A DNA stretch of 64,000 bases from Bacillota bacterium. Its GTDB lineage: Bacteria > Bacillota > Clostridia > Peptostreptococcales > Anaerovoracaceae. The notes beneath the pieces were generated by a model. The model was not told where the DNA came from. It saw nothing but the letters and a program-made list of their open reading frames with translations, and searched no databases. Location of the stretch: contig JAFUCA010000038.1 of assembly GCA_017459895.1 (NCBI GenBank), positions 1 to 64,000 on the forward strand, given 5' to 3'. This document shows positions 1 through 64,000 of this stretch, one piece after another. Positions within the stretch are counted from its first letter, which is position 1, and each line of letters starts with the position of its first letter. Position numbers and translations under genes: made by a program.

Positions 1-276
1 AAATTCGAGGCTTTCGGCTGGAACGTCATCTGCATTGACGGACACGATATGCAGCAGATCCTGGATGCCTTCGCCAAAGCCAGACAGACCAAGGGCAGAC
101 CGACCATGATCGTCGCCGAGACCATCAAGGGCAAGGGCGTTTCCTTCATGGAGGATCAGGCCGGCTGGCACGGCAAGGCGCCGAACGACGAGCAGGCCCA
201 GCAGGCGCTGGCAGAACTTGAGGCGCTTCTGGCGAGCCAAAAGGCCGAAGCGGACCAGCCTTTGGAAGAGCAGTAA
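1..276 (+). CDS. Transketolase, N-terminal (thiamine diphosphate-binding) subunit, 3' end only
   Basis: This is the last 91 codons of a gene that begins before the window; the reading frame is open from base 1 to the TAA at 274-276. The residues [16 protein letters not shown] followed by WHGKAPND match the end of the ThDP-binding half of transketolase. The next gene encodes the other half, so this organism has a split two-subunit transketolase, as many Clostridia do. The enzyme moves two-carbon ketol units between sugar phosphates in the non-oxidative pentose phosphate pathway in the cytoplasm. The tail after the conserved part is Ala/Glu/Gln-rich and carries one copy of the repeated 9-mer, on the minus strand at 255-265. 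Confidence 0.9.
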
Positions 277-289
277 GGAGGGATGTAGT

Positions 290-1219
290 ATGGCAGATAA
301 AATCGCAACAAGACAGGCATACGGAGAAATCCTCCAGGTGCTCGGAGAGGAATATGAGAATCTGGTCGTCCTGGACGCCGACCTCAGCGGATCGACGAAG
401 ACCGGCGAGTTCCGGAAAGTGTTCCCGGAGCGGTTCTTTAACTTTGGAATCGCGGAGCAGAACATGTACGCCCAGGCGGCGGGACTGGCGCTGTCCGGCA
501 AGATCGTCTGCGCCAGCACCTTTGCCATGTTCGCCACCGGCCGGGCCTTTGAGATCATACGCAACTCCATCGGCTACACCGGGGCCAACGTGAAGATCTG
601 CGCGACCCACGCGGGCATCACCGTCGGCGAGGACGGAGCCAGCCACCAGACCTTTGAGGACATCGCCCTGATGCGCACCATTCCCGGCATGACCGTCATC
701 AATCCCTCCGACGCGGTATCGGCCAAAAAGCTGATCCGCCAGGCGGTGGCGATGGACGGACCCTGCTACGTGCGCCTGGGCCGGGCGGCGGTTCCCGTGT
801 ATTATAAGGAAGAAGACGAGATCGTGCTGGGGAAGGCCAACCAGATCCGGGACGGAAAGGACCTGACCATCATCGCCAGCGGCATCATGGTGAGCGACGC
901 GGCGCAGGCGGCGCAAAGGCTGGCGGAGGAGGGGATCGATGCCCGGGTGATCGATATACACACCATCAAACCCATCGATGAGGAGATCATCATCAAAGCA
1001 GCCAGCGAGACCGGGGCCATCGTAACAGCCGAGGAGCACGGGATCATCGGCGGACTGGGGGATGCGGTCGCCCAGGTGGTGGTGAAGAACTGCCCGGTGA
1101 AGATGGCCATGGTGGGACAGAAGGACTGCTTCGGCGAATCCGGCAAGCCCGACGATCTGCGGGCCAAATACGGCATGACCGCGGAGGACATCGTGGCCGC
1201 AGCGAAGTCGCTTGTTTAG
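290..1219 (+). CDS. Transketolase, C-terminal (pyrimidine-binding and transketolase_C) subunit
   Basis: This 309-residue protein carries the pyrimidine-binding fold and C-terminal domain of transketolase. Visible landmarks are FFNFGIAEQNMYAQAAGLA with the conserved Glu that activates thiamine diphosphate, the segment GEDGASHQTFEDIALMR, and EEHGIIGGLGDAVA near the C-terminus. It pairs with the upstream subunit to form one active transketolase. I start it at the ATG at 290, which has GGAGGG at 277-282 just upstream; the frame is open further upstream but inside the preceding gene. The 13-base gap to the preceding stop implies co-transcription. A copy of the 9-mer repeat lies at 913-923, where it encodes Gln-Arg-Leu. 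Confidence 0.94.
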   Translation: MADKIATRQAYGEILQVLGEEYENLVVLDADLSGSTKTGEFRKVFPERFFNFGIAEQNMYAQAAGLALSGKIVCASTFAMFATGRAFEIIRNSIGYTGANVKICATHAGITVGEDGASHQTFEDIALMRTIPGMTVINPSDAVSAKKLIRQAVAMDGPCYVRLGRAAVPVYYKEEDEIVLGKANQIRDGKDLTIIASGIMVSDAAQAAQRLAEEGIDARVIDIHTIKPIDEEIIIKAASETGAIVTAEEHGIIGGLGDAVAQVVVKNCPVKMAMVGQKDCFGESGKPDDLRAKYGMTAEDIVAAAKSLV

Positions 1220-1342
1220 GCGGCGGCGAAGGGGCTTCTGTAGCCCGCGTCGAAGATCCGTCTTCAGGCTCCGCGCCTTCACAGAACCATCACAAATGGC
1301 AAAAAATGTTAGCCACATATAGGTATATTTTGCGGGAAAGTC

Positions 1343-1371
1343 TTGGATTTCCTAACTATATGTAGTATAGT
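1343..1371 (+). promoter_or_regulatory. Candidate promoter of the ftsEX-M23 operon
   Basis: TTGGAT at 1343-1348 and TATAGT at 1366-1371 are separated by 17 bases in the AT-rich gap before ftsE. An inverted repeat, ACATATAG at 1315-1322 and CTATATGT at 1356-1363, brackets the -35 element and could be an operator or a terminator remnant. The -35 match is weak, so this is tentative. Confidence 0.4.
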
Positions 1372-1433
1372 AAATGTGTATCGGTATCATCAGATGCGGT
1401 ACACATTTTTTCTTGAAAGGAAGCATTGTCTCG

Positions 1434-2276
1434 ATGATCGAGTTCAATAACGTAACGAAATATTACCGGTCCAACGTTGGGCTGGATAACGTGACGGTTC
1501 ATATCAAAAAAGGGGATTTCGTGTTTCTGGTGGGACCCAGCGGCGCAGGCAAATCGACTTTCATCAAGCTGATCCTGAAGGAACTGGATGCGGATAAGGG
1601 AACCATTAAGGTCCGGGGGGAAGATGTGACGAAGATGGCGGCGCGCCAGATTCCGGGACTTCGCCGCAACATCGGCATCGTCTTTCAGGATTTCCGGCTG
1701 CTGCCGAAGAAGACCGTTTATGAGAACGTGGCCTTTGCCATGGAGATCATTCACGCGCCGCGAAAGCTGATCCGAAAACACGTGCCCCAGGTGCTCAGCA
1801 TGATGGGCATCGCCCAGAGCGCCCGGAAATACCCGGACGAGCTCTCCGCCGGAGAGCAGCAGAGAGTTGCCATCGCCCGGGCCATCGTCAATAAGCCGAG
1901 GATTCTGATCGCCGACGAGCCCACCGGCAACCTGGATCCGGACACTGCCTGGGAGATCATGCAGCTTCTGAATATGATCAATCTGCGGGGGACCACGATC
2001 CTGATGGTCACCCACGCCAAGGACATCGTAGATAAGATGGAGAAGCGGGTTATCGCCATCGAGAACGGACGGATCGTCCGGGACGAATTCGGCATGTACG
2101 GATACAAGCAGGCCCTGATGGGGGATGACTCAGCCTTTGCAGAACCGGCAGTAAGAGACGGACGGCTGAGCGACACCCTGAGCGCGACCCGAAGGACGAT
2201 GCGAAGATCCCGGCCACAGGAGCCGCAGCCCCAGAAAGATGACCGGATCCGGTTTCACAGAGGAGGGCAGGACTGA
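1434..2276 (+). CDS. ftsE: Cell-division ABC transporter ATP-binding protein FtsE, with C-terminal extension
   Basis: FtsE is the cytoplasmic ATPase that drives FtsX to switch on peptidoglycan hydrolases during division. The 280-residue protein has Walker A GPSGAGKST, the signature LSAGEQQR (Ala for the usual Gly), Walker B ILIADEPTGNLD and the H-loop MVTHAKD. The start at 1434 gives the family-typical MIEFNNVTKYY; GAAAGG lies about 13 bases upstream. About 50 residues beyond the normal end form a basic, Pro/Arg/Gln-rich tail absent from typical FtsE (about 228 residues). A minus-strand copy of the 9-mer repeat sits in this tail at 2130-2140. Its stop overlaps the ftsX start by one base (TGATG). 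Confidence 0.95.
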   Translation: MIEFNNVTKYYRSNVGLDNVTVHIKKGDFVFLVGPSGAGKSTFIKLILKELDADKGTIKVRGEDVTKMAARQIPGLRRNIGIVFQDFRLLPKKTVYENVAFAMEIIHAPRKLIRKHVPQVLSMMGIAQSARKYPDELSAGEQQRVAIARAIVNKPRILIADEPTGNLDPDTAWEIMQLLNMINLRGTTILMVTHAKDIVDKMEKRVIAIENGRIVRDEFGMYGYKQALMGDDSAFAEPAVRDGRLSDTLSATRRTMRRSRPQEPQPQKDDRIRFHRGGQD

Positions 2277-3166
2277 TGCGTACCTTCTTTTATACGATCC
2301 GGCAGGCGTTTTTGCAGTTCGGACGAAACTTTAACATGAGCCTGGCTTCGATCTTCGCGATCACGGCGATGCTGCTGATCCTGAGCGTCTTTTTCATTGC
2401 GGCGCTGAACGTCAACATGGCGGCGGAATCCATCAAGGGGGACTACGATTCCATCGAGATCTACCTGAAGGATGACGTCGAAGAGTCTCAGGCGGCGGAC
2501 ATGATCGCAGCTCTTCAGAAGGAAGACGGCGTGGCGGATGCCTGGTTCAAGTCGAAGGACGATGCCATGAAGGAGTTCAAGACCCGCTGGGGCGACAACG
2601 GTTACCTGTTGGATAACCTGGATAAGAACCCGCTGCCGAACTCCATCGTCGTACAGATCGCGGATCTGGAGAAGGCCGACGGCATTGCTGAGACGGCGGC
2701 GGCTCTGGAGGGCGCCGAGGACGTGAAATACTACAAGAACACCGTGGACAAGCTGCTGAAGATCACCCGGTTCATTCAGTGGGCGGCGGTCATTCTGATG
2801 ATCTTCCTGATCATCGTTTCCATCGTGGTCGTCTCCAAGACCATCAAACTGACGGTGTTCAACCGGGCGGATGAGATCAGCATCATGAAATACGTCGGCG
2901 CGACCAACTGGTTCATCCGGGGACCCTTCCTGGTGGAGGGGATCATCATCGGGATCCTTTCCGCGGCGATCTCCGTGGGACTGACGGCGCTGATCTATCA
3001 TAAGCTGATCGATCTGATCGGTGATCAGGTGTTCTCCGTGCTGAGCATTCCCATGTTCCCGGAGCATTTCCTGATCTACAATCTGTCCTGGGTGTTCCTG
3101 GCCCTCGGGGTCAGCATCGGCGCCTGCGGCAGCATTATTTCCATGCGAAAGTTCCTGAACGCGTAG
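2276..3166 (+). CDS. ftsX: Cell-division ABC transporter permease FtsX
   Basis: FtsX is the membrane partner of FtsE and passes ATP-hydrolysis-driven movement to extracellular wall hydrolases. The 296-residue protein has an N-terminal membrane segment (about residues 20-45), an extracellular domain of roughly 120 residues, then three membrane segments. The segment NRADEISIMKYVGATNWFIR is the conserved FtsX/MacB permease motif. It starts at the ATG that overlaps the ftsE stop, with GGAGGG at 2263-2268. The next gene encodes a secreted coiled-coil M23 protein, the expected partner for FtsEX-controlled hydrolysis. Confidence 0.95.
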   Translation: MRTFFYTIRQAFLQFGRNFNMSLASIFAITAMLLILSVFFIAALNVNMAAESIKGDYDSIEIYLKDDVEESQAADMIAALQKEDGVADAWFKSKDDAMKEFKTRWGDNGYLLDNLDKNPLPNSIVVQIADLEKADGIAETAAALEGAEDVKYYKNTVDKLLKITRFIQWAAVILMIFLIIVSIVVVSKTIKLTVFNRADEISIMKYVGATNWFIRGPFLVEGIIIGILSAAISVGLTALIYHKLIDLIGDQVFSVLSIPMFPEHFLIYNLSWVFLALGVSIGACGSIISMRKFLNA

Positions 3167-3185
3167 AGGAGGGCGCCTGCCGGTT

Positions 3186-4274
3186 ATGAAGAAACGCATT
3201 TCCATACTGATCGCCCTCATGCTGGCGGTGACGCTGTGCATCGATACAGCCGCGGTCAGCGCCTCGGAGCTGTCGGATCTGAACAAAAAGATCAAAGAAA
3301 AAAAGGCATCTCTGGAACAGGGCAAGAAAAAAGAAAAAGAAATGATGGACAGCATTGTCGATCTGGAGGAGACCATCTCGCAGCTGGACGGTGAGATCGG
3401 TAACGCGCAGGAGGATCTGGCGGTGCTGACGGAGGAGCTGGAGAAGGCCAAAAAGAAAGTCCGCAGGCAGAACAAGGACCTGTCGAAACGGCTTCGCAGC
3501 ATGTACAAAAACGGCTCCGTCGGGTTTCTCGATGTGCTGCTCAGCTCCGGAAGCTTCAGTGATTTTCTGACCAATCTGGACATGGTGCAGCGGATCCTCA
3601 AGAACGATGAAGATGTACTGGAGGATCTGAAGGAGGCCCACCAGCTGATCAAAAAAAAGAAAAAAGAAGTCGAAGAGCTGCAGGCGGAGCTGGAGGCGGC
3701 CCAGCAGACCGCGGTAGCCGAGAAGGCGGATGTCACCCGCCAGAAGGAGGAGCTGGAGGCGGCCAACAAACGGGAAGCCGATGACATCGGCGATCTGGAA
3801 GCGGAGCGGGAGGCTCTGGAAGCCAGGCTGGCTGCCGAGGCCGAGCAGGGCAAGATCAGCAACAGCAAAAATTCGAAATATAAGGAAGGCCAGTTCCTCT
3901 GGCCCCTTCCGGCAAGCCATGAGGTCACCTCGGAATACGGGTGGCGGGACTGCCCGTTTCACGGACGGGAATTTCACGCAGCCATCGATATCGGAGGAGC
4001 GGATCCGGGATCTCCCATCGTCGCCTCGGCCTCGGGGAAGGTCGTGCAGGCGGGATGGTACGGAGGATTTGGGATTTCCGTCATCATCGACCACGGCGGC
4101 GGGCTGACGACCCAGTACAACCACTGCTCCTCGGTCAACGTATCCGAGGGCGACAAGGTCAAACGGGGACAGACCATCGCGTTCCTCGGTTCCACCGGGT
4201 ATTCCACCGGTCCGCATCTGGACTATCGGGTCTACAAGGACGGCAATGTAGTCAGCCCGTGGGATTATCTGTAA
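3186..4274 (+). CDS. Secreted coiled-coil M23/LytM-domain protein (FtsEX-linked hydrolase or activator) with altered zinc motif
   Basis: This 362-residue protein has a signal peptide (about 1-27), a long charged coiled coil (about 30-225) and a C-terminal M23 LytM domain (about 250-362). It resembles EnvC and PcsB-type partners of FtsEX, which fits its place directly after ftsEX. In the LytM domain the first zinc motif is present (FHAAIDIG) and so is the middle His (QYNHCSS). The HxH motif, however, reads GPHLDYRV, so the second zinc-ligand His is Asp. The codons CCG CAT CTG GAC confirm this. It may therefore be an activator lacking its own hydrolase activity, like EnvC, or may bind metal through Asp. 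Confidence 0.88.
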   Translation: MKKRISILIALMLAVTLCIDTAAVSASELSDLNKKIKEKKASLEQGKKKEKEMMDSIVDLEETISQLDGEIGNAQEDLAVLTEELEKAKKKVRRQNKDLSKRLRSMYKNGSVGFLDVLLSSGSFSDFLTNLDMVQRILKNDEDVLEDLKEAHQLIKKKKKEVEELQAELEAAQQTAVAEKADVTRQKEELEAANKREADDIGDLEAEREALEARLAAEAEQGKISNSKNSKYKEGQFLWPLPASHEVTSEYGWRDCPFHGREFHAAIDIGGADPGSPIVASASGKVVQAGWYGGFGISVIIDHGGGLTTQYNHCSSVNVSEGDKVKRGQTIAFLGSTGYSTGPHLDYRVYKDGNVVSPWDYL

Positions 4275-4308
4275 AGAAGACATCTGCAGCACTGGAGGCG
4301 TTCTGTTT

Positions 4309-5943
4309 ATGGCAGACGATTTAGCAAATACAATTATCAGAGAGCTGATGAGACAGCGGGGCATTCGCTCTGAGGAAGATGCGGAGGAATACCTGTCGGA
4401 TCTTCCCAGGCGGACGTACAACCCGTTTCTCATGAAGAATATGCGGGAGGGGACGGATCTGATCCTCTCCGAGATCCGGGCGGGCAGGCGGATCTGCATC
4501 TACGGGGATTACGATGTGGACGGCATCACCTCCGTCTGCATCCTCCACACGGTTTTGTCCCGCCTCACCGAGAATCTCACCTGGTATATCCCGTCCCGTT
4601 TCACCGAAGGTTACGGGCTTCACGAGGAGGCCATCGATCTTCTGCACAGGGAGGGCGTCGGTCTGATCATTACGGTGGACTGCGGCATCACCTCCGATCG
4701 GGAGGTTACGTATGCCCAAAGGCTGGGGATGCGCGTGCTGGTGACGGACCACCACAACATCGGCGATGTTCTGCCGGACTGCGTTACCATCGACCCGAAG
4801 CAGGAGGATGAGACGTATCCGTTCCGGGATCTGGCCGGCTGCGGCGTCGCCTATAAGCTGGCCCAGGCCATCCAGAGGCAGGCGGGCCTGGACCGCAGTG
4901 TTATTCTGGAGGTCCTGGATCTGGTGGCCTCCGGTACGGTGGCGGACATCGTGCCCCTGCTGGATGAGAATCGGACCATCGTCAAGTACGGACTGAGCAA
5001 GCTGAATGAGCGCAGCCGCGCGGGGCTGGCGGCGCTGGAGGAGGCCATCGGTCTGAAGGAGATCACCTCCGGGAGCATTTCCTACGGCATCGCGCCCCAC
5101 CTGAACGCGGCCGGCCGGATGAAGCATGCCGGGGAGGCGGTCCGGCTTTTGCTGGCACCGGAAACGGACCGGGATACCATCCGAAATCAGGTGCAGATCC
5201 TGCTCTCCTGCAATGCCCAGCGAAAGAAGCTTCAGAACGAAGCCTACGAGCGCGCCAGGGAGCAGATCACCGGAGAGGAATCCATCATCTGTCTGCAGGT
5301 GAACGGCATCCACGAGGGGATCGCCGGGATCGCTGCCGGTAAGCTAAAAGAAGACTTTCTGCGTCCGGTGATCCTGGCAACGGATACGGAGACAGGGCTC
5401 CTGAAGGGAACGGGCCGCAGCATCGAAGGCGTGGATCTGTTTCGGCTGCTGGACACACACCGGGACCGGTTCGTCCGGGTGGGCGGCCATAAGAGGGCCT
5501 GCGGATTTACCATCAGCGAGGAAGAGTTCCGAAGGCTCCAGCCTTTGCTTGAAGAGGAAGTGCGGCGGATCTACGAAGAGGACCCGTCCATTCTGGAGCT
5601 GACGGGAAACTATGACCTGGAGATCAGGCCCGGGGATGTGAGCCTGCCGCTGGCAGAGGCACTGTCGGTCATGGAGCCCTTTGGCGAGGCCAACGAGCAG
5701 CCGCGGTTCCTGATCCGGGATGTGATGATCCGATGGCCGAATTATATGGGAGAATCGAATCAGCACGTCCGGTTCAAGGCGGAGGGAGACGGCGCCCGGA
5801 TCCAGTGCGTGCTGTTCCAAAGGGCAGGCGAGTATGCGGAGCAGGTCGAATCGGGAGGGCCGGCAGGTCTGATCGGTACGGTGGAAATCAACGAATGGAA
5901 CGACCGAAAGGACGTCCAGTTCATCGTGAAGGAGATAGTATGA
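4309..5943 (+). CDS. recJ: Single-stranded-DNA-specific 5'-3' exonuclease RecJ
   Basis: RecJ degrades single-stranded DNA 5' to 3' in recombination and repair. The 544-residue protein has the DHH-family motifs YGDYDVDGITS (about 66-76), TVDCGI and VTDHHN with the catalytic DHH, then a DHHA1 domain with RVGGHKRACGF, and a C-terminal OB-like region. It is at the short end of the family (usually 560-750 residues). The ATG at 4309 follows GGAGG at 4294-4298. Two copies of the 9-mer repeat lie in it: 4716-4726 (+, as Gln-Arg-Leu) and 5538-5548 (-, as Gln-Pro-Leu). The stop overlaps the next start as ATGA. Confidence 0.93.
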   Translation: MADDLANTIIRELMRQRGIRSEEDAEEYLSDLPRRTYNPFLMKNMREGTDLILSEIRAGRRICIYGDYDVDGITSVCILHTVLSRLTENLTWYIPSRFTEGYGLHEEAIDLLHREGVGLIITVDCGITSDREVTYAQRLGMRVLVTDHHNIGDVLPDCVTIDPKQEDETYPFRDLAGCGVAYKLAQAIQRQAGLDRSVILEVLDLVASGTVADIVPLLDENRTIVKYGLSKLNERSRAGLAALEEAIGLKEITSGSISYGIAPHLNAAGRMKHAGEAVRLLLAPETDRDTIRNQVQILLSCNAQRKKLQNEAYERAREQITGEESIICLQVNGIHEGIAGIAAGKLKEDFLRPVILATDTETGLLKGTGRSIEGVDLFRLLDTHRDRFVRVGGHKRACGFTISEEEFRRLQPLLEEEVRRIYEEDPSILELTGNYDLEIRPGDVSLPLAEALSVMEPFGEANEQPRFLIRDVMIRWPNYMGESNQHVRFKAEGDGARIQCVLFQRAGEYAEQVESGGPAGLIGTVEINEWNDRKDVQFIVKEIV

Positions 5944-7085
5944 GAATCCGAAAAAGCATTTTTGTAATCTGTCTGGTCTGTACATTTATCATCGGGGCGC
6001 TGCTGTCGGCCATCGCCATGATCGCGCTGGGCGCCGGGACCGGAGGAGCTTTGAAGGGCGATGCCGGCTTTGATGAGAAAAAACTGGATGAGATCAACGC
6101 CTACATTAACAAGTATTACCTCTGGGACGATTACGATAAGCAGGAGCTGGCGGATAACGCGTACCGCGGCTATGTCGCGGGCCTGGGGGATAAGTATTCC
6201 GCCTACATGACAAAAGAAGAATACGAAAGCTATGAGACCTCGTCTCTGGGCACCTATTCCGGCATCGGCGTCACCTTCGAAATGACCGATACGGGGGAAT
6301 ACGTGATCATTGCGGTCACGAAGGATTCCCCGGCGGACCGGGCGGGCCTGGTTCCGGACGACAAGATCCTGGAGGTGGACGGTAAATTCTACGAAAACAG
6401 CGACATCATGGCCACCAACATCCGGGGCGAGAAGGGCACGGAGGTCAAACTGAAGATCCTCCACGATGAGGAGGAGAAGGAAGTGACCCTGGTCCGGGAA
6501 AAGATCACCCAGGATTCGGTGGAGTCAAAAATGCTGGATGATACCACCGGCTACATCCAGATCACCCAGTTCATCGAGAGCACGGGAGACGATTTCAGCG
6601 CCGCCCTTCGGGACCTGGAGAAGCAGGGCGCCCAGAAGCTGGTGCTCGATCTGAGAAACAACGGCGGCGGACTGGTGGACGATGCGATTGCCGTGGCGGA
6701 TGAATTCCTGGATGAAGGGGTCGCCTGCTATGTGCAGGATCGAAACGGCGAAACCGAAGAATACAAGGTAACCGACGGCAAGACCGATCTCGACACGGTG
6801 GTCCTGGTCAATCAGAACAGCGCCAGCGCCTCCGAGATCCTGAGCGCGGCAATGCAGGACAACGGCTATCAGATCGTGGGTGAGAAGACCTTCGGCAAGG
6901 GGATCATTCAGACCAGCTTCGTGCTCCCGGAGGGGGACGCGCTGAAGCTGACCATTCTGGAGTATCTGTCTCCGGATAAGCACAAGGTCCACGAGGAGGG
7001 TGTGACCCCCGACGTGAAGGTCAAGGATGACGAGAAGACAGAGGAGGATGAGCAGCTGGAGAAGGCGGAAGAATTATTGAAATAG
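5940..7085 (+). CDS. Carboxy-terminal processing serine protease (S41 family, CtpA-like)
   Basis: This is a membrane-anchored, extracytoplasmic protease. The 381-residue protein has an N-terminal membrane anchor (about 7-30), a PDZ domain (SGIGVTFEM through AGLVPDDKILEVDG) and the S41 catalytic core. The nucleophile Ser is in NQNSASASEILSAAMQDNG and the general-base Lys in GEKTFGKGIIQ. Such proteases trim C-termini of exported proteins and sometimes act with wall hydrolases, which would fit the FtsEX-M23 genes upstream. The start at 5940 overlaps the recJ stop by four bases (ATGA). The C-terminus is rich in Glu and Lys. Confidence 0.93.
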   Translation: MRIRKSIFVICLVCTFIIGALLSAIAMIALGAGTGGALKGDAGFDEKKLDEINAYINKYYLWDDYDKQELADNAYRGYVAGLGDKYSAYMTKEEYESYETSSLGTYSGIGVTFEMTDTGEYVIIAVTKDSPADRAGLVPDDKILEVDGKFYENSDIMATNIRGEKGTEVKLKILHDEEEKEVTLVREKITQDSVESKMLDDTTGYIQITQFIESTGDDFSAALRDLEKQGAQKLVLDLRNNGGGLVDDAIAVADEFLDEGVACYVQDRNGETEEYKVTDGKTDLDTVVLVNQNSASASEILSAAMQDNGYQIVGEKTFGKGIIQTSFVLPEGDALKLTILEYLSPDKHKVHEEGVTPDVKVKDDEKTEEDEQLEKAEELLK

Positions 7086-7194
7086 AAGGGGAGCATCCCG
7101 CCCTGCGGACGCTGCTTTCGTGCTTTACTGCAGTTGACTTTAGCACACAAAAGTGTTAAACTCGCGGTAGGTGTTAAGAGAAAGGAGTTCCGTC

Positions 7195-7500
7195 ATGGCA
7201 TACGAATCAAAATTTAAGAACGACGACATCGACGAACTGTTCAGAGCAGTACTTCTGCTCCAGGATGAGGAGGATTGCTATCGCTTCTTTGAGGATATCT
7301 GCACGATCAATGAGATTCACGCGATCGCGCAGCGGCTTCAGGTGGCAAAGCTGTTGTCGGAGAACCGGACCTACAATGAGATCGAATCGATCACGAAGGC
7401 TTCGACGGCAACGATCAGCAGGATCAACAAATGCCTGGTCTACGGTGCCGAGGGGTATCAGAGGATACTGGCCCGGATGAAGGAACAGAATCAGGATTGA
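7195..7500 (+). CDS. yerC: YerC/YecD family TrpR-related DNA-binding protein
   Basis: This 101-residue protein belongs to the TrpR-like YerC/YecD family. It has a helix-turn-helix in the region ENRTYNEIESITKASTATISRINKCL. Family members are dimeric DNA-binding proteins; the effector is generally not established. I start it at 7195 (MAYESKFKND), which has GAAAGGAG upstream, rather than at the upstream non-ATG start at 7171. A possible -35 (TTGACT, 7134-7139) lies ahead but the -10 is poor. A clear terminator follows at 7523-7551. Confidence 0.9.
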   Translation: MAYESKFKNDDIDELFRAVLLLQDEEDCYRFFEDICTINEIHAIAQRLQVAKLLSENRTYNEIESITKASTATISRINKCLVYGAEGYQRILARMKEQNQD

Positions 7501-7522
7501 AGGAATACGAAACAGTGACACG

Positions 7523-7551
7523 ATGGCGGCGCAAGGCACCGCCATTTTCAT
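7523..7551 (+). terminator. Rho-independent terminator after yerC
   Basis: ATGGCGG at 7523-7529 pairs perfectly with CCGCCAT at 7539-7545 across a 9-base loop, followed by TTTCATT. Confidence 0.8.
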
Positions 7552-7571
7552 TAGGGGCTGTGGCTCGATAA

Positions 7572-7622
7572 CCGGGATTCCTTAAAACATTGGTGTCTGA
7601 TGCCGTTTTTAAGGAATTCCGG
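7572..7622 (+). promoter_or_regulatory. Long leader hairpin abutting the phosphopantetheinyl transferase ribosome binding site
   Basis: Bases 7572-7587 pair with 7607-7622 to form a 16-bp RNA stem whose only irregularity is one G-U pair (G7576-U7618). The loop has 19 bases. The ribosome binding site GGGAGG (7628-7633) begins five bases after the stem. There is no U tract, so it looks like a translational or RNA-stability control element rather than a terminator. A terminal-repeat remnant of a mobile element is an alternative. Confidence 0.6.
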
Positions 7623-7635
7623 AAAACGGGAGGAT

Positions 7636-8193
7636 ATGGAACTCTATCTGATCGAGGACTACAACGAAATATACCCGCAGCTCAAAGGAGCTGACCTCAC
7701 TAACGCTCTGGTAAAGGATCTGCTTCAGGACAACGGATGGATCGAAAGAGATCAAATTCAGATCCGGCGGCTGCCCGGCGGCAAGCCGGTGCTGGCGGAC
7801 TTGAAAGATGCGCAGGATGGTGCGGAAACGCCCGGAAGGCCGGTGCACTTTTCGGTGTCCCACACCGGGCACCTGTTTGGCTGCATCATCGCGGAGGTTC
7901 CGGTGGGCCTGGACATTCAGAAAGTGACCGGGGCGAAGGCAAGAAGGCTTGCCGACCGGTATTTCACCGATGCCGAGATCGCCTGGATCGAGGCGGACGC
8001 GGATCTCGCCGAAGAGTCCTTTCGGGACCGGTTCTTTCGCCTCTGGTGCCGCAAGGAAGCCTATGCCAAGCTGACGGGCGAGGGTCTTACCGCGGTCCTT
8101 AGCGGTGCATCCGTTCTGGACCGCACGGAACTGGAATTTCAGGACCTGAACCTTGGGAACGATATCTACGGCTGCATCTGCACTTACAATTAG
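7636..8193 (+). CDS. 4'-phosphopantetheinyl transferase superfamily protein (Sfp/AcpT-like)
   Basis: The enzyme would move the phosphopantetheine arm of CoA to a serine of acyl or peptidyl carrier proteins. The 185-residue protein shows the superfamily motifs: HFSVSHTG, VGLDIQKVTG (the usual metal-binding GxDxE has Gln at the last position) and FFRLWCRKEAYAKLTGEG (W-x3-KEA). No carrier-protein gene is adjacent, so the substrate is unknown. The ATG at 7636 gives a family-like N-terminus, but its SD (GGGAGG, 7628-7633) is only two bases away. The alternative ATG at 7600 lies in the loop of the leader hairpin and has no SD. Confidence 0.85.
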   Translation: MELYLIEDYNEIYPQLKGADLTNALVKDLLQDNGWIERDQIQIRRLPGGKPVLADLKDAQDGAETPGRPVHFSVSHTGHLFGCIIAEVPVGLDIQKVTGAKARRLADRYFTDAEIAWIEADADLAEESFRDRFFRLWCRKEAYAKLTGEGLTAVLSGASVLDRTELEFQDLNLGNDIYGCICTYN

Positions 8194-8205
8194 GAGGAAA
8201 CATAC

Positions 8206-9036
8206 ATGGAATTTCAGTTTCTCGTAGAGAACAAGACAGAAACCGAAGGGATCCTGGCGGAGCACGGACTTTCGATCTACATCGATACCGGCGACAAGAA
8301 GATCCTGTTTGACGCGGGAGCATCCGACGCTTTCGCCATGAACGCGGACGCCATGAAGGTCGATCTGTCCCAGGTGGATCTGGCGGTGGTCAGCCACGGG
8401 CATTACGATCACACGGGAGGCTTCCCCATGTTCTGCCGGAGAAACCGCAAGGCCCCCATCTACATCCACAAGAATGCGTTCCGGGAATCCCACGGATTCG
8501 AGGACGGCAAGATCGAGGACGAGATGTGCGGCATCCGCTGGACGAAGGAACAGAGGGACGGGATCAGCAGCCGCTTCGTTCTGACGGACGGTCCGGTAAA
8601 GATCACCGACGACATCATCATCAGCGGCACCGTACCCATGGCCGAGGGGTTTGAACCCACCGAGAAGTTCTATTATTTCAGCGCCGGAGGAGCACCGGTC
8701 TTCGACGATATGTCCCACGAGCAGATCCTGGTGATCCGCTCCCCCGAAGGACTGTTCGTTTTCTCCGGCTGCTCCCACCGGGGCGTGATCTCCGCGCTGG
8801 AGGAGGCGCAGCGGCTGTTCCCCGGCGAGAAGGTTGCCTGCATGGTTTCCGGGATGCACCTTTATCATGCAAAGGCTGAGCAGCGCGCGGAAGTCATTGA
8901 GGCGTTCCGAAGAGCGCAGGTCGAGAAGATCATGCCCGTCCACTGCACCGGGATCGAAGCGATCTGTCAGATGAAGCAGGCCTTCGGTGATCGGTGCGTG
9001 ATCGGCATGGCAGGAGAGGCCTACCGTGACTTCTGA
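8206..9036 (+). CDS. MBL-fold metallo-hydrolase of the dihydropterin-ribofuranosyl-phosphate synthase-like group
   Basis: This 276-residue protein is a metallo-beta-lactamase-fold hydrolase. The metal motif SHGHYDHTGGF (about 64-74) matches HxHxDH with Tyr in the middle. The C-terminal SGCSHRGVISALEEAQ, GMHL and MPVHCTGIEA place it near the archaeal-type beta-ribofuranosylaminobenzene phosphate (RFA-P) synthase-like subgroup common in anaerobes. That name is a family label; the substrate here is not known. AGGAGG precedes the ATG at 8206, and the gene overlaps recX by 11 bases. It carries one 9-mer repeat at 8869-8879. Confidence 0.85.
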   Translation: MEFQFLVENKTETEGILAEHGLSIYIDTGDKKILFDAGASDAFAMNADAMKVDLSQVDLAVVSHGHYDHTGGFPMFCRRNRKAPIYIHKNAFRESHGFEDGKIEDEMCGIRWTKEQRDGISSRFVLTDGPVKITDDIIISGTVPMAEGFEPTEKFYYFSAGGAPVFDDMSHEQILVIRSPEGLFVFSGCSHRGVISALEEAQRLFPGEKVACMVSGMHLYHAKAEQRAEVIEAFRRAQVEKIMPVHCTGIEAICQMKQAFGDRCVIGMAGEAYRDF

Positions 9037-9526
9037 GATCAGGGAGAAATGCATGGAGCGGGCCTCCCGCTACCTTGCCTATAAGCCCAGGACCCGTCAG
9101 GAGCTCACCCGCCATCTGCAGGGCCGCGGATTTCCCGAGGAGGAGATTAATGCCTGCGCCGATCAGCTGGAGGAATACAACCTGCTGAACGACCTGGACT
9201 ACGCCAGCCTTTATATTGAGACCATGACGCAGCAGGGTCGGGGGATGGAGCGGATCCGCCGGGAGCTGGCGGCGAAGGGCGTGGACCGAAACACCATCGA
9301 GGATGCCATCGCAGAGATGGAGGAACTTCCGGATGAGGAGGAGCTGGCCCTGGAGCAGGCCGCGCGTATGCTGGAAGACCTGGAGCCGGCGGGACTGGAC
9401 TTTCGGGAGCGGGAGAAGATCAAGGCGCGGATCGCGCGCAGACTGGCCGGACGGGGCTTTCGCACCGATACGATCTACCGCGCAGTGCGGCAGGCCATGG
9501 AGCGGGCGATGAACGAAGAAGGATAA
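9026..9526 (+). CDS. recX: Regulatory protein RecX
   Basis: RecX binds RecA filaments and modulates recombination. The 166-residue protein is helical, with three RecX-type repeats; SRYLAYKPRTRQELTRHLQGRGF is characteristic. The open frame begins at a GTG (9026) inside the preceding gene with AGGAG nine bases upstream. An ATG at 9053 with AGGGAG six bases upstream is an equally plausible start and would shorten it by nine residues. recA is not in the window. The neighbouring recJ and rmuC are also DNA-repair genes. Confidence 0.88.
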   Translation: MTSEIREKCMERASRYLAYKPRTRQELTRHLQGRGFPEEEINACADQLEEYNLLNDLDYASLYIETMTQQGRGMERIRRELAAKGVDRNTIEDAIAEMEELPDEEELALEQAARMLEDLEPAGLDFREREKIKARIARRLAGRGFRTDTIYRAVRQAMERAMNEEG

Positions 9527-9559
9527 ACCGGGAAGCTTAATCAGGAGGACAGAGGATCC

Positions 9560-10039
9560 ATGGAAGAATATAAAAAGAAAATCAAACAGATCATCGACCG
9601 GTTCTATGTGGAGTGCATTGATGAGTTCAAGGAAGCGGAGCTTCGGATTGCCAATGACTCCAAGTTTCGGACCATGTTCCGCAAGAAGGATTACCGGGGC
9701 AACATCGAGATCCTGCGGGGCTGCAAAAAAGCCACCCGCTCGCTGCGCTTTCCCATGGGGGATATTCCGAAGGATGACAGCCTGACCAGGGATCTGGTGC
9801 ATCAGACGGAGCTCTGCATCCGCCAGTTCAACCGTCTGTGCGATTCCTATATCCAGATGCAGACGGCCCTGCAGGGCAAATCCGAGGGAAAGCCTCTGTC
9901 CTACGGAGAATATAAGGAAGTCTATTACCGGACCCAGGAAGACAACGTGGAGATGAACCGGCAGCTGAAGGAGCTGGATCTTCTGTACACAGATTTCCTG
10001 GATGATGAGGATTACGACGTCTATGAATTCATTAAGTAA
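9560..10039 (+). CDS. Conserved-looking helical protein of unknown function
   Basis: I do not recognise this 159-residue protein. It is highly charged, with no signal peptide or membrane segment, and appears almost wholly alpha-helical. The Arg/Lys/Cys segment NIEILRGCKKATRSLRFPMGD sits in the middle. The ribosome binding site is good (AGGAGG before the ATG at 9560). It overlaps the rmuC start and lies between recX and rmuC, so a link to DNA processing is possible but is only inferred from position. Confidence 0.75.
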   Translation: MEEYKKKIKQIIDRFYVECIDEFKEAELRIANDSKFRTMFRKKDYRGNIEILRGCKKATRSLRFPMGDIPKDDSLTRDLVHQTELCIRQFNRLCDSYIQMQTALQGKSEGKPLSYGEYKEVYYRTQEDNVEMNRQLKELDLLYTDFLDDEDYDVYEFIK

Positions 10040-11090
10040 CGGAGCGCTGCCGATCCTGATCCTGACTGCGCTGATCGCTGTGATCATTCTGATGGTTCTG
10101 ATTCTGCTGCGTCAGTCCGCTGCGCATCGAAGGCAGCAGGAGCTGAGCGTGACCCAGCGGCATCTGCAGGAGGAGATGGACCGGTCCCGGCAGGAAACAG
10201 TGGATATGGTCCAGAGCAGCGTCCGCCACATGGGTGAGCTGATCGCCCGGTCCCAGACGGAGGCGGCGGAGCTGCAGAGCCGGCGGCTTTCGGATCTGAA
10301 TCAGGAGATGAACAACGCCCTGCGGCAGGTCTCCCGCAGTCTCGGGGAGATGCAGAATCTGGCCACCGGAGTGGATGATCTGAAGAAGGTCTTATCCAAT
10401 GTCAAGACCAGGGGGATCCTGGGGGAGGTGCAGCTGGGCGCGATCCTGGAGGACGTGCTGGCACCGGAGCAATACGAAGAGAACGTGGCGGTCACCGGAA
10501 CGACCGAGCGGGTGGAATACGCCGTCCGGTTCCCGGGGGACGGAGAATCCGTCGTTTACCTTCCCATCGACTCCAAGTTTCCGGGGGATGCCTATATGAA
10601 TCTGATGGACGCCTATGAGCTGGGGGATCCGAAGGAGATCCGCACCTGCCGCGATCAGCTGCGCCGGGCGATCATCAAGGCGGCTTCCGACATCCGCCGC
10701 AAGTACATATCGCCGCCCATGACCACGGATTTCGGGATCATGTTTCTGCCCTTTGAGGGACTGTACGCGGAGGTGCTGCGCCTGAACCTGACCTCCCTGC
10801 TGCTGACGGAATACCGGGTAAATGTGGCCGGCCCCACGACCATGGCAGCCATGCTGAGCAGCTTCCGGATGGGATTTCGGACGATGGCTTTGTCGGAACG
10901 GTCCGGGCAGGTCTGGGATACGCTGTCCCGGGTGAACACCGAATTTGAACGGTTTGAGGAGACCATTGATAAAACACAGAAGCATCTGCTGATGGCCGAG
11001 AAGGATCTGGACGAGCTGATCGGCCCCAGGACCCGTCAGATCCGCAAGGCGCTGGCGGAGCTGTCGCAGCTGGATGAATTGTCGCGCTAG
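10023..11090 (+). CDS. rmuC: DNA recombination protein RmuC
   Basis: RmuC-family proteins are predicted membrane-anchored nuclease-like proteins that limit DNA inversions. This 355-residue protein has an N-terminal membrane helix (about 8-28), a coiled coil (about 30-115) and the RmuC core, including KTRGILGEVQLGAILEDVL, LPIDSKFPGDAYMNLMDAYE and TTDFGIMFLPFEGLYAEVLR. I start at the ATG at 10023, which overlaps the preceding gene by 17 bases; an in-frame ATG at 10002 is an alternative. No strong SD is visible, so translation is probably coupled. Confidence 0.9.
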   Translation: MNSLSNGALPILILTALIAVIILMVLILLRQSAAHRRQQELSVTQRHLQEEMDRSRQETVDMVQSSVRHMGELIARSQTEAAELQSRRLSDLNQEMNNALRQVSRSLGEMQNLATGVDDLKKVLSNVKTRGILGEVQLGAILEDVLAPEQYEENVAVTGTTERVEYAVRFPGDGESVVYLPIDSKFPGDAYMNLMDAYELGDPKEIRTCRDQLRRAIIKAASDIRRKYISPPMTTDFGIMFLPFEGLYAEVLRLNLTSLLLTEYRVNVAGPTTMAAMLSSFRMGFRTMALSERSGQVWDTLSRVNTEFERFEETIDKTQKHLLMAEKDLDELIGPRTRQIRKALAELSQLDELSR

Positions 11091-11098
11091 AGGTTTGT

Positions 11099-11839
11099 AT
11101 GAGCATATACGTTATTTCAGATCTGCATCTTTCATTCTTTCCGGGATCGGACAAGCCGATGGACGTATTCGGCCCCCGGTGGCACAATCACGCCCAAAGG
11201 CTGGAGACGGCCTGGCGGCAGTCGGTCACCGAAGAAGACACAGTGGTCATCCCGGGGGACATCTCCTGGGGGCTGAAGCTGGAGGATGCGAAGGTGGATC
11301 TGGACTGGGTGGCAGCTCTTCCGGGGAAGAAGATCCTCCTCAAGGGAAACCACGATCTCTGGTGGACGGGCATCACGAAGCTGAACCGGATGTACGGCAA
11401 TATGACCTTCCTGCAGAACGATCATGTGGAGGCGGAGGGGGTATATATCTGCGGCAGCCGGGGCTGGCTGACGCCGGACAACGAGGATTTTACCGCTGCC
11501 GATGAGAAGATCTACCGCAGGGAGCTGCTGCGGCTGGAGAGTTCTCTTAAGAGCGCGGCCCGCGCATTCGAACGGAAGAAGGCGGAAGAGGCCCCCGGAA
11601 CCACTGCGGAGGGCGGCCCGCGGATCCTGGGCATGCTCCACTATCCGCCGGTGTCCGACAGCAGCCGGTTCTCCGGGTTCCAGCAGCTGTTCGAAGACTA
11701 CGGCGTGAAGGATGTCTATTACGGCCACGTCCACGGAGAGGACGGATTTCGCAGCAGCATCAAGGGCGAGGTTCACGGGATCCGCTACCACCTGGTTTCG
11801 CTGGATTACCTGAACTGCCAGCCTTTGCAGATCCTGTAG
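11099..11839 (+). CDS. Calcineurin-like metallophosphoesterase
   Basis: This 246-residue protein has the metallophosphoesterase motifs in order: ISDLHLSF (DxH), VVIPGDISWG (GD), LKGNHDLWW (GNHD), and the late histidines in LHYPP and YYGHVHG (GHxH). It is a predicted soluble binuclear-metal phosphoesterase of unknown substrate, of a type common in Firmicutes. Only 8 bases separate it from rmuC. Copies of the 9-mer repeat lie near both ends: 11194-11204 (+) and 11818-11828 (-). Confidence 0.88.
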   Translation: MSIYVISDLHLSFFPGSDKPMDVFGPRWHNHAQRLETAWRQSVTEEDTVVIPGDISWGLKLEDAKVDLDWVAALPGKKILLKGNHDLWWTGITKLNRMYGNMTFLQNDHVEAEGVYICGSRGWLTPDNEDFTAADEKIYRRELLRLESSLKSAARAFERKKAEEAPGTTAEGGPRILGMLHYPPVSDSSRFSGFQQLFEDYGVKDVYYGHVHGEDGFRSSIKGEVHGIRYHLVSLDYLNCQPLQIL

Positions 11840-11861
11840 ACAGGAGCGAAAGGGGAACGCG

Positions 11862-13208
11862 ATGAATACGGTTGAACTGATCACAAAAAAGAGAAACGGC
11901 GGGGAGCTGTCCCGGGAGGAGATCCGGTACCTGGTGATGGGCTTCACGGAAGGGAGCATCCCCGATTATCAGATGTCCGCCTTCCTGATGGCTGTGTACT
12001 TCCGGGGAATGAGCCGGCAGGAGACGATCTGGCTGACCCAGGAGATGAAGATGTCCGGGGACATTGCGGACCTTTCGTGGATCCACGGCATCAAGATCGA
12101 TAAGCACAGCACCGGCGGCGTGGGGGATAAGACGACGCTGATCATCGGTCCGCTGGCAGCGGCCTGCGGAGTCCCGGTGGCCAAGATGAGCGGCCGGGGG
12201 CTCGGCTTTACCGGCGGCACGGTGGATAAGATGGAGGCGATTCCCGGATTTCGGACCGCCCTTGCGGAGGAGGAGTTCTTCGGCCAGGTGCAGCGCTGCG
12301 GGATCTCCGTGATCGGCCAGACAGCCCATATCGCGCCGGCGGACAAGAAGATCTACGCGCTGCGGGATGTGACGGCGACGGTGGAGAATCTGAGTCTGAT
12401 CACCTCCAGCATCATGAGCAAGAAACTGGCCTCCGGCTCGGACGGGATCCTGCTGGACGTCAAGTGCGGCAGCGGCGCGTTCATGAAGACCGAAGAGGAT
12501 GCCCGGTCGCTGGCGGAAATGATGGTGGATATCGGCCGCGCGGACGGAAAGAAAATGCTGGCTCTCATCACCGACATGAACCAGCCCCTGGGCAACGCGG
12601 TGGGCAACGCGCTGGAGGTGCGGGAGGCGATCCGGGTGCTGCGGGGCGAAGGGCCGGCAGATATCACGGAGCTTTCCGTTGCGCTGGCGGGCCGGATGGT
12701 CTTCATGGGCGAGCTGGCGGATTCGGCAGAGGATGGCATCGCAAAGGCTGGCGATGCGCTGCGCAGCGGCGCGGGCCTGGATAAGTTCCGGGAATTTGTC
12801 CGCGGACAGGGAGGCGATCCGGCGGTTGCGGAAGATCTGTCGCTGCTTCCGCTGAGTGAGCTTCGGATGGAGATCGCCGCGCCGAGGGATGGTTATATTA
12901 CCGGCATCGATGCCATGACCATCGGCCTGGCGTCCCAGCATACGGGCGCCGGGCGGCAGACCAAGGAAGATGTCATCGACCACGGCGCGGGGATCCTGCT
13001 GCATCATAAGAGCGGGGACAAGATCCGGGCCGGAGAGGCGCTGATGACGCTTTACAGCGCCGAAGCGTCCAAATTGGAACTGGCGGCTGCCGAAGCGGCA
13101 AAAGCCGTTCAGATCGGCGATGAGGCGCCGGTTCTGCCGCCGCTGATCCGCGGAAGCGTGGGAGAGGAACCGGTGCCTGAGAATCGAGAAAAGGAGTGTG
13201 GCCTATGA
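11862..13208 (+). CDS. pdp: Pyrimidine-nucleoside (thymidine) phosphorylase
   Basis: The enzyme splits uridine or thymidine with phosphate into free base and (deoxy)ribose-1-phosphate. The 448-residue length and sequence match the family: the phosphate/substrate motif KHSTGGVGDKTTLIIGPLAAACG, then KMSGRGLGFTGGTVDKMEAI, SIMSKKLASGSDGILLDVK, and a C-terminal swivelling domain (HHKSGDKI). Its stop overlaps the ATG of a nucleoside-receptor-type lipoprotein gene (ATGA), which suggests a nucleoside-scavenging pair. A 9-mer repeat lies at 12741-12751. Confidence 0.95.
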   Translation: MNTVELITKKRNGGELSREEIRYLVMGFTEGSIPDYQMSAFLMAVYFRGMSRQETIWLTQEMKMSGDIADLSWIHGIKIDKHSTGGVGDKTTLIIGPLAAACGVPVAKMSGRGLGFTGGTVDKMEAIPGFRTALAEEEFFGQVQRCGISVIGQTAHIAPADKKIYALRDVTATVENLSLITSSIMSKKLASGSDGILLDVKCGSGAFMKTEEDARSLAEMMVDIGRADGKKMLALITDMNQPLGNAVGNALEVREAIRVLRGEGPADITELSVALAGRMVFMGELADSAEDGIAKAGDALRSGAGLDKFREFVRGQGGDPAVAEDLSLLPLSELRMEIAAPRDGYITGIDAMTIGLASQHTGAGRQTKEDVIDHGAGILLHHKSGDKIRAGEALMTLYSAEASKLELAAAEAAKAVQIGDEAPVLPPLIRGSVGEEPVPENREKECGL

Positions 13209-14356
13209 TCAGATGGAAACACGAAAGCGCGGCATCCCATCCCGGGGCCCCTGGGGGCTTGCGGCCCCGCGGCCGGTTCCGGCTGGCTCTGCTGGCTGCC
13301 GCTGTGACGCTGGGTCTGATGACGTGCCTCTGTGCCTGCGGCGAGGAGGAAGAGACGGCGGAGGAGCCCACCAGCTTCGAGCTGGCGCTGATCACCAATG
13401 AGATCGGCGTGGATGACGGATCCTTCAATCAGACGACCTGGGCAGCCATGCAGGCATTCGGCGAGGAAAACGGACTGACCTGTCAGTATTACCCTTCGGA
13501 TGACGAGTCCTATATGAAGACGATCCGGGAGGCGAAGTCGCAGGGAGCGCAGCTGGTGGTTCTGGCGGGAAGTCAGCTGGAGACCATCGCCTATGAGGCG
13601 CAGGACAAATACGAGGATCTGAAGTTCGTCCTGATCGACGGTGTCCCAAGAGACAAGGATTACAACTACAATACCGGCTCCAATGCCACCGGAGTTTTGT
13701 TCGCGGAACAGGAGGCCGGGTATCTGGCCGGATACGCGGCGGTGACCGAAGGCTATACGAAGCTGGGGTACATGGGCGGCGATGCGCTGCCGCCAGTGAA
13801 ACGGTACGGATACGGATTCGTCCAGGGAGCGGCTGCGGCGGCAGAGGAGCTGGGAAGGAGCGGCGTCCATGTGCAGTATACGTATCTGGGAACCTTTGAG
13901 GCATCCGATGAAATCGAATCCGAGGCCTACGACTGGTTTACCGAAGACGGCGTTCAGGTCATCTTCGCCTGCGGCGGATCCATCGGAGAGTCGGTCATGG
14001 CAGCGGCGGAAACCGCCGGCGGCAAAGTGATCGGCGTGGACGCGGATCAGAGCGCGCTGTCCGAAACGGTCATCACCTCCGCGAAGAAGGAAACCGGCAA
14101 GGCCATTACGGATATTCTGAAGAACTATAAGCGAAACAACTTTGAGGGCGGCGCGATCCTGAACTACTCCGCCGAAAACGGCGGGATCGGACTGGAGATC
14201 ACCAATGCCCGCATGGAGGTGTTCACCCAGGAAGTCTACGATCAGGTGTTCGCCGACATCAAATCCGGTGCTCGAAAGATCGTCAAGGACATCGGAGACA
14301 AATCCATTTCAACTCTTGTGCCGGATACCATGGAGATCGAAGTGATCGACGACTAG
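13205..14356 (+). CDS. BMP-family lipoprotein, probable nucleoside-binding receptor of an ABC transporter
   Basis: This 383-residue lipoprotein has a signal peptide ending in the lipobox LCAC, with the lipidated Cys followed by GEEEE, and then a periplasmic-binding-type fold of the BMP (basic membrane protein, PnrA) family. Recognisable parts are NEIGVDDGSFNQTTWAAM, ATGVLFAEQEAGYLAGYAA and IFACGGSIGESVMAAAE. BMP proteins bind purine or other nucleosides. The start at 13205 has AAGGAG eight bases upstream and overlaps pdp as ATGA. The matching ATPase and permease genes are not next to it; a terminator follows directly. Confidence 0.9.
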   Translation: MIRWKHESAASHPGAPGGLRPRGRFRLALLAAAVTLGLMTCLCACGEEEETAEEPTSFELALITNEIGVDDGSFNQTTWAAMQAFGEENGLTCQYYPSDDESYMKTIREAKSQGAQLVVLAGSQLETIAYEAQDKYEDLKFVLIDGVPRDKDYNYNTGSNATGVLFAEQEAGYLAGYAAVTEGYTKLGYMGGDALPPVKRYGYGFVQGAAAAAEELGRSGVHVQYTYLGTFEASDEIESEAYDWFTEDGVQVIFACGGSIGESVMAAAETAGGKVIGVDADQSALSETVITSAKKETGKAITDILKNYKRNNFEGGAILNYSAENGGIGLEITNARMEVFTQEVYDQVFADIKSGARKIVKDIGDKSISTLVPDTMEIEVIDD

Positions 14357-14379
14357 GGTCGAAAGGTTGGCAGCATTCA

Positions 14380-14419
14380 GGGAGGTACACGCATCCGACG
14401 CGTATCTCTCTTTTTTATT
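14380..14419 (+). terminator. Rho-independent terminator after the BMP lipoprotein gene
   Basis: A 12-bp stem (14380-14391 with 14399-14410, one mismatch and two G-T pairs) has a seven-base loop and runs into TTTTTTATT. Confidence 0.8.
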
Positions 14420-14788
14420 GTGCCTTGATCCACCGTTTCAAACCATCGTCTCTACCACCAGATTCGAAATTCCTCTCAATATGGTAGGATCCTACCATAT
14501 CCCGTTGAGTTTGCTCATTTCGTGGTAGCTTCGTGTGACCGGATCGTCAGATCTGAAGATCACAACCATCCCACGTATAATGCAGGTTTATTTATACAAC
14601 TACGATCTATCACCGCATATCCAGCCTTTGTATATTAATGAATATTCATACATTCAAACTGTACCTCTAGGTCAATCTTCATTCTGAAAAGGAGGTGATC
14701 CGGCAAGACATAACATAATGTTCCCCAAATTATATGTAAACCAGGCAAAATGAGGCTGTTTTTGCACAAAACCGACCAAAGAAAAACG
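14420..14788. other. AT-rich gene-free stretch with a 22-bp perfect palindrome and one 9-mer repeat
   Basis: I see no gene here. The stretch holds a perfect 22-bp palindrome at 14479-14500, built from ATATGGTAGGA and its complement, inside an outer inverted repeat CTCAA (14475-14479) and TTGAG (14506-14510). It also carries a minus-strand copy of the 9-mer repeat at 14631-14641. The rest is AT-rich without an open frame that has a ribosome binding site. The palindrome could be an operator for the downstream secreted glucosaminidase, though it lies about 300 bases from that promoter. Confidence 0.6.
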
Positions 14789-14817
14789 TTGACATTGCAA
14801 GGGTGGTGTTGTATAAT
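14789..14817 (+). promoter_or_regulatory. Consensus sigma-A promoter of the secreted glucosaminidase gene
   Basis: TTGACA at 14789-14794 and TATAAT at 14812-14817 are both perfect consensus and are separated by 17 bases. This is the strongest promoter match in the window. The gene start is 68 bases downstream of the -10. Confidence 0.85.
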
Positions 14818-14884
14818 GCGGCATCTTTTACGCTCTTTTAAGGGAGCCAAAAAACGGTAACGTTTGGTTTGCAAGGAGAATATT

Positions 14885-16036
14885 ATGTCAAATAACACCA
14901 CTGCTAAAACAATGAACTATCTTGCTGTCGCGTTGATTTTACTGGCTTTAGTCGCAATTATGCCAATAATTACCAGCGATTTCGCTTTCGCTTCGGAAAC
15001 AGAAGAATTGGTAGACATAACACAAGAAGGTGTTAACCAAAATGACGCCGAAAACACCGAAAACGAGGGCGAATCGGAAGAAGAACCGGCGGAAGAAAAT
15101 AATTCTGAAGCCGAAAACAGCGGAAATTTTGCAGATTTTCCGGCCAGTTATCAATCCGCGCTGGAGGAACTGCAGGAGGATCACCCTTCCTGGAACTTTG
15201 AAGCGAAGCAGGTGAATGTTGACTTCTCCGATGCACTCGATGCGGAATGCGAAGGTTCAAGAAGCTTGGTCAACCCCAGCGAGCCGAAATCCTGGAGGGC
15301 GGACAGCGATAAGCGCTACGACGGTTACTGGTACAAGGCGAAGCGCAAGACCGTAGCGCATTTCCTGGATCCTAGAAACTTCCTGAATGAAAAGGATATC
15401 TATCAGTTCCTGGACCAGAGCTACGATGCCGATTCCCAGAATCAGGACACCATCGGTGCCATCATCGACGGTTCCTTCATGGACGATACCAATCCTGGAG
15501 GCGGATACGAGACCTACGAGTCCTGCATTCAGGACGCGGGAGCCGAGGCGAACGTTAATCCCAACGTGCTCGCAGCGATGATCATTATGGAACAGGGATG
15601 GGACGGAAGCTCTCTTTGCACCGGCAAAAAGAAGGGATACAAAGGTTACTATAACTTCTTTAACATCGGCGCCTGGACCACGGACAGCATGAGCTCTGTG
15701 GAGCGGGGTCTCTGGTACGCCAAGGGCGAGGGCGAAGGCAATACATCCTATCAGCGTCCCTGGAATTCTCCGTACAAAGCCATTGTGGGCGGCGCGGAAT
15801 TCTACTACGATAATTACATCTCCGACAACCAGAATACCTATTATACGAAGAAGTTCAACGTCATGAACGGGGCGGGCAGCATTGGATCCCACGAATACAT
15901 GACCAATGTTTCCGGCGCGCTGGATGAGGGACGTCTCGTCCGCAAGGCCTACGAAGGTCAGAGCGATCTTCCGGTGACCTTCGAGATTCCGGTGTACGAC
16001 AACATGCCGGAGAAGCTCTGCAAGCTCCCGGAATAA
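14885..16036 (+). CDS. Secreted N-acetylglucosaminidase-type cell-wall hydrolase
   Basis: This 383-residue protein has a signal peptide (about 5-35, ending AFASE), an acidic Glu/Asn-rich linker (about 40-80) and a C-terminal glucosaminidase-family catalytic domain. The likely catalytic Glu is in NPNVLAAMIIMEQGWDGSS, followed by YNFFNIGAWT and YYDNYISDNQNTYYTKKFN, as in LytB/LytG-type endo-beta-N-acetylglucosaminidases. It would cut peptidoglycan glycan strands. The ATG at 14885 follows AAGGAG. The first 250 bases are clearly more AT-rich than the rest, which hints at a domain join or relaxed selection in the linker. Confidence 0.88.
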   Translation: MSNNTTAKTMNYLAVALILLALVAIMPIITSDFAFASETEELVDITQEGVNQNDAENTENEGESEEEPAEENNSEAENSGNFADFPASYQSALEELQEDHPSWNFEAKQVNVDFSDALDAECEGSRSLVNPSEPKSWRADSDKRYDGYWYKAKRKTVAHFLDPRNFLNEKDIYQFLDQSYDADSQNQDTIGAIIDGSFMDDTNPGGGYETYESCIQDAGAEANVNPNVLAAMIIMEQGWDGSSLCTGKKKGYKGYYNFFNIGAWTTDSMSSVERGLWYAKGEGEGNTSYQRPWNSPYKAIVGGAEFYYDNYISDNQNTYYTKKFNVMNGAGSIGSHEYMTNVSGALDEGRLVRKAYEGQSDLPVTFEIPVYDNMPEKLCKLPE

Positions 16037-16045
16037 TGCAAAGGC

Positions 16046-16074
16046 TGGGCAGTCCGCAGATCATCTGATATAAT
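16046..16074 (+). promoter_or_regulatory. Candidate promoter of the M29 aminopeptidase gene
   Basis: TATAAT at 16069-16074 lies 17 bases after TGGGCA (16046-16051, 4 of 6 consensus bases). The -35 overlaps the end of a 9-mer repeat copy (16038-16048) that sits just after the preceding stop codon. A second TATAAT occurs at 16082-16087. Confidence 0.35.
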
Positions 16075-16117
16075 ATGTACATATAATATAGAAGAAAACC
16101 GAGGAGAAATAAAGAAT

Positions 16118-17227
16118 ATGGACCCGAGAATCGAGAAACTGTCAGAGCTTCTGGTCGGCTATTCCTGCGACGTGCAGCCGGGGGAGCGCGTGCTGATCAG
16201 CTATGAAGGAGAGTGCTGCCGGAATCTGGCGCGGCAGCTCATCAAGGATATCTATCAGAAGGGCGGACAGCCCTTTACCGAGGTGCGGGACAGCGTCATC
16301 ACCCGAGAGGTGCTTCTGGGATGCACCGAGGAACAGCTGAAATTTATGGATGAGATCTCCCTGGCGCAGATGAAGGGCATGCAGGGATACATTGCCATCC
16401 GCGCCGGCGCCAACACGTCGGAATTCGCTGACGTTCCGGCGGAGAAGCTGAATCTGTATTATCAGCTGACTCAGCCGACCCTGGACTACCGCGTCAACGA
16501 GACCAAATGGGTCGTTCTGCGCTATCCGAACGCATCCATGGCGCAGCTTGCCGGCACCAGCCAGGAAGCCTTCGAAGACTTCTACTTTGACGTCTGCACT
16601 CTGGATTACGGCAAGATGAGCCGGGCGATGGATCCGCTGGTGGATCTGATGAACCAGACCGACCGGGTGCGGATCAAGGGACCCGGGACCGACCTCAGCT
16701 TTTCCATCAAGGGAATCGGCGCCGTCAAGTGCGACGGTGAGCGAAACATTCCGGACGGCGAGGTCTACACCGCTCCGGTGAAGGACTCCATGAACGGGGT
16801 CATTTCCTATAATACGCCATCGGAGGAGCAGGGATTCACCTATGAGAACATCCGCTTCGAGATCCGGGACGGGAAGATCGTCAAGGCTACGGCCAACGAC
16901 AACCAGCGGATCAACCAGCTTTTGGACACCGATGAAGGGGCGCGCTATTTCGGCGAATTCGCTCTGGGCGTCAACCCGTACATCCTCCATCCGATGAAGG
17001 ATACGCTCTTCGATGAGAAGATCTGCGGAAGCTTCCATCTGACGCCGGGCATGTGCTACGAGGATGCTCCCAACGGCAACGATTCCGCCGTGCACTGGGA
17101 TCTGGTCATGATTCAGAGGGCGGACTACGGCGGAGGGGAGATCTGGTTTGACGATGTGCTCATCCGAAAGGACGGCATCTTCCTGCCGGAAGAGCTGCAG
17201 TGTCTCAACCCGGAGGCTCTGAAGTAG
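16118..17227 (+). CDS. M29-family metallo-aminopeptidase
   Basis: This 369-residue protein matches the thermophilic-aminopeptidase (M29) family in length and layout. The N-terminal part begins MDPRIEKLSELLVGYSCDVQPGERVLIS. The C-terminal half holds the metal-binding residues, including GERNIPDGEVYTAPVKDSMNG, GSFHLTPG and NGNDSAVHWDLVMI. It removes N-terminal amino acids from cytoplasmic peptides using two metal ions. Its own promoter is plausible, and the gene is followed closely by a DapF-like racemase gene. Confidence 0.92.
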   Translation: MDPRIEKLSELLVGYSCDVQPGERVLISYEGECCRNLARQLIKDIYQKGGQPFTEVRDSVITREVLLGCTEEQLKFMDEISLAQMKGMQGYIAIRAGANTSEFADVPAEKLNLYYQLTQPTLDYRVNETKWVVLRYPNASMAQLAGTSQEAFEDFYFDVCTLDYGKMSRAMDPLVDLMNQTDRVRIKGPGTDLSFSIKGIGAVKCDGERNIPDGEVYTAPVKDSMNGVISYNTPSEEQGFTYENIRFEIRDGKIVKATANDNQRINQLLDTDEGARYFGEFALGVNPYILHPMKDTLFDEKICGSFHLTPGMCYEDAPNGNDSAVHWDLVMIQRADYGGGEIWFDDVLIRKDGIFLPEELQCLNPEALK

Positions 17228-17247
17228 CTATATGTGAGGTTAATAAT

Positions 17248-18207
17248 ATGAAGAGAACCATCGATTACATCATCTCCGATCCGGAGGGCAACACCACGAT
17301 CCTGGTGCTGTCCCAGACAGAGCGAAGGGATTATCCGCAGGTAGCGAAGCTCCTGCTGGCAAAGCACCCCCAGGCGGAGCAGGTCGGCTTCATCAAGACC
17401 GACGCCGGCGGAAACCCCGTTTCCATGGAGATGTGCGGCCTGGAGTTCTGCGGCAACGCCACCAGATCCTTCGGATTCTACCGGTCGATGCTGTCCGATC
17501 CTCCGGCACGGGAGCTGGATCTTAAGGTCAGCGGCTGCGATCATCCGCTCAAAGGCTGGATCGATCCCCCGAAGCCGGGGGAGAAGGACGAAGAAGGATA
17601 CCTTTGCGGCAGGGTCCGGGTGGAGATGCCGGTTCCTACGGATATCGAGACCGTTCGGATTCCCGTTTCCGAAGAATTCGGATCTCTGGCGGAACAGCTT
17701 ACCGGAGGATGCCTCGAGGGAAGGATCGTTCACATGGATGGTATATCTCATCTGGTGATCCCCGGCGTCAGCGATTCGATGATCCGGCAGGAGGGACAGG
17801 AACGGATCGGAGAGCTGTTCTGTTTCATTCGGGACTATATATATGAAACAAACGAACGGGATATGCCAGCCTTTGGAGTGATGTTCGTGGATGAGGCGGC
17901 CGACCGTATGAATCCCATCGTCTATGTGCGGGATGTGGACACCATTTATTTCGAAGGAAGCTGCGCCTCCGGTTCCGCGGCAGCGGCCTGCGCCGCAGCA
18001 GCGGAGGATATCGCGGCGGGACGAAAGGGAAAACCTCTGGCCGGACAGCGTCCGAGGGCCTGTATGTACTCCTATCGCTTCCGGCAGCCTGCGGGAACCC
18101 TCAGCAGTGAGGTCACTGCCGACAGCGGCGCCATCACGGGACTGCAGCTGTACGGCGGCGTCCGTCAGTCGGATGTGATGCGAACCGAAACCGAAGGATC
18201 CGAATAA
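17248..18207 (+). CDS. DapF-fold amino acid racemase/epimerase, histidine-racemase (CntK)-like
   Basis: This 319-residue protein has the two-cysteine catalytic arrangement of diaminopimelate epimerases. One Cys is in MCGLEFCGNATRSFGFY, the other in YFEGSCASGSAAAACAAAAED. It is divergent from true DapF, and CGNAT resembles the branch that includes staphylococcal histidine racemase, so the substrate may be an amino acid other than diaminopimelate. No opine-metallophore genes are nearby. The start at 17248 follows GTGAGGT, 20 bases after the aminopeptidase stop. Repeat copies lie at 17549-17559 (+, as Lys-Gly-Trp) and 17866-17876 (-). Confidence 0.75.
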   Translation: MKRTIDYIISDPEGNTTILVLSQTERRDYPQVAKLLLAKHPQAEQVGFIKTDAGGNPVSMEMCGLEFCGNATRSFGFYRSMLSDPPARELDLKVSGCDHPLKGWIDPPKPGEKDEEGYLCGRVRVEMPVPTDIETVRIPVSEEFGSLAEQLTGGCLEGRIVHMDGISHLVIPGVSDSMIRQEGQERIGELFCFIRDYIYETNERDMPAFGVMFVDEAADRMNPIVYVRDVDTIYFEGSCASGSAAAACAAAAEDIAAGRKGKPLAGQRPRACMYSYRFRQPAGTLSSEVTADSGAITGLQLYGGVRQSDVMRTETEGSE

Positions 18208-18221
18208 GGAGTGGGAATTCA

Positions 18222-18791
18222 ATGAGCAAACTGACACAGCGGGCGATGGCCCAGGCGATCTCCCAGCTTTTGCAGACCAGAACCCTGGATAAGATCACCA
18301 TTAAGGACATAACGGATGCCTGCGGGCTGACGCGAAACACTTTTTATTATCATTTCCATGATGTGTACGATCTGCTGCGGTGGCTGTTCGAAGAGAAGAC
18401 CAGGGAGATCACGGAGCGATACGAAGCGCAGGACGACTGGGAAGGCGGGTTGGAGGAGACACTGCATTATCTCTACGATCACCGGGACATGTTTCTGCAC
18501 ATCTACGAATCCATCAGCGACGATTTGCTGCTGCGCTTCATCAACGAGGTTATGTACCAGCACGCCGAAGTCATCGTCCGGAAGTACACAAGAGACAAAA
18601 AGTATTCCGAAAGAGCCATCTGGATCACTGCGACCTTCTATATGGATGCCGCAGTGGGAGATGTATTTCAGTGGATCTCTTCAGGGATGAACCGGACGCC
18701 GGAGCATCTGGCGCAGGTCTACAACACGCTGTTTCACGGGACCGTCCAGGCTTTGCTGGACAGCGCCGAGAAGGCGGCGAAGGTGAAATAG
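18222..18791 (+). CDS. TetR/AcrR-family transcriptional regulator (DhaS-like)
   Basis: This 189-residue regulator has an N-terminal TetR helix-turn-helix: ITIKDITDACGLTRNTFYYHFHDVYDLLRWLF, with the usual Y-HF after the recognition helix. The C-terminal domain (EHLAQVYNTLFHGTVQALLD) resembles the DhaS-like TetR_C group. It has a strong SD (AAGGAG) and is followed by its own terminator, then by an MMPL exporter gene. By position it is the likely repressor of that exporter module; no operator is obvious. Confidence 0.92.
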   Translation: MSKLTQRAMAQAISQLLQTRTLDKITIKDITDACGLTRNTFYYHFHDVYDLLRWLFEEKTREITERYEAQDDWEGGLEETLHYLYDHRDMFLHIYESISDDLLLRFINEVMYQHAEVIVRKYTRDKKYSERAIWITATFYMDAAVGDVFQWISSGMNRTPEHLAQVYNTLFHGTVQALLDSAEKAAKVK

Positions 18792-18828
18792 GAAGGCGTT
18801 TTTGCATCAAAAGGAATTGGGCAAAAAT

Positions 18829-18865
18829 TGGCATGTGCACAAAATCTGGGCATGCCATTTTTTTT
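18829..18865 (+). terminator. Rho-independent terminator after the TetR gene
   Basis: TGGCATG at 18829-18835 pairs with CATGCCA at 18851-18857, followed by eight T residues (18858-18865). Confidence 0.85.
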
Positions 18866-18936
18866 GTATATAGATGAAAAAACCGGTCTGATTTAATATA
18901 GGATAGGTTAGTTATTTCGAACAGAAAAGGGGATGA

Positions 18937-21027
18937 ATGCATTTGCTTGGCTTTGCGAAAGCTGTAGTAAGAAGAAGAAAACTGATTATTATCGTGGCGT
19001 TGCTGCTGCTGATCCCGTCGGCCATCGGGTTTATCAATACCCGGATCAATTACGACGTGCTGACGTATCTTCCGGACAGCATCGATACCATCCGGGGACA
19101 GGACATTCTGCTGGATGAGTTCGGCAAGGGCGGCTTCGGCATGATCATGGTGGAAGGCATGGACACGAAGGACGTGGCGAAATTCAAGGCGAAGGTCGAG
19201 GATGTGCCCCACGTCGATACGGTCATCTGGTACGACTCGATCCTGGATCTGTCGGTGCCGGAGAGCATGCTGCCGGAGAATATCTATGATAAGTTCAACA
19301 GCGGCGATACGACGCTGATGGCGGTATTCTTTGACCGGCCGACTTCCGATGACGAGACGCTGGACGCGGTGGTGAAGATCCGTAAGCTGGGCGGACAGCA
19401 GGCGTTTCTCAGCGGCATGAGCTGCTTCGTAGAGGATCTGAAGGAGCTCATCGAAAAAGAAGAGCCGATCTATGTTGCGGTGGCGGTGCTTCTGGCCATG
19501 ATCGTCCTGGGAATCTTCATGAATTCCTTCGCGCTGCCGCTGCTGTTCATCAGCGGGATAGGTATGGCGATCATCTATAATATGGGCTCCAATATTTTCA
19601 GCGGGGAGATCTCGTTTATCACCGAGGCCATCGCGGCGGTACTGCAGCTGGCAGTCACCACGGATTATTCCATATTCCTCTGGCACAGCTATGAGGAACA
19701 CCGATATGAACTGAAGATGGACCGGGAGGAGGCCATGGCCAACGCCATCGCCAAGACCCTGGTCTCCATATCCAGCAGCTCCCTGACCACCATCGCCGGA
19801 TTCATCGCTCTGTGCTTTATGACCTTCCGGCTGGGAATGGACATGGGCGTCGTGCTGGCCAAGGGGGTCCTGATCGGCGTCATCTCCAGTGTGACGATCC
19901 TGCCGAGCCTTCTGCTGTGCTGTGAAAAATTCATCAACAAGCTGCGTCACCGTCCGGTGGTACCGAAATTCGACCGCCTTTCCGCAGCCATCGTGAAACG
20001 GCCGATCATCTTCGCCTTGATCTTCCTGATCCTGCTGGGACCGGCGTTCTACGGGTACCGGCATACGGATGTGTACTATAAGCTGGACCAGAGCATTCCT
20101 CAGGATCTGCCCTTCGCCGTGGCCAACGATAAACTGGCGGATGACTTCAACATGAACTGCACCCATATGCTTCTGATCGGCGCGGACACGCCCCAGAAGG
20201 ATGTCCGGGATATGATGAAGGAGATCGACAAGGTGGACGGCGTCGGCTACACCCTGAGTCTGGAGGGGACTCTGGGGCCGACCTTCCCGGATTCCATGGT
20301 GCCGGGCAGTCTGGAAGGAACGCTGAAGAGCGACAACTACGAGCTTGCCATCATCAACTCGGAATACGCGGTGGCAAGCGATGAGGTCAACAAACAGATC
20401 ACGGAGCTGAACGACATCATCGGCAAATATGATTCCGGGGCAATGCTCATCGGAGAGGCGCCCTGTACCAGAGACCTGATCAAGATCACCGACCGGGACT
20501 TCAAGGTCGTTACGGCGGTTTCCGTGGCGGCGATCTTCCTGATCATACTGATTGCGCTGCAGTCCATCGCGCTGCCGATCATTCTGGTGGCGTCCATCGA
20601 ACTGGGCATTTTCATCAATCTGGGAATACCGTTCTATACGGGTTCGGTGCTGGCGTTTATCACTTCGATCATCATCAGTACGGTTCAGCTGGGATCCACG
20701 GTGGATTACGCCATATTGATGACCAACCGATACAAACGGGAGCGCTTTTCCGGAAGGGATAAGAGGGAAGCGATCCGCATCGCCCATGCGACGAGCATGC
20801 CTTCCGTCATGGTCAGCGCCCTCAGCTTTTTCGCGGCGACCATCGGCGTCGGCATCTATTCGGACATCGATCTGATCGGATCCCTGTGCCTGCTCATGGG
20901 ACGGGGCGCCATCATCAGTCTGCTGGTGGTCATGTTCATCGTGCCGTCGTTCTTCGTGCTGTTCGATGGGATCATCGTGAAAACCAGCCGGGGATTTATT
21001 GACAAAACCAGAGATGACTCTATATAA
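18937..21027 (+). CDS. MMPL/RND-superfamily transporter
   Basis: This 696-residue membrane protein has two MMPL halves, each with one membrane helix, an extracytoplasmic domain (about 35-165 and 385-510) and a bundle of five helices. Polar residues in TTDYSIFLWHSYEEHR and STVDYAILMTNRYKRER mark the proton-relay helices. MMPL proteins export lipids, siderophores or hydrophobic compounds using the proton gradient. A TetR gene lies upstream and a secreted heptad-repeat protein downstream. The ATG at 18937 follows AAAAGGGG; an overlapping ATG at 18933 is in another frame. Confidence 0.9.
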   Translation: MHLLGFAKAVVRRRKLIIIVALLLLIPSAIGFINTRINYDVLTYLPDSIDTIRGQDILLDEFGKGGFGMIMVEGMDTKDVAKFKAKVEDVPHVDTVIWYDSILDLSVPESMLPENIYDKFNSGDTTLMAVFFDRPTSDDETLDAVVKIRKLGGQQAFLSGMSCFVEDLKELIEKEEPIYVAVAVLLAMIVLGIFMNSFALPLLFISGIGMAIIYNMGSNIFSGEISFITEAIAAVLQLAVTTDYSIFLWHSYEEHRYELKMDREEAMANAIAKTLVSISSSSLTTIAGFIALCFMTFRLGMDMGVVLAKGVLIGVISSVTILPSLLLCCEKFINKLRHRPVVPKFDRLSAAIVKRPIIFALIFLILLGPAFYGYRHTDVYYKLDQSIPQDLPFAVANDKLADDFNMNCTHMLLIGADTPQKDVRDMMKEIDKVDGVGYTLSLEGTLGPTFPDSMVPGSLEGTLKSDNYELAIINSEYAVASDEVNKQITELNDIIGKYDSGAMLIGEAPCTRDLIKITDRDFKVVTAVSVAAIFLIILIALQSIALPIILVASIELGIFINLGIPFYTGSVLAFITSIIISTVQLGSTVDYAILMTNRYKRERFSGRDKREAIRIAHATSMPSVMVSALSFFAATIGVGIYSDIDLIGSLCLLMGRGAIISLLVVMFIVPSFFVLFDGIIVKTSRGFIDKTRDDSI

Positions 21028-21084
21028 TTAGTTGAGACTAACTCCGAAAAAACAACCTGATCACAAGCTCAGAGGAGGAACAGA

Positions 21085-23067
21085 ATGAAATCAGGAAAGA
21101 AATATCTGGCGATCGCTGCTGCGGTATCCCTCATGGGAATGACCGCTGCTCCAGCCTTTGCAGCATCCGAAATCACGAAGGAAGAGACGGTCTATGTCGT
21201 GACCGAGGCGGACGGCTCCCAGAGCGATGTGACCGTCAGCGACCATCTGGCCAACGGCGAAGGACTGGATCAGATCCACGACCGCTCGAATCTGAAGGAC
21301 ATCGAGAACGTCAAGGGAGATGAGACCTTCGAGCAGGGAGCGGAGGATGCGCTGGTCTGGAATGCCGAGGGGAATGATATTTTTTATCAGGGCAGCACCG
21401 ATCGTGAGGTCCCGGTCAAGATCAGCATCTCCTATTTCCTGAACGGGGAAGAGGTGCAGGGAAGCGAGATGGACGGCGCCTCCGGCGATGTGAAGATCGT
21501 GATCTCCTACCGGAATACGGCGGTGGATGAGAACGGAACGACCGTCCCGTTTCTGGTCATGACGGGATTCATCTGTGAGGATGACACCTTCACCGACATT
21601 GACATCGATCACGGCAAGGTCATCGATGACGGCGACAAGAAGGTGGTCGCGGCGCTGGCGGTGCCGGGGCTGGAGGATGCCCTGGACATCGACGAGGATC
21701 TGGTGGATCTGGATCTGTCGGATACGGTGACCATCACCGGAACGGCGAAGGATTTTTCCGTACAGGATATGATGAGCCTGGTGACCAATTCCGTGTTCGA
21801 TGAAATCGACACCGATGACTTCGGCGATCTGGATTACGACGATGAGATCAAGGAGCTGGATAAGGGCGCGAAGGCTCTGATGGACGGATCGGAGGAGCTG
21901 TATAACGGCATCCATCAGCTGAATGAGTCCGTGCCGACGCTGACGAAGGGCATCACGCAGCTGGACAACGGGGCGCTGCAGCTGCGGGGCAGTCTGAAGA
22001 CCCAGCTGAAGAAGATCGCGGAGGCGGCGGATCAGCTGCACGAAGGAACGGACAACGTCCTGGGCGGACTGAAGCAGATGAAGACGGGCCTGGATAAAGG
22101 CGATGGAACTGCCAGCAACCCGGGAGCGATCAGCGCGCTGGATCAGGTGGCTCTGGGGCTGTCCCAGGGAGCGCAGCAGGCGGCTGAGGGAGCGAAGACC
22201 CTGAGTGAGAAAGCGGAAGCCATGCGGCCGGCAGTGAACGGGCTGGCAGCCGTGGACCAGGGATTGACGGATGGTATCGCGAAAGCGGACGAAAACCTTC
22301 CTTCAGTGGAAAGCGGTCTGGAAAGCTTAAATGCGGTTGATGTGGATTCCCTCATCGCGGTCATCCAGGCTTCCGACATGGACAATGCCTATAAGCAGGC
22401 TGTGATCGAGACCCTTGCCGGATATAAGCAGACCGCCAATGGAGCGGTGCAGATCGCGGATGCGGAATATAACGGTCTGGTCAAGGCGCAGACGGGTACC
22501 AGCCAGATCTATGCAGGCCTCGAGAACGTGCCGGATCAGCTGAGCGCGGCGGCATCCTCGCTGGGAGAATCCGCCGACGGTATTCAGACCGCTTCCGGCG
22601 TCGTCTCTGCGGTGGAGCAGGGGCTGAAGACCATGTCCGACAGCCTCGGAGCCTACGATAAGGATGCCGAGACGCAGACGACCCTCATCGGCGGTATGAC
22701 AGTCATTACCTCCGGTCTGGATCAGATGCATTCCCAGGTCGCATCTTCGGTGGCGAAAAAGGGCAAGCTGACCAAGGCTCTCAACAAGCTGGTGGGCGGC
22801 ACCGGCGCGCTGAAGGATGGCGCGGAGAAGCTGGAGGAAGGAACCGAGGCCCTGGACGAAGGCTCCGGACAGCTGTCCGAGGGAATGGCGAAGCTCTACA
22901 AGGAAGGCATCAAGAAGATCGTGGATCTGTACAACGACGATCTGAAGGGAACGATGGATGATCTGGAGGATGTGATTGACGCCGGACAGTCCTACAAGAG
23001 CTTTACCGAGCTGCCCGACGGAATGGACGGAAACGTCAAGTTCATCTACAAGACTTCGATCTATTAA
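21085..23067 (+). CDS. Secreted protein with Leu-x-x-Gly heptad repeats, probable MMPL partner
   Basis: This 660-residue protein has a signal peptide (about 1-27, APAFAAS) and a beta-rich N-terminal region (about 30-230). A long stretch of helical heptads with recurring L-x-x-G follows (for example KALMDGSEELYNGIHQL and LKDGAEKLEEGTEALDEG). It ends in KFIYKTSIY with no membrane anchor. Such heptad proteins often accompany MMPL transporters in Firmicutes, and here the gene follows the MMPL gene by 57 bases with AGAGGAGG before the ATG. An extracellular coiled-coil adaptor is my inference. The signal peptide carries a 9-mer repeat copy (21151-21161). Confidence 0.75.
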   Translation: MKSGKKYLAIAAAVSLMGMTAAPAFAASEITKEETVYVVTEADGSQSDVTVSDHLANGEGLDQIHDRSNLKDIENVKGDETFEQGAEDALVWNAEGNDIFYQGSTDREVPVKISISYFLNGEEVQGSEMDGASGDVKIVISYRNTAVDENGTTVPFLVMTGFICEDDTFTDIDIDHGKVIDDGDKKVVAALAVPGLEDALDIDEDLVDLDLSDTVTITGTAKDFSVQDMMSLVTNSVFDEIDTDDFGDLDYDDEIKELDKGAKALMDGSEELYNGIHQLNESVPTLTKGITQLDNGALQLRGSLKTQLKKIAEAADQLHEGTDNVLGGLKQMKTGLDKGDGTASNPGAISALDQVALGLSQGAQQAAEGAKTLSEKAEAMRPAVNGLAAVDQGLTDGIAKADENLPSVESGLESLNAVDVDSLIAVIQASDMDNAYKQAVIETLAGYKQTANGAVQIADAEYNGLVKAQTGTSQIYAGLENVPDQLSAAASSLGESADGIQTASGVVSAVEQGLKTMSDSLGAYDKDAETQTTLIGGMTVITSGLDQMHSQVASSVAKKGKLTKALNKLVGGTGALKDGAEKLEEGTEALDEGSGQLSEGMAKLYKEGIKKIVDLYNDDLKGTMDDLEDVIDAGQSYKSFTELPDGMDGNVKFIYKTSIY

Positions 23068-23072
23068 TACAC

Positions 23073-23101
23073 TTGTAATTCGCCGGACACAGTGCTACAA
23101 T
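23073..23101 (+). promoter_or_regulatory. Candidate promoter of the MATE gene
   Basis: TTGTAA at 23073-23078 and TACAAT at 23096-23101 are separated by 17 bases. Transcripts from here would begin near 23108, inside or just past the first arm of the following hairpin. Only read-through RNA would contain the full hairpin. Confidence 0.5.
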
Positions 23102-23133
23102 ACTCCTTGTAAATTTTCGCAAGGAGTATTTTT
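23100..23133 (+). promoter_or_regulatory. Hairpin that terminates upstream RNA and hides the MATE ribosome binding site
   Basis: ATACTCCTTG (23100-23109) pairs perfectly with CAAGGAGTAT (23120-23129), followed by TTTT and then the ATG at 23134. The 3' arm contains the Shine-Dalgarno sequence AAGGAG (23121-23126). The element could end transcripts of the preceding gene and block translation on any read-through RNA. Confidence 0.6.
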
Positions 23134-24507
23134 ATGCAGGAAAACAAGATGGGCGTCATGCCCATTGGCAAACTGATTCTGAATATGTCCTGGCCTGCCA
23201 TCCTCTCGATGCTGATGCAGGCCATGTACAACGTGGTGGACAGCTTTTTCGTCTCCCGACTGGGGGAGCAGGCGCTGGCAGCGGTGACGTATATTTTCCC
23301 GATCCAGTTCCTGATGATCTCCGTGGCGGTGGGTACGGGCGTCGGCATCAATTCCCTGATCTCCCGGCGGCTGGGAGCGAAGCGGTTTGAGGAAGCGAAT
23401 CTGGCGGCGAGCCACGGCTACCGGCTGGCCTTCATCAGCTGGATCCCGTTTCTGATCATCGGCCTGTTTCTGGCCCGGCCCCTGATGAACTTCATGTCCG
23501 GCACTCCCTATATCGTGGAGGCGGGGTCACTGTATCTTTCCATCGTCATGATCGGCTCTCTCATGGTCTTCATTCAGTGCATCACGGAGAAGATCCTGCA
23601 GGCGACGGGCAACATGATCGTTCCGATGCTCTGCGGGCTTGTGGGCGGCATCTCCAACATCATCATGGATCCGCTGCTGATCTTCGGCCTGGGGCCATTC
23701 CCGGAAATGGGCGTTACAGGAGCTGCGGCAGCGACCCTGTTCGGCCAGCTCTTGTCCCTGATCCTGGGACAGTACGTGCTGTTCGCGAAGAAGCATCCGG
23801 TGAAGGTGAGCTTTCGCGGATGGAAGTGGAACGGGCAGATCGTCAAAGACATCTACGCTGTGGGAGGTCCCGCGATCCTGATGCAGGGGATCGGCTCGAT
23901 CCTGCAGTTCTGCATGAATCTGATCCTGGGAAGCTTCACGGAGACGGCGGTAGCGGTCATGGGCATCTACGGCAGGCTGCAGTCCTTCATCTTCATGCCC
24001 TGCATCGGCCTGAACCAGGGGGTTCTGCCCATTATGGGCTACAATTACGGCGCCCAGAACCGGCAGCGGTTCATGGAGGCGTTCAAGAAGGGATTCGCCT
24101 TCGCCTTCGTCATCATGTTCGCTGGATTTCTGGTGTTCCAGCTGTTCTCCCATCAGCTGATCGGAGCCTTCAATGCTCAGGGAAGTGAGGAGATGTATGC
24201 CATCGGCGTTCCGGCCTTCCGGGCCATCAGCTGGTGCTTCATGCCGGCATCTTTCGGCATCATGTCCTCTTCGGTGTTCCAGGCATCCGGCCACGGATTC
24301 CTCAGCCTTTGGGGCAGCCTGATCCGGCAGTTCGTCGGGATCCTGCCGCTGGCGCTGCTCTTCGCGAGAGCCTTCGGCCTGTCCATGGTCTGGTGGTCCT
24401 TCCCGCTGGCGGAGATCCTGGGGACCCTGTACTTCGCGCTGATGCTGCGCCATATGTACAAAAAAGAATTCCGGCGGATGGGTATCGCGCCGGATGAGCC
24501 GTTCTGA
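23134..24507 (+). CDS. MATE-family multidrug efflux transporter
   Basis: This 457-residue protein has about 12 membrane segments in two related halves and the typical MATE start PIGKLILNMSWPAILSMLMQAMYNVVDSFFVSRLGEQALAAVT. MATE pumps expel cationic drugs or metabolites in exchange for sodium or protons. It has its own candidate promoter and a hairpin covering its SD. It converges with the reverse-strand gene 18 bases downstream. One minus-strand 9-mer repeat lies at 24302-24312, where it encodes Ser-Leu-Trp. Confidence 0.93.
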   Translation: MQENKMGVMPIGKLILNMSWPAILSMLMQAMYNVVDSFFVSRLGEQALAAVTYIFPIQFLMISVAVGTGVGINSLISRRLGAKRFEEANLAASHGYRLAFISWIPFLIIGLFLARPLMNFMSGTPYIVEAGSLYLSIVMIGSLMVFIQCITEKILQATGNMIVPMLCGLVGGISNIIMDPLLIFGLGPFPEMGVTGAAAATLFGQLLSLILGQYVLFAKKHPVKVSFRGWKWNGQIVKDIYAVGGPAILMQGIGSILQFCMNLILGSFTETAVAVMGIYGRLQSFIFMPCIGLNQGVLPIMGYNYGAQNRQRFMEAFKKGFAFAFVIMFAGFLVFQLFSHQLIGAFNAQGSEEMYAIGVPAFRAISWCFMPASFGIMSSSVFQASGHGFLSLWGSLIRQFVGILPLALLFARAFGLSMVWWSFPLAEILGTLYFALMLRHMYKKEFRRMGIAPDEPF

Positions 24508-24525
24508 TTTTCGCGGCTGGAGCCG

Positions 24526-25131
24526 TCAGGGGTAGACGATCTCGATGGGCCAGCCTTCCTCTTCCCGGATCTCGGAGTCCAGGTCCACCATGTCACGGAT
24601 CAGGGGATCCCGGATCAGATGGGACCAGACCCGCCAGGTGGCTTTCACAAAGGCTGGATCCAGAGGGCGCTGCTGCCGTTCTTCCACCAGCGGACAGCGG
24701 TAGGGCAGCGGATCCTGATGATAGATCACATAGAGAAATCCGTCCTCATCCAGATGAGGCGCCAGAGGAAAGGTCCTGCACTGCAGCGGCCTTTTTTGTC
24801 TGGGGCAGCGGGGCGGAGTCAGACACTGGAAGAAGGGGACCCGGCCGTGCCAGCTCTCCGGGAAATCGTAATCCTCCGCCTGAAGATACCCCCAGCTGAT
24901 CCAGTCCTCGTCGAAGGTATACATCTGCTCCTCTCCGGGAAGCAGATAAAGGCCCATAGAATAATCGGCGTTTTCATCCGATGCGGCGCCGGGGGTGGAC
25001 TCCTCCGGCTCAGTGCTGCAGAGGCAGCAGGCGGCGCCGCAGAGCATCCCGCAGTCACGGTCAATTGGATTAAAAATATCCAGAAAGCGGTAAATGGCTT
25101 GAAATGAGCGTTTGCTGATTGTGGATTTCAT
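24526..25131 (-). CDS. YkgJ-like cysteine-cluster protein
   Basis: This is the only gene on the minus strand. Its 201 residues carry a cysteine cluster, CGMLCGAACCLC near residue 28, then CLTPPRCPRQKRPLQCRTFPLAPH. The second segment matches the RP-x-x-CR-x-FP signature of the YkgJ/flagellin N-methylase-like family, thought to bind zinc or an iron-sulfur cluster. The function is unknown. There is no clear SD at the start (25131). It is divergent from the activase gene across a 110-base AT-rich gap and convergent with the MATE gene. Confidence 0.75.
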   Translation of the reverse strand: MKSTISKRSFQAIYRFLDIFNPIDRDCGMLCGAACCLCSTEPEESTPGAASDENADYSMGLYLLPGEEQMYTFDEDWISWGYLQAEDYDFPESWHGRVPFFQCLTPPRCPRQKRPLQCRTFPLAPHLDEDGFLYVIYHQDPLPYRCPLVEERQQRPLDPAFVKATWRVWSHLIRDPLIRDMVDLDSEIREEEGWPIEIVYP

Positions 25132-25241
25132 AATTCATACCAGAATGCGATTGCATTATCTTCATATATATTATAGAATATATCATCTTTGAAATCTACA
25201 GATAAAAAACTACCTATATATAAGCAAAGAGGGAAGACGAA
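25132..25241. promoter_or_regulatory. Divergent AT-rich promoter region between the YkgJ-like and activase genes
   Basis: The gap is very AT-rich, with runs such as TATATATTATAGAATATAT near 25165-25183 and TATATA at 25215-25220. TTGAAA at 25189-25194 could be a -35 for the activase, but the spacing to TATATA is 20 bases. I can support that promoters lie here, not their exact positions. Confidence 0.4.
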
Positions 25242-28200
25242 ATGAGATTAGGTATTGATGTCGGATCAACAACAGTCAAGCTCGTATTCATGGATGAGGA
25301 TGGGAAGATCCTCTACAGCAAGTACGAGCGGCACATGTCCAATGTATTCGAGAAGGTGGAAGAGCTGATCGAGGAAGCGGAGCACACCTTCGGCGACACA
25401 CAGGTGAAGGCGGTCATCACCGGATCGGGCGGTCTTTCCCTGGCCAAACTGGTGGGCGTACCCTTCGAGCAGGAGGTCATCGCCTGCAGCCGGGCAGTGG
25501 AGGAGCTGATCCCCGAAACGGATACCGCCATTGAGCTGGGCGGAGAAGACGCGAAGATCACTTTTTACGGGCAGACCATCGAACAGCGAATGAACGGCAC
25601 CTGCGCCGGCGGTACCGGCGCCTTCATTGATCAGATGGCGGTGCTGCTGAACACGGACGCGGACGGTCTGAACGAAGCGGCGGCAAAGCACACGCTGATC
25701 TATCCCATCGCCGCCCGCTGCGGCGTATTCGCCAAAACGGATATCCAGCCTTTGATCAATGACGGAGCAAAGATCGAGGATCTGGCAGCATCCATCTTCC
25801 AGGCGGTGGTGGATCAGACGATATCCGGCCTGGCCTGCGGGCATCCCATCAAGGGCAAGGTAGCCTTCCTGGGTGGACCGCTGTCCTTCCTGCCGGAGCT
25901 GCGCAAACGGTTTATCGAGACGCTGAACATCGCGCCGGAGGACGTGATCTTCCCGGAAAACTCCAGGTTTTTCGTCGCCATCGGCGCGGCGCTGCTGGCG
26001 GAGAAATATGAGGAGACCAATCTGCCGCAGATCCTGAACCGGCTCAAGCGGGCGGATCAGAGCGGGCTGCGGGACACCGGCCTCATCGAGCCGCTGTTCC
26101 GGGATCAGGAGGATCTGGATGAATTCCGGGCCCGTCACGGACGGGCGAGGGTCCGCCGTAAGGAATTAAAGGATGCCCGAGGGAGACTGTTCCTGGGAAT
26201 CGACGCCGGATCCACCACCACCAAGTCCATCCTGATGGATGACGATAAAAATGTTCTGTATACCTTCTACAAAAACAACCGGGGCAAGCCCATCGCGCCG
26301 ATCATTGAGATGCTGAAGGATGTCTATGATCAGATGCCGGAAGGCACCTGGATCGCCGGCACCGCGGTGACCGGTTACGGCGAAAATCTGATCAAAGCGG
26401 CCTTCCACGCGGACATGGGAGAGATCGAGACCATGGCGCATTACAAGGCGGCGGAGGAATTCCTGCCGGGCGTCGACTTCATTCTGGACATCGGAGGACA
26501 GGACATGAAGTGCATGAAGATCAAGGACAACGCCCTTTATAACATCATGCTCAACGAAGCCTGTTCCTCCGGCTGCGGCTCCTTCATCGAAACCTACGCG
26601 AAATCCGTCAACATGGCTGTGCCGGACTTTGCGCACGAGGCGCTGCTGGCGGGGGCACCGGTAGATCTGGGAACCCGCTGCACGGTCTTTATGAACTCGA
26701 AGGTGAAGCAGGCCCAGAAGGAGGGGGCCACTATCGGGGACATCTCCGCGGGATTGTCCTATTCGGTCATCAAGAACGCGCTGTACAAGGTCATCAAGCT
26801 GAGAAATCCGGAGGATGCCGGCGAGAAGATCGTGGTGCAGGGCGGGACCTTCCTGAACGAGGCCGTACTGCGCAGCATCGAGAAGATCCTCGGAAGAGAT
26901 GTGGTCCGGCCGGACATCTCCGGTCTGATGGGGGCATTCGGATGCGCGCTGATCGCCCGTCAGCGCTATGGGGAGGACCATGTGTCCAGCCTTTTGAAGA
27001 GAGACGAGCTGGACAGCTTCGAGGTGGAGACTTCCACGACCCGCTGCCACCGGTGCGAGAACAACTGCCTGCTGACCATCAACAAATTCGGCGACGGCAC
27101 CCGGCTGATCACCGGCAATCGCTGCGAAAAGGGCGCGGGTAAGGAGGAAACGACGACGGATCTGCCGAATCTCTACCAGTATAAGCTGGCCCGGCTGTTT
27201 GAATACGAGAGCCTTCCGGAGGAGGAGGCACCCCGGGGCACCATCGCGATCCCCCGGGTGCTGAACATGTACGAGAATTACCCGTTCTGGCACACCTTCT
27301 TTACGGAGCTGGGCTTCCGTGTGGTTCTGTCTCCGATGTCAAAGAAGTCCATCTATGAGATGGGTATGGATACGATCTCTTCGGATACGGCCTGTTATCC
27401 GGCCAAGCTGGTGCACGGCCACATCAAGTCCCTGATCTCGGACGGACATAAGCGGATCTTCTATCCCAGCATCAACTACGAGCGGGTGGAGGATGAGAAC
27501 CAGCCGAACCACTACAACTGCCCGATCGTGGCGACCTACCCGGAGGTCATCGCCAACAATATGGACGAGATCATCGAGGAGGAAGGGGTCACCTTCCTGC
27601 ACCCGTTCCTGCCCTACGACGATGACAAGCGGCTGAAGAAGGAACTGAAGAAGGTTTTCAAGCCCATGGGCATCACGATCTCCGAGATCGGTTCTGCCAT
27701 CGAAGCCGCCAGGGCGGAGGATCTGCGGTTCCACGAGGATATGCAAAAGGCTGGAGAGGCGGCGTTGAAATACGCTGCGGATCACCACGTGAAGGCGATC
27801 GTCCTGGCGGGACGTCCCTATCATGTGGATCCGGAGATCAACCACGGCATGGATAAGCTGATCAATTCCTACGGGATGGTGGTGCTGACGGAGGATTCCG
27901 TCTGCCATCTGGCGAAGCTGGCCCGGCCGATCCGTGTGCTGGATCAGTGGGTCTATCATTCCCGGATGTATCGGGCGGCGGTATTCGCCGGCACCCGCGA
28001 CGATGTGGAGCTGATCCAGCTGAATTCCTTCGGCTGCGGTCTGGACGCGGTCACCACCGACCAGGTGGAGGAGATCTGCCACAACAACAACAAGCTGTAT
28101 ACGGTTCTGAAGATCGACGAGGGATCGAATCTGGGCGCGGCCCGGATCCGTGTGCGGTCCCTGCGGGCGGCCATGGAGGAACGGGAAAAGAACGGCATCG

Positions 28201-29495
28201 AGCCTCTGGCGTACAACGAGCCCTATGAGCGCCAGCTCTTCACCAAGGAAATGAAGGAAGAGTATACGGTTATGATGCCCCAGATGTCTCCGATCCATTT
28301 CCGCCTGCTGGAGAAGATGATGCGTTCCTGCGGCTACCGGGCCATCGAGCTGCCGCCGGTGACGACCAATGCGGTGGAGGAGGGACTGAAGTACGTCAAT
28401 AACGACGCCTGCTATCCCACCATCGTTACGCTGGGGCAGACCATCGCGGCCCTCAAGTCCGGGCAGTACAATCCGGATAAGACTGCGGTCTTCATGTCCC
28501 AGACCGGAGGGCAGTGCCGCGCGTCCAACTATATCTCGCTGCTGCGGAAGGCCCTGAAGGATCTCGGCATGTCCCAGATCCCGATCATTTCGGTCAATAT
28601 GGCGGGCCTGGAATCCAACCCGGGCTTCAAGCTGACGGATCCGAAGCTGATCAAGCGGGGCATGATGGCAGTGGTCTACGGCGACCTGTTCATGCGGGTG
28701 CTCTACGCTACCCGTCCCTACGAGGAAGAGTCGGGCTCGGCCAACAAGCTCTACGAGTTCTGGAACCGCCAGGCGGAGAAGAACGTCATGAACGGCAACA
28801 TGAATGACTTCAAGAAGAACATTCAGGGCATCGTGCACGATTTCGACCGGCTGCCGCTATTGGATATCAAGAAGCCCCGGGTGGGGGTGGTCGGGGAGAT
28901 CCTGGTCAAGTACCATCCGACGGCCAACAACGACATCGTCGGCGTCATCGAGGAAGAGGGCGGCGAGGCGGTCGTACTGGATCTGATGGACTTCCTCCTC
29001 TACGGTATGCAGAACAAGAAGTTCAATTACGAGCATCTGGCTGGCTCCTACAGCTCCATGATGGCCAATCAGGCGGCGATCAAATTCATCGAGCACTACC
29101 GCCAGCCCATGCGAAAGGCTCTGCGGGAATCCCGGCGGTTCCGGGAACCGGCCTACATTGAGCAGACGGCGGAGTCGGCATCCAAGGTCGTATCCCTGGG
29201 GAACCAGTGCGGGGAAGGATGGCTTCTCACCGGTGAGATGGTGGAGCTGATCGAGCAGGGTGTGGAGAACATCGCCTGTCTGCAGCCCTTCGCCTGCCTT
29301 CCGAACCACGTGACCGGCAAGGGCATGATGAAGGCCATGCGCAAGTTCAGCCCAAAGGCGAACATCGTGGCCATCGACTTCGACCCGGGCGCATCCCACG
29401 TCAACCAGCTGAACCGGATCAAGCTGATGATGACCACCGCGCATAAGAACCTGGCGGAACGTAACCCGCAGGTAGCGGAGCGCAGCGACAGCTGA
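25242..29495 (+). CDS. Giant acyl-CoA dehydratase activase-type protein: two BadF/BcrA ATPase domains, Cys-rich linker, DUF2229/HgdB-like C-terminus
   Basis: This 1417-residue protein starts with an ASKHA ATPase domain ([16 protein letters not shown], about 1-270), then a second one ([18 protein letters not shown], about 320-590). The iron-sulfur ligands of 2-hydroxyglutaryl-CoA dehydratase activators are visible ([14 protein letters not shown]). A Cys-rich linker follows ([21 protein letters not shown]), then DUF2229 and HgdB/C-like regions. The classical activator couples ATP hydrolysis to one-electron reduction of a dehydratase. Large fused relatives are widespread in anaerobes, but their targets are mostly unknown, and no dehydratase subunits are adjacent here. 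The ATG at 25242 follows GAGGGAAG. A 9-mer repeat lies at 25745-25755. Confidence 0.88.
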
Positions 29496-29558
29496 GCCGC
29501 TCCCTGTAACGAAACCTGCGGGTACAGTGTATAACAGCAGTAAAGGAGGTAATTCATC

Positions 29559-30173
29559 ATGAAGAAGAAATTAGCTTATCTGCTGATTCTCGCAGTAGCG
29601 GTATCGTTCATCCCCACCAGTGTGTTCGCACAGGCCACGAAGGTCAAATCCACCACATATGGCGTCATCAAGAGTGGGAAAACCGTCTACTGCGCAGCTG
29701 ATACCGGTATTTACAAAGTAAAGCTGAAGAAGAACGGCAAGCCGAAGTCAAAGAAAAAACTCGTGAAGATGAGCAAGAAGTATGGCTATCAGGACATGAT
29801 TAAAAAAGGCAAATACATATACTTCCTCAAGAGTGCTGCTGAAGAAAAAACTGTGATCTGCAGAATCAAGACTTCCGGAGGCAAGGTAAAAACCCTGGCG
29901 AAGATGGATGGTTTGGGAGAGTACGCCATCAAGGGCAGCAAAATCTATTATATAGATGAATATGAGACCGATTCGGACGACGTATTAACCAAGATCTGCT
30001 GCAAGGTCATGAATCTGGACGGATCCTCAAAAAAGGATACGGACATATTGCCGGTTCAAAAATACAAGAAGAGCAATAAGAAGGGCTATAAACTCGATTA
30101 CACAGCCAGCGGCAATAAAATCATAGACCTCCTGAGGACGCCAAAAGGAAAAATTACGCTTGGCTCGTACTGA
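29559..30173 (+). CDS. Small secreted protein with DUF5050-like beta-propeller fragments
   Basis: This 204-residue protein has a clear signal peptide (MKKKLAYLLILAVAVSF to VFAQA). A very Lys-rich body follows, with repeats of the form GKTVYCAADTGIYKVKL and GKYIYFLKSA, as in the short beta-strand repeats of DUF5050-type secreted proteins. It is short for a full propeller, so it may be a fragment or a small binding protein. AAGGAGG precedes the ATG. Base composition is more AT-rich than its neighbours. The function is unknown. Confidence 0.65.
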   Translation: MKKKLAYLLILAVAVSFIPTSVFAQATKVKSTTYGVIKSGKTVYCAADTGIYKVKLKKNGKPKSKKKLVKMSKKYGYQDMIKKGKYIYFLKSAAEEKTVICRIKTSGGKVKTLAKMDGLGEYAIKGSKIYYIDEYETDSDDVLTKICCKVMNLDGSSKKDTDILPVQKYKKSNKKGYKLDYTASGNKIIDLLRTPKGKITLGSY

Positions 30174-30626
30174 GAATGGGCACATCCATTATTGTACATA
30201 AACCGGATCTCGGAGCTGTTATTTACAAAATCCGATGGTAATATTGAACGTAAGTCCGGTTTCAAAGCATTATTTACAATGACATTCTCGGGGCAGTCAA
30301 TAAAATGAGCTCTTCAGAGCGTTTTAACAGGGTTTTTGACTGTGCAGACCGCGGTGATCCAGGGATATGGGTCCGGATCATTGTAAATAATGAAGTGAAA
30401 ATCAAGTTCTGTACAATCTGGCAATGAATTTTTGTAAAAATCGACTTGAATCTGCCGGAAGGTACAATAATACCAGATATTGGAACCGCCAAGACCAGCC
30501 TTTGCAGCCCGGGAGAAGCGAAACCTCCGAGCATTTTTGGCGAAAACGATTTCTCTGTTGTTTTTAAGCAAAGGCTGGTATATAATTGTATTGTAATTTT
30601 CTGAAAACCTGTGAGGAGGTTGCAAT
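30174..30626. other. Gene-free AT-rich stretch with two separate long-range inverted repeats
   Basis: I see no gene here. A 15-base sequence at 30268-30282 (CATTATTTACAATGA) recurs exactly in inverted orientation at 30378-30392. The related TTATTTACAA also occurs near 30220. Farther on, ACCAGCCTTTGC (30494-30505) and GCAAAGGCTGGT (30568-30579) form an exact 12-base inverted pair of the window-wide repeat motif. TATAAT at 30581-30586 may be a -10 element for the next gene, without a clear -35. Confidence 0.6.
30494..30579. repeat. Inverted pair of the window-wide GCAAAGGCTGG motif
   Basis: Two full copies face each other, exact over 12 bases, with 62 bases between them in intergenic DNA. Inverted pairs of uptake sequences are common between genes in Neisseria and Haemophilus, where they often double as terminators. 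Here the spacing is wide and no U tract follows the second copy. Confidence 0.7.
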
Positions 30627-31522
30627 ATGAAGAAGAAGATTTTATCAATGGTGCTCAGTGCAGCCGTGCTCGTCACCATGTGCTTTGGCACGACCACTGC
30701 GGTATTTGCTGGGGAGAAAGAAGCACCTCAGTTTACCAAAACCGGCGAATCAATCATCACTGAATCAGCAGCAACAACGGAATCCGTTGAAATCAACGGC
30801 GGCGTTCTGGAACTTCAGAATGCGACCGACGCCAGCAAAGTCCTGGCGGATGCAGCCATTCCGGTCATTCCGTTAAATGGGATGCTTGATGAAATCCCTA
30901 AAGCTACCAATCAGGTAAAAATCAACATTCCGTCGCCGGGATACCTGAGAATCACTTTTGTCGGCTACAGCGAGTATTCCAGCGGGACCTCCTATTACGG
31001 CGCTGATGTGAGAACGACGGGCTACAGCCGGGATCTTTACTTTAATAAGGACAACGAACGATGGATCGCCGTAAAAAAGGGAACCTACACTTTCACCGTT
31101 AATCCAATCGGAGACAAATACGCGGTATTCAATAAATTCTTCAGTGTCAAAGAAGCCAAGTACGGAAAGAAACAGAAAAAGGCCAAGACCATCAAACGGA
31201 AAAGTATCAGAATGGATTGATGTTCACCGGAGCTCAGAAAACCCACTGGTACAAAATCAAAAATACAAAAAAGAAAAAAGTATCGCTGATCATTGAAACC
31301 AGCCTGTCGGATACCGGTAAGGGCGGCGGAATCAAGCTGTCCTTCTACAAGGGAAAGAAACGCTTCGGCACCCAGTACATCTTCTACGACAACAATAACG
31401 TTCATAAGAACTCCTACTATGCAGCGAATGCTGCCGGGAAGAAACTTAAGAAGGGAACCTATTACATCAAAGTCGAACCCTACAACAAAGCGACCGGTTA
31501 TTTCAAACTTAAATGGAAATAA
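30627..31522 (+). pseudogene. Secreted protein gene split by a frameshift at about 31200
   Basis: The first frame (30627-31220, 197 residues) starts with a good SD (GAGGAGG) and a signal peptide (to AVFAGE), then beta-rich sequence, and stops at TGA 31218-31220. The second (31217-31522) continues the same kind of protein in another frame: MFTGAQKTHWYKIKNTKKKK to GTYYIKVEPYNKATGYFKLKWK. Adding one A to the AAAA run at 31200-31203 would join them smoothly as KTIKRKKYQNGLMFTGAQ, about 297 residues, typical of a pre-peptidase-like beta-sandwich secreted protein. It is either a recent inactivation or a homopolymer sequencing error; the sequence alone cannot separate these. Confidence 0.75.
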
Positions 31523-31555
31523 ACAGCCGGCGGCACAACAGATTTGATATTTCCG

Positions 31556-31597
31556 CACCCATGGAGTTGAAATATACGCTCCATGGGTGTATACTTT
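31556..31597 (+). terminator. Perfect 11-bp hairpin, terminator-like, overlapping the yebC promoter
   Basis: CACCCATGGAG (31556-31566) pairs with CTCCATGGGTG (31579-31589), followed by TATACTTTT. It probably ends the upstream secreted-protein transcript. The T tract is interrupted, so termination may be partial. Confidence 0.6.
31567..31595 (+). promoter_or_regulatory. Candidate promoter of yebC embedded in the hairpin
   Basis: TTGAAA at 31567-31572 (in the hairpin loop) and TATACT at 31590-31595 have 17-base spacing, and the spacer contains the 3' arm of the hairpin. The yebC start is 37 bases after the -10. Confidence 0.55.
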
Positions 31598-31631
31598 TAT
31601 CCAGAAATACTAAACAGAGGGAGGTGTCTTC

Positions 31632-32363
31632 ATGGGAAGACATGGTACAATTGCAGGAAGAAAGGCAGCACAGGACTCGAAGCGTGCTGCAATGTTCACG
31701 AAATACGGCAGACAGATCATCGTAGCTGCCAAGGCCGGAGGAGACCCGGACTATAACGCGACCCTGAGAGTTGCCATCGAGAAGGCCAAGGCCATCGGTA
31801 TGCCGAACGACAACATCAAGAGAGCCATCAAGAAGGGCACCGGAGAACTGGGCGGCGAGAGCTACGAAGAGCTGATGTTTGAAGGATACGGCGTGGGCGG
31901 CGTTGCTGTCATCGTCGAGGCGCTGACCGACAATAAGAACCGGACCACGGCGGCTGTCAGATCCACCTTTGATAAGCACGGCGGCAACTTGGGATCCCAG
32001 GGATGCGTTTCCTATATGTTCTCCCGCAAGGGCGTGTTCCTCATTGAGAAGACCGATGAGATCGACGAAGATGAGCTGATGGAAGCCGCACTGGAAGCCG
32101 GCGCAGACGACATGGTCACAAACGAGGACAGCTTTGAGATCTATACCGAGCCCGGCGCATTCAACGATGTCCACGGCGCTCTGACCGATGCCGGCTATGA
32201 GTTCGTCGAGGCAGAAGTGGAGTTCGTTCCGTCCATGGAAGCAGCTCCGAAGACCCCGGGGGATCTGAAAGCCCTGAAGAAGATGATCGATATCCTCGAA
32301 GACAACGACGATATTCAGAAGGTACATCACAACTGCAGTGTCGATCTGGAGGAGATCGAATAA
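31632..32363 (+). CDS. yebC: YebC/PmpR-family DNA-binding or translation-associated protein
   Basis: This 243-residue protein has the family start MGRHGTIAGRKAAQDSKRA and the long conserved segment GGDPDYNATLRVAIEKAKAIGMPNDNIKRAIKKG. YebC proteins are annotated as transcriptional regulators, and recent work on the family links them to translation of proline-rich stretches. GGGAGG precedes the ATG at 31632. It is monocistronic by appearance, with a promoter in the preceding hairpin. Confidence 0.95.
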   Translation: MGRHGTIAGRKAAQDSKRAAMFTKYGRQIIVAAKAGGDPDYNATLRVAIEKAKAIGMPNDNIKRAIKKGTGELGGESYEELMFEGYGVGGVAVIVEALTDNKNRTTAAVRSTFDKHGGNLGSQGCVSYMFSRKGVFLIEKTDEIDEDELMEAALEAGADDMVTNEDSFEIYTEPGAFNDVHGALTDAGYEFVEAEVEFVPSMEAAPKTPGDLKALKKMIDILEDNDDIQKVHHNCSVDLEEIE

Positions 32364-32436
32364 CCGATATCCGAGCAGAAGGAACAGACAACAGCACATC
32401 AGATACTAAGGACTGAGGTGTTCGAAGAGGGAACAG

Positions 32437-32587
32437 TATAATTCAACCTACATTACATTCCAGGGATGCCGGGTCTTTCGGGACAATGTCAGGCCGCTTC
32501 ACGCGGAAGACAGCGGAACGGAGCAGGCGACCCACCTATCAATCGATAGGGCGTGAATTATCACCCGAAACGGCACTTCGGTTTTTT
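32437..32587 (+). ncRNA. Candidate structured RNA or attenuated leader before the HipA-like gene
   Basis: TATAAT at 32437-32442 could start a roughly 140-base RNA. It contains GGGTC (32471-32475) that can pair with GACCC (32529-32533), a CCGC/GCGG hairpin near 32493-32505 and a CCTATC/GATAGG hairpin at 32535-32550. A terminator-like stem CCGAA (32565-32569)/TTCGG (32577-32581) is followed by six T. TTTCGGG at 32476-32482 can pair instead with CCCGAAA at 32564-32570, which would break the terminator. That is the logic of an attenuator or riboswitch. It matches no RNA family I recognise (not T-box, SRP or a common riboswitch). Confidence 0.45.
32565..32587 (+). terminator. Short terminator-like hairpin before the HipA-like gene
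   Basis: CCGAA (32565-32569) and TTCGG (32577-32581) form a 5-bp stem with a seven-base loop, followed directly by TTTTTT. It lies 27 bases before the next start codon, so it would control that gene if it works. Confidence 0.55.
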
Positions 32588-32613
32588 CTATTCAAAAGAA
32601 GCCGGAGAAACCG

Positions 32614-33630
32614 ATGGACTACGATATCATGTGCGGGGACAAGAAGATCGCGGAATACGCGCAGGACAGGCTGCATCCGGTGGATGACCGCCTGCTTCCC
32701 ATGTTTCTTCGAAGTCACAGCTTCATCCGCTGGGTTGAGCAGCGGGCCATCGACGGTGACCGAACGAACGCCAGAATGCTCAAGAAAGCACATGGAATGA
32801 ACCGGACGTCGCCGGACTTTGAGACGGCCATGAAGTATCATGCGGCGACCATTACCGATAACTTCTGGGTGAAGGAAGCATCCGAATCCATTACCTGGGA
32901 CGAGGTTCGCTTTACCGATGATATCTATTTCCGGATGGCCATTTCCAGCGATGACAGCGCTTTTGCGAGGAAGCCGTCCAGAACGCCGGAGCTGACCAAC
33001 ATCGGTTCCCGGGAAAAGGGATGGCGGCTGATCGACGGCCGCTGGTGGCTGTATAAAAAAGACGAATTCCCGGAGCATGAACTGGTGGCTTATCAGATCG
33101 GACGGCTCATGGGATTTGATATGGCAGTCTATGAACTGCAGGACGGCCTGATCCGCACGCAGGATTTCACCGGAGGCAGGATGAATCTGCAGCATATGGA
33201 CGCCCTCACGGAGAGCGAGGATTACGCCGAAAACTATCGTCTGATCCGGCAGCTCTCTCCGGAGGATGGGAAGCGTTATCTCGATATCATCTGCCTGGAT
33301 ACCATCATCAATAATCCGGACAGGCACACGAAAAACTACGGATTTCTCACATCGCAGACCGACGGGAGCATTCTCCGGTTTGCACCGAACTACGATAATG
33401 ATATGGCTCTTTATGGGGTCAACCAGCCCTGGTTTGAGTTCACAGTGAGTAATCAGATGATGGAGGAATTCATCGTTTTCTGCGAGAAGGAGTCCGTACG
33501 CTACACCGTGCCGCAGCTGCAGCCGGAAGCCGTCCGGGAGATCTGCAGCTGCCTGATGAACGGAGATGAAATCGCAGAATACATCATCAACCGGAGAAAC
33601 GCGCTGGCAGGCAGCATCGCGCCGGAATAA
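32614..33630 (+). CDS. HipA-like kinase-domain protein without a HipB partner
   Basis: This 338-residue protein has the C-terminal kinase signature of HipA-type proteins: the catalytic loop [13 protein letters not shown] (Asp, His and Asn in the expected order) and the metal-binding segment [11 protein letters not shown]. Upstream, [16 protein letters not shown] resembles the nucleotide-binding lysine region. HipA kinases phosphorylate proteins, such as glutamyl-tRNA synthetase, and many are toxins. No HipB-like repressor gene lies beside it, so it may be an orphan or domesticated kinase. The SD is GGAG; a terminator-bearing leader lies just upstream. Confidence 0.8.
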
Positions 33631-33665
33631 ACGACAGACATTATAAGGAGGAACATACACAGAAA

Positions 33666-35651
33666 ATGGCAAAAAAACAATTCAAAGCGGAGTCGAAGCG
33701 GCTCCTGGACCTGATGATCAATTCCATCTATACCCATAAGGAGATCTTCCTGCGGGAGCTGATCTCCAACGCCAGCGACGCCATCGACAAGCTCTACTAC
33801 AAGAGCCTGACCGACGGGCTGTCCGGCATGAACCGGGAGGATTTCACCATCCGCATCGATGCGAACAAGGATGCCCGGACGCTGGTCATTTCCGATAACG
33901 GCATCGGCATGACAAAAGAAGAATTAGAGAAGAACCTGGGCACCATCGCCCGCAGCGGCAGCCTGGACTTCAAGACCGCCATGGGAAGCGAAGGGTCTGA
34001 AGACGGGAATAGCCAGCCTTTGCAGGAGGGTGAGACCATCGACATCATCGGCCAGTTCGGCGTGGGATTCTATTCCGCCTTCATGGTCAGCGAACAGGTG
34101 ACGGTCATCTCGAAGGCCTTCGGGACAGATGAGGCATGGCAGTGGGAGTCCAAGGGCGCCGACGGCTACACTATCAAAGAGGCCGAGAAGGCGGAGCACG
34201 GAACGGAGATCACGCTGGTCATCAAGGCCGATACGGAGGACGAACGGTACACCGAATTTCTCGAGGAGTACCGGATCCGCGGCCTGATCCGCAAGTATTC
34301 CGATTACATCCGCTACCCGATCCGCATGATGGTCACCAAATCCCGGATCAAGGAAGGATCCGAGCCAAAAGAAGGGGAGGCTCCCGAATACGAATCCTAT
34401 CAGGAGCTGGAGACCCTCAACAGCATGGTGCCGCTTTGGAAGAAGCAGAAGAGCAGCCTGACCGACGAGGATTACAACAACTTCTACCGGGAAAAATGGT
34501 TCGACATGACGGAGCCGGTCAAGGTCATTCACACCAACGTGGAAGGTATGCTCAGCTACACCGCGCTGCTGTTCATTCCGGGCCAGGCGCCTTTTGATTA
34601 CTATTCGAAGGACTTCGAGAAGGGGCTGCAGCTCTATTCGTCGGGCGTCATGATCATGGACAAGTGCCCGGATCTGCTGCCGGATTACTTCAGCTTCGTC
34701 CGGGGCCTGGTGGACTCCCAGGATCTGTCGCTGAACATCTCCCGGGAGATGCTGCAGCACGACCGTCAGCTCAAGGCCATCGCCCAAAGGCTGGAGAAAA
34801 AGATCAAATCCGAGCTTTTGGATCTGCTGAAGAAGGATCGGGAAAAGTACGCCGCCTTCTTTAAGAACTTCGGCCTGCAGCTGAAGTACGGGGTCTACGA
34901 AGGCTACGGAATGAACAAGGACAAGCTCCAGGACCTGCTGGTGTACTATTCCAGCTTCGAGCCGGAGACGGCAAAGGCTGGAGATGCGGAGGAGGCGAAG
35001 GCTCCTCTTCCGGTCACCCTGGCGGAATACGTCAGCCGGATGAAGCCGGAGCAGAAATACATCTACTACGCCGCCGGGGAGTCCATCGAGAAGATCGACA
35101 GGATGCCTCAGACCGAGGTCCTGAAGGACAAGGGCTATGAGATCCTGTACATGACCGACGATGTGGACGAGTTTGCCATCCAGATGCTCCGGGAGTTTGA
35201 CGGCAAGGAATTCAAATCCGTCTCCGCCGACGATCTGGAGATCGAGGAGACCGAAGAGGAGAAGGAAGCGGCGAAGAAGCAGGAGGAAGAGTCCAAGGAC
35301 CTTCTGGAATACATGAAGGAGTGCCTTGCGGACAAGGTCTCCGATGTGAAGCTGACCCAGCGGCTGAAGTCCCATCCGGTCTGCCTGACCGCCAAGGGCG
35401 GCCTTTCCATCGAGATGGAAAAGGTCCTCAACGCCATGCCGATGGACGAGAAGGTCAAGGCGGAGCGGGTGCTGGAGATCAACTCGAACCACCGGATCGT
35501 GGATACGCTGAACCGGCTCTACGCTTCGGATAAGGAGAAGGTCAAGACCTACGCGTCGCTGCTGTACGATCAGGCTCTGCTGATCGAAGGACTGACCCCG
35601 GAGGATCCGGTGGCCTTCGCTTCGGCGGTCTGTGATCTGATGACAGAATAA
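33666..35651 (+). CDS. htpG: Molecular chaperone HtpG (Hsp90 family)
   Basis: HtpG is an ATP-driven chaperone. The 661-residue protein has the GHKL ATPase motifs [28 protein letters not shown] and [13 protein letters not shown], then middle-domain sequence [18 protein letters not shown] with the catalytic Arg loop in [17 protein letters not shown], and a C-terminal dimerisation domain. GGAGG lies 14 bases before the ATG, a longer spacing than usual. Three 9-mer repeat copies are inside (34013-34023 -, 34784-34794 +, 34971-34981 +), the last in a low-complexity [11 protein letters not shown] linker. Confidence 0.96.
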
Positions 35652-35662
35652 GAGGTAAAACC

Positions 35663-38383
35663 ATGAACCGAATCGCGATCATCGACGGAAACAGTCTGAT
35701 CAACCGGGCGTATTACGCCATGCGAAATCCCATGATGACGAAGGAGGGCATCTACACCCACGCCATCTACGGATTCATCAATATGCTGGACAAGATCCGC
35801 AAGGATTACGAGCCGACGCACATGGCGGTGGCTTTTGATATGAAGGCGCCCACCTTCCGGCACCTGGAGTACGGCGAGTATAAGGCCGGCCGCAAGAAAA
35901 TGCCGCCGGAGCTGGCGATGCAGATTCCTCTTCTGAAGGAGATCCTGGACGCCATGGGCATCCCCCGGATCGAGACCCAGGGCTTTGAGGCGGACGATAT
36001 CATCGGAACCATTGCCCGGGCCGCGGAGGAGGAAGGCCTCGAGCCATACATCATTACCGGCGACAAGGACCAGCTGCAGCTGGTGACGGAGGTCATCCGG
36101 GTGGTCTTCACCAAAAAAGGCGTCTCCGAATTCGATCTGTACGACGAGGCGTTTTTCCGGGAGAAGTACGGGTTTGATCCGATTCAGTTCATCGATTACA
36201 AAGGGCTGGCCGGCGACAGTTCCGATAACATTCCGGGAGTTGCCGGCGTGGGAGACAAGTCGGCGACGAAGCTGATCCGGGAGTTCGGCGGGGTGGAGGA
36301 GATCCTGGCCCATGTGGATGAGATCAAGCCGGCCGGTCTTCAGAAGAAGATCCGGGAGGGCCGTCAGCAGGCCCTGATGAGCAAAATGCTGGCGACGATC
36401 AACACGACGGTTCCCATCGATACGGATCCCGCCGGCTGGGAGCTGCGTCCGGTGGATACCGCCGCTCTCATCGCCCTGTACCGGAAGCTGGAGTTCAACC
36501 GGTTCCTGAAAAAGCTCCGGGCGGGCGGCGCCGATGCTCCGGCAGGCGCGGGAGCATCTTCAGTCAGTGATCCCGGAGCGAAGGAGACCGCAGGCGAGGA
36601 GAGCGGGAGCACGGGCATCGCTCTTGCGGATGCAGCCTCTTTTGACACGGTGATGATCCGCGAGACGGGAGCATTAACGGAACTTCGCCTGGAAGGCGAG
36701 GCAGTGCTCAAAGTGTTCGGGGACAACAGCCATGTGCGAAAGCCCTCTCTGGACGGCATCATACTGACCTCCGGGAGCACCTGCTACTATTTCGATCCGC
36801 ACCTGGCGCCGGAGTTTGTCCGGTGGCTGCAGGACCAGCCTTTGCATCTGCTGGGACACGACATTAAGAAGGATCTGTACATGCTCATGTGCCTGGGCGC
36901 GTCCCGGTTCGACGTGGCTTTCGATACCCAGGTGGCCCAGTACGTGCTGGATCCGGGCCGCAGCGACTACAGCATGTCTGCGATGAGCACGGAATTTCTG
37001 CAGCTGACGGTGGAAGACGAGAAGGAATATTTCTCCCAGAACGCCCAGATGGACCTGCTGTCCGACCCGGCGGAAAAGCTTCTGGACTACGGACTGCGCT
37101 GGTGCGTGTCCGTGATCAACCTGCGCCGGCTGCAGCAGCCGCAGATTCAGGCCGGCGGGCTGGACGGAGTGCTGTACGACATTGAGCTTCCGCTCATCGA
37201 GGTCATGGCGGCCATGGAGAAGGAAGGCTTCCGGGCGGACCGGGATTTCCTGGCGGCTTTCGGCGAGGAGCTGTCCGGCGAGATCGACCGTCTGACGAAG
37301 GCGATCCACGAGATGGCGGGGGAGGAGTTCAATATCAATTCCCCGATGCAGCTGGGGCCGATCCTCTTCGAAAAGCTGGAACTGCCCCACGGCAAGAAGA
37401 CCAAGAAGGGCTATTCCACCAGCGCGGATATTCTGGAGAAGGTCCGGGACAAGCATCCGATCGTTCCGGCGATCCTGGAGTACCGACAGCTGACCAAGCT
37501 CAAGAGCACCTACATCGACGGGCTGATCCCGCTGATCAATGAGGAAGACGGCAAGATTCACGCGCATTTCATGCAGACCGTAGCGGCGACGGGCAGGATC
37601 AGCTGCATCGAGCCCAATCTGCAGAATATCCCGATCCGCACCGAGCTTGGCCGGGGGCTGCGCAAGGCCTTCGTGCCGGATGACGCGTCCCATACGCTGG
37701 TGGGAGCGGACTATTCCCAGATCGAGCTTCGGGTGCTGGCCCACATGTCGGAGGATCCGGTGCTGATCGAGGCCTTTAACAACGGGGAGGACATCCACCG
37801 GGCGACCGCTTCCAACGTGCTGGGTATCCCCGAAGATCAGATCACGCCTGAGGAGCGCAGCCGCGCCAAGGCGGTCAACTTCGGTGTGATCTACGGGATG
37901 AGCGCCTTCGGGCTTTCCAGCAACCTGAACATTTCGCGAAAGGAAGCGGACGATTATATCAAAGCCTACTTCGAAAAGCACCAGGCGGTCAAAGCGTTCA
38001 TGGACGGCGAGGTGAAATTCTGCAAAGAAAGCGGCTATGTGGAGACCATGTTCGGCCGCCGGCGCTACATCAATGAGATCAAGGCGTCTCAGTTCATGGT
38101 CCGTCAGATCGGCGAACGGCTTGCCATGAATTCGCCGATCCAGGGCAGCGCTGCAGACATCATAAAGATCGCCATGATCCGGGTCTACCGGGCGCTGCGG
38201 GATGCAGGTTTGAAATCCCGGCTGATCCTGCAGATCCACGATGAGCTGATCATCCACACGGAGCTTTCGGAGCTGGAACAGGTGAAGAAGCTTCTGGTAG
38301 AAAACATGGAGTCGGCGGTGGAAATGAGTGTGGCGCTGAAGGCAGATCTGAACGAAGGCGGAAACTGGTATGAGCTCAAATAA
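35663..38383 (+). CDS. polA: DNA polymerase I
   Basis: This 906-residue enzyme fills gaps and removes primers. It has an N-terminal 5'-3' exonuclease (IDGNSLINRAYYAM, FDMKAPTFRHLEYGEYKAGR, GFEADDIIGTIAR), a middle 3'-5' exonuclease-like domain (about 320-490) and a polymerase domain (ADYSQIELRVLAHMS, RSRAKAVNFGVIYGMSAFGLS, LILQIHDELIIH). The middle domain lacks a clear DxE metal motif, so proofreading is probably absent, as in Bacillus polymerase I. It starts 11 bases after htpG with AGAGGT. A 9-mer repeat lies at 36835-36845. Confidence 0.96.
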   Translation: MNRIAIIDGNSLINRAYYAMRNPMMTKEGIYTHAIYGFINMLDKIRKDYEPTHMAVAFDMKAPTFRHLEYGEYKAGRKKMPPELAMQIPLLKEILDAMGIPRIETQGFEADDIIGTIARAAEEEGLEPYIITGDKDQLQLVTEVIRVVFTKKGVSEFDLYDEAFFREKYGFDPIQFIDYKGLAGDSSDNIPGVAGVGDKSATKLIREFGGVEEILAHVDEIKPAGLQKKIREGRQQALMSKMLATINTTVPIDTDPAGWELRPVDTAALIALYRKLEFNRFLKKLRAGGADAPAGAGASSVSDPGAKETAGEESGSTGIALADAASFDTVMIRETGALTELRLEGEAVLKVFGDNSHVRKPSLDGIILTSGSTCYYFDPHLAPEFVRWLQDQPLHLLGHDIKKDLYMLMCLGASRFDVAFDTQVAQYVLDPGRSDYSMSAMSTEFLQLTVEDEKEYFSQNAQMDLLSDPAEKLLDYGLRWCVSVINLRRLQQPQIQAGGLDGVLYDIELPLIEVMAAMEKEGFRADRDFLAAFGEELSGEIDRLTKAIHEMAGEEFNINSPMQLGPILFEKLELPHGKKTKKGYSTSADILEKVRDKHPIVPAILEYRQLTKLKSTYIDGLIPLINEEDGKIHAHFMQTVAATGRISCIEPNLQNIPIRTELGRGLRKAFVPDDASHTLVGADYSQIELRVLAHMSEDPVLIEAFNNGEDIHRATASNVLGIPEDQITPEERSRAKAVNFGVIYGMSAFGLSSNLNISRKEADDYIKAYFEKHQAVKAFMDGEVKFCKESGYVETMFGRRRYINEIKASQFMVRQIGERLAMNSPIQGSAADIIKIAMIRVYRALRDAGLKSRLILQIHDELIIHTELSELEQVKKLLVENMESAVEMSVALKADLNEGGNWYELK

Positions 38384-38393
38384 GGGGGCAGAG

Positions 38394-39167
38394 ATGAAAC
38401 GCGATCAGGCCGGCGGGGTCGCTGGCGGAGTCGCCCCGGTGATCGACGGCGCCAGGAATGACTCTGCCGCGGTCCCGGTGATCGGCGGCGTCAGGAATGA
38501 CTCTGCTGCAGTCGCGGCTCCGGTGATCGGACTCACCGGCGGCATCGGCACCGGAAAATCCACGGCGGCGGAGTATCTGCTGGAGGCGGGTCTGCCGGAC
38601 GCTCCGGCGCGCGGGCTGGTCCACGTGGACGCTGATGCCATCAGCCGGCAGCTGACCGTGAAAGAGCCGGGTGCGGCGAATCCCGTGCTGGAGGAGATCG
38701 GCAAAGCCTTTGGCGGGGCCGGCGACAACACGCGTCCCGTGCTGCGGGAGGATGGCTCCCTGGACCGGGGCGCCATGGCAGCCCTCGTGTTTTCGGACCC
38801 TGATAAGAAAAAGCTGCTGGAGGACATTCTGTTTCGGCATATCATTGCGGAGATTCACCGGCAGATCGAGGCGGCGGGAGAGGCCGGCAGTCCGGTGCTG
38901 CTGGACGCACCGCTGCTGTTTGAATCGGGACTGGACAGCCTTTGCGACAGCGTCATCGTAGTGACAGCGGATGAGGATGTCCGTATCGAACGGGTCATGG
39001 CCCGGGACGGCTGCAGCGAGGATGAGGTGCGTGCCCGGATCCGAAATCAGATGCCGGATGAGGATAAGCGGGCCCGGGCGGATTATGTGGTCGACAATTC
39101 CGGGAGCCTGGAGGAACTGCAGCGGCGGCTGGACGGGGTGCTGCAAGCCATCGGGGCCGCTCGGTAG
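38394..39167 (+). CDS. coaE: Dephospho-CoA kinase with a repeat-containing N-terminal extension
   Basis: CoaE phosphorylates dephospho-CoA in the last step of CoA synthesis. The 257-residue protein has the P-loop IGLTGGIGTGKST, the substrate segment HVDADAISRQLT and the DAPLLFESG motif. Normal CoaE begins within a few residues of the P-loop. Here about 43 residues precede it, including two 13-residue tandem repeats (PVI-GxRNDSAAV) encoded by a 39-bp direct repeat at 38436-38474 and 38475-38513. I prefer the ATG at 38394 (SD AGGGGG) over the in-frame ATG at 38370 inside polA. A 9-mer repeat lies at 38935-38945. Confidence 0.9.
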   Translation: MKRDQAGGVAGGVAPVIDGARNDSAAVPVIGGVRNDSAAVAAPVIGLTGGIGTGKSTAAEYLLEAGLPDAPARGLVHVDADAISRQLTVKEPGAANPVLEEIGKAFGGAGDNTRPVLREDGSLDRGAMAALVFSDPDKKKLLEDILFRHIIAEIHRQIEAAGEAGSPVLLDAPLLFESGLDSLCDSVIVVTADEDVRIERVMARDGCSEDEVRARIRNQMPDEDKRARADYVVDNSGSLEELQRRLDGVLQAIGAAR

Positions 39168-39471
39168 TCAGTGCGTGCAATCGTTTAGGTACAAAACTCC
39201 ATAGCAAGGGACTTTCGAGATTTTAGCGATAGGGAGTATATCTGATCTCGAATTCTCCTTCCGCAAGGTCTGGTCATCTCCCTTCCGTTCGAGATTTCGA
39301 CCTATACGAAGGAGCAAAATCTCGAATAAAAGTCGCCTTGAAACCGATAATCATAAAGTTAAGAAGGAATATTCGAGATCCATCCTTCTTTTGAAGCCGC
39401 AAATCTCGAATGCTCGTTTCTGAAAAAGAAAGGCGCCGATGTTCTTGCGAACGCCATGACAGATGTTTCGG
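39168..39471. other. Gene-free stretch holding an array of inverted repeats before tRNA-Leu
   Basis: No gene is visible. The stretch is dominated by the six-site TTCGAGAT array described separately. It also has AAGAAGGA (39361-39368) facing TCCTTCTT (39383-39390) and CTCCTTC (39255-39261) facing GAAGGAG (39308-39314). The latter repeats interlock with the array. It ends at the tRNA promoter. Confidence 0.6.
39214..39410. repeat. Six alternating TTCGAGAT sites in three pairs with fixed 31-bp spacing
   Basis: TTCGAGAT occurs at 39214-39221, 39288-39295 and 39372-39379. Its complement ATCTCGAA occurs at 39245-39252, 39319-39326 and 39403-39410. Within every pair the distance is 31 bp (loop 23 bases); the pairs are 74 and 84 bp apart. 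The distances of 31, 74 and 84 bp are close to 3, 7 and 8 helical turns, so all sites face the same side of the DNA. The pairs could also fold as three successive hairpins; the second extends to 10 bp. Confidence 0.8.
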
Positions 39472-39500
39472 TTGACAAAGCCGGCAAAAGATACTAAAAT
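39472..39500 (+). promoter_or_regulatory. Promoter of tRNA-Leu(GAG)
   Basis: TTGACA (39472-39477) and TAAAAT (39495-39500) have 17-base spacing, 32 bases before the mature tRNA. Confidence 0.75.
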
Positions 39501-39531
39501 AAACGAGTGCCAAAAAGGCATGACAAGCCAT

Positions 39532-39614
39532 GCGGCTATGGCGGAATAGGCAGACGCGCACGTTTGAGGGGCGTGTGGGAGACCGTGCCGGTTCAAGTCC
39601 GGCTAGCCGCACCA
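39532..39614 (+). tRNA. tRNA-Leu (anticodon GAG)
   Basis: The acceptor stem GCGGCTA (39532-39538) pairs with TAGCCGC (39604-39610), followed by encoded ACCA. The D arm, the anticodon stem CACGT/GCGTG with loop TTGAGGG, a long class II variable arm and the T arm GCCGG-TTCAAGT-CCGGC are all present. The anticodon GAG is at 39566-39568 and reads CTC and CTT. The long variable arm fits leucine. Confidence 0.96.
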
Positions 39615-39621
39615 TGAAATG

Positions 39622-39648
39622 CAGACGACGAAAGTCGTCTGTTTTTTT
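39622..39648 (+). terminator. Rho-independent terminator after tRNA-Leu(GAG)
   Basis: CAGACGAC (39622-39629) and GTCGTCTG (39634-39641) form an 8-bp stem with a GAAA loop, then seven T. Confidence 0.92.
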
Positions 39649-39657
39649 GTAACGTGC

Positions 39658-39686
39658 TTGCATTCAAATACAGATGACCGTATAAT
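39658..39686 (+). promoter_or_regulatory. Candidate promoter of the RND transporter gene
   Basis: TTGCAT (39658-39663) and a perfect TATAAT (39681-39686) have 17-base spacing, 40 bases before the start codon. Confidence 0.6.
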
Positions 39687-39725
39687 AACACTCATAGGTT
39701 AGGGTTCTTGAACAAAAGGGGTACC

Positions 39726-42700
39726 ATGCTTTCGAAACTGAGTGTCAGAAAACCTTTTACTATTTTTGTGGCGGTCGTGATCGTCCTCATTTTTGGTTCA
39801 GTTTCGCTGTACAAGATGACCCCGGATCTGTTCCCCAGTCTGAACGCGCCGGTGGCGGTGGTGCTGACCACCGATCCGGGCGCCAGCGCCGAGGAAGCTG
39901 AGAAGGAGATCACCGAGCCTTTGGAGCAGCAGCTGGCGACGCTGCCGAACGTGGACGAACTCCAGTCCGTGTCCGCGGACAACTTCTCCTACATTACACT
40001 CGTCTTTACCGATGACGTCAATATGGACGCCATCTCCGTCGATATCCGGGACAAGGTCGACCAGATCAAGGATCAGCTCCCGGAAGCCGCCGGATCTCCC
40101 ATCGTCATGAAGATCAATCTGGACATGCTGCCCGTAGCGGTTGCCGCTGTTTCCATGAAGGACAAGGATACCGCGGAGGTTTCCACGCTGACCCGGGATG
40201 AACTGATGACGCCTCTGGAAGGCACCGAAGGTGTCGCCAGCATCAATGCCATCGGCATGATCGATGACGGTCTGCGGATCGTGCTGGATCAGGACAAGAT
40301 CGATGATCTGAATGAACGGATCCGGGATTCCATCAATCAGGAAATCAATGACGGCAAGGGAGCCGTCAAAAGCGGTATCAATAAAGCGAAAAAAGGCGAA
40401 AACCAGATCGAGGACGGCAAGGACAAGATCACCAAAGGCCAGAAAAAGGCCGTCAAGAAATTTACGAAAGCCAAGAAAAAGCTGCTGAGGCAGAAGGCGA
40501 AGCTGCAGGCCCAGAAGGAGACCCTGCAGGCGCAGAAGGAAGCGCTGATCTCCCTGGCCCAGAGCATCGCCGAGGATTTCGCCTCCATGGACCCCGTGCG
40601 GATCCAGGCGGCCATGGCCAAACTGCAGGCCGCCGGCTTCGAGAGCGTCGAGGACCTGCAGACGGCCATCGATCAGATGGATCTGACCCAGTTTGACAGC
40701 GCCATTTCCCAGATCGAGCAGGGGCTGGCGGACATCGAGGGTCAGGAGGCGGCGATGGATTTCTCCCTGAGCACCGGCTATTCGGATCTGAGCTCCGCCG
40801 AGAGCACCGTACAGATGACCATTTCCCAGCTGGAACAGACGCTGCAGGAGATCGAAGATTCCAGAGATGCGGCGCTGGCCGGCGCGGATCTGGATCAGAT
40901 CATTACCATGGATAACGTGGCGGCGATCCTGACAGCCCAGAACTTCAGCATGCCGGCCGGGTACGTTACCGACGGGGACGATGAGATTCTTGTCAGCGTC
41001 GGCGATAAGATCGCCGATCAGGCGGAGATGGAGAATCTGATCCTCTTTGACATGGGGATGGATGACATTGAGCCCATCCGCGTCAGAGACATCGGACACG
41101 TGGAGCCGGCTTCGGTGGATCAGGAGACCTATGCCCGCATCAACGGCGAGAACGGCGTGCTCCTCAGCTTCACCAAACAGTCCACCTATGCCACCGCTAC
41201 CGTAGCGGACAACATCGCGAAAAAATTCGAATCCCTGGAGAAGAAGCACGACGGACTGCATTTCACAACGCTGATGGACCAGGGAGAGTACATCCATACC
41301 GTCATCAACTCGGTCCTGAAGAACCTGCTTCTGGGCGCGATCCTGGCCATCGCGATCCTGCTGTTCTTCCTGCGGGACATCCGGCCGACCATCATCACGG
41401 CCATCAGCATCCCGGTCAGCGTCATCTTCGCCATCGCGCTGATGTATTTTTCCGGGGTCACGCTGAACATGATCTCTCTGTCGGGCCTTGCCATCGGGGT
41501 CGGCATGCTGGTGGACAACTCCATTGTCGTCATCGAAAACATCTACCGATTGCGGGGCATGGGGTATTCCCTGGTTCAGTCCGCGCTGTCCGGCGCGGTG
41601 CAGGTGGCCGGTGCGATCACCGCATCGACCCTGACGACCATCTGCGTCTTCGTACCCATTATCTTCGTCGATGGTACGACGAAGGATATCTTCATGGATC
41701 TGGCGCTTACAGTCACCTATTCGCTGCTGGCCAGCCTTTTGATCGCACTGACACTGGCGCCGGCCATGGCCAAGGGACTTCTGAAGAAGACCCCGAAGAA
41801 GACTGTACTGGGCCAGAAGGGAAGGGTCGTCGCCGGATACAAGACCGTGTGCGCCTGGGCGCTGAAGCATAAGGCCATCGTTCTGATCGGATCGCTGGTT
41901 CTGCTGCTTGGATCCGCCGGAGGGCTTCTGAGCCGCGGCTTTGAATTCATGCCGTCCATGTCCACGCCGCAGATCTCTGCCACGATCACCATGCCGGAGG
42001 ACAGCACCATCGAGGAGACGGCAGCCATCAACGACGAGATCATGGACAAGGTCCGCAAGATCGACGGAGTGGAAACCGCCGGAGCCATGCTGGCCTCCAA
42101 CACGCTGGGATCCATGGGCATTTCCGGAGCGGATCAGGATGTCACGGAGACGACCATGTACATCGTTCTGGATGAGTCCAAGACCAAGAACGCGGAGAAG
42201 ATCGTGAAGCTGATGAAGAAATTCGAGAAGCGCTACAATCTGACGATCCAGACCTCCGCCGATGTGGATATGACTTCCTATATGGGCGGTTCCGATATCG
42301 GACTGACGCTCTTCTCCGATGATCTGGATGCCCTGCGAACGTCCGCCGAGGATATCGAGCGCCGGCTGGGAGAAATGAAGCAGCTGGAGGATGTATCGGA
42401 TATCACCGATAACCGCACCGAGGAGATCCACATCACCGTGGACAAAAATCTGGCCATGGATGAGGGCCTGACGGTGGCGCAGGTCTACCAGCAGATCGCC
42501 GGCAAGCTCCAGAAGGAGAAGTCCGCGACAACGCTGAAGCAGGCCGGCACCAGCATCGAGGTCAATGTTGAGAATGCCACATCCCAGTTCAGCCGGGAAG
42601 AGCTGGAGGATCTGGAGCTGACCGTCGATCAGAAGGACGGAACGAAGGATACCGTCAAACTGATCCGGATCGCGGATATCAGCGAGGATGCCTCCCTGAA

Positions 42701-43409
42701 TCAGATCCAGCACGAAGGGCAGCGGCGCAGCATTGCGGTCAGCGCTGCGGTGAAGGATGGTTATAATATCACGAAGATGACCAGTCAGGTCCGCAGGACC
42801 ATTGAAGACGAGAATCTGCTCCAGAAGGGAGTTACCATCGAATACGGCGGTCAGAACGAGGAGATCATGCACTCCATGCGCCAGATGCTGCTCATGCTTC
42901 TGGTGGGATTCGCGCTGGTTTACCTGATCATGGTGGCCCAGTTCCAGTCCATGCGTTCTCCGTTCATCATCATCTTCGCGGTGCCGCTGGCCTTTACCGG
43001 AGGAATGCTTTCCCTGCTGCTGACGGGGCAGGTGCTCAGCGTCGTGGGAATGTTCGGATTCGTCATGCTGATGGGCATCGTTGTCAACAACGCCATCGTT
43101 CTGGTGGACACCGTCAACCGGTTCCGACTGGAGGGCATGGGCATGGAGGAGGCCATCATCCATGCCGGTTCGGTCCGTATGCGGCCGGTTCTGATGACAG
43201 CAGCGACGACGATCCTGGGTCTGATCCCGCTGGCCCTCGGCATCGGAAACGGCGCCGAGATGGTTCAGCCGGTGGCGGTGGTCTGCATCGGAGGACTGCT
43301 GTTCGGCACGGTCATGACCCTGCTGATCATCCCGGTCATGTACCGCCTGATCGGACGGAAGCATATGGAGAAAATCGCCGAAGAGGAACTTGAAATCATA
43401 ACGGCATGA
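39726..43409 (+). CDS. RND-family efflux transporter (AcrB/SwrC-like), single-component Gram-positive type
   Basis: This 1227-residue pump has the HAE-RND layout: one N-terminal helix (LSVRKPFTIFVAVVIVLIFG), a large outer domain, six helices, a second outer domain and six helices. The proton-relay motif is visible in LSGLAIGVGMLVDNSIVVIENIYRLR and its second-half partner GIVVNNAIVLVDTVNRFR. The first outer domain carries an inserted Lys/Gln-rich coiled coil (about 215-390), typical of Gram-positive RND proteins. Such proteins export surfactants, drugs or lipids without an outer-membrane partner. The ATG at 39726 (SD AAAAGGGG) is preferred to the TTG at 39708. It is flanked by two tRNA-Leu genes. 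Confidence 0.93.
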   Translation: MLSKLSVRKPFTIFVAVVIVLIFGSVSLYKMTPDLFPSLNAPVAVVLTTDPGASAEEAEKEITEPLEQQLATLPNVDELQSVSADNFSYITLVFTDDVNMDAISVDIRDKVDQIKDQLPEAAGSPIVMKINLDMLPVAVAAVSMKDKDTAEVSTLTRDELMTPLEGTEGVASINAIGMIDDGLRIVLDQDKIDDLNERIRDSINQEINDGKGAVKSGINKAKKGENQIEDGKDKITKGQKKAVKKFTKAKKKLLRQKAKLQAQKETLQAQKEALISLAQSIAEDFASMDPVRIQAAMAKLQAAGFESVEDLQTAIDQMDLTQFDSAISQIEQGLADIEGQEAAMDFSLSTGYSDLSSAESTVQMTISQLEQTLQEIEDSRDAALAGADLDQIITMDNVAAILTAQNFSMPAGYVTDGDDEILVSVGDKIADQAEMENLILFDMGMDDIEPIRVRDIGHVEPASVDQETYARINGENGVLLSFTKQSTYATATVADNIAKKFESLEKKHDGLHFTTLMDQGEYIHTVINSVLKNLLLGAILAIAILLFFLRDIRPTIITAISIPVSVIFAIALMYFSGVTLNMISLSGLAIGVGMLVDNSIVVIENIYRLRGMGYSLVQSALSGAVQVAGAITASTLTTICVFVPIIFVDGTTKDIFMDLALTVTYSLLASLLIALTLAPAMAKGLLKKTPKKTVLGQKGRVVAGYKTVCAWALKHKAIVLIGSLVLLLGSAGGLLSRGFEFMPSMSTPQISATITMPEDSTIEETAAINDEIMDKVRKIDGVETAGAMLASNTLGSMGISGADQDVTETTMYIVLDESKTKNAEKIVKLMKKFEKRYNLTIQTSADVDMTSYMGGSDIGLTLFSDDLDALRTSAEDIERRLGEMKQLEDVSDITDNRTEEIHITVDKNLAMDEGLTVAQVYQQIAGKLQKEKSATTLKQAGTSIEVNVENATSQFSREELEDLELTVDQKDGTKDTVKLIRIADISEDASLNQIQHEGQRRSIAVSAAVKDGYNITKMTSQVRRTIEDENLLQKGVTIEYGGQNEEIMHSMRQMLLMLLVGFALVYLIMVAQFQSMRSPFIIIFAVPLAFTGGMLSLLLTGQVLSVVGMFGFVMLMGIVVNNAIVLVDTVNRFRLEGMGMEEAIIHAGSVRMRPVLMTAATTILGLIPLALGIGNGAEMVQPVAVVCIGGLLFGTVMTLLIIPVMYRLIGRKHMEKIAEEELEIITA

Positions 43410-43418
43410 TGCTATAAT
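43390..43418 (+). promoter_or_regulatory. Promoter of tRNA-Leu(CAA), overlapping the end of the RND gene
   Basis: TTGAAA (43390-43395) lies in the last codons of the RND gene and TATAAT (43413-43418) just after its stop, with 17-base spacing. The tRNA begins 12 bases after the -10. Confidence 0.75.
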
Positions 43419-43430
43419 CATATCGTCTTT

Positions 43431-43517
43431 GCCGGCATGATGGAATTGGCAGACGTGCGGGACTCAAAATCCCGTGGTGGCAACACCGTGTGGGTTCGAC
43501 CCCCACTGCCGGCACCA
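43431..43517 (+). tRNA. tRNA-Leu (anticodon CAA)
   Basis: The acceptor GCCGGCA (43431-43437) pairs with TGCCGGC (43507-43513), followed by encoded ACCA. The anticodon stem CGGGA/TCCCG holds the loop CTCAAAA with anticodon CAA at 43465-43467, which reads TTG. A long class II variable arm is present. It lies 34 bases before yajC, so processed tRNA and yajC mRNA may share a transcript. Confidence 0.96.
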
Positions 43518-43551
43518 TTCGAAAATTGAAACCAAATGGGAGGAATACACA

Positions 43552-44031
43552 ATGAGTGGAACAATGATGACAATTATACCTCTGATACTGTTGATCGTAA
43601 TCATGTATTTCCTTATGATCCGTCCGCAGAAGAAACGGGAGAAGGAAACCACCGCGATGAGAAACAGCGTCCAGGTAGGAGATGAGATCGTAACGATCGG
43701 CGGCATCTGCGGCAAGATCGTGAAGACCAAGGATGAAACCATTGTCATCCAGGTCGGCGCTGACAAGGTCAAGATGGAGATGATGCGCTGGTCCATTTCC
43801 AAGGTTGTCAAGGAAGGCGCGGGACATAATAAGGCGACCGCTGACGATTACGAGGAGATGGGGGATGCCGAGGAGAAGGAAACCCGCAGATCCAAGCCGA
43901 AGAGAATGAAGAAGGCAGCACCGGTCGTTGAGGAAGAACCGGCGGCGGCACCGGAAGAGGCAGCGGAAGCGGCAGCAGCTGAGGTCAGCGAAGAAGCACC
44001 GGCACAGGTCGAAGATGCGGCTGACGAGTAA
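43552..44031 (+). CDS. yajC: Preprotein translocase accessory subunit YajC
   Basis: YajC is a small membrane protein that joins SecDF at the Sec translocon. The 159-residue protein has one membrane helix (MMTIIPLILLIVIMYFLMI) followed by RPQKKREKE and the conserved VQVGDEIVTIGGICGKIVK. An extra Ala/Glu-rich tail (about 105-159) goes beyond the usual length of about 100. The start at 43552 has GGGAGGA upstream. An upstream frame opening inside the tRNA is not credible. secDF follows. Confidence 0.94.
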   Translation: MSGTMMTIIPLILLIVIMYFLMIRPQKKREKETTAMRNSVQVGDEIVTIGGICGKIVKTKDETIVIQVGADKVKMEMMRWSISKVVKEGAGHNKATADDYEEMGDAEEKETRRSKPKRMKKAAPVVEEEPAAAPEEAAEAAAAEVSEEAPAQVEDAADE

Positions 44032-44071
44032 GCCTTCATCCAACACGATAAACACCCTGAGAAGAAGCACC

Positions 44072-44108
44072 GGAGGGAGCGCGAACACGCTCCTTCTTTT
44101 CATTTTTA
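44072..44108 (+). terminator. Terminator between yajC and secDF
   Basis: A 10-bp stem with two G-T pairs (44072-44081 with 44088-44097) and a six-base loop is followed by TTTTCATTTTTA. Confidence 0.75.
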
Positions 44109-44110
44109 TC

Positions 44111-44139
44111 TTGTGTGGAACCTCGAAAAGATGTACAAT
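44111..44139 (+). promoter_or_regulatory. Candidate promoter of secDF
   Basis: TTGTGT (44111-44116) and TACAAT (44134-44139) have 17-base spacing directly after the terminator. The -35 match is weak. Confidence 0.4.
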
Positions 44140-44192
44140 CTAAGGTGATATTCTACGGACAGAATACGTTAATTTTTTAGCTGGAGGAATTT

Positions 44193-46724
44193 ATGAGTTA
44201 TAACGTTAGGAGAGTGCTGGCGGTTGTGTTCATCATAATCATCGCATTCGGTTGGGTCGTTACAGTCAAGGGAATCGGGCCGCTCACCCCGATCAAGGAC
44301 CGCATGGGACTGGGTCTGGATATCAAGGGCGGCGTCTACGTCGTTTTGGAAGCGGATGAGAAGGATCTGGCCAAATACAGTTCCGATGAGGATAAGCGTA
44401 CGGTCATGGAACAGACCCAGGCCGTCATTGAGAACCGTGTCAACGAGCTGGGACTTTCGGAGCCGACGGTTACCATCGAAGGTGAGAACCGGATCCGTGT
44501 CGAGCTTCCGGGGGCAGAGAATGCAGAGGAAGCCATCGAGCAGATCGGTAAGACCGCGCAGCTGCAGTTCATCCTGGCGGACGGATCGCTGGTGCTGGAC
44601 GGAGGCAGCGTGAAGGACGCGCAGGCCGGACAGGATGACAAATCCACAAGCTACGCCGTCAACCTGCAGTTTGATTCCAGCGGTGCTGACGCGTTTTATG
44701 AGGCCACCAAAAAGGCATATAACGGCGAAGTCACTTCCGCCATTCAGGGCGTGGACAGCGGAGCCATCGCCATCGTTCTGGACAATGAGATTATTTCCGC
44801 GCCCCACGTCAATGAGCCGATTGCAGGAGGAAGCTGCAGCATCACCGGTGATTTCACCATGGACGAAGCATCCAATCTGGCGGCTCTGATCCGAGGCGGT
44901 TCACTGCCGATCACCCTGACCGAGGTTACATCCTCGGTACAGTCGGCGCAGATCGGATACAACGCGCTGGAGATGAGCGTCTATGCCGGCCTGATCGGTC
45001 TGGGACTGATCCTGCTGCTGATGCTGATCGCCTACCGTGGTCTCGGTATCGCAGCTGACCTGGCGCTGCTGTTCTACGTGGTCATCGTTCTGAACATCAT
45101 GTCCCTGATGCACGTAACACTGACTCTGCCGGGCATTGCCGGTATCATCGTCGCCGTCGGAATGGCGGTAGACGCCAACGTTATCATATTCTCCCGTATC
45201 CGGGAAGAACTGGCTGCCGGCCGGAGCATTCGGGTGGCGGCGGAGACCGGATATAAGCGGGCGCTGACCTCGATCATCGACTCCCAGGTCACCACGCTGA
45301 TCGCGGCAGTCATCCTGTACGAGGTTGGTACCAGCTCCGTCAAGGGATTCGCCTTCACGTTCATGGTCGGTATCATCGTCAGCATCTTCACAGCGGTCAT
45401 CGTCACCCAGCTGTATGTGGGACTGTTCGCCCAGGGCAGAGGCACCGCCAAGCTCAGCTTCTTCGGAATGAAGAAGGACGGTACGGCTTCCTTTACCTTC
45501 ACGAAGCTGATCCCGGTCATCGATAAGCGTAAGATCTTCTACTGCATTTCCGCCGTGATCCTGATCATCGGCCTGGGCTGCGGCGTGATCCGCGGACTGA
45601 ACTTCGGTATCGACTTCACCGGCGGTACCATGATCCAGATGGATATGCACAAGCAGGTCAAGATCGCTGATGTGGAGAAGGCCATTGCCGAGTACGATCT
45701 GGAGCCCACCATCATCTATTCCGGCGCCGGCAACGAGGAGATCGTCATCCGTACGAAGGTTGCCATGGAGAACGAAGACCGTGCGAAGGTCATTGACACC
45801 ATCAACGAGACCTTTGGAACCACCGACGATGACATCATCGCTCAGGAGCTGTTCGGCGGATCCATCGGTAAGGAGCTGCGAAACAACGCGATCCTGGCGA
45901 TCCTGATCGCTGCGGCATGTATGCTGATTTATATCCGGATTCGGTTCCGTCAGTGGCGGTTCGGCGGGGCGGCCCTGCTGGGCGTCCTCCACGACGTACT
46001 GATCGTCATTTCGTTCTACGCGATCTTCCAGGTCACGGTCAACAACCCGTTCATCGCCGGTATCCTGACCGTCGTCGGTTACTCGATCAACGATACCATC
46101 GTTATCTTCGACCGGATCCGTGAGAACCTGAAATACATGAAACGGGGCACTCTGGTGGAGACCATCGACCGGTCCATCACCCAGACCCTGGGACGTTCCT
46201 TGATGACCTCGGCGACCACCATCATCGTCATGGTGCCGCTGCTGATCATGGCGGGGGATGCCATCCGCGTGTTCATCCTGCCGCTGATGGTTGGTATCCT
46301 GGCCGGAACGTATTCTTCGATCTGCATGTGCTCGCCGCTGTACTATGAGTTCAGCACCGCGACGAAGGTCTCGACCTACGAACGTCAGGTCAAGCTGGCC
46401 AAGAAGCAGGCGAAGAAGGACGCGAAGGCAGCGAAGAAGCTGGGACAGCCGGCCGCAGAGATCCCGGCTCCTGCAGAGGAGCAGCCCGCTTCCGAGGCGG
46501 CGGAGGCTGCCGCCGAAGCTTCTGCAAAGGCTGGAGAGGCTGAGGCGAAAGCCGCCGAAGCTTCCGCAAAGGCTGGTGAAGCCGAGGCGAAGGCTGAGAA
46601 CGCCCAGCCGAAGAAACCCGAGAAGAAGAAACCGGCTTCCGGCGAGCGCCGTTCCAAGCGGTATGTCAAAGGCAACAAGAAACCGGCCGAGCCGAGAGAC
46701 GAAGAAGACAGTTTCCGTCTGTAG
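44193..46724 (+). CDS. secDF: Fused protein translocase subunit SecDF
   Basis: SecDF uses the proton gradient to help pull exported proteins through the Sec channel. This 843-residue protein joins SecD (GLGLDIKGGVYVVLEAD, then LPITLTEVTSSVQSAQIG and GMAVDANVIIFSRIREEL) to SecF (GIDFTGGTMIQMDM, VGYSINDTIVIFDRIRENL). It has 12 predicted helices, six per half. The C-terminal 100 residues are a cytoplasmic Lys/Ala/Glu-rich tail with two 14-residue tandem repeats encoded by a 42-bp DNA duplication (46509-46550, 46551-46592). Each unit contains one GCAAAGGCTGG motif. The SD is GGAGG. Confidence 0.95.
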   Translation: MSYNVRRVLAVVFIIIIAFGWVVTVKGIGPLTPIKDRMGLGLDIKGGVYVVLEADEKDLAKYSSDEDKRTVMEQTQAVIENRVNELGLSEPTVTIEGENRIRVELPGAENAEEAIEQIGKTAQLQFILADGSLVLDGGSVKDAQAGQDDKSTSYAVNLQFDSSGADAFYEATKKAYNGEVTSAIQGVDSGAIAIVLDNEIISAPHVNEPIAGGSCSITGDFTMDEASNLAALIRGGSLPITLTEVTSSVQSAQIGYNALEMSVYAGLIGLGLILLLMLIAYRGLGIAADLALLFYVVIVLNIMSLMHVTLTLPGIAGIIVAVGMAVDANVIIFSRIREELAAGRSIRVAAETGYKRALTSIIDSQVTTLIAAVILYEVGTSSVKGFAFTFMVGIIVSIFTAVIVTQLYVGLFAQGRGTAKLSFFGMKKDGTASFTFTKLIPVIDKRKIFYCISAVILIIGLGCGVIRGLNFGIDFTGGTMIQMDMHKQVKIADVEKAIAEYDLEPTIIYSGAGNEEIVIRTKVAMENEDRAKVIDTINETFGTTDDDIIAQELFGGSIGKELRNNAILAILIAAACMLIYIRIRFRQWRFGGAALLGVLHDVLIVISFYAIFQVTVNNPFIAGILTVVGYSINDTIVIFDRIRENLKYMKRGTLVETIDRSITQTLGRSLMTSATTIIVMVPLLIMAGDAIRVFILPLMVGILAGTYSSICMCSPLYYEFSTATKVSTYERQVKLAKKQAKKDAKAAKKLGQPAAEIPAPAEEQPASEAAEAAAEASAKAGEAEAKAAEASAKAGEAEAKAENAQPKKPEKKKPASGERRSKRYVKGNKKPAEPRDEEDSFRL

Positions 46725-46752
46725 ACGGGAGCTGTCAGCATAGACGCTGATT

Positions 46753-46780
46753 TGACGGAAGTGTACCTGCACTTCCGTCA
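46753..46780 (+). promoter_or_regulatory. Perfect 11-bp hairpin between secDF and relA, no U tract
   Basis: TGACGGAAGTG (46753-46763) pairs perfectly with CACTTCCGTCA (46770-46780) around TACCTG. No T run follows, so it may protect the secDF RNA end or regulate relA rather than terminate on its own. Confidence 0.55.
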
Positions 46781-46825
46781 GAATCGTTCATCCGAAACTG
46801 CTCCGGGAAACAAGATCAGGCAAGC

Positions 46826-49042
46826 ATGAAAAAAAAGAGCGAATTTCTTGACACGATCAAGCAATACAATGAGAATTACGACATCGACATGATCGGTCGT
46901 GCCTATGATGTGGCCGAGGAGATGCATCGGGGCCAGCTGCGTAAATCCGGCGAGCCTTATCTGATCCATCCGATGGCTGTGGCGGAGATCCTGGCGGATC
47001 TGGGCATGGACGAGGAAACCATCATTGCCGGCCTGCTCCACGATGTAGTCGAGGACACTCCCTACACGAAGGAGGAACTGGTCCGGGACTTCGGAGAAGA
47101 GGTCGGGCTGCTGGTGGATGGGGTCACCAAGCTGGGATCTCTGAAATTCGAGAGCAAGGAAGCGCGGCAGGTGGAGAACCTGCGGAAGATGTTCCTGGCC
47201 ATGTCCAAGGATATTCGGGTCCTGATCATCAAGCTCTCCGACCGGCTGCACAATCTGCGGACCATCAACTACATGTCCCATGAGAAGATCGTCGAGAAGT
47301 GTCAGGAGACTCTGGACATCTATGCGCCGCTGGCGGCACGTCTGGGAATCTACTCCATGAAGATGGAGCTGGAGGACATCGCTCTGAAGTTTCTGGAGCC
47401 GGAGGCCTATTACGATCTGGCGGAGCAGGTCAGCGAACGAAAGGAAGAGCGGGAAGATGCCATCGAGAGCATCATTTCGAGGATGAAGGTCAGCCTCGAT
47501 GAGATCGGTATCCGCTACGAGGTCTACGGCCGTTCCAAGCATTTCTACAGCATCTATAAGAAAATGAAATACCAGCACAAGAACATCGACGAGATCTTCG
47601 ACCTGATGGCCGTCCGGATCATCGTTGAGACCGTCCGGGACTGCTACGCGGTGCTCGGACTTGTGCATACCATGTGGACCCCCATCCCGGGCCGGTTCAA
47701 AGACTACATCGCCATGCCGAAACCAAACATGTACCAGTCTTTGCATACGACGGTGATCGGAGATGCCGGACGACCCTTCGAGATCCAGATCCGCACCTAC
47801 GAGATGCACCGGATCGCGGAATACGGTATCGCGGCCCACTGGAAGTATAAAGAAGGCGTCCAGTCGGACACGGAGGAGGTCAAGCTCTCCTGGCTGCGCC
47901 AGGCCCTGGAATGGCAGAAGGACGTCAGTGATCCCAGAGAATTCATGGAATCCCTGAAGATGGACCTGTTCTCCTCCCAGGTGTTCGTATTCACGCCCCA
48001 GGGAGACGTCATTGAGCTTCCTGCCGGTTCCACGCCCCTGGACTTCGCCTTCAAGATCCATACGGACGTCGGCTGCAAGTGCGTCGGCGCCAAGGTGAAC
48101 GGCAAGATGGTCACCATCGACCATCAGCTGGAAAACGGCAACATCATTGAGATCGTCACTTCCCCCAACGCGGCCGGACCCAGCATCGACTGGCTCAAGA
48201 TCGCCAAGAGCAGCTCCGCCCGCAATAAGATCCGGCAGTGGCTCAAGCGGGAGAACAAAAACGACGCCGTCGACAAGGGCAAGGATCTCTTCGATAAATA
48301 CCTGCGAAAGAAGAGTCACGATCCCAAGGTTCTCCTGAAGAATTCCAACCTGAACCGGGCGGTGAAGGAGCTGGGATTCAAGGATCAGGACGAGCTCTTC
48401 ACCCAGCTCAGCTACGGCGGCAATTTCCAGAGCAAGGTGCTCCAGATTTTGCTCGGCTACGAAGAAGAGGCCGGCCGGCTCGAAGAGGCGGAGAAGGAAA
48501 CGTCTCTGATGGACGATCTGAATCAGATCGGGGAGAAGGTGCAGCGCAGAACCGAGCGGCAGGAACAGGAGAAGCGGCGGATCGTCGATAAGACCGGGGT
48601 GGTCGTAGACGGCGTGGACAATCTGCTGATCCAGCTGGGACGCTGCTGCAGTCCGGTCCCCGGCGATGACATCGTCGGATTCATCACCAAGGGACGGGGG
48701 ATCACGGTTCATCGCAGAGACTGTGACAATCTGCGGAGCATGTCCGATGAGGACCGCCGGCGGATGATCGAAGTCAGCTGGGATCCCACCATGCTGGAGA
48801 GCTCCTATAACAGCACCATTGCGGTGACCGCCAAGGATCAGAAGGGGATCTTCTCCGGCATTTCCAAGATCTGCGAGGATATGGACGTCCACATCGCGGG
48901 TCTCAACGCGAAGGCCGGCAAGGATGAGACCATCCGCATGGATCTGACCCTGTCCATTCACGACCGGGAGCAGGTGGAGAAGATCTGCCGTTCCCTGCGA
49001 AATGTCCCCGGCATCATTGATGCCTACAGGAGCCGAGCATGA
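46826..49042 (+). CDS. relA: Bifunctional (p)ppGpp synthetase/hydrolase, RelA/SpoT family
   Basis: The enzyme makes and degrades the stringent-response alarmone. The 738-residue protein has an HD hydrolase domain ([35 protein letters not shown]), the synthetase domain ([33 protein letters not shown]), then TGS ([14 protein letters not shown]) and a C-terminal ACT domain. The HD residues are intact, so both activities are expected. The SD is weak. The stop overlaps dtd by four bases (ATGA). Confidence 0.96.
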
Positions 49043-49488
49043 GAGCAGTCATACAGAAAGTCAATCAAAGCAGCGTCACCGTCGCAGGTGAGGTGAAAGG
49101 GCAGATCGGTCCCGGTTTCATGGTGCTCATCGGCGTCGAGACCGGCGACACGGAGAAGGATGCCCAGTACATCGCGGACAAGATCACGGGCCTGAGGGTC
49201 TTCGAGGATGAAGATGACAAACTGAATCTTTCCATTGAGGATGTGGGCGGCGAGATCCTGGCGGTCTCCCAGTTCACGCTTCTGGCGGACGCCCGCAAGG
49301 GCCGGCGCCCCGGATTCTCAAAGGCTGCACGCCCGGAAGAGGCGAACGAGCTGTATCAGAGCGTCATACGCCATATCCGCGAGAAGGGAATTCATGTGGA
49401 GGAAGGAGTCTTCCAGACTCATATGGTCGTCCACATCGAAAACGACGGACCGGTGACCATTTTGCTGGACAGCCATAAGCTGTTCTAG
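49039..49488 (+). CDS. dtd: D-aminoacyl-tRNA deacylase
   Basis: DTD removes D-amino acids wrongly attached to tRNA. The 149-residue length is typical. Diagnostic segments are the N-terminal [15 protein letters not shown], the SQFTL motif ([10 protein letters not shown]) and the cross-subunit Gly-cisPro motif, which appears here as NDGPVT near the C-terminus. Its ATG overlaps the relA stop, the common relA-dtd arrangement. A 9-mer repeat lies at 49318-49328. Confidence 0.95.
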
Positions 49489-49520
49489 CGGAGCGTTTGA
49501 TCATTTATTGGAGGAAACTT

Positions 49521-50144
49521 ATGCAGATTACCAATATGCCCAGCGGACCGCTTGGCGTCAACACCTATCTGGTCATCGACGAGACCACGAACAAGGGATT
49601 CATCGTGGATCCCGGCGGCTGGACCGAGAAGATGAAAGATCATGTTATGTCAACCGGCGCGGAACTGGAATTCATCGTCCTGACCCATGGCCACGCGGAC
49701 CATATCATGGGAATTCCGAAGCTTCAGGAGGACTTCCCCAACGTGAAGATCGTCGCGGATAAGGCTGAGGAGCAGATGCTGGGAGATCCGGACTTCAACA
49801 TGAGCCGGCAGTGGGGACAGCTCACCCGCATCCATCCGGATCTTTTCGTTACGGACGGAGATACCCTCGTCTGTGGCAGCATTGAGATGCATTTTTTGTC
49901 CACCCCGGGCCATTCTCCGGGCGGCATGTGCGTCTACGTTCCCGCCTGGAACGTGCTCTTCAGCGGGGATACCGTGTTTCAGGGCTCCATCGGGCGCACG
50001 GACTTTCCGGGCAGCTCCTTTAAGAAGCTGAAGACCGCGATCCACGAGAAGATCTGGACGCTGCCGGATGAGACGGACGTGTATCCGGGCCATATGGGCC
50101 CGACCAACATCGGCTGGGAAAAGGAGCACAATCCCTTTGTTTGA
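49521..50144 (+). CDS. MBL-fold metallo-hydrolase, glyoxalase II-like
   Basis: This 207-residue protein has the full metal-binding set of the glyoxalase II-like group: LTHGHADHIMG (HxHxDH), FLSTPGHSPGGMCVY and FSGDTVF, ending with VYPGHMGPTNIGWEKEHNPFV. It may hydrolyse thioesters such as lactoyl-type conjugates, but the exact substrate is unknown. The start at 49521 (GGAGG upstream) follows dtd, as is common in Firmicutes. Its 3' end overlaps hemZ by eight bases. Confidence 0.92.
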   Translation: MQITNMPSGPLGVNTYLVIDETTNKGFIVDPGGWTEKMKDHVMSTGAELEFIVLTHGHADHIMGIPKLQEDFPNVKIVADKAEEQMLGDPDFNMSRQWGQLTRIHPDLFVTDGDTLVCGSIEMHFLSTPGHSPGGMCVYVPAWNVLFSGDTVFQGSIGRTDFPGSSFKKLKTAIHEKIWTLPDETDVYPGHMGPTNIGWEKEHNPFV

Positions 50145-51594
50145 GATCCGCATCACGGGAACGGACAAGCTGAATCCCTACGAGGAGCTGATCAAGGTCT
50201 TCCTGCAGCCCTCGGAGTACCGGCTGATCGGGGCTGATGACGATGCAAAGGCTGGAGAGCTTATCCCAAAGGCTGGAGCCGGCGCAGATTCTGAGGCGAT
50301 CATTCCTCTGACCTACCGTTTCGACGGCGATTCCGATGCGGTGAAACGCCAGATCTACCGGGATCTTGAGCAGCACACAGGAAAGTCCCCCAAGTGGGGG
50401 ATCCTGACGGGGATCCGTCCGGTAAAACTGGCCTATGAGCTTACCTACGGGCAGCGAAGAGACGCGTCTTCGGATGAGACCGCAGTGGATTCTACGGCGG
50501 CGCGGATGCGCACGGATGAGATCCTGAAAGAACGGTATCTGCTGCATCCGGCGAAGCGGCATCTGGTGCAGGAGATCCTGGAGTACCAGCGGCAGACTGC
50601 GGGAGAGCCCGCCGAAAGAAGCCTTTCGGTTTACCTTGGCATTCCGTTCTGTCCGACCCGATGCCTCTATTGCTCCTTCACCTCCAATCAGGTGGGGACG
50701 CCGGAGATCCGGCGGTACCTTCAGGCGCTGCACCGGGAGATCGAATACGCCGGCGCGGCGGCCGCAGAAGACGGATTCCGGGTGGAATCGGTCTATTTCG
50801 GCGGAGGGACGCCCACCACGCCGGATCCGGACCAGCTGGACCGGCTACTGGAAGCGATGGAGCGGCACTTCGATCTGTCGCAGATCCGGGAATTCACCGT
50901 GGAGGCTGGCAGGCCGGATACGATCACGGAGCAGAAGCTGGCGGTGCTTCGGGCGCATGGCGTGGACCGCATCAGCATCAATCCCCAGTCCATGCATCAG
51001 CGGACGCTGGACCGCATCGGCCGCAGGCACACGGTTCTTCAGACGGAGGAAGCCTTCGCCCTGGCAAAGGCGGCAGGGTTTGACTGCATCAACGCGGATC
51101 TGATCGCCGGTCTTCCGGGAGAGGACTTCCCAGACTTTGCACAAAGCCTGGAGCGTGTCACAGCCCTCGGCGCGGACAACATCACGCTGCATACGCTGGC
51201 AGTGAAACGGGCCTCCCGGCTGAAGGAAATGGACGAGAATTACAATTATAAACAGGAGGTCCTGCGGGAAGAGATGCTGGCCCACGCAGCAAAGAGGCTG
51301 CGGGAGGAGGGCTTCGCTCCGTACTACCTGTACCGGCAGAAGCACACCTCGGGAAGCACCGAAAACATCGGATATTGCAGGGAGGATAAAATCTCTGTTT
51401 ATAATATCAGGATCATGGAGGAGCGGCAGTCGATCCTGGCGCTGGGAGCCGGAGGGATCAGCAAGATCTGGTTTCCGGCCGAGAACCGCCTGGAGCGGAT
51501 CGCCAATGTATCCAATTACGAGATCTACATCGATCGCATCGATGAAATGATTGCCAGAAAACGCGCTAAGTTTTTTGGCCAGACAACAAGATAA
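50137..51594 (+). CDS. hemZ: HemZ-type coproporphyrinogen dehydrogenase (radical SAM)
   Basis: HemZ is a HemN/HemW-like radical SAM protein. The 485-residue protein has the cluster motif GIPFCPTRCLYCSF, then YFGGGTPTTPDPDQL, VEAGRPDTIT and the C-terminal YYLYRQKHTSGSTENIGYC. An oxygen-independent coproporphyrinogen oxidase role is the family annotation, but no other heme genes are nearby, so a haem-chaperone-like role is possible. The most likely start is a TTG at 50137 with AAAAGGAG ten bases before it; no ATG fits. A linker (about 35-55) carries two repeat copies, 50245-50255 and 50266-50276. Confidence 0.9.
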   Translation: MFEIRITGTDKLNPYEELIKVFLQPSEYRLIGADDDAKAGELIPKAGAGADSEAIIPLTYRFDGDSDAVKRQIYRDLEQHTGKSPKWGILTGIRPVKLAYELTYGQRRDASSDETAVDSTAARMRTDEILKERYLLHPAKRHLVQEILEYQRQTAGEPAERSLSVYLGIPFCPTRCLYCSFTSNQVGTPEIRRYLQALHREIEYAGAAAAEDGFRVESVYFGGGTPTTPDPDQLDRLLEAMERHFDLSQIREFTVEAGRPDTITEQKLAVLRAHGVDRISINPQSMHQRTLDRIGRRHTVLQTEEAFALAKAAGFDCINADLIAGLPGEDFPDFAQSLERVTALGADNITLHTLAVKRASRLKEMDENYNYKQEVLREEMLAHAAKRLREEGFAPYYLYRQKHTSGSTENIGYCREDKISVYNIRIMEERQSILALGAGGISKIWFPAENRLERIANVSNYEIYIDRIDEMIARKRAKFFGQTTR

Positions 51595-51609
51595 GTGGAG
51601 GAATGAACT

Positions 51610-52860
51610 ATGTTAACAAACGCACCCAAAGGAACCAAGGATGTCATGCCGCAGGAGGCATACAAGTGGCACTATCTGGAGGAGAAGTTTGCGGAGACCT
51701 GCCGCAAGTACGGTTTTCAGGAGATCCGCACTCCGGTATTCGAGCATACCGAGCTGTTCCACCGCGGTGTAGGCGATACCACCGATATCGTTCAGAAGGA
51801 GATGTACACCTTCAAGGATTTCGCGGGCAGAAGCATCACCCTGCGCCCGGAGGGGACCTCTCCGGTGGTCCGTGCGTACGTCGAGCACAAGGAATACGCC
51901 GGCGTACAGCCGAACAAGTATTATTACAATATCCCGTGCTTCCGCTATGAGAAGCCGCAGTCGGGCCGTCTCAGAGAGTTCCACCAGTTCGGCGTGGAGA
52001 CCTTCGGAACGACGGATATGATGGCGGATGCGGAGATCATCGCCATTGGTTACGATTTCATCAAGTCCATGGGAATCACCGATGTGAAGCTGGAGATCAA
52101 CAGCGTAGGATGTCCGGGCTGCCGCGGCGAACACCGCAAGGCCCTCAAGGATTTCCTGCGCCCGAAATACGATCAGCTGTGTCCGACCTGCCAGGAACGC
52201 TTCCACACGAACCCGATGCGTATTCTGGACTGCAAGTCCCCGATCGATCAGGAGCTGGTTCAGGGCGCGCCCATGATGCTGGATTACCTCTGCGACGATT
52301 GCCGCACAGCCTTTGAGGAGCTCAAGGCGAATCTGGACGCCTTCGGCATCGAATACGAAGTCAACCCGAAGATCGTCCGCGGTCTGGATTACTATACGAA
52401 GACGGCCTTTGAATTCGTCACCACCAAGATCGGCGCCCAGGGCACGGTCTGCGGCGGCGGCAGATACGACGGCCTGGTGGAGGAGATCGGCGGCCCGTCC
52501 ACTCCGGGCGTCGGCTGGGGCATGGGCAAGGAGCGCATGCTGATGACCATGGAGGCCTGCGGCTTCGAGATTCCGAAGGAACCGGGCACGGATGTGTTCA
52601 TCGCCTACATGGGTGATGCGGGCAAGATGGCGGCCCTGAAGCTGATGAAGGAGCTGCGGGATGCCGGCATCGCGGTCCAGATGGACGTCATGGGCCGTAA
52701 CCTGAAGAACCAGTTCAAGCACGCCAACCGGATAGGCGCCGCCAAGACCATCGTCATCGGTGACAGCGAGCTCGAAAGCGGCCGGCTGACCATCAAGGAT
52801 ATGGAGAGCGGAGAGCAGACGGAAGTGGCGATTGAGGGGATCGTGGATGCGCTGAAATAA
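51610..52860 (+). CDS. hisS: Histidyl-tRNA synthetase
   Basis: HisRS is a class II synthetase. This 416-residue enzyme has motif 1 around FQEIRTPVFEHTELFHRGVGDTTDIV, motif 2 in RPEGTSPVVRAY and FRYEKPQSGRLREFHQFGVE, the histidine-binding segments RGLDYYTKTAFEF and GGGRYDGLV, and an anticodon-binding C-terminal domain. The ATG at 51610 follows GTGGAGG. It is followed by a 477-base gap with two large palindromes, then aspS; the hisS-aspS order is common in Firmicutes. A 9-mer repeat lies at 52306-52316. Confidence 0.96.
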   Translation: MLTNAPKGTKDVMPQEAYKWHYLEEKFAETCRKYGFQEIRTPVFEHTELFHRGVGDTTDIVQKEMYTFKDFAGRSITLRPEGTSPVVRAYVEHKEYAGVQPNKYYYNIPCFRYEKPQSGRLREFHQFGVETFGTTDMMADAEIIAIGYDFIKSMGITDVKLEINSVGCPGCRGEHRKALKDFLRPKYDQLCPTCQERFHTNPMRILDCKSPIDQELVQGAPMMLDYLCDDCRTAFEELKANLDAFGIEYEVNPKIVRGLDYYTKTAFEFVTTKIGAQGTVCGGGRYDGLVEEIGGPSTPGVGWGMGKERMLMTMEACGFEIPKEPGTDVFIAYMGDAGKMAALKLMKELRDAGIAVQMDVMGRNLKNQFKHANRIGAAKTIVIGDSELESGRLTIKDMESGEQTEVAIEGIVDALK

Positions 52861-52863
52861 ACT

Positions 52864-53119
52864 CATTCATTGGATGCGCAATTGAAGTGGATGACATTTC
52901 ATCCACGTACACCGCGAATTTGTCCTCATTACGGGCAATGCACGGCGCTCACTCGCCGGGTACAGGACTTCGAAAAAACTCGCGATCAAAGATCGCTCAG
53001 ACAGTTTTCGAAGTCATCTGCCCCCGCCGCTCGTTTCGCTGGTGATTGCCGCCGTAATTGCGGAATCATTCGCCTGTGTCCGGGATATATGTCATCCCGA
53101 TCATCCGCATTCCAATGAA
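52864..53119. repeat. 256-bp full-length imperfect palindrome (possible non-autonomous mobile element or structured RNA)
   Basis: The segment is complementary to itself from end to end around 52990. Matching arms in order are 52864-52877 with 53105-53119 (one extra base), 52889-52897 with 53089-53097, 52914-52919 with 53068-53073, 52928-52934 with 53052-53058, 52934-52939 with 53045-53050, 52966-52976 with 53005-53015 (perfect 11 bp) and 52982-52987 with 52991-52996. No credible gene lies inside. Full-length imperfect palindromes of this size suggest a MITE-like element or a long folded RNA. I see no clear target-site duplication. Confidence 0.7.
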
Positions 53120-53173
53120 TCATGTTTCAGCGGGCAGTGACTCGTATAGCTGTCATAGGAAAGAATTACCATT

Positions 53174-53179
53174 TATAAT
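53174..53179 (+). promoter_or_regulatory. Possible -10 element for aspS
   Basis: A perfect TATAAT lies at 53174-53179 between the two palindromic structures. CTGTCA at 53150-53155 (18-base spacing) is a weak -35. Confidence 0.35.
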
Positions 53180-53191
53180 TTCCTTTCTGTG

Positions 53192-53300
53192 ATAGCGATT
53201 TCAGGCAGAACAGCGATCTGGCTATGTCGTGAACGTCTCCGCAGACGCTGCGATACGCAGCGGCGAGGACTTAGTGAAACGACATAGACAAAATCGCTAT
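53192..53300 (+). other. Nested stem-loop leader upstream of aspS
   Basis: Three nested arms are visible: ATAGCGATTT (53192-53201) with AAATCGCTAT (53291-53300), CTATGTCGT (53222-53230) with ACGACATAG (53279-53287), and CGCTGCG (53246-53252) with CGCAGCG (53256-53262). The aspS start is 38 bases after the last arm. It lacks the T-box sequence GGTGGTACCGCG, so it is not a standard tRNA-sensing leader. Confidence 0.6.
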
Positions 53301-53337
53301 ACAGACTTCAATCAAATGACAGAAAGGACGACTATAA

Positions 53338-55104
53338 ATGGCAATTTTGAAACGCACCCACATGTGCGGCGACCTCAGAACAGAACACATCGGACAGACC
53401 GTCTCCCTGAACGGCTGGGTGGCCAAGCGGAGAAATCTGGGCGGGCTGATCTTCTGTGATGTGAGAGATAAGACCGGCATTACCCAGGTCGTGTTCAACG
53501 ATCAGATCCCGCAGGAGCTGTTTGAGCGGGCGGACCGCCTGCGCAGCGAGTACGTTGTGGGCGTGCGCGGCAAGGTAGCGGAGCGGGAATCCAAGAACCC
53601 GGATCTGCCCACCGGCGACATTGAGATCCTGGCGGAGGAGCTGGTGATCTACTCCGAGGCGGAGACACCGCCGATCTACATCAAGGACGATGACAACGTG
53701 GATGACAATCTGCGTCTGAAATACCGCTATCTGGACCTGAGAAAAAAGAAAATGCAGGACAACCTGACCTTCCGGGCACGGCTGACGGGGATCGCACGGA
53801 ATTACTTCGCCGAGCAGGGATTCACCGAGGTCGAGACACCGATGCTGATCAAGTCCACGCCGGAAGGGGCCCGGGACTATCTGGTGCCAAGCCGCGTCAA
53901 TCCGGGGCGTTTCTATGCGCTGCCCCAGTCCCCCCAGACCTTCAAGCAGCTGCTGATGGTGGGCGGCACCGACCGGTACTTCCAGATCGTCAAGTGCTTC
54001 CGGGACGAGGACCTGCGGGCGGATCGTCAGCCGGAATTCACCCAGATCGACCTGGAGATGTCCTTCGTGGAGGTGGATGACGTCATCGAAGTCCAGGAAG
54101 GCTTCCTGAAGCGCGTTTTCCGCGAGCTGAAGGGCATCGAACTGCAGACACCGTTCCCCAGAATGACCTGGCAGGAGGCCATGGACCGCTATGGCAGCGA
54201 TAAGCCGGACACCCGGTTCGGATTCGAGCTGCAGGACATCACCGGGCTGGTCAGAGACTGCGATTTCAAAGTCTTCACCGATGCCATCGAAAAGGGCGGC
54301 AGCGTCCGGGGCATCTGCGTGAGCGGCGCAGCAACCGCCTATACGAGGAAGAAGATCGATAAGCTTACCGAAGCCATCAAGAGCTACGGCGCGAAGGGCA
54401 TGGTATGGATGAAGGTGAACGCGGAGGGCGTCGCTTCCTCCGTCAATAAATTCTTCACACCGGAGCAGCTCAAGGAGATCGCAGATTCCATGGGAGCGAA
54501 GGAAGACGATCTGATCCTGATCGTCAGCGACAGCAACAAGGTCGTCTGGGATGCGCTGGGATTCCTCAGAAGACACATCGCAGGAGAGTTGGGACTGCTG
54601 GATGACGAGCAGTACAACTTCCTGTGGGTCGTGGACTTCCCGCTGTTCGAGTACGACGAGAAGGAGGACCGCTGGTCCGCCATGCACCATCCGTTCACTT
54701 CCCCGAAGGAAGAGGACGCGCAGCTTCTGAAGACCGATCCCCACGCCTGCAAGGCCAACGCCTATGACATCGTCTTAAACGGCGTGGAGCTCGGCGGCGG
54801 CAGCATCCGTATCCACGATAAGGAGATGCAGGAAGATATGTTCAAGGCCCTGAATATGGGCGAGGAAGAGATCAACGAGAAATTCGGCTTCCTGGTGGAA
54901 GCCTTCCGTTACGGCACGCCGCCCCACGGAGGCCTTGCCTATGGGCTGGACCGGCTGGTCATGCTCCTCACCGGAGAGAAATCCATCCGGGAGGTCATCG
55001 CCTTCCCGAAAAATCAGGCAGCCCAGTGCATGGTCAGCGAGGCTCCGGGACTGGTGGATGAGACGCAGCTGGAGGAGCTGGGCATTCGCCTGAGAGAAGA
55101 GTGA
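53338..55104 (+). CDS. aspS: Aspartyl-tRNA synthetase
   Basis: This 588-residue class II synthetase is of the bacterial type. It has an N-terminal OB-fold (HIGQTVSLNGWVAKRRNLGGLIFCDVRDKTG), class II motif 2 around KCFRDEDLRADRQPEFTQIDLEMSF, the bacterial GAD insertion (about 290-410) and motif 3 in GLAYGLDRLVMLLTGEKSIREVIAFPK. A GAAAGGA sequence precedes the ATG. The stop overlaps the nadD start (TGATG). The discriminating or non-discriminating type cannot be told from what I see. Confidence 0.96.
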   Translation: MAILKRTHMCGDLRTEHIGQTVSLNGWVAKRRNLGGLIFCDVRDKTGITQVVFNDQIPQELFERADRLRSEYVVGVRGKVAERESKNPDLPTGDIEILAEELVIYSEAETPPIYIKDDDNVDDNLRLKYRYLDLRKKKMQDNLTFRARLTGIARNYFAEQGFTEVETPMLIKSTPEGARDYLVPSRVNPGRFYALPQSPQTFKQLLMVGGTDRYFQIVKCFRDEDLRADRQPEFTQIDLEMSFVEVDDVIEVQEGFLKRVFRELKGIELQTPFPRMTWQEAMDRYGSDKPDTRFGFELQDITGLVRDCDFKVFTDAIEKGGSVRGICVSGAATAYTRKKIDKLTEAIKSYGAKGMVWMKVNAEGVASSVNKFFTPEQLKEIADSMGAKEDDLILIVSDSNKVVWDALGFLRRHIAGELGLLDDEQYNFLWVVDFPLFEYDEKEDRWSAMHHPFTSPKEEDAQLLKTDPHACKANAYDIVLNGVELGGGSIRIHDKEMQEDMFKALNMGEEEINEKFGFLVEAFRYGTPPHGGLAYGLDRLVMLLTGEKSIREVIAFPKNQAAQCMVSEAPGLVDETQLEELGIRLREE

Positions 55105-56300
55105 TGAAACGGATCGGTATTCTCGGAGGCAGTTTTGACCCGGTTCACGAGGGGCACGTGGGACTGGCGCGGGATGCTCTGGCCCAGGCAGATCTGGATC
55201 AGGTGCTTCTGATTCCGGCGCGGCTGCAGCCTTTCAAGCAGGACCGGATGCCGGCCAGCGGCGAAGACCGGATGGAGATGCTCCGTCTGGCCCTGGCTCA
55301 GGACCCCGGGATCGAGCCCTGCAGCTACGAGCTGGAGCAGGAGGGGGTTTCCTATACCTACCGGACGCTGCGGGCCATGCAGGAGCGTTTCGGGCCCGAG
55401 GCGAAGATCTGTTTCATCACGGGGACCGATTCGATCCTGAAGCTGGACACCTGGATGAACGCGGAGGAACTGCTCACAAGGTACAGCTACATCGTCGGCA
55501 GCCGTCCGGGCTACGACGATACGGAGCTGAAGGAATGCGTCCGGCGGCTGGAGGAGACCTACGGGACGGAGATCCGCATCATTCACAATGCGCCCTTCGA
55601 TATCTCCGCCACCGAGATCCGGGAGAGGCTGGCCGCGGGAGCATCCGCGGAAGGCCTGGTCCCCCCGGCGGTCCTGGAGTACATCCGGGAGCACGGGCTC
55701 TATCGCAATCAGGATCTGAATGCCCGGGGCCTTGCCTACATCCGGGAGCACCTGAAGGAGTCCCGGCTGGCCCACACCTGCCGGGTAGCGGATACCGCCG
55801 TGACCCTGGCCAGACGCTTCGGCGCCGATCCTGCAAAGGCTGAGACGGCCGCGATCTTCCACGACATGGCAAAGAACATGTCCGCAGAGGAGATGAACGA
55901 GCAGATCCGAAGCTTCGGACTTGATGAAAAATATATAGACAACCCGAATCTTGCCCACAGCAAGATCGCCCGCTGCCTGATGGTGCGGGACTTCGGCATC
56001 ACCGACGAGGATATCCTGAACGCGGTGGCCTATCATACCACCGGCCGGGCGGGGATGAGCCTTCTGGAGAAGGTCGTATTCCTGGCCGATGCCATTGAAC
56101 CGGGGCGCAGCTATCCTTCGGCGGAGGAAATTCGAAGGATCGCAGACACCGACCTGGACCGGGCCTGCCTTTGCATGCTGGAGAGAACCGTCGCCTACCT
56201 GAAGAAGAAGGGCGCCCGGATCGATACCGACACGACAGATGCGCTGGCGTATCTGAAAGATAAACCAATTCTCAATGAGGAGGAGAACAAACATGCTTGA
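55104..56300 (+). CDS. NadD-YqeK fusion: nicotinate-nucleotide adenylyltransferase plus HD-domain dinucleotide hydrolase
   Basis: Two enzymes usually encoded by neighbouring genes are joined here in 398 residues. The N-terminal half (about 1-200) is NadD, with GGSFDPVHEGHVGLA (HxGH nucleotide-binding motif) and the late motif NAPFDISATEIRERL; it makes NaAD in NAD synthesis. The C-terminal half (about 210-398) is a YqeK-type HD protein, with HTCRVADTAVTLA and FHDMAKNM, then ARCLMVRDFG and AVAYHTTGRAGM. YqeK proteins hydrolyse diadenosine tetraphosphate. The start at 55104 overlaps the aspS stop by one base. A 9-mer repeat lies at 55833-55843. Confidence 0.93.
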   Translation: MKRIGILGGSFDPVHEGHVGLARDALAQADLDQVLLIPARLQPFKQDRMPASGEDRMEMLRLALAQDPGIEPCSYELEQEGVSYTYRTLRAMQERFGPEAKICFITGTDSILKLDTWMNAEELLTRYSYIVGSRPGYDDTELKECVRRLEETYGTEIRIIHNAPFDISATEIRERLAAGASAEGLVPPAVLEYIREHGLYRNQDLNARGLAYIREHLKESRLAHTCRVADTAVTLARRFGADPAKAETAAIFHDMAKNMSAEEMNEQIRSFGLDEKYIDNPNLAHSKIARCLMVRDFGITDEDILNAVAYHTTGRAGMSLLEKVVFLADAIEPGRSYPSAEEIRRIADTDLDRACLCMLERTVAYLKKKGARIDTDTTDALAYLKDKPILNEEENKHA

Positions 56301-56637
56301 ACCGAACGAAATGGCTCAGAAGATTGCGCAGAAGCTGGCCGACAACAAGGCAGCGGATGTCATGATCATCGACATCAGCCCGAAATCGTCCTTCGCGGAT
56401 TACTTTGTCATGGGGTCCGCAGCCAATGAACGGCAGCTGGAAGCGCTGAAGGACTACGTCGAGGGTCTGCTGGAACCGATGGAGATCTTTCCGAAGAGCA
56501 TCGAAGGCAAACGGGATTCCGGATGGATCCTGATGGACTACGGCGACGTCATCGTCAATATTCTGACCCGCGAGATGCGTGAGAAGTACAACATCGAGAA
56601 AATCTGGGGCGACTGCGAGATGGTCACCTGCGAATAA
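56293..56637 (+). CDS. rsfS: Ribosome silencing factor RsfS
   Basis: RsfS binds ribosomal protein L14 and keeps subunits apart when nutrients are scarce. The 114-residue protein has the family sequence [26 protein letters not shown] and the C-terminal [32 protein letters not shown] start at the ATG at 56293 (GGAGGAG upstream), overlapping the preceding gene by eight bases. The nadD-yqeK-rsfS order is the usual Firmicute arrangement. Confidence 0.95.
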
Positions 56638-56663
56638 ATCAACATGGAGGGAATCAGGTAGCA

Positions 56664-59132
56664 ATGTTAGAAAAGTACAATTTCACAGAAATCGAGAAGA
56701 AGTGGCAGCAGATCTGGGAAAAGGAAGACGCCTTCCGCGTCAGCGAGGATCCGGACAAGGAGAAATACTATGTCCTCGAAATGTTCCCGTACCCGTCCGG
56801 TAAGCTGCACATGGGACACGTGAGAAACTATTCCATCGGCGACGTGCTGGCCCGGTTCAAGACCATGAGCGGCTACAATGTGCTGCATCCCATGGGCTGG
56901 GACGGTTTCGGACTTCCGGCGGAGAACGCGGCCATCAAGAACAACGTTGCTCCTGCGGACTGGACCTGGGCGAACATCAGCGATATGCAGGACCAGCTGA
57001 AGCAGATGGGACTGTCCTACGACTGGAACCGGGAAGTCGCCACCTGCCATCCGGAATACTACCGCTGGATGCAGTGGATCTTCATCCAGTTCTACAAGAA
57101 GGGCCTGGCCTATAAGAAAGAAAGCCAGGTCAACTGGTGCCCCAGCTGTCAGACGGTACTGGCCAACGAACAGGTCGTGGACGGCTGCTGTGAGCGCTGC
57201 AAATCCCCGGTGGGCAAGAAAGACCTGTCCCAGTGGTACTTCAAGATCACCGATTACGCGGACCGTCTGCTGCAAAACCTGGACGAGCTTCCGGGATGGC
57301 CGGCGAAGGTCAAGACCATGCAGAGAAACTGGATCGGTAAATCCAAGGGCGCACTGGCGACCTTTGATGTGCAGGACAGAGACGAGAAGCTGACGGTCTT
57401 CACCACCAGAATCGACACCATCTACGGAACCACCTTCATGGTTCTGGCGCCGGAGTATCCCGACGTGATCCCCATGGTGGAGGGAACCGAGTACGAAGCG
57501 CCGGTCAGAGAATACATCGACCGCTGCGCTCACATGACCGAGATCGAGCGTACATCCACCACCAATGAGAAGACCGGTGTGTTCATCGGACGCTACGCCG
57601 TAAATCCGTTTACGAAGAAGCCGATGCCGATCTACATCTCCGACTACGTCCTCATGGGCTACGGAACCGGCGCGGTCATGGGCGTTCCGGCCCACGACCA
57701 GAGAGACTTCGACTTTGCGAAGAAGTTTGATCTGGAGATCATCCCCGTCATCGATCCCCGGGATCCGGAGGTGGATGTGAACAACCTGACGGAAGCCTGC
57801 GCGGCGGAGGGCGTGCTCATCAATTCCGGTGAATTCAGCGGAATGAATAACAAGGAAGCCATCGAGAAGATCGCTCTGGTTGCCAGAGAACGGGGCATCG
57901 GCGAGCCTACGATCACGTATCGTCTGCGGGACTGGCTGATCTCCCGTCAGAGATACTGGGGAACACCGATCCCGATGATCTGGTGCGAGGAGTGCGGCTG
58001 GGTGCCTGAGAAGGAAGAGAACCTGCCGGTCCTGCTGCCCACGGACGTGGAGTTCACCGGCAAGGGCGAATCCCCGCTGGCCACCAGCAAGACCTTCGCG
58101 GATACGGTCTGCCCCTGCTGCGGAAGACCGGCGAAGAGGGAGCTGGATACCATGGACACCTTCCTGGATTCCTCCTGGTACTTCCTGCGGTACACGGATG
58201 CCCGCAATACCGAAGCGGCCTTCAGCAAGGAGAAGGCGGATTACTGGATGAACGTCGACCAATACATCGGCGGTGTGGAGCACGCGATCCTGCACCTGAT
58301 GTATGCCCGGTTCTTCCAGATGGCTCTGTACGATCTGGGGCTGACCTCCAGCGAAGAGCCCTTCCAGAACCTGCTGACCCAGGGCATGGTCATCAAAGAC
58401 GGCGCCAAGATGAGCAAGTCTTTGGGCAATGTCGTCAGCCCGGCGGAAATCATCGGGAAATACGGCGCGGATACCGCCCGTCTGTTCATCCTGTTCGCGG
58501 CTCCGCCCGAACGGGAGCTGGACTGGTCCGACCGGGGCGTGGAGGGATCCTTCCGGTTCCTGAACCGCGTGTACCGTCTGGTCTACGACTTCAAAGCCCA
58601 GTGCGATGCGGCTCCCGGAGAGTATGAGATCGGAAACGACGCCGACCGTAAGCTGGCCTACACACTGAATTACACAATCAAGAAGGTGACCGAGGACATC
58701 GGTGACCGGTTCAACTTTAACACCGCGATCAGCTCCATCATGGAACTGGTCAACGAAATGTACAAATACAGAGAAGGGAATATCAACGAGACGCTGTTTG
58801 CCTGCGCGATCCGCACGCTGGTGGTACTGCTGGCGCCCTTCGTGCCTCACATCACAGAAGAGATGTGGGAGCACCTCGGATATGAGGGCAGGGCCTATGG
58901 GCAGAGCTGGCCGGCCTATGATCCGGACGCGCTGGTCAAGGATACCATCGAGATCGTCGTTCAGATCAACGGCAAGAACAAGGCGAAGATCGATATCCCG
59001 GGCGATGCTACGAGAGACGATATGCTTCAGATCGCCGCCGAGGATGAGACGATCCGCAGCCTGACCGAAGGGAAGAACGTCATCAAGACGATCGCGGTCC
59101 CGGGCAGACTGATCAACATCGTTGCGAAATAA
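56664..59132 (+). CDS. leuS: Leucyl-tRNA synthetase
   Basis: This 822-residue class I synthetase has the HIGH-type motif in [19 protein letters not shown], the CP1 editing domain (about 225-410, with the threonine-rich [11 protein letters not shown] and [16 protein letters not shown]), zinc-type cysteines (CPSCQ..CERC) and the KMSKS motif as [12 protein letters not shown]. It charges tRNA-Leu; two tRNA-Leu genes lie about 13-17 kb upstream. GGAGGG at 56646-56651 is rather far from the ATG. The RNase J gene begins four bases after its stop. Confidence 0.97.
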
Positions 59133-59135
59133 CAT

Positions 59136-61004
59136 ATGAGCGAAAAAAAACGAAACACCAAACCGGCCGGCACCAGAAAGCGCCAGCCGGCCGCCGGACG
59201 CAATAAATCCGCAGCACCGAGGGCAAAGGCCAAAGTGCCGGCCCGTCCGGCTGCGAAGAACACGAAGGCGAAACAGACCAGACCCGCCGGATCAGCGAAG
59301 ACAGCCAAACCGGCGAAGACCGCAGGGCCGTCAAAACCGAAACAACCGGCGCTGCCGGTGCGGGTGATCCCCCTGGGGGGACTGCACGAGATCGGCAAGA
59401 ACATGACCGCCATCGAATACGATAACGAGATCATGATCATCGACTGCGGTCTGTCCTTTCCCGATGACGACATGTTCGGCATCGACAAGGTCATCCCGGA
59501 TTTCACCTATCTCCGGGAAACGGACAAGAAGATCCTGGGACTGGTCATCACCCACGGCCACGAGGACCACATCGGCGGCATCCCGTTCCTGCTGAAGGAG
59601 CTGAATGTGCCGATCTACGGGATGCGGTTCCCCCTGGGACTGATCCAGAACAAGCTGGACGAGCACGGGCTGAAGGCCGATATGCACTACATCGAGGCGG
59701 GAGACATCTTCCCCCTGGGAAGGTACTTCCGCGTGGAAGCGCAGCGCATCACCCATTCCATCGCCGACTCCATCTGCCTGAAGATCGATACCCCCGCGGG
59801 GGCGATCTTCCACACCGGAGATTTCAAGATCGACTATACGCCGGTGGACGGCAACAAGATCGATTTCGGCCGGCTGGCCCAGATCGGAAACGAAGGCGTT
59901 CTGCTGATGATGGCCGACAGCACCAATGTCATGCGGCAGGGATTCACCCGATCCGAGATGAAGGTAGGGGAGACCCTGGACATCATTTTCCGCAGCGCCA
60001 GAAGCCGGATCATCGTCGCCACATTCTCATCGAACGTGCACCGGATCCAGAAGATCATCGATATCGCCCTGGAGTGCAACCGGAAGGTCGCGATCTCCGG
60101 ACGGAGCATGGTCAACGTATTCGAACTGGCGAAAGAGCTGGGATACATTCGGATTCCGGACCATATGCTGGTGGATCTGAACCGGACGAAGAACATTCCG
60201 GACGATCAGCTGGTGATCATCACCACCGGCAGCCAGGGCGAGCCGATGTCGGCGCTGGCCCGGATGGCCTCCATGGAACACAAGACCATCCGCATCAAAC
60301 CGGGGGACATGGTCATTCTGTCCTCCACACCGGTGCCCGGAAACGAACTGACGGTATCCAACGTCGTCGATCAGCTGATCGAGAAGGGAGCCGAAGTCAT
60401 CTATTCCGACATCGCCGAGACCCACGTATCGGGGCACGCCTGCCGGGAAGAGCTGAAGCTGATGCATTCCCTGATCCGGCCGAAATTCTTCATGCCGGTC
60501 CACGGAGAATACCGGTTCCTGCAGAAGCACGCCCAGCTGGCGGAGTATCTGGGAATGGATCCGAAGAACATCTTCCTGCTGGACAACGGCGACGCCCTGT
60601 CCGTGACGTCTGCGAAGGCTGAGAAGACCGAGAAGGCCGTGCCCGCAGACCCGGTCATGGTGGATGGCCTTGGGGTGGGGGATGTAGGAAACATCGTCCT
60701 TCGAGACCGGCGGCTCCTGTCGGAATCCGGCCTTGTGATCCTGGTGGCCGCCATCGACGGCAGTGACCGGCGGCTGGTTGCGGGGCCGGACATCATCACC
60801 CGCGGATTCGTCTATGCCAGAGAAAATGAAGATCTGATCGATGAGGCCTGCCGGATCGCCGAGGACTGCATCGTTACCTGCCTGTCAAGGGGCATGAGCG
60901 ACTGGAACGCCATCAAGACCAAGGTCCGGGAGGAACTGCGGAAATTTATCTATCAGAAGACGAAACGAACACCGATCATTCTTCCGGTCTTCCAGGAAGT
61001 GTGA
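59136..61004 (+). CDS. rnj: Ribonuclease J with a long basic N-terminal extension
   Basis: RNase J is a zinc-dependent endonuclease and 5' exonuclease central to Firmicute RNA decay. This 622-residue protein has the metallo-beta-lactamase motif ITHGHEDHIGGIPFLL, the beta-CASP domain (MVNVFELAKELGYIR, TTGSQGEPMSALARMA), AETHVSGHACREELK with MPVHGEYRFL, and a C-terminal dimer domain. The first 70 residues are an extra Lys/Ala/Pro/Arg-rich low-complexity tail, likely to bind RNA or ribosomes. No SD is obvious, so translation is probably coupled to leuS. Confidence 0.94.
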   Translation: MSEKKRNTKPAGTRKRQPAAGRNKSAAPRAKAKVPARPAAKNTKAKQTRPAGSAKTAKPAKTAGPSKPKQPALPVRVIPLGGLHEIGKNMTAIEYDNEIMIIDCGLSFPDDDMFGIDKVIPDFTYLRETDKKILGLVITHGHEDHIGGIPFLLKELNVPIYGMRFPLGLIQNKLDEHGLKADMHYIEAGDIFPLGRYFRVEAQRITHSIADSICLKIDTPAGAIFHTGDFKIDYTPVDGNKIDFGRLAQIGNEGVLLMMADSTNVMRQGFTRSEMKVGETLDIIFRSARSRIIVATFSSNVHRIQKIIDIALECNRKVAISGRSMVNVFELAKELGYIRIPDHMLVDLNRTKNIPDDQLVIITTGSQGEPMSALARMASMEHKTIRIKPGDMVILSSTPVPGNELTVSNVVDQLIEKGAEVIYSDIAETHVSGHACREELKLMHSLIRPKFFMPVHGEYRFLQKHAQLAEYLGMDPKNIFLLDNGDALSVTSAKAEKTEKAVPADPVMVDGLGVGDVGNIVLRDRRLLSESGLVILVAAIDGSDRRLVAGPDIITRGFVYARENEDLIDEACRIAEDCIVTCLSRGMSDWNAIKTKVREELRKFIYQKTKRTPIILPVFQEV

Positions 61005-61020
61005 GGAAAGGAGCTCTAAG

Positions 61021-61377
61021 ATGAACGTATACGATCAGGCCCACCAGCTGGCGAAGGCCATCCGGGAGTCCGAGGAATTCAAGCAGTTTGACGCCACAAA
61101 GAAACAGATCGAGCAGAACCCGGATCTGGACAAGGCCATCAAGGATTTCATGGCAAAGCAGCTGGAGCTGCAGACCATGCAGATGATGGGACAGGAGGTC
61201 GATCAGAATGCCTTCCAGCAGCTGCAGCAGCTGAGCGTGGTGCTGATGCAGGATCCGCTGGCCGCGAACTATCTGCAGTGTCAGATGCGGTTCACAATGA
61301 TGATGTCCGACGTCTATAAGATCGTGGGGGAAGTCTCCGATTTCGGACTGGACGGACCCTTTAAGAACATGCAGTAA
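61021..61377 (+). CDS. YlbF/YmcA-family regulator
   Basis: This 118-residue helical protein fits the YlbF family: MNVYDQAHQLAKAIRESEEFKQFDATKKQIEQNP and a C-terminal QCQMRFTMMMSDVYKIVGEVSDFGLD. In Bacillus, YlbF, YmcA and YaaT form a complex that affects RNase Y activity, competence and sporulation. Its place directly after RNase J fits a role in RNA turnover. AAGGAG precedes the ATG. Confidence 0.9.
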   Translation: MNVYDQAHQLAKAIRESEEFKQFDATKKQIEQNPDLDKAIKDFMAKQLELQTMQMMGQEVDQNAFQQLQQLSVVLMQDPLAANYLQCQMRFTMMMSDVYKIVGEVSDFGLDGPFKNMQ

Positions 61378-61383
61378 CAGTAA

Positions 61384-61413
61384 TTGACGAATACGACATT
61401 GTTTTGGTATAAT
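61384..61413 (+). promoter_or_regulatory. Promoter of efp
   Basis: TTGACG (61384-61389) and TATAAT (61408-61413) are 18 bases apart, with an extended -10 (TGG before TATAAT). The efp start is 41 bases downstream. Confidence 0.78.
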
Positions 61414-61454
61414 CGAACCGTTAATACTATCGATAAAGAGAAAGGCGAGATACT

Positions 61455-62015
61455 ATGATTTATGCAGGTGATTTCAGAAAAGGTATTACGTTTGAAATAG
61501 ATGGCGATCCCCATGTAGTTCTGGATTTTCAGCACGTGAAGCCGGGCAAGGGAGCAGCCTTCGTCAGAACGAAGCACAAGAACATCCTGACCGGAGCCAT
61601 CAAAGAAGAATCCTTCAACCCGGACGCCAAGTTCCCGAAGGCCCACATCGAAACGAAGACCATGCAGTATCTGTACAACGACGGAGAGCTGTATTACTTC
61701 ATGGACCCGGACACCTTCGATCAGATCCCTTTGGCATACGATCAGGTAGAAGAGGCCATGAAATATCTGAGAGAGAACGATGAGGCCACCATCAAGTTCT
61801 ATCAGGGCAATGCGTTCCAGGTCGATGCGCCCAACTTCGTTGACCTGCTGGTCACTGAGACCGAGCCGGGCGTGAAGGGCGACACCGCGACCAACGTTAC
61901 CAAGGCCGCGACGGTGGAGACCGGCGCTGTGATCCAGGTTCCGATCTTTATCGAGGAAGGCGAACGGATCCAGATCGACACGAGGTCTGGCGAATACCTG
62001 GGCAGATCCAAATAG
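61455..62015 (+). CDS. efp: Elongation factor P
   Basis: EF-P rescues ribosomes stalled on polyproline. The 186-residue length is standard. The N-terminal KOW domain includes [23 protein letters not shown], where the Lys of PGKGA occupies the position that is modified in many species. OB domains follow, ending [25 protein letters not shown]. It has its own promoter and a terminator, so it is expressed separately from the RNase J operon. Confidence 0.96.
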
Positions 62016-62023
62016 CGATTCCG

Positions 62024-62052
62024 AAAAGGGAACGATCTGTCGTTCCTTTTTC
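62024..62052 (+). terminator. Rho-independent terminator after efp
   Basis: GGAACGA (62029-62035) pairs with TCGTTCC (62040-62046), extended by flanking A and T runs, and is followed by TTTTTC. Confidence 0.85.
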
Positions 62053-62082
62053 TATAGGTTGTAACTGCGTGTGAGGTGATTT

Positions 62083-63174
62083 ATGTCCGGCAATGGAGCT
62101 GATAAGAAGAAACAGGGCTCGAAACTCAAGTGGATCGCGCTGATCATCATCGTGGTTGTCGCTGCTTTTTCCGGCGGAATCCTGTACTATCTGAACGGAC
62201 TGGGGGCGGCGGATCCATCCGATACCGAGGAGATCACGGTGGAGATTCCTTCCGGCAGCGGAGCGTCTTATATCGTCGATCTGCTGGATGAGCAGGGCCT
62301 GGTCAAAAACCGGACCGCAGCCAAGGTCAAGGCCAAGCTGGGCGGATACGATTCACTTCAGGCGAACACCTACCTGCTGAACCGGTCCATGACCTTTCCG
62401 GAGATCATGGAGGTGATCAACACCGGCAATTTCGAATATCTGCTGAAGGAATCCATCAAGGTTTCGGACGGAGCCCGTCTGGAGCAGGTGGCGGACGCGA
62501 TCTCGCAGCAGCTGGGGGTTTCCTCCAAGGAGATCATGAAGAAATGGAACGACCGGAGTTACGTGAAGGAACTGATCGACCGGTACTGGTTCCTGACCGA
62601 CGAGGTGCTCAGCGATAAGGTGATGTATCCGCTGGAAGGGTATCTCTACGCGGACACCTACTATCTGACCTCGGAGGATGTCACCGTCGAAAGCTTTACC
62701 GAAATGTGCCTGGATCAGATGGATGCAGCTCTGACGGAGCGGAAGGCGCAGATCGAGGCGACGGGCTTCAGCGTTCATGAATTTCTGACTCTGACGTCCA
62801 TCGTTACCAAGGAAGCTGCCGCCGGGGAGCAGGCCGGGGTTGCCGGCGTATTCATGAACCGGCTGAAGGAAGGCATGTCCCTGGGCAGCGATGTCACGGT
62901 GTGCTACATCTTTCAGGAGGACCGGGTGGATCTGAAGGTCAGCCAGCTGTCCAGCGACAGCCCCTACAACACACGGAAAGTCTCCGGACTTCCGCCGGGA
63001 CCCATCTGTCAGGTGATCTCCGATGCGATGGATGCGGTCATTAACTACGAAAACAACGACTATCTGTTCTTCTTCGCCGGCCCGGACGGAACGGTCTATT
63101 ATGCGAAGACCGAGGCGGAGCACGAGAAGAACATCAGCGAACACCCCTGGAGCGAGGAGGATCTGGCTCAGTAA
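62083..63174 (+). CDS. mltG: Endolytic transglycosylase MltG (YceG-like)
   Basis: MltG cuts growing peptidoglycan strands at the membrane. The 363-residue protein has an N-terminal membrane helix (about 17-38), a LysM-like region (IPSGSGASYIVDLLDEQGLV) and the YceG catalytic domain. The catalytic Glu is likely in TSIVTKEAAAGEQAGVAGVFMNRL, with SDVTVCYIF and SPYNTRKVSGLPPGPICQ following. It leads the mltG-trmR-U32 set; the next gene starts directly after its stop codon. Confidence 0.94.
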   Translation: MSGNGADKKKQGSKLKWIALIIIVVVAAFSGGILYYLNGLGAADPSDTEEITVEIPSGSGASYIVDLLDEQGLVKNRTAAKVKAKLGGYDSLQANTYLLNRSMTFPEIMEVINTGNFEYLLKESIKVSDGARLEQVADAISQQLGVSSKEIMKKWNDRSYVKELIDRYWFLTDEVLSDKVMYPLEGYLYADTYYLTSEDVTVESFTEMCLDQMDAALTERKAQIEATGFSVHEFLTLTSIVTKEAAAGEQAGVAGVFMNRLKEGMSLGSDVTVCYIFQEDRVDLKVSQLSSDSPYNTRKVSGLPPGPICQVISDAMDAVINYENNDYLFFFAGPDGTVYYAKTEAEHEKNISEHPWSEEDLAQ

Positions 63175-63876
63175 ATGGACAGCGACAATATTGTCAGCGA
63201 ATTAATATCTTCTTATGTGGATGCGTTTTATCAGGAGCCGGACGAGTCTTTGATGGAGCTGCGGTCCTTCGCGGAGGATCACCATGTGCCCATCATACAG
63301 AAGGACACCGAAGAGCTGCTGCGCATCCTGCTCGCACTGCAGAAGCCGGCGCGGATCCTGGAGATCGGGACTGCGATCGGCTATTCTGCATGTTTTTTTG
63401 CGGAGGTTTCCAACGCGGAAGTGATCAGCATCGAGCGGGAGGAGTCCCTGTACCGGACGGCCTGTTCCAATATCCGTGAACTGGGATATGCGCCCCGGGT
63501 CTTCGTGATCCACGGCAATGCTCAGGACATTCTGAAGGAAATGAACGAATCGGAATTTGGCGCCGCCGAGGAAGGCTTTGATTTCGTGTTCATCGACGCG
63601 GCCAAAAGCCATTACCGGGAGTTCTGGGATCTTTGCGTGCCGCTGGTCAGTGAGGACGCAGTCATCGTCTGCGACAACGTGCTGATGCGGGGGCTGACAG
63701 CGACCGTTCCGGAGGAGGCGGCCCACAAGCACCGCACCAGCATCCGCAACATGCGGGGATTCCTTCAGTTCCTGAAAGAGCTCCCCTATGCGGACACCTG
63801 CATTCTGACGGTGGGGGACGGCGTTTCCATCAGCCGGATCGACAAAGAAGCCTATCAGGAGTTTATCAGATCATGA
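63175..63876 (+). CDS. trmR: Class I SAM O-methyltransferase, probable tRNA 5-hydroxyuridine methyltransferase TrmR
   Basis: This 233-residue protein has an O-methyltransferase (DUF/COMT-like) fold. The SAM-binding ILEIGTAIGYSACFFAE, the acidic residue after the second strand (VISIEREESLY), FVFIDAAKSHYREF and VCDNVLMRG are all visible. In Bacillus the enzyme in this position makes 5-methoxyuridine in tRNA. Its neighbour, a U32 peptidase-family protein, supplies the preceding hydroxylation step in that pathway, which supports the assignment. It abuts mltG with no gap and overlaps the next gene as ATGA. Confidence 0.9.
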   Translation: MDSDNIVSELISSYVDAFYQEPDESLMELRSFAEDHHVPIIQKDTEELLRILLALQKPARILEIGTAIGYSACFFAEVSNAEVISIEREESLYRTACSNIRELGYAPRVFVIHGNAQDILKEMNESEFGAAEEGFDFVFIDAAKSHYREFWDLCVPLVSEDAVIVCDNVLMRGLTATVPEEAAHKHRTSIRNMRGFLQFLKELPYADTCILTVGDGVSISRIDKEAYQEFIRS

Positions 63877-64000
63877 AGAGCATCGAACTGCTGGCGCCGG
63901 CGGGCGATCCCGAAAAACTGAAAATCGCGATCCGTTACGGCGCCGATGCCGTTTATTTCGGCGGCCGCAGCTTCAGCCTGCGGGCGGGAGCCGGCGGGAT
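63873..64000 (+). CDS. U32 peptidase-family protein, 5' end only (probable tRNA hydroxylation protein TrhP-like)
   Basis: Only the first 42 codons are present. MKSIELLAPAGDPEKLKIAIRYGADAVYFGGRSFSLRAGAGG is summarised by its family markers LLAPAGDPEKL and YGADAVYFGG, diagnostic of U32 proteins. Family members next to trmR act in tRNA uridine hydroxylation. The start overlaps trmR by four bases. The rest lies beyond the window. Confidence 0.88.
   Translation, partial: MKSIELLAPAGDPEKLKIAIRYGADAVYFGGRSFSLRAGAGG

Follow-up and report, generated by a model that had tools for sequence, protein, structure and literature searches.

A bipartite, dialect-forming motif as a candidate DNA uptake sequence in Anaerovoracaceae (Clostridia)

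Sequence-specific import of DNA is regarded as exceptional, and signals for it are familiar from no more than two Gram-negative families. The families named as carriers of uptake sequences in the available part of PMC5031613 are the Pasteurellaceae and the Neisseriaceae, and according to the accessible text of PMC12040237 almost every competent species aside from Neisseria and Haemophilus imports DNA irrespective of sequence. The DUS of Neisseriaceae, ATGCCGTCTGAA, occurs in eight dialects, which follow phylogeny around an invariant short core; it comprises 10–12 bases, is very dense and is found on both strands in genic as well as intergenic DNA (PMC3630211, in the part available). The USS of Pasteurellaceae, AAGTGCGGT, is likewise characterized by its length and density and by the lack of a general orientation bias, and a subclade uses a different motif (PMC2346458, in the part available). 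For Clostridia or other Gram-positive bacteria, no uptake sequence was found in the open-access literature among the matches listed, which are mostly titles and include few subscription papers or preprints; the accessible portions of PMC12236230, PMC5217627 and PMC2843746 report none. Among the matches listed for CAAAGGCTG, no title is about a genomic motif.

The 9-mer CAAAGGCTG of a genome of the Anaerovoracaceae (G000) shares these properties with DUS and USS, from both of which it differs in sequence and host lineage. The host is a member of the Clostridia, and its relatives inhabit animal guts. Within the window, the whole stretch of 64 kb that was analysed, 31 exact copies span positions 256 to 55842, 17 on the plus and 14 on the minus strand, and 14 of them extend to the exact 11-mer GCAAAGGCTGG; all of these counts equal those of the initial annotation. 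Genes were called with a custom script. Assignment by Pfam places copies in recJ (4717..4725, +; 5539..5547, −, 11-mer), in htpG (34014..34022, −, and 34972..34980, +, both 11-mers; 34785..34793, +), in the tail of secDF (46525..46533 and 46567..46575, both + and 11-mers), in a radical-SAM gene (50246..50254, 11-mer, and 50267..50275, both +) and in a gene for a nucleotidyltransferase+HD protein (CTP_transf_like+HD; 55834..55842, +), where the 9-mer is kept at the orthologous site of G191. The placements in HtpG and SecDF proposed earlier are thereby borne out and the proposed HemZ is compatible with the radical-SAM protein, while FtsE is based on the translation only. Intergenic copies are located at 14622..14630 (−) and, as 11-mers, at 16039..16047 (+), 30496..30504 (−) and 30569..30577 (+), and one 11-mer falls into a region recognized by eye as a signal peptide (21152..21160, −). 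Further 11-mers are situated at 914..922 (+), 11819..11827 (−), 12742..12750 (+) and 36836..36844 (−). The other 9-mers are found on the plus strand at 8870..8878, 11195..11203, 17550..17558, 24648..24656 and 49319..49327, and on the minus strand at 256..264, 2131..2139, 17867..17875, 24303..24311, 25746..25754, 38936..38944 and 52307..52315. The final 8 kb of the window, which contain RNase J (by Pfam) and other core genes (by eye), are free of the motif; gaps of about 8 kb are expected by chance, the mean random maximum in the sample being 10.5 kb.

The number of copies in the window clearly exceeds the background, since 100 dinucleotide shuffles gave an expectation of 0.42 with no single shuffle above 2, and 1.3 copies are predicted when an order-4 Markov model is built on the window. 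The motif is thus 24- to 74-fold in excess, according to the background chosen, which makes the earlier estimate of about 60 times the chance level a fair one. Outside the window the motif remains conspicuous: the whole genome of 2.5 Mb contains 1143 copies (574 and 569 on the two strands) compared with 28 (13 and 15) of the reversed control. The 11-mer is present 601 times (300/301 by strand; reversed control 1/2). The genomic counts of both are slightly inflated because two of the sampled contigs duplicate others. With about one copy per 2.2 kb, the motif thus matches the DUS/USS class, whose copies number in the hundreds or thousands and greatly exceed the background, and an effect local to the window can be rejected. 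A motif common to the whole order can be rejected as well, since each of 246 other genomes drawn from it, a draw that did not include the four sister species with the CTG dialect, holds at most 12 copies of the 11-mer. In the sample, the coefficient of variation of the spacing is 0.873, at the edge of the random 95% range of 0.873–1.090.

Alignment of 239 sites revealed a bipartite architecture, in which YGCAAAGGCTGG is followed by five bases and then by CC, at a distance of roughly one helical turn from the centre of the core. C is found at +16 in 55% and at +17 in 47% of the sites, against a background of 28%. At +16 it is raised in five of the six frame classes and in the intergenic copies (0.55; 0.68 at +17 in the latter); one frame class has no C signal at +17 (0.19), and in another the signals at +16 and +17 are weak, with 0.33 and 0.37. 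Sister species, pooled, show the same element (0.49 at +16 and 0.48 at +17), and the pooled species with the GCAAAGGCA dialect display C at +16 with a frequency of 0.42; enrichment at +16 is not significant in G165 alone, in G162 or in G127. Tolerance of mismatches is structured: some positions are free, and the 15 variants at A3–A5, C8 and G10 of the 11-mer account for only 2 copies, so that AAA, C and G are the strictest positions. A USS also consists of a short core plus weaker flanking positions, though its flank is formed by A/T tracts instead of CC; the DUS differs from the present motif in lacking the bipartite form. Close inverted pairs, in contrast to USS, are few: among some 240 sites, four of the seven distinct pairs of neighbours less than 60 bp apart are opposed, and inverted-repeat terminators were rejected as the main role on this ground.

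Comparison with related species revealed both conservation and diversification of the motif. In the four sister species, 16 of 24 aligned sites are exact, compared with about 21% (at most 22%) for other 9-mers (p 2.7e-6), and sites at orthologous positions are therefore kept far above background. Other species of the genus share the core GCAAAGG with different endings, giving rise to dialects: GCAAAGGCA in G150 (36 observed versus 2.3 expected from amino-acid effects), CAAAGGCAA in G159 (27 versus 1.6) and GCAAAGGC in G162 (41 versus 7.8), while four control species, pooled, gave 15 versus 10.4 in the same test. Altogether about five dialects are found in one genus, one of which, that of G127, is weak; G189, G192 and G193 of the same genus show no excess of the core. 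The four species with the CTG dialect form one clade in the ComEA tree (support 99/96). Dialects that are specific to clades and built on a shared core are also known from the DUS/USS class; the GCAAAGGCA species are not demonstrably one clade on this tree.

An atypical distribution of DUS serves to find conjugative elements (PMC7371117, in the part available). In the present genome, a low-GC conjugative-element region carries a single copy of the motif in 16.7 kb, including a run of 13.6 kb devoid of it, which reaches the contig end and bears relaxase-like and coupling-protein genes; this comparison with mobile DNA is confined to one region, picked because the motif is missing there.

That the motif merely reflects codon usage, amino-acid composition or a dispersed repeat is extremely improbable. 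Such an origin could draw on a certain preference of frame, 54 of 167 genic copies falling into one, and on Ala-Lys-Ala coding, which adds to the dialect copies of G165 (5.3 expected against 25 on the same strand). Yet synonymous-codon shuffling leaves about 6 and a codon-pair model predicts about 14 of the 206 coding copies observed in the sample, which rules out a codon, codon-pair or amino-acid cause for G000, and both coding strands are used equally (106:100). All six frames of unrelated genes are occupied, as claimed at the outset (same strand 20/54/11, opposite strand 24/38/20), and intergenic copies number 31 of 198 against 18.6 expected, in a set that still includes the duplicate contigs; a location within and between genes in every frame is again a property of the DUS/USS class. 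The flanks are unrelated except for a few bases at fixed positions and the motif is therefore not a repeat family or MITE. A Chi-like recombination signal, by which the motif would switch an AddAB/RecBCD-type nuclease from degradation to repair of the cell's own DNA, is unlikely. It would agree with a dense, self-marking and species-specific motif that is scarce in the mobile-element region, and over-representation throughout the genome in a species-specific form is common to Chi and KOPS. Known Chi sites, however, comprise 5–8 bases and are mostly biased to the leading strand, and KOPS, which orient FtsK, point strongly toward the terminus, whereas the present motif is long and bipartite and is oriented 121:118 with respect to leading and lagging strand (replichores by GC skew, sampled stretches of about 0.51 Mb). 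Together with the genome-wide ratio of 574/569 this equals the lack of chromosomal orientation seen in the DUS/USS class, and an identity as Chi or KOPS was rejected given the absence of strand bias in the sample.

A site for a nucleoid or chromosome-organising protein that uses both orientations is quite unlikely: genome-wide spread in genic and intergenic DNA, strand balance and a bipartite, protein-like site would all suit such a protein, but dialects within one genus and the lack of excess in G189, G192 and G193 fit poorly with a housekeeping architectural protein, and the site, being asymmetric and not a palindrome, gives no hint of a dimeric binder. Very unlikely is a self-marker of another kind, such as a modification site or protection from a DNA-targeting defence; the scarcity of the motif in the conjugative-element region speaks for it, and the usual depletion, not enrichment, of restriction sites in genomes speaks against it.

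An uptake function presupposes a machinery for natural competence, as in the DUS/USS class, and ComEC, ComEA and DprA are present in the genome, together with a type IV filament-like operon composed of T2SSF, pilin-like and PilT-like genes. In contrast to Neisseriaceae, no ComP-like N-methyl pilin was recognized: of 49 genomes searched, five have canonical N-methyl pilins and none were found in the other 44, which include G000, and canonical type IV pilins were consequently rejected as the uptake filament of G000. G162 (98% complete, strong core motif) lacks a match to a PilT-like ATPase and has only one labelled CpaF/Tad-like, G184 (91% complete) matches neither type, no ComEA match exceeds the cut-off in G159 (89% complete, clear dialect) or G191 (71% complete), and G156 (79% complete) has no ComEC match; G189 and G192, without core excess, keep both ComEC and ComEA. 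Correlation of the motif with ComEA, ComEC or filament ATPase therefore gave no clean relation, and none of the machinery genes by itself follows the motif through all species, a comparison blurred by incomplete MAGs.

Dialects, orthologous sites that are kept, competence genes and one motif-poor conjugative region support the initial reading as an uptake or other DNA-level signal, and none of the contrary outcomes named with that reading, namely background counts beyond the window, replichore strand bias in the sample, and an origin from codon pairs or a repeat family, was observed. On this basis the motif is quite probably a DNA uptake sequence of the Anaerovoracaceae, similar to DUS and USS in function and independent in origin, a role predicted from sequence. 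It is also rather likely that it represents a third class of uptake sequence, which evolved independently and is the first one from a Gram-positive-type lineage, namely a bipartite, dialect-forming tag of self-DNA read by a reduced type IV/Tad-like filament or another surface competence protein and not by a ComP-type N-methyl pilin. In such a system a DNA-binding competence protein at the cell surface, for which a pilin-like tip protein is the foremost candidate and ComEA a less probable one, would recognize the double-stranded site YGCAAAGGCTGG-N5-CC; DNA bearing the site would be taken up preferentially and enter via ComEC, and recombination with DprA and a putative RecA would exchange the resident allele. 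Replacement of alleles may restore mutated sites and spread new ones, and in combination with uptake would explain why the motif is dense, strand-symmetric and conserved and why its dialects are clade-specific.

If this reading is true, a third, unrelated case would indicate that the tagging of self-DNA arose more than once in evolution and can do without an outer membrane. The tag would limit the exchange of genes among sibling species, and these bacteria would be implied to transform naturally and often, so that the motif could serve as a marker of frequent transformation that is read from the genome only. Addition of the motif to DNA may help to make these bacteria genetically tractable, and the several dialects within a single genus, including the weak one, would allow a search for the receptor by comparison.

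The initial annotation had reported 31 copies of the 9-mer CAAAGGCTG in the window (17 plus, 14 minus) and 14 of its 11-mer form GCAAAGGCTGG. Both counts are exact by recount, against 0.42 copies of CAAAGGCTG expected from dinucleotide shuffles and 1.3 from an order-4 Markov model of the window. The excess persists outside the window. In G000, the genome to which the window belongs as contig C10 (2,495,951 bases in 55 contigs, estimated 93% complete), 574 forward and 569 reverse copies were counted, compared with 13 and 15 of the reversed pattern, confirming genome-wide over-representation of the motif; the 11-mer occurs 300 and 301 times. These counts are slightly inflated by assembly redundancy, since the small contigs C12 and C14 (stretches L018 and L019) repeat parts of C6 and C34 almost identically. 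Across 247 genomes of the order, a draw outside which the four sister species discussed below fall, the 11-mer is found 601 times in G000 and at most 12 times in any other genome. In low-GC genomes the reversed pattern does not give a control of matched composition, and synonymous shuffles were therefore relied on where sequence was at hand.

A motif of this density could be a by-product of protein sequence or codon choice. In a G000 sample of about 0.52 Mb, in which genes were called with our own codon-usage script, copies lie in all six frames and in intergenic DNA, in agreement with the earlier six-frame observation. The 434 called coding sequences, one duplicate contig (L018) included, carry 106 copies on the same and 100 on the opposite strand. 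One hundred synonymous shuffles of these sequences gave means of only 4.0 and 2.2 (maxima 10 and 7), and about 14 copies in total are expected under a codon-pair model. A protein-sequence or codon effect is thereby ruled out as the cause. A replication-oriented signal of the Chi or KOPS type is likewise argued against by the sample, in which the leading strand carries 121 copies and the lagging strand 118 (GC skew per stretch, about 0.51 Mb of G000, duplicates removed).

Other words in this DNA do show strand skew. In the window, CAGGATC/GATCCTG is over-represented (71 vs 34) and strongly skewed (8 vs 63), and TCCGGGA (47:17) and CTGGTGG (28:12) are skewed too, reflecting either a codon effect or a replication-oriented motif. 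CGATCGA is much rarer than expected in the sample of G000 (52 vs 191), which may reflect a restriction system, and CGTGACAATT recurs there (12 vs 0.2) and may belong to a longer dispersed repeat.

Alignment of about 240 sites, with CAAAGGCTG as the fixed search core, revealed preferences beyond the core: a pyrimidine at −1 (T 60%, C 26%), G at 0 (74%) and +10 (67%), and C at +16 (55%) and +17 (47%) against a background of 28%. The C at +16 is raised in intergenic sites (0.55) and in five of six frames (0.51–0.74), the 'same 0' class being the exception (0.33). At +17, C is clear in intergenic sites (0.68) and three frames (0.45–0.56) and weak in two others (0.33, 0.37); the 'anti 0' class lacks it (0.19). 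Pooled over the four sister species (87 sites), C is near 0.48 at both positions, with +16 at 0.29 in the 14 sites of G179 alone. The site is best written as the bipartite YGCAAAGGCTGG-N5-CC, in which the second element sits roughly a helical turn away from the core's midpoint. Among forms of the 11-mer with a single mismatch, strong enrichment is seen for G6>A (26 vs 0.6) and also at the first G, the last G, C2>G and G7, and those with a mismatch at A3–A5, C8 or G10 are nearly missing (2 copies over 15 variants). Flanks of CAAAAGCTG variants (42 sites) are the same as those of the motif. The pattern suggests recognition of the site, not random decay.

Within the genus, CAAAGGCTG is high in only five of 49 members, namely G000 (1143 copies) and its sister species G191 (783), G179 (479), G156 (457) and G187 (415), together termed the CTG species; the others hold at most 149 each. 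According to its record G156 comes from goat jejunum, and RUG isolates such as G179 are rumen MAGs. In this group, 16 of 24 sites aligned between G000 and its sisters are kept exactly (7/9, 3/3, 4/6 and 2/6 for G191, G156, G179 and G187), compared with 16–22% of other 9-mers in the same alignments (p 2.7e-6). In alignments with nine species whose dialect differs or whose motif is weak, 1 of 39 sites in total is kept.

These dialects are differing endings on a shared core, GCAAAGGC, which exceeds 200 copies per Mb (our arithmetic, genome sizes rounded) in 33 of 49 genus members and in one (G018, 202) of the 145 family members searched outside the genus. The core is not above the reversed control in the genus members G189, G192 and G193. 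In G149, four core copies lie within about 160 bases (C41:106-269) at spacings that are multiples of 12, probably a tandem repeat. K-mer and flank analysis gave GCAAAGGCA(R) in G150 and G165, GCAAAGGCA in G178, G181 and G166, GCAAAGGCAAY in G159 and TGCAAAG(G/C)GCA in G127. In G162 the core is followed mostly by C or T; C is suggested in G152, and G175 is without clear preference. Synonymous shuffles confirm that the dialects exceed amino-acid effects (observed vs shuffled: G150 36 vs 2.3; G165 34 vs 6.1; G178, G181 and G166 30 vs 4.4; G159 27 vs 1.6; G162 41 vs 7.8), more weakly for G127 (10 vs 2.0 and 8 vs 1.4); four species without visible motif (G189, G151, G155, G068) gave 15 vs 10.4. A dialect-like GACAAAG(G/T)CNGCA in G043 and G116, which belong to a different genus of the family (CAAAGGCTG 16 vs 1.8, GACAAAGG 29 vs 5.2), indicates that the system may reach beyond the genus. 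Enrichment of C at +16 is seen when the GCAAAGGCA species are pooled (0.42), in G150 (0.41) and in the AAAGGCAA set of G159 (0.56), and is not significant in G165 alone, G162 or G127; this sharing across dialects weakly suggests one kind of reader protein.

In the ComEA tree, whose named outgroups are labelled Anaerovoracaceae and Bacillota, the CTG species, of which four are included (all but G191, for which the tree has no ComEA), form one clade (99/96). Another clade (99/98) unites G127 with six species labelled motif-free, four from sampled sequence and G192 and G193 from core counts, and two changes are required to account for the GCAAAGGCA species. Of the 49 genomes, 47 matched the ComEA model, 43 of them above cut-off; the weaker matches, mostly in 650–900-aa frames, are probably other helix-hairpin-helix proteins. 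DprA was matched in 45 and ComEC found in 40. Of the uptake genes named in the initial annotation, ComEC and ComEA are present in G000 and canonical N-methyl pilins, found in only five of the 49 genomes, are not. G000 possesses an operon (about C34:333070-336891) in which four small membrane-anchored proteins, pilin-like in our reading and one matching DUF4860, are encoded between a T2SSF platform protein and a PilT-like ATPase (L195:14138-15813); by eye they have no canonical prepilin motif. The set, conserved in G191 and G187 and partly in G156, is a candidate reduced type IV filament. A second T2SSE ATPase is labelled CpaF/Tad-like from its length and profile range. The scarcity of N-methyl pilins counts against a simple uptake-machinery model, as do the absence of a PilT-like match in G162 (98% complete), of ComEA above cut-off in G159 (89%) and G191 (71%), of ComEC in G156 (79%) and of a match to either ATPase in G184 (91%).

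Among the sites listed for C1–C6 of G000, the longest run without a motif copy takes up the final 13.6 kb of C3, within a region (C3:46001-62743, L314) of 40–50% GC compared with 57% in the sampled genome. Pfam domains in the run comprise a replication-relaxation protein, a conjugative coupling ATPase, an MT-A70 methylase, an AAA ATPase, ThiF and JAB, the last three in a row as a possible ubiquitin-like modification module. Some 3 kb ahead of the run, past the region's one motif copy, there is a resolvase N-terminal domain; if it is included, the element has a single copy over at least 16.7 kb, compared with about 8 expected at the sample's mean spacing. Motif scarcity in this conjugative-element region, a single case picked for motif absence, is what a self-tag predicts. 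In Neisseria, conjugative elements were found in a similar way (PMC7371117).

Taken together, the results strongly support a self-specific genome tag that acts at the level of DNA, comes in dialects and is probably read by a protein. The best explanation, and in our judgement a likely one, is an uptake sequence with a putative receptor; confidence in it is slightly reduced because ComEA was not recognised in G159 and one motif copy lies in the mobile region. By distribution the motif would work like the uptake sequences of Neisseriaceae (DUS) and Pasteurellaceae (USS), with which it shares no evident sequence; membership of this class would need proof of uptake. Published work describes eight dialects of DUS, distributed according to phylogeny, with a common CTG core on which transformation depends (PMC3630211), and places sequence-specific uptake in Neisseria/Neisseriaceae and Haemophilus/Pasteurellaceae (PMC12040237, PMC5031613). 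Among the papers listed by searches of an open-access library, none describes an uptake sequence in Gram-positive bacteria. If the motif is a real uptake sequence, it would represent a convergent third case beside DUS and USS.
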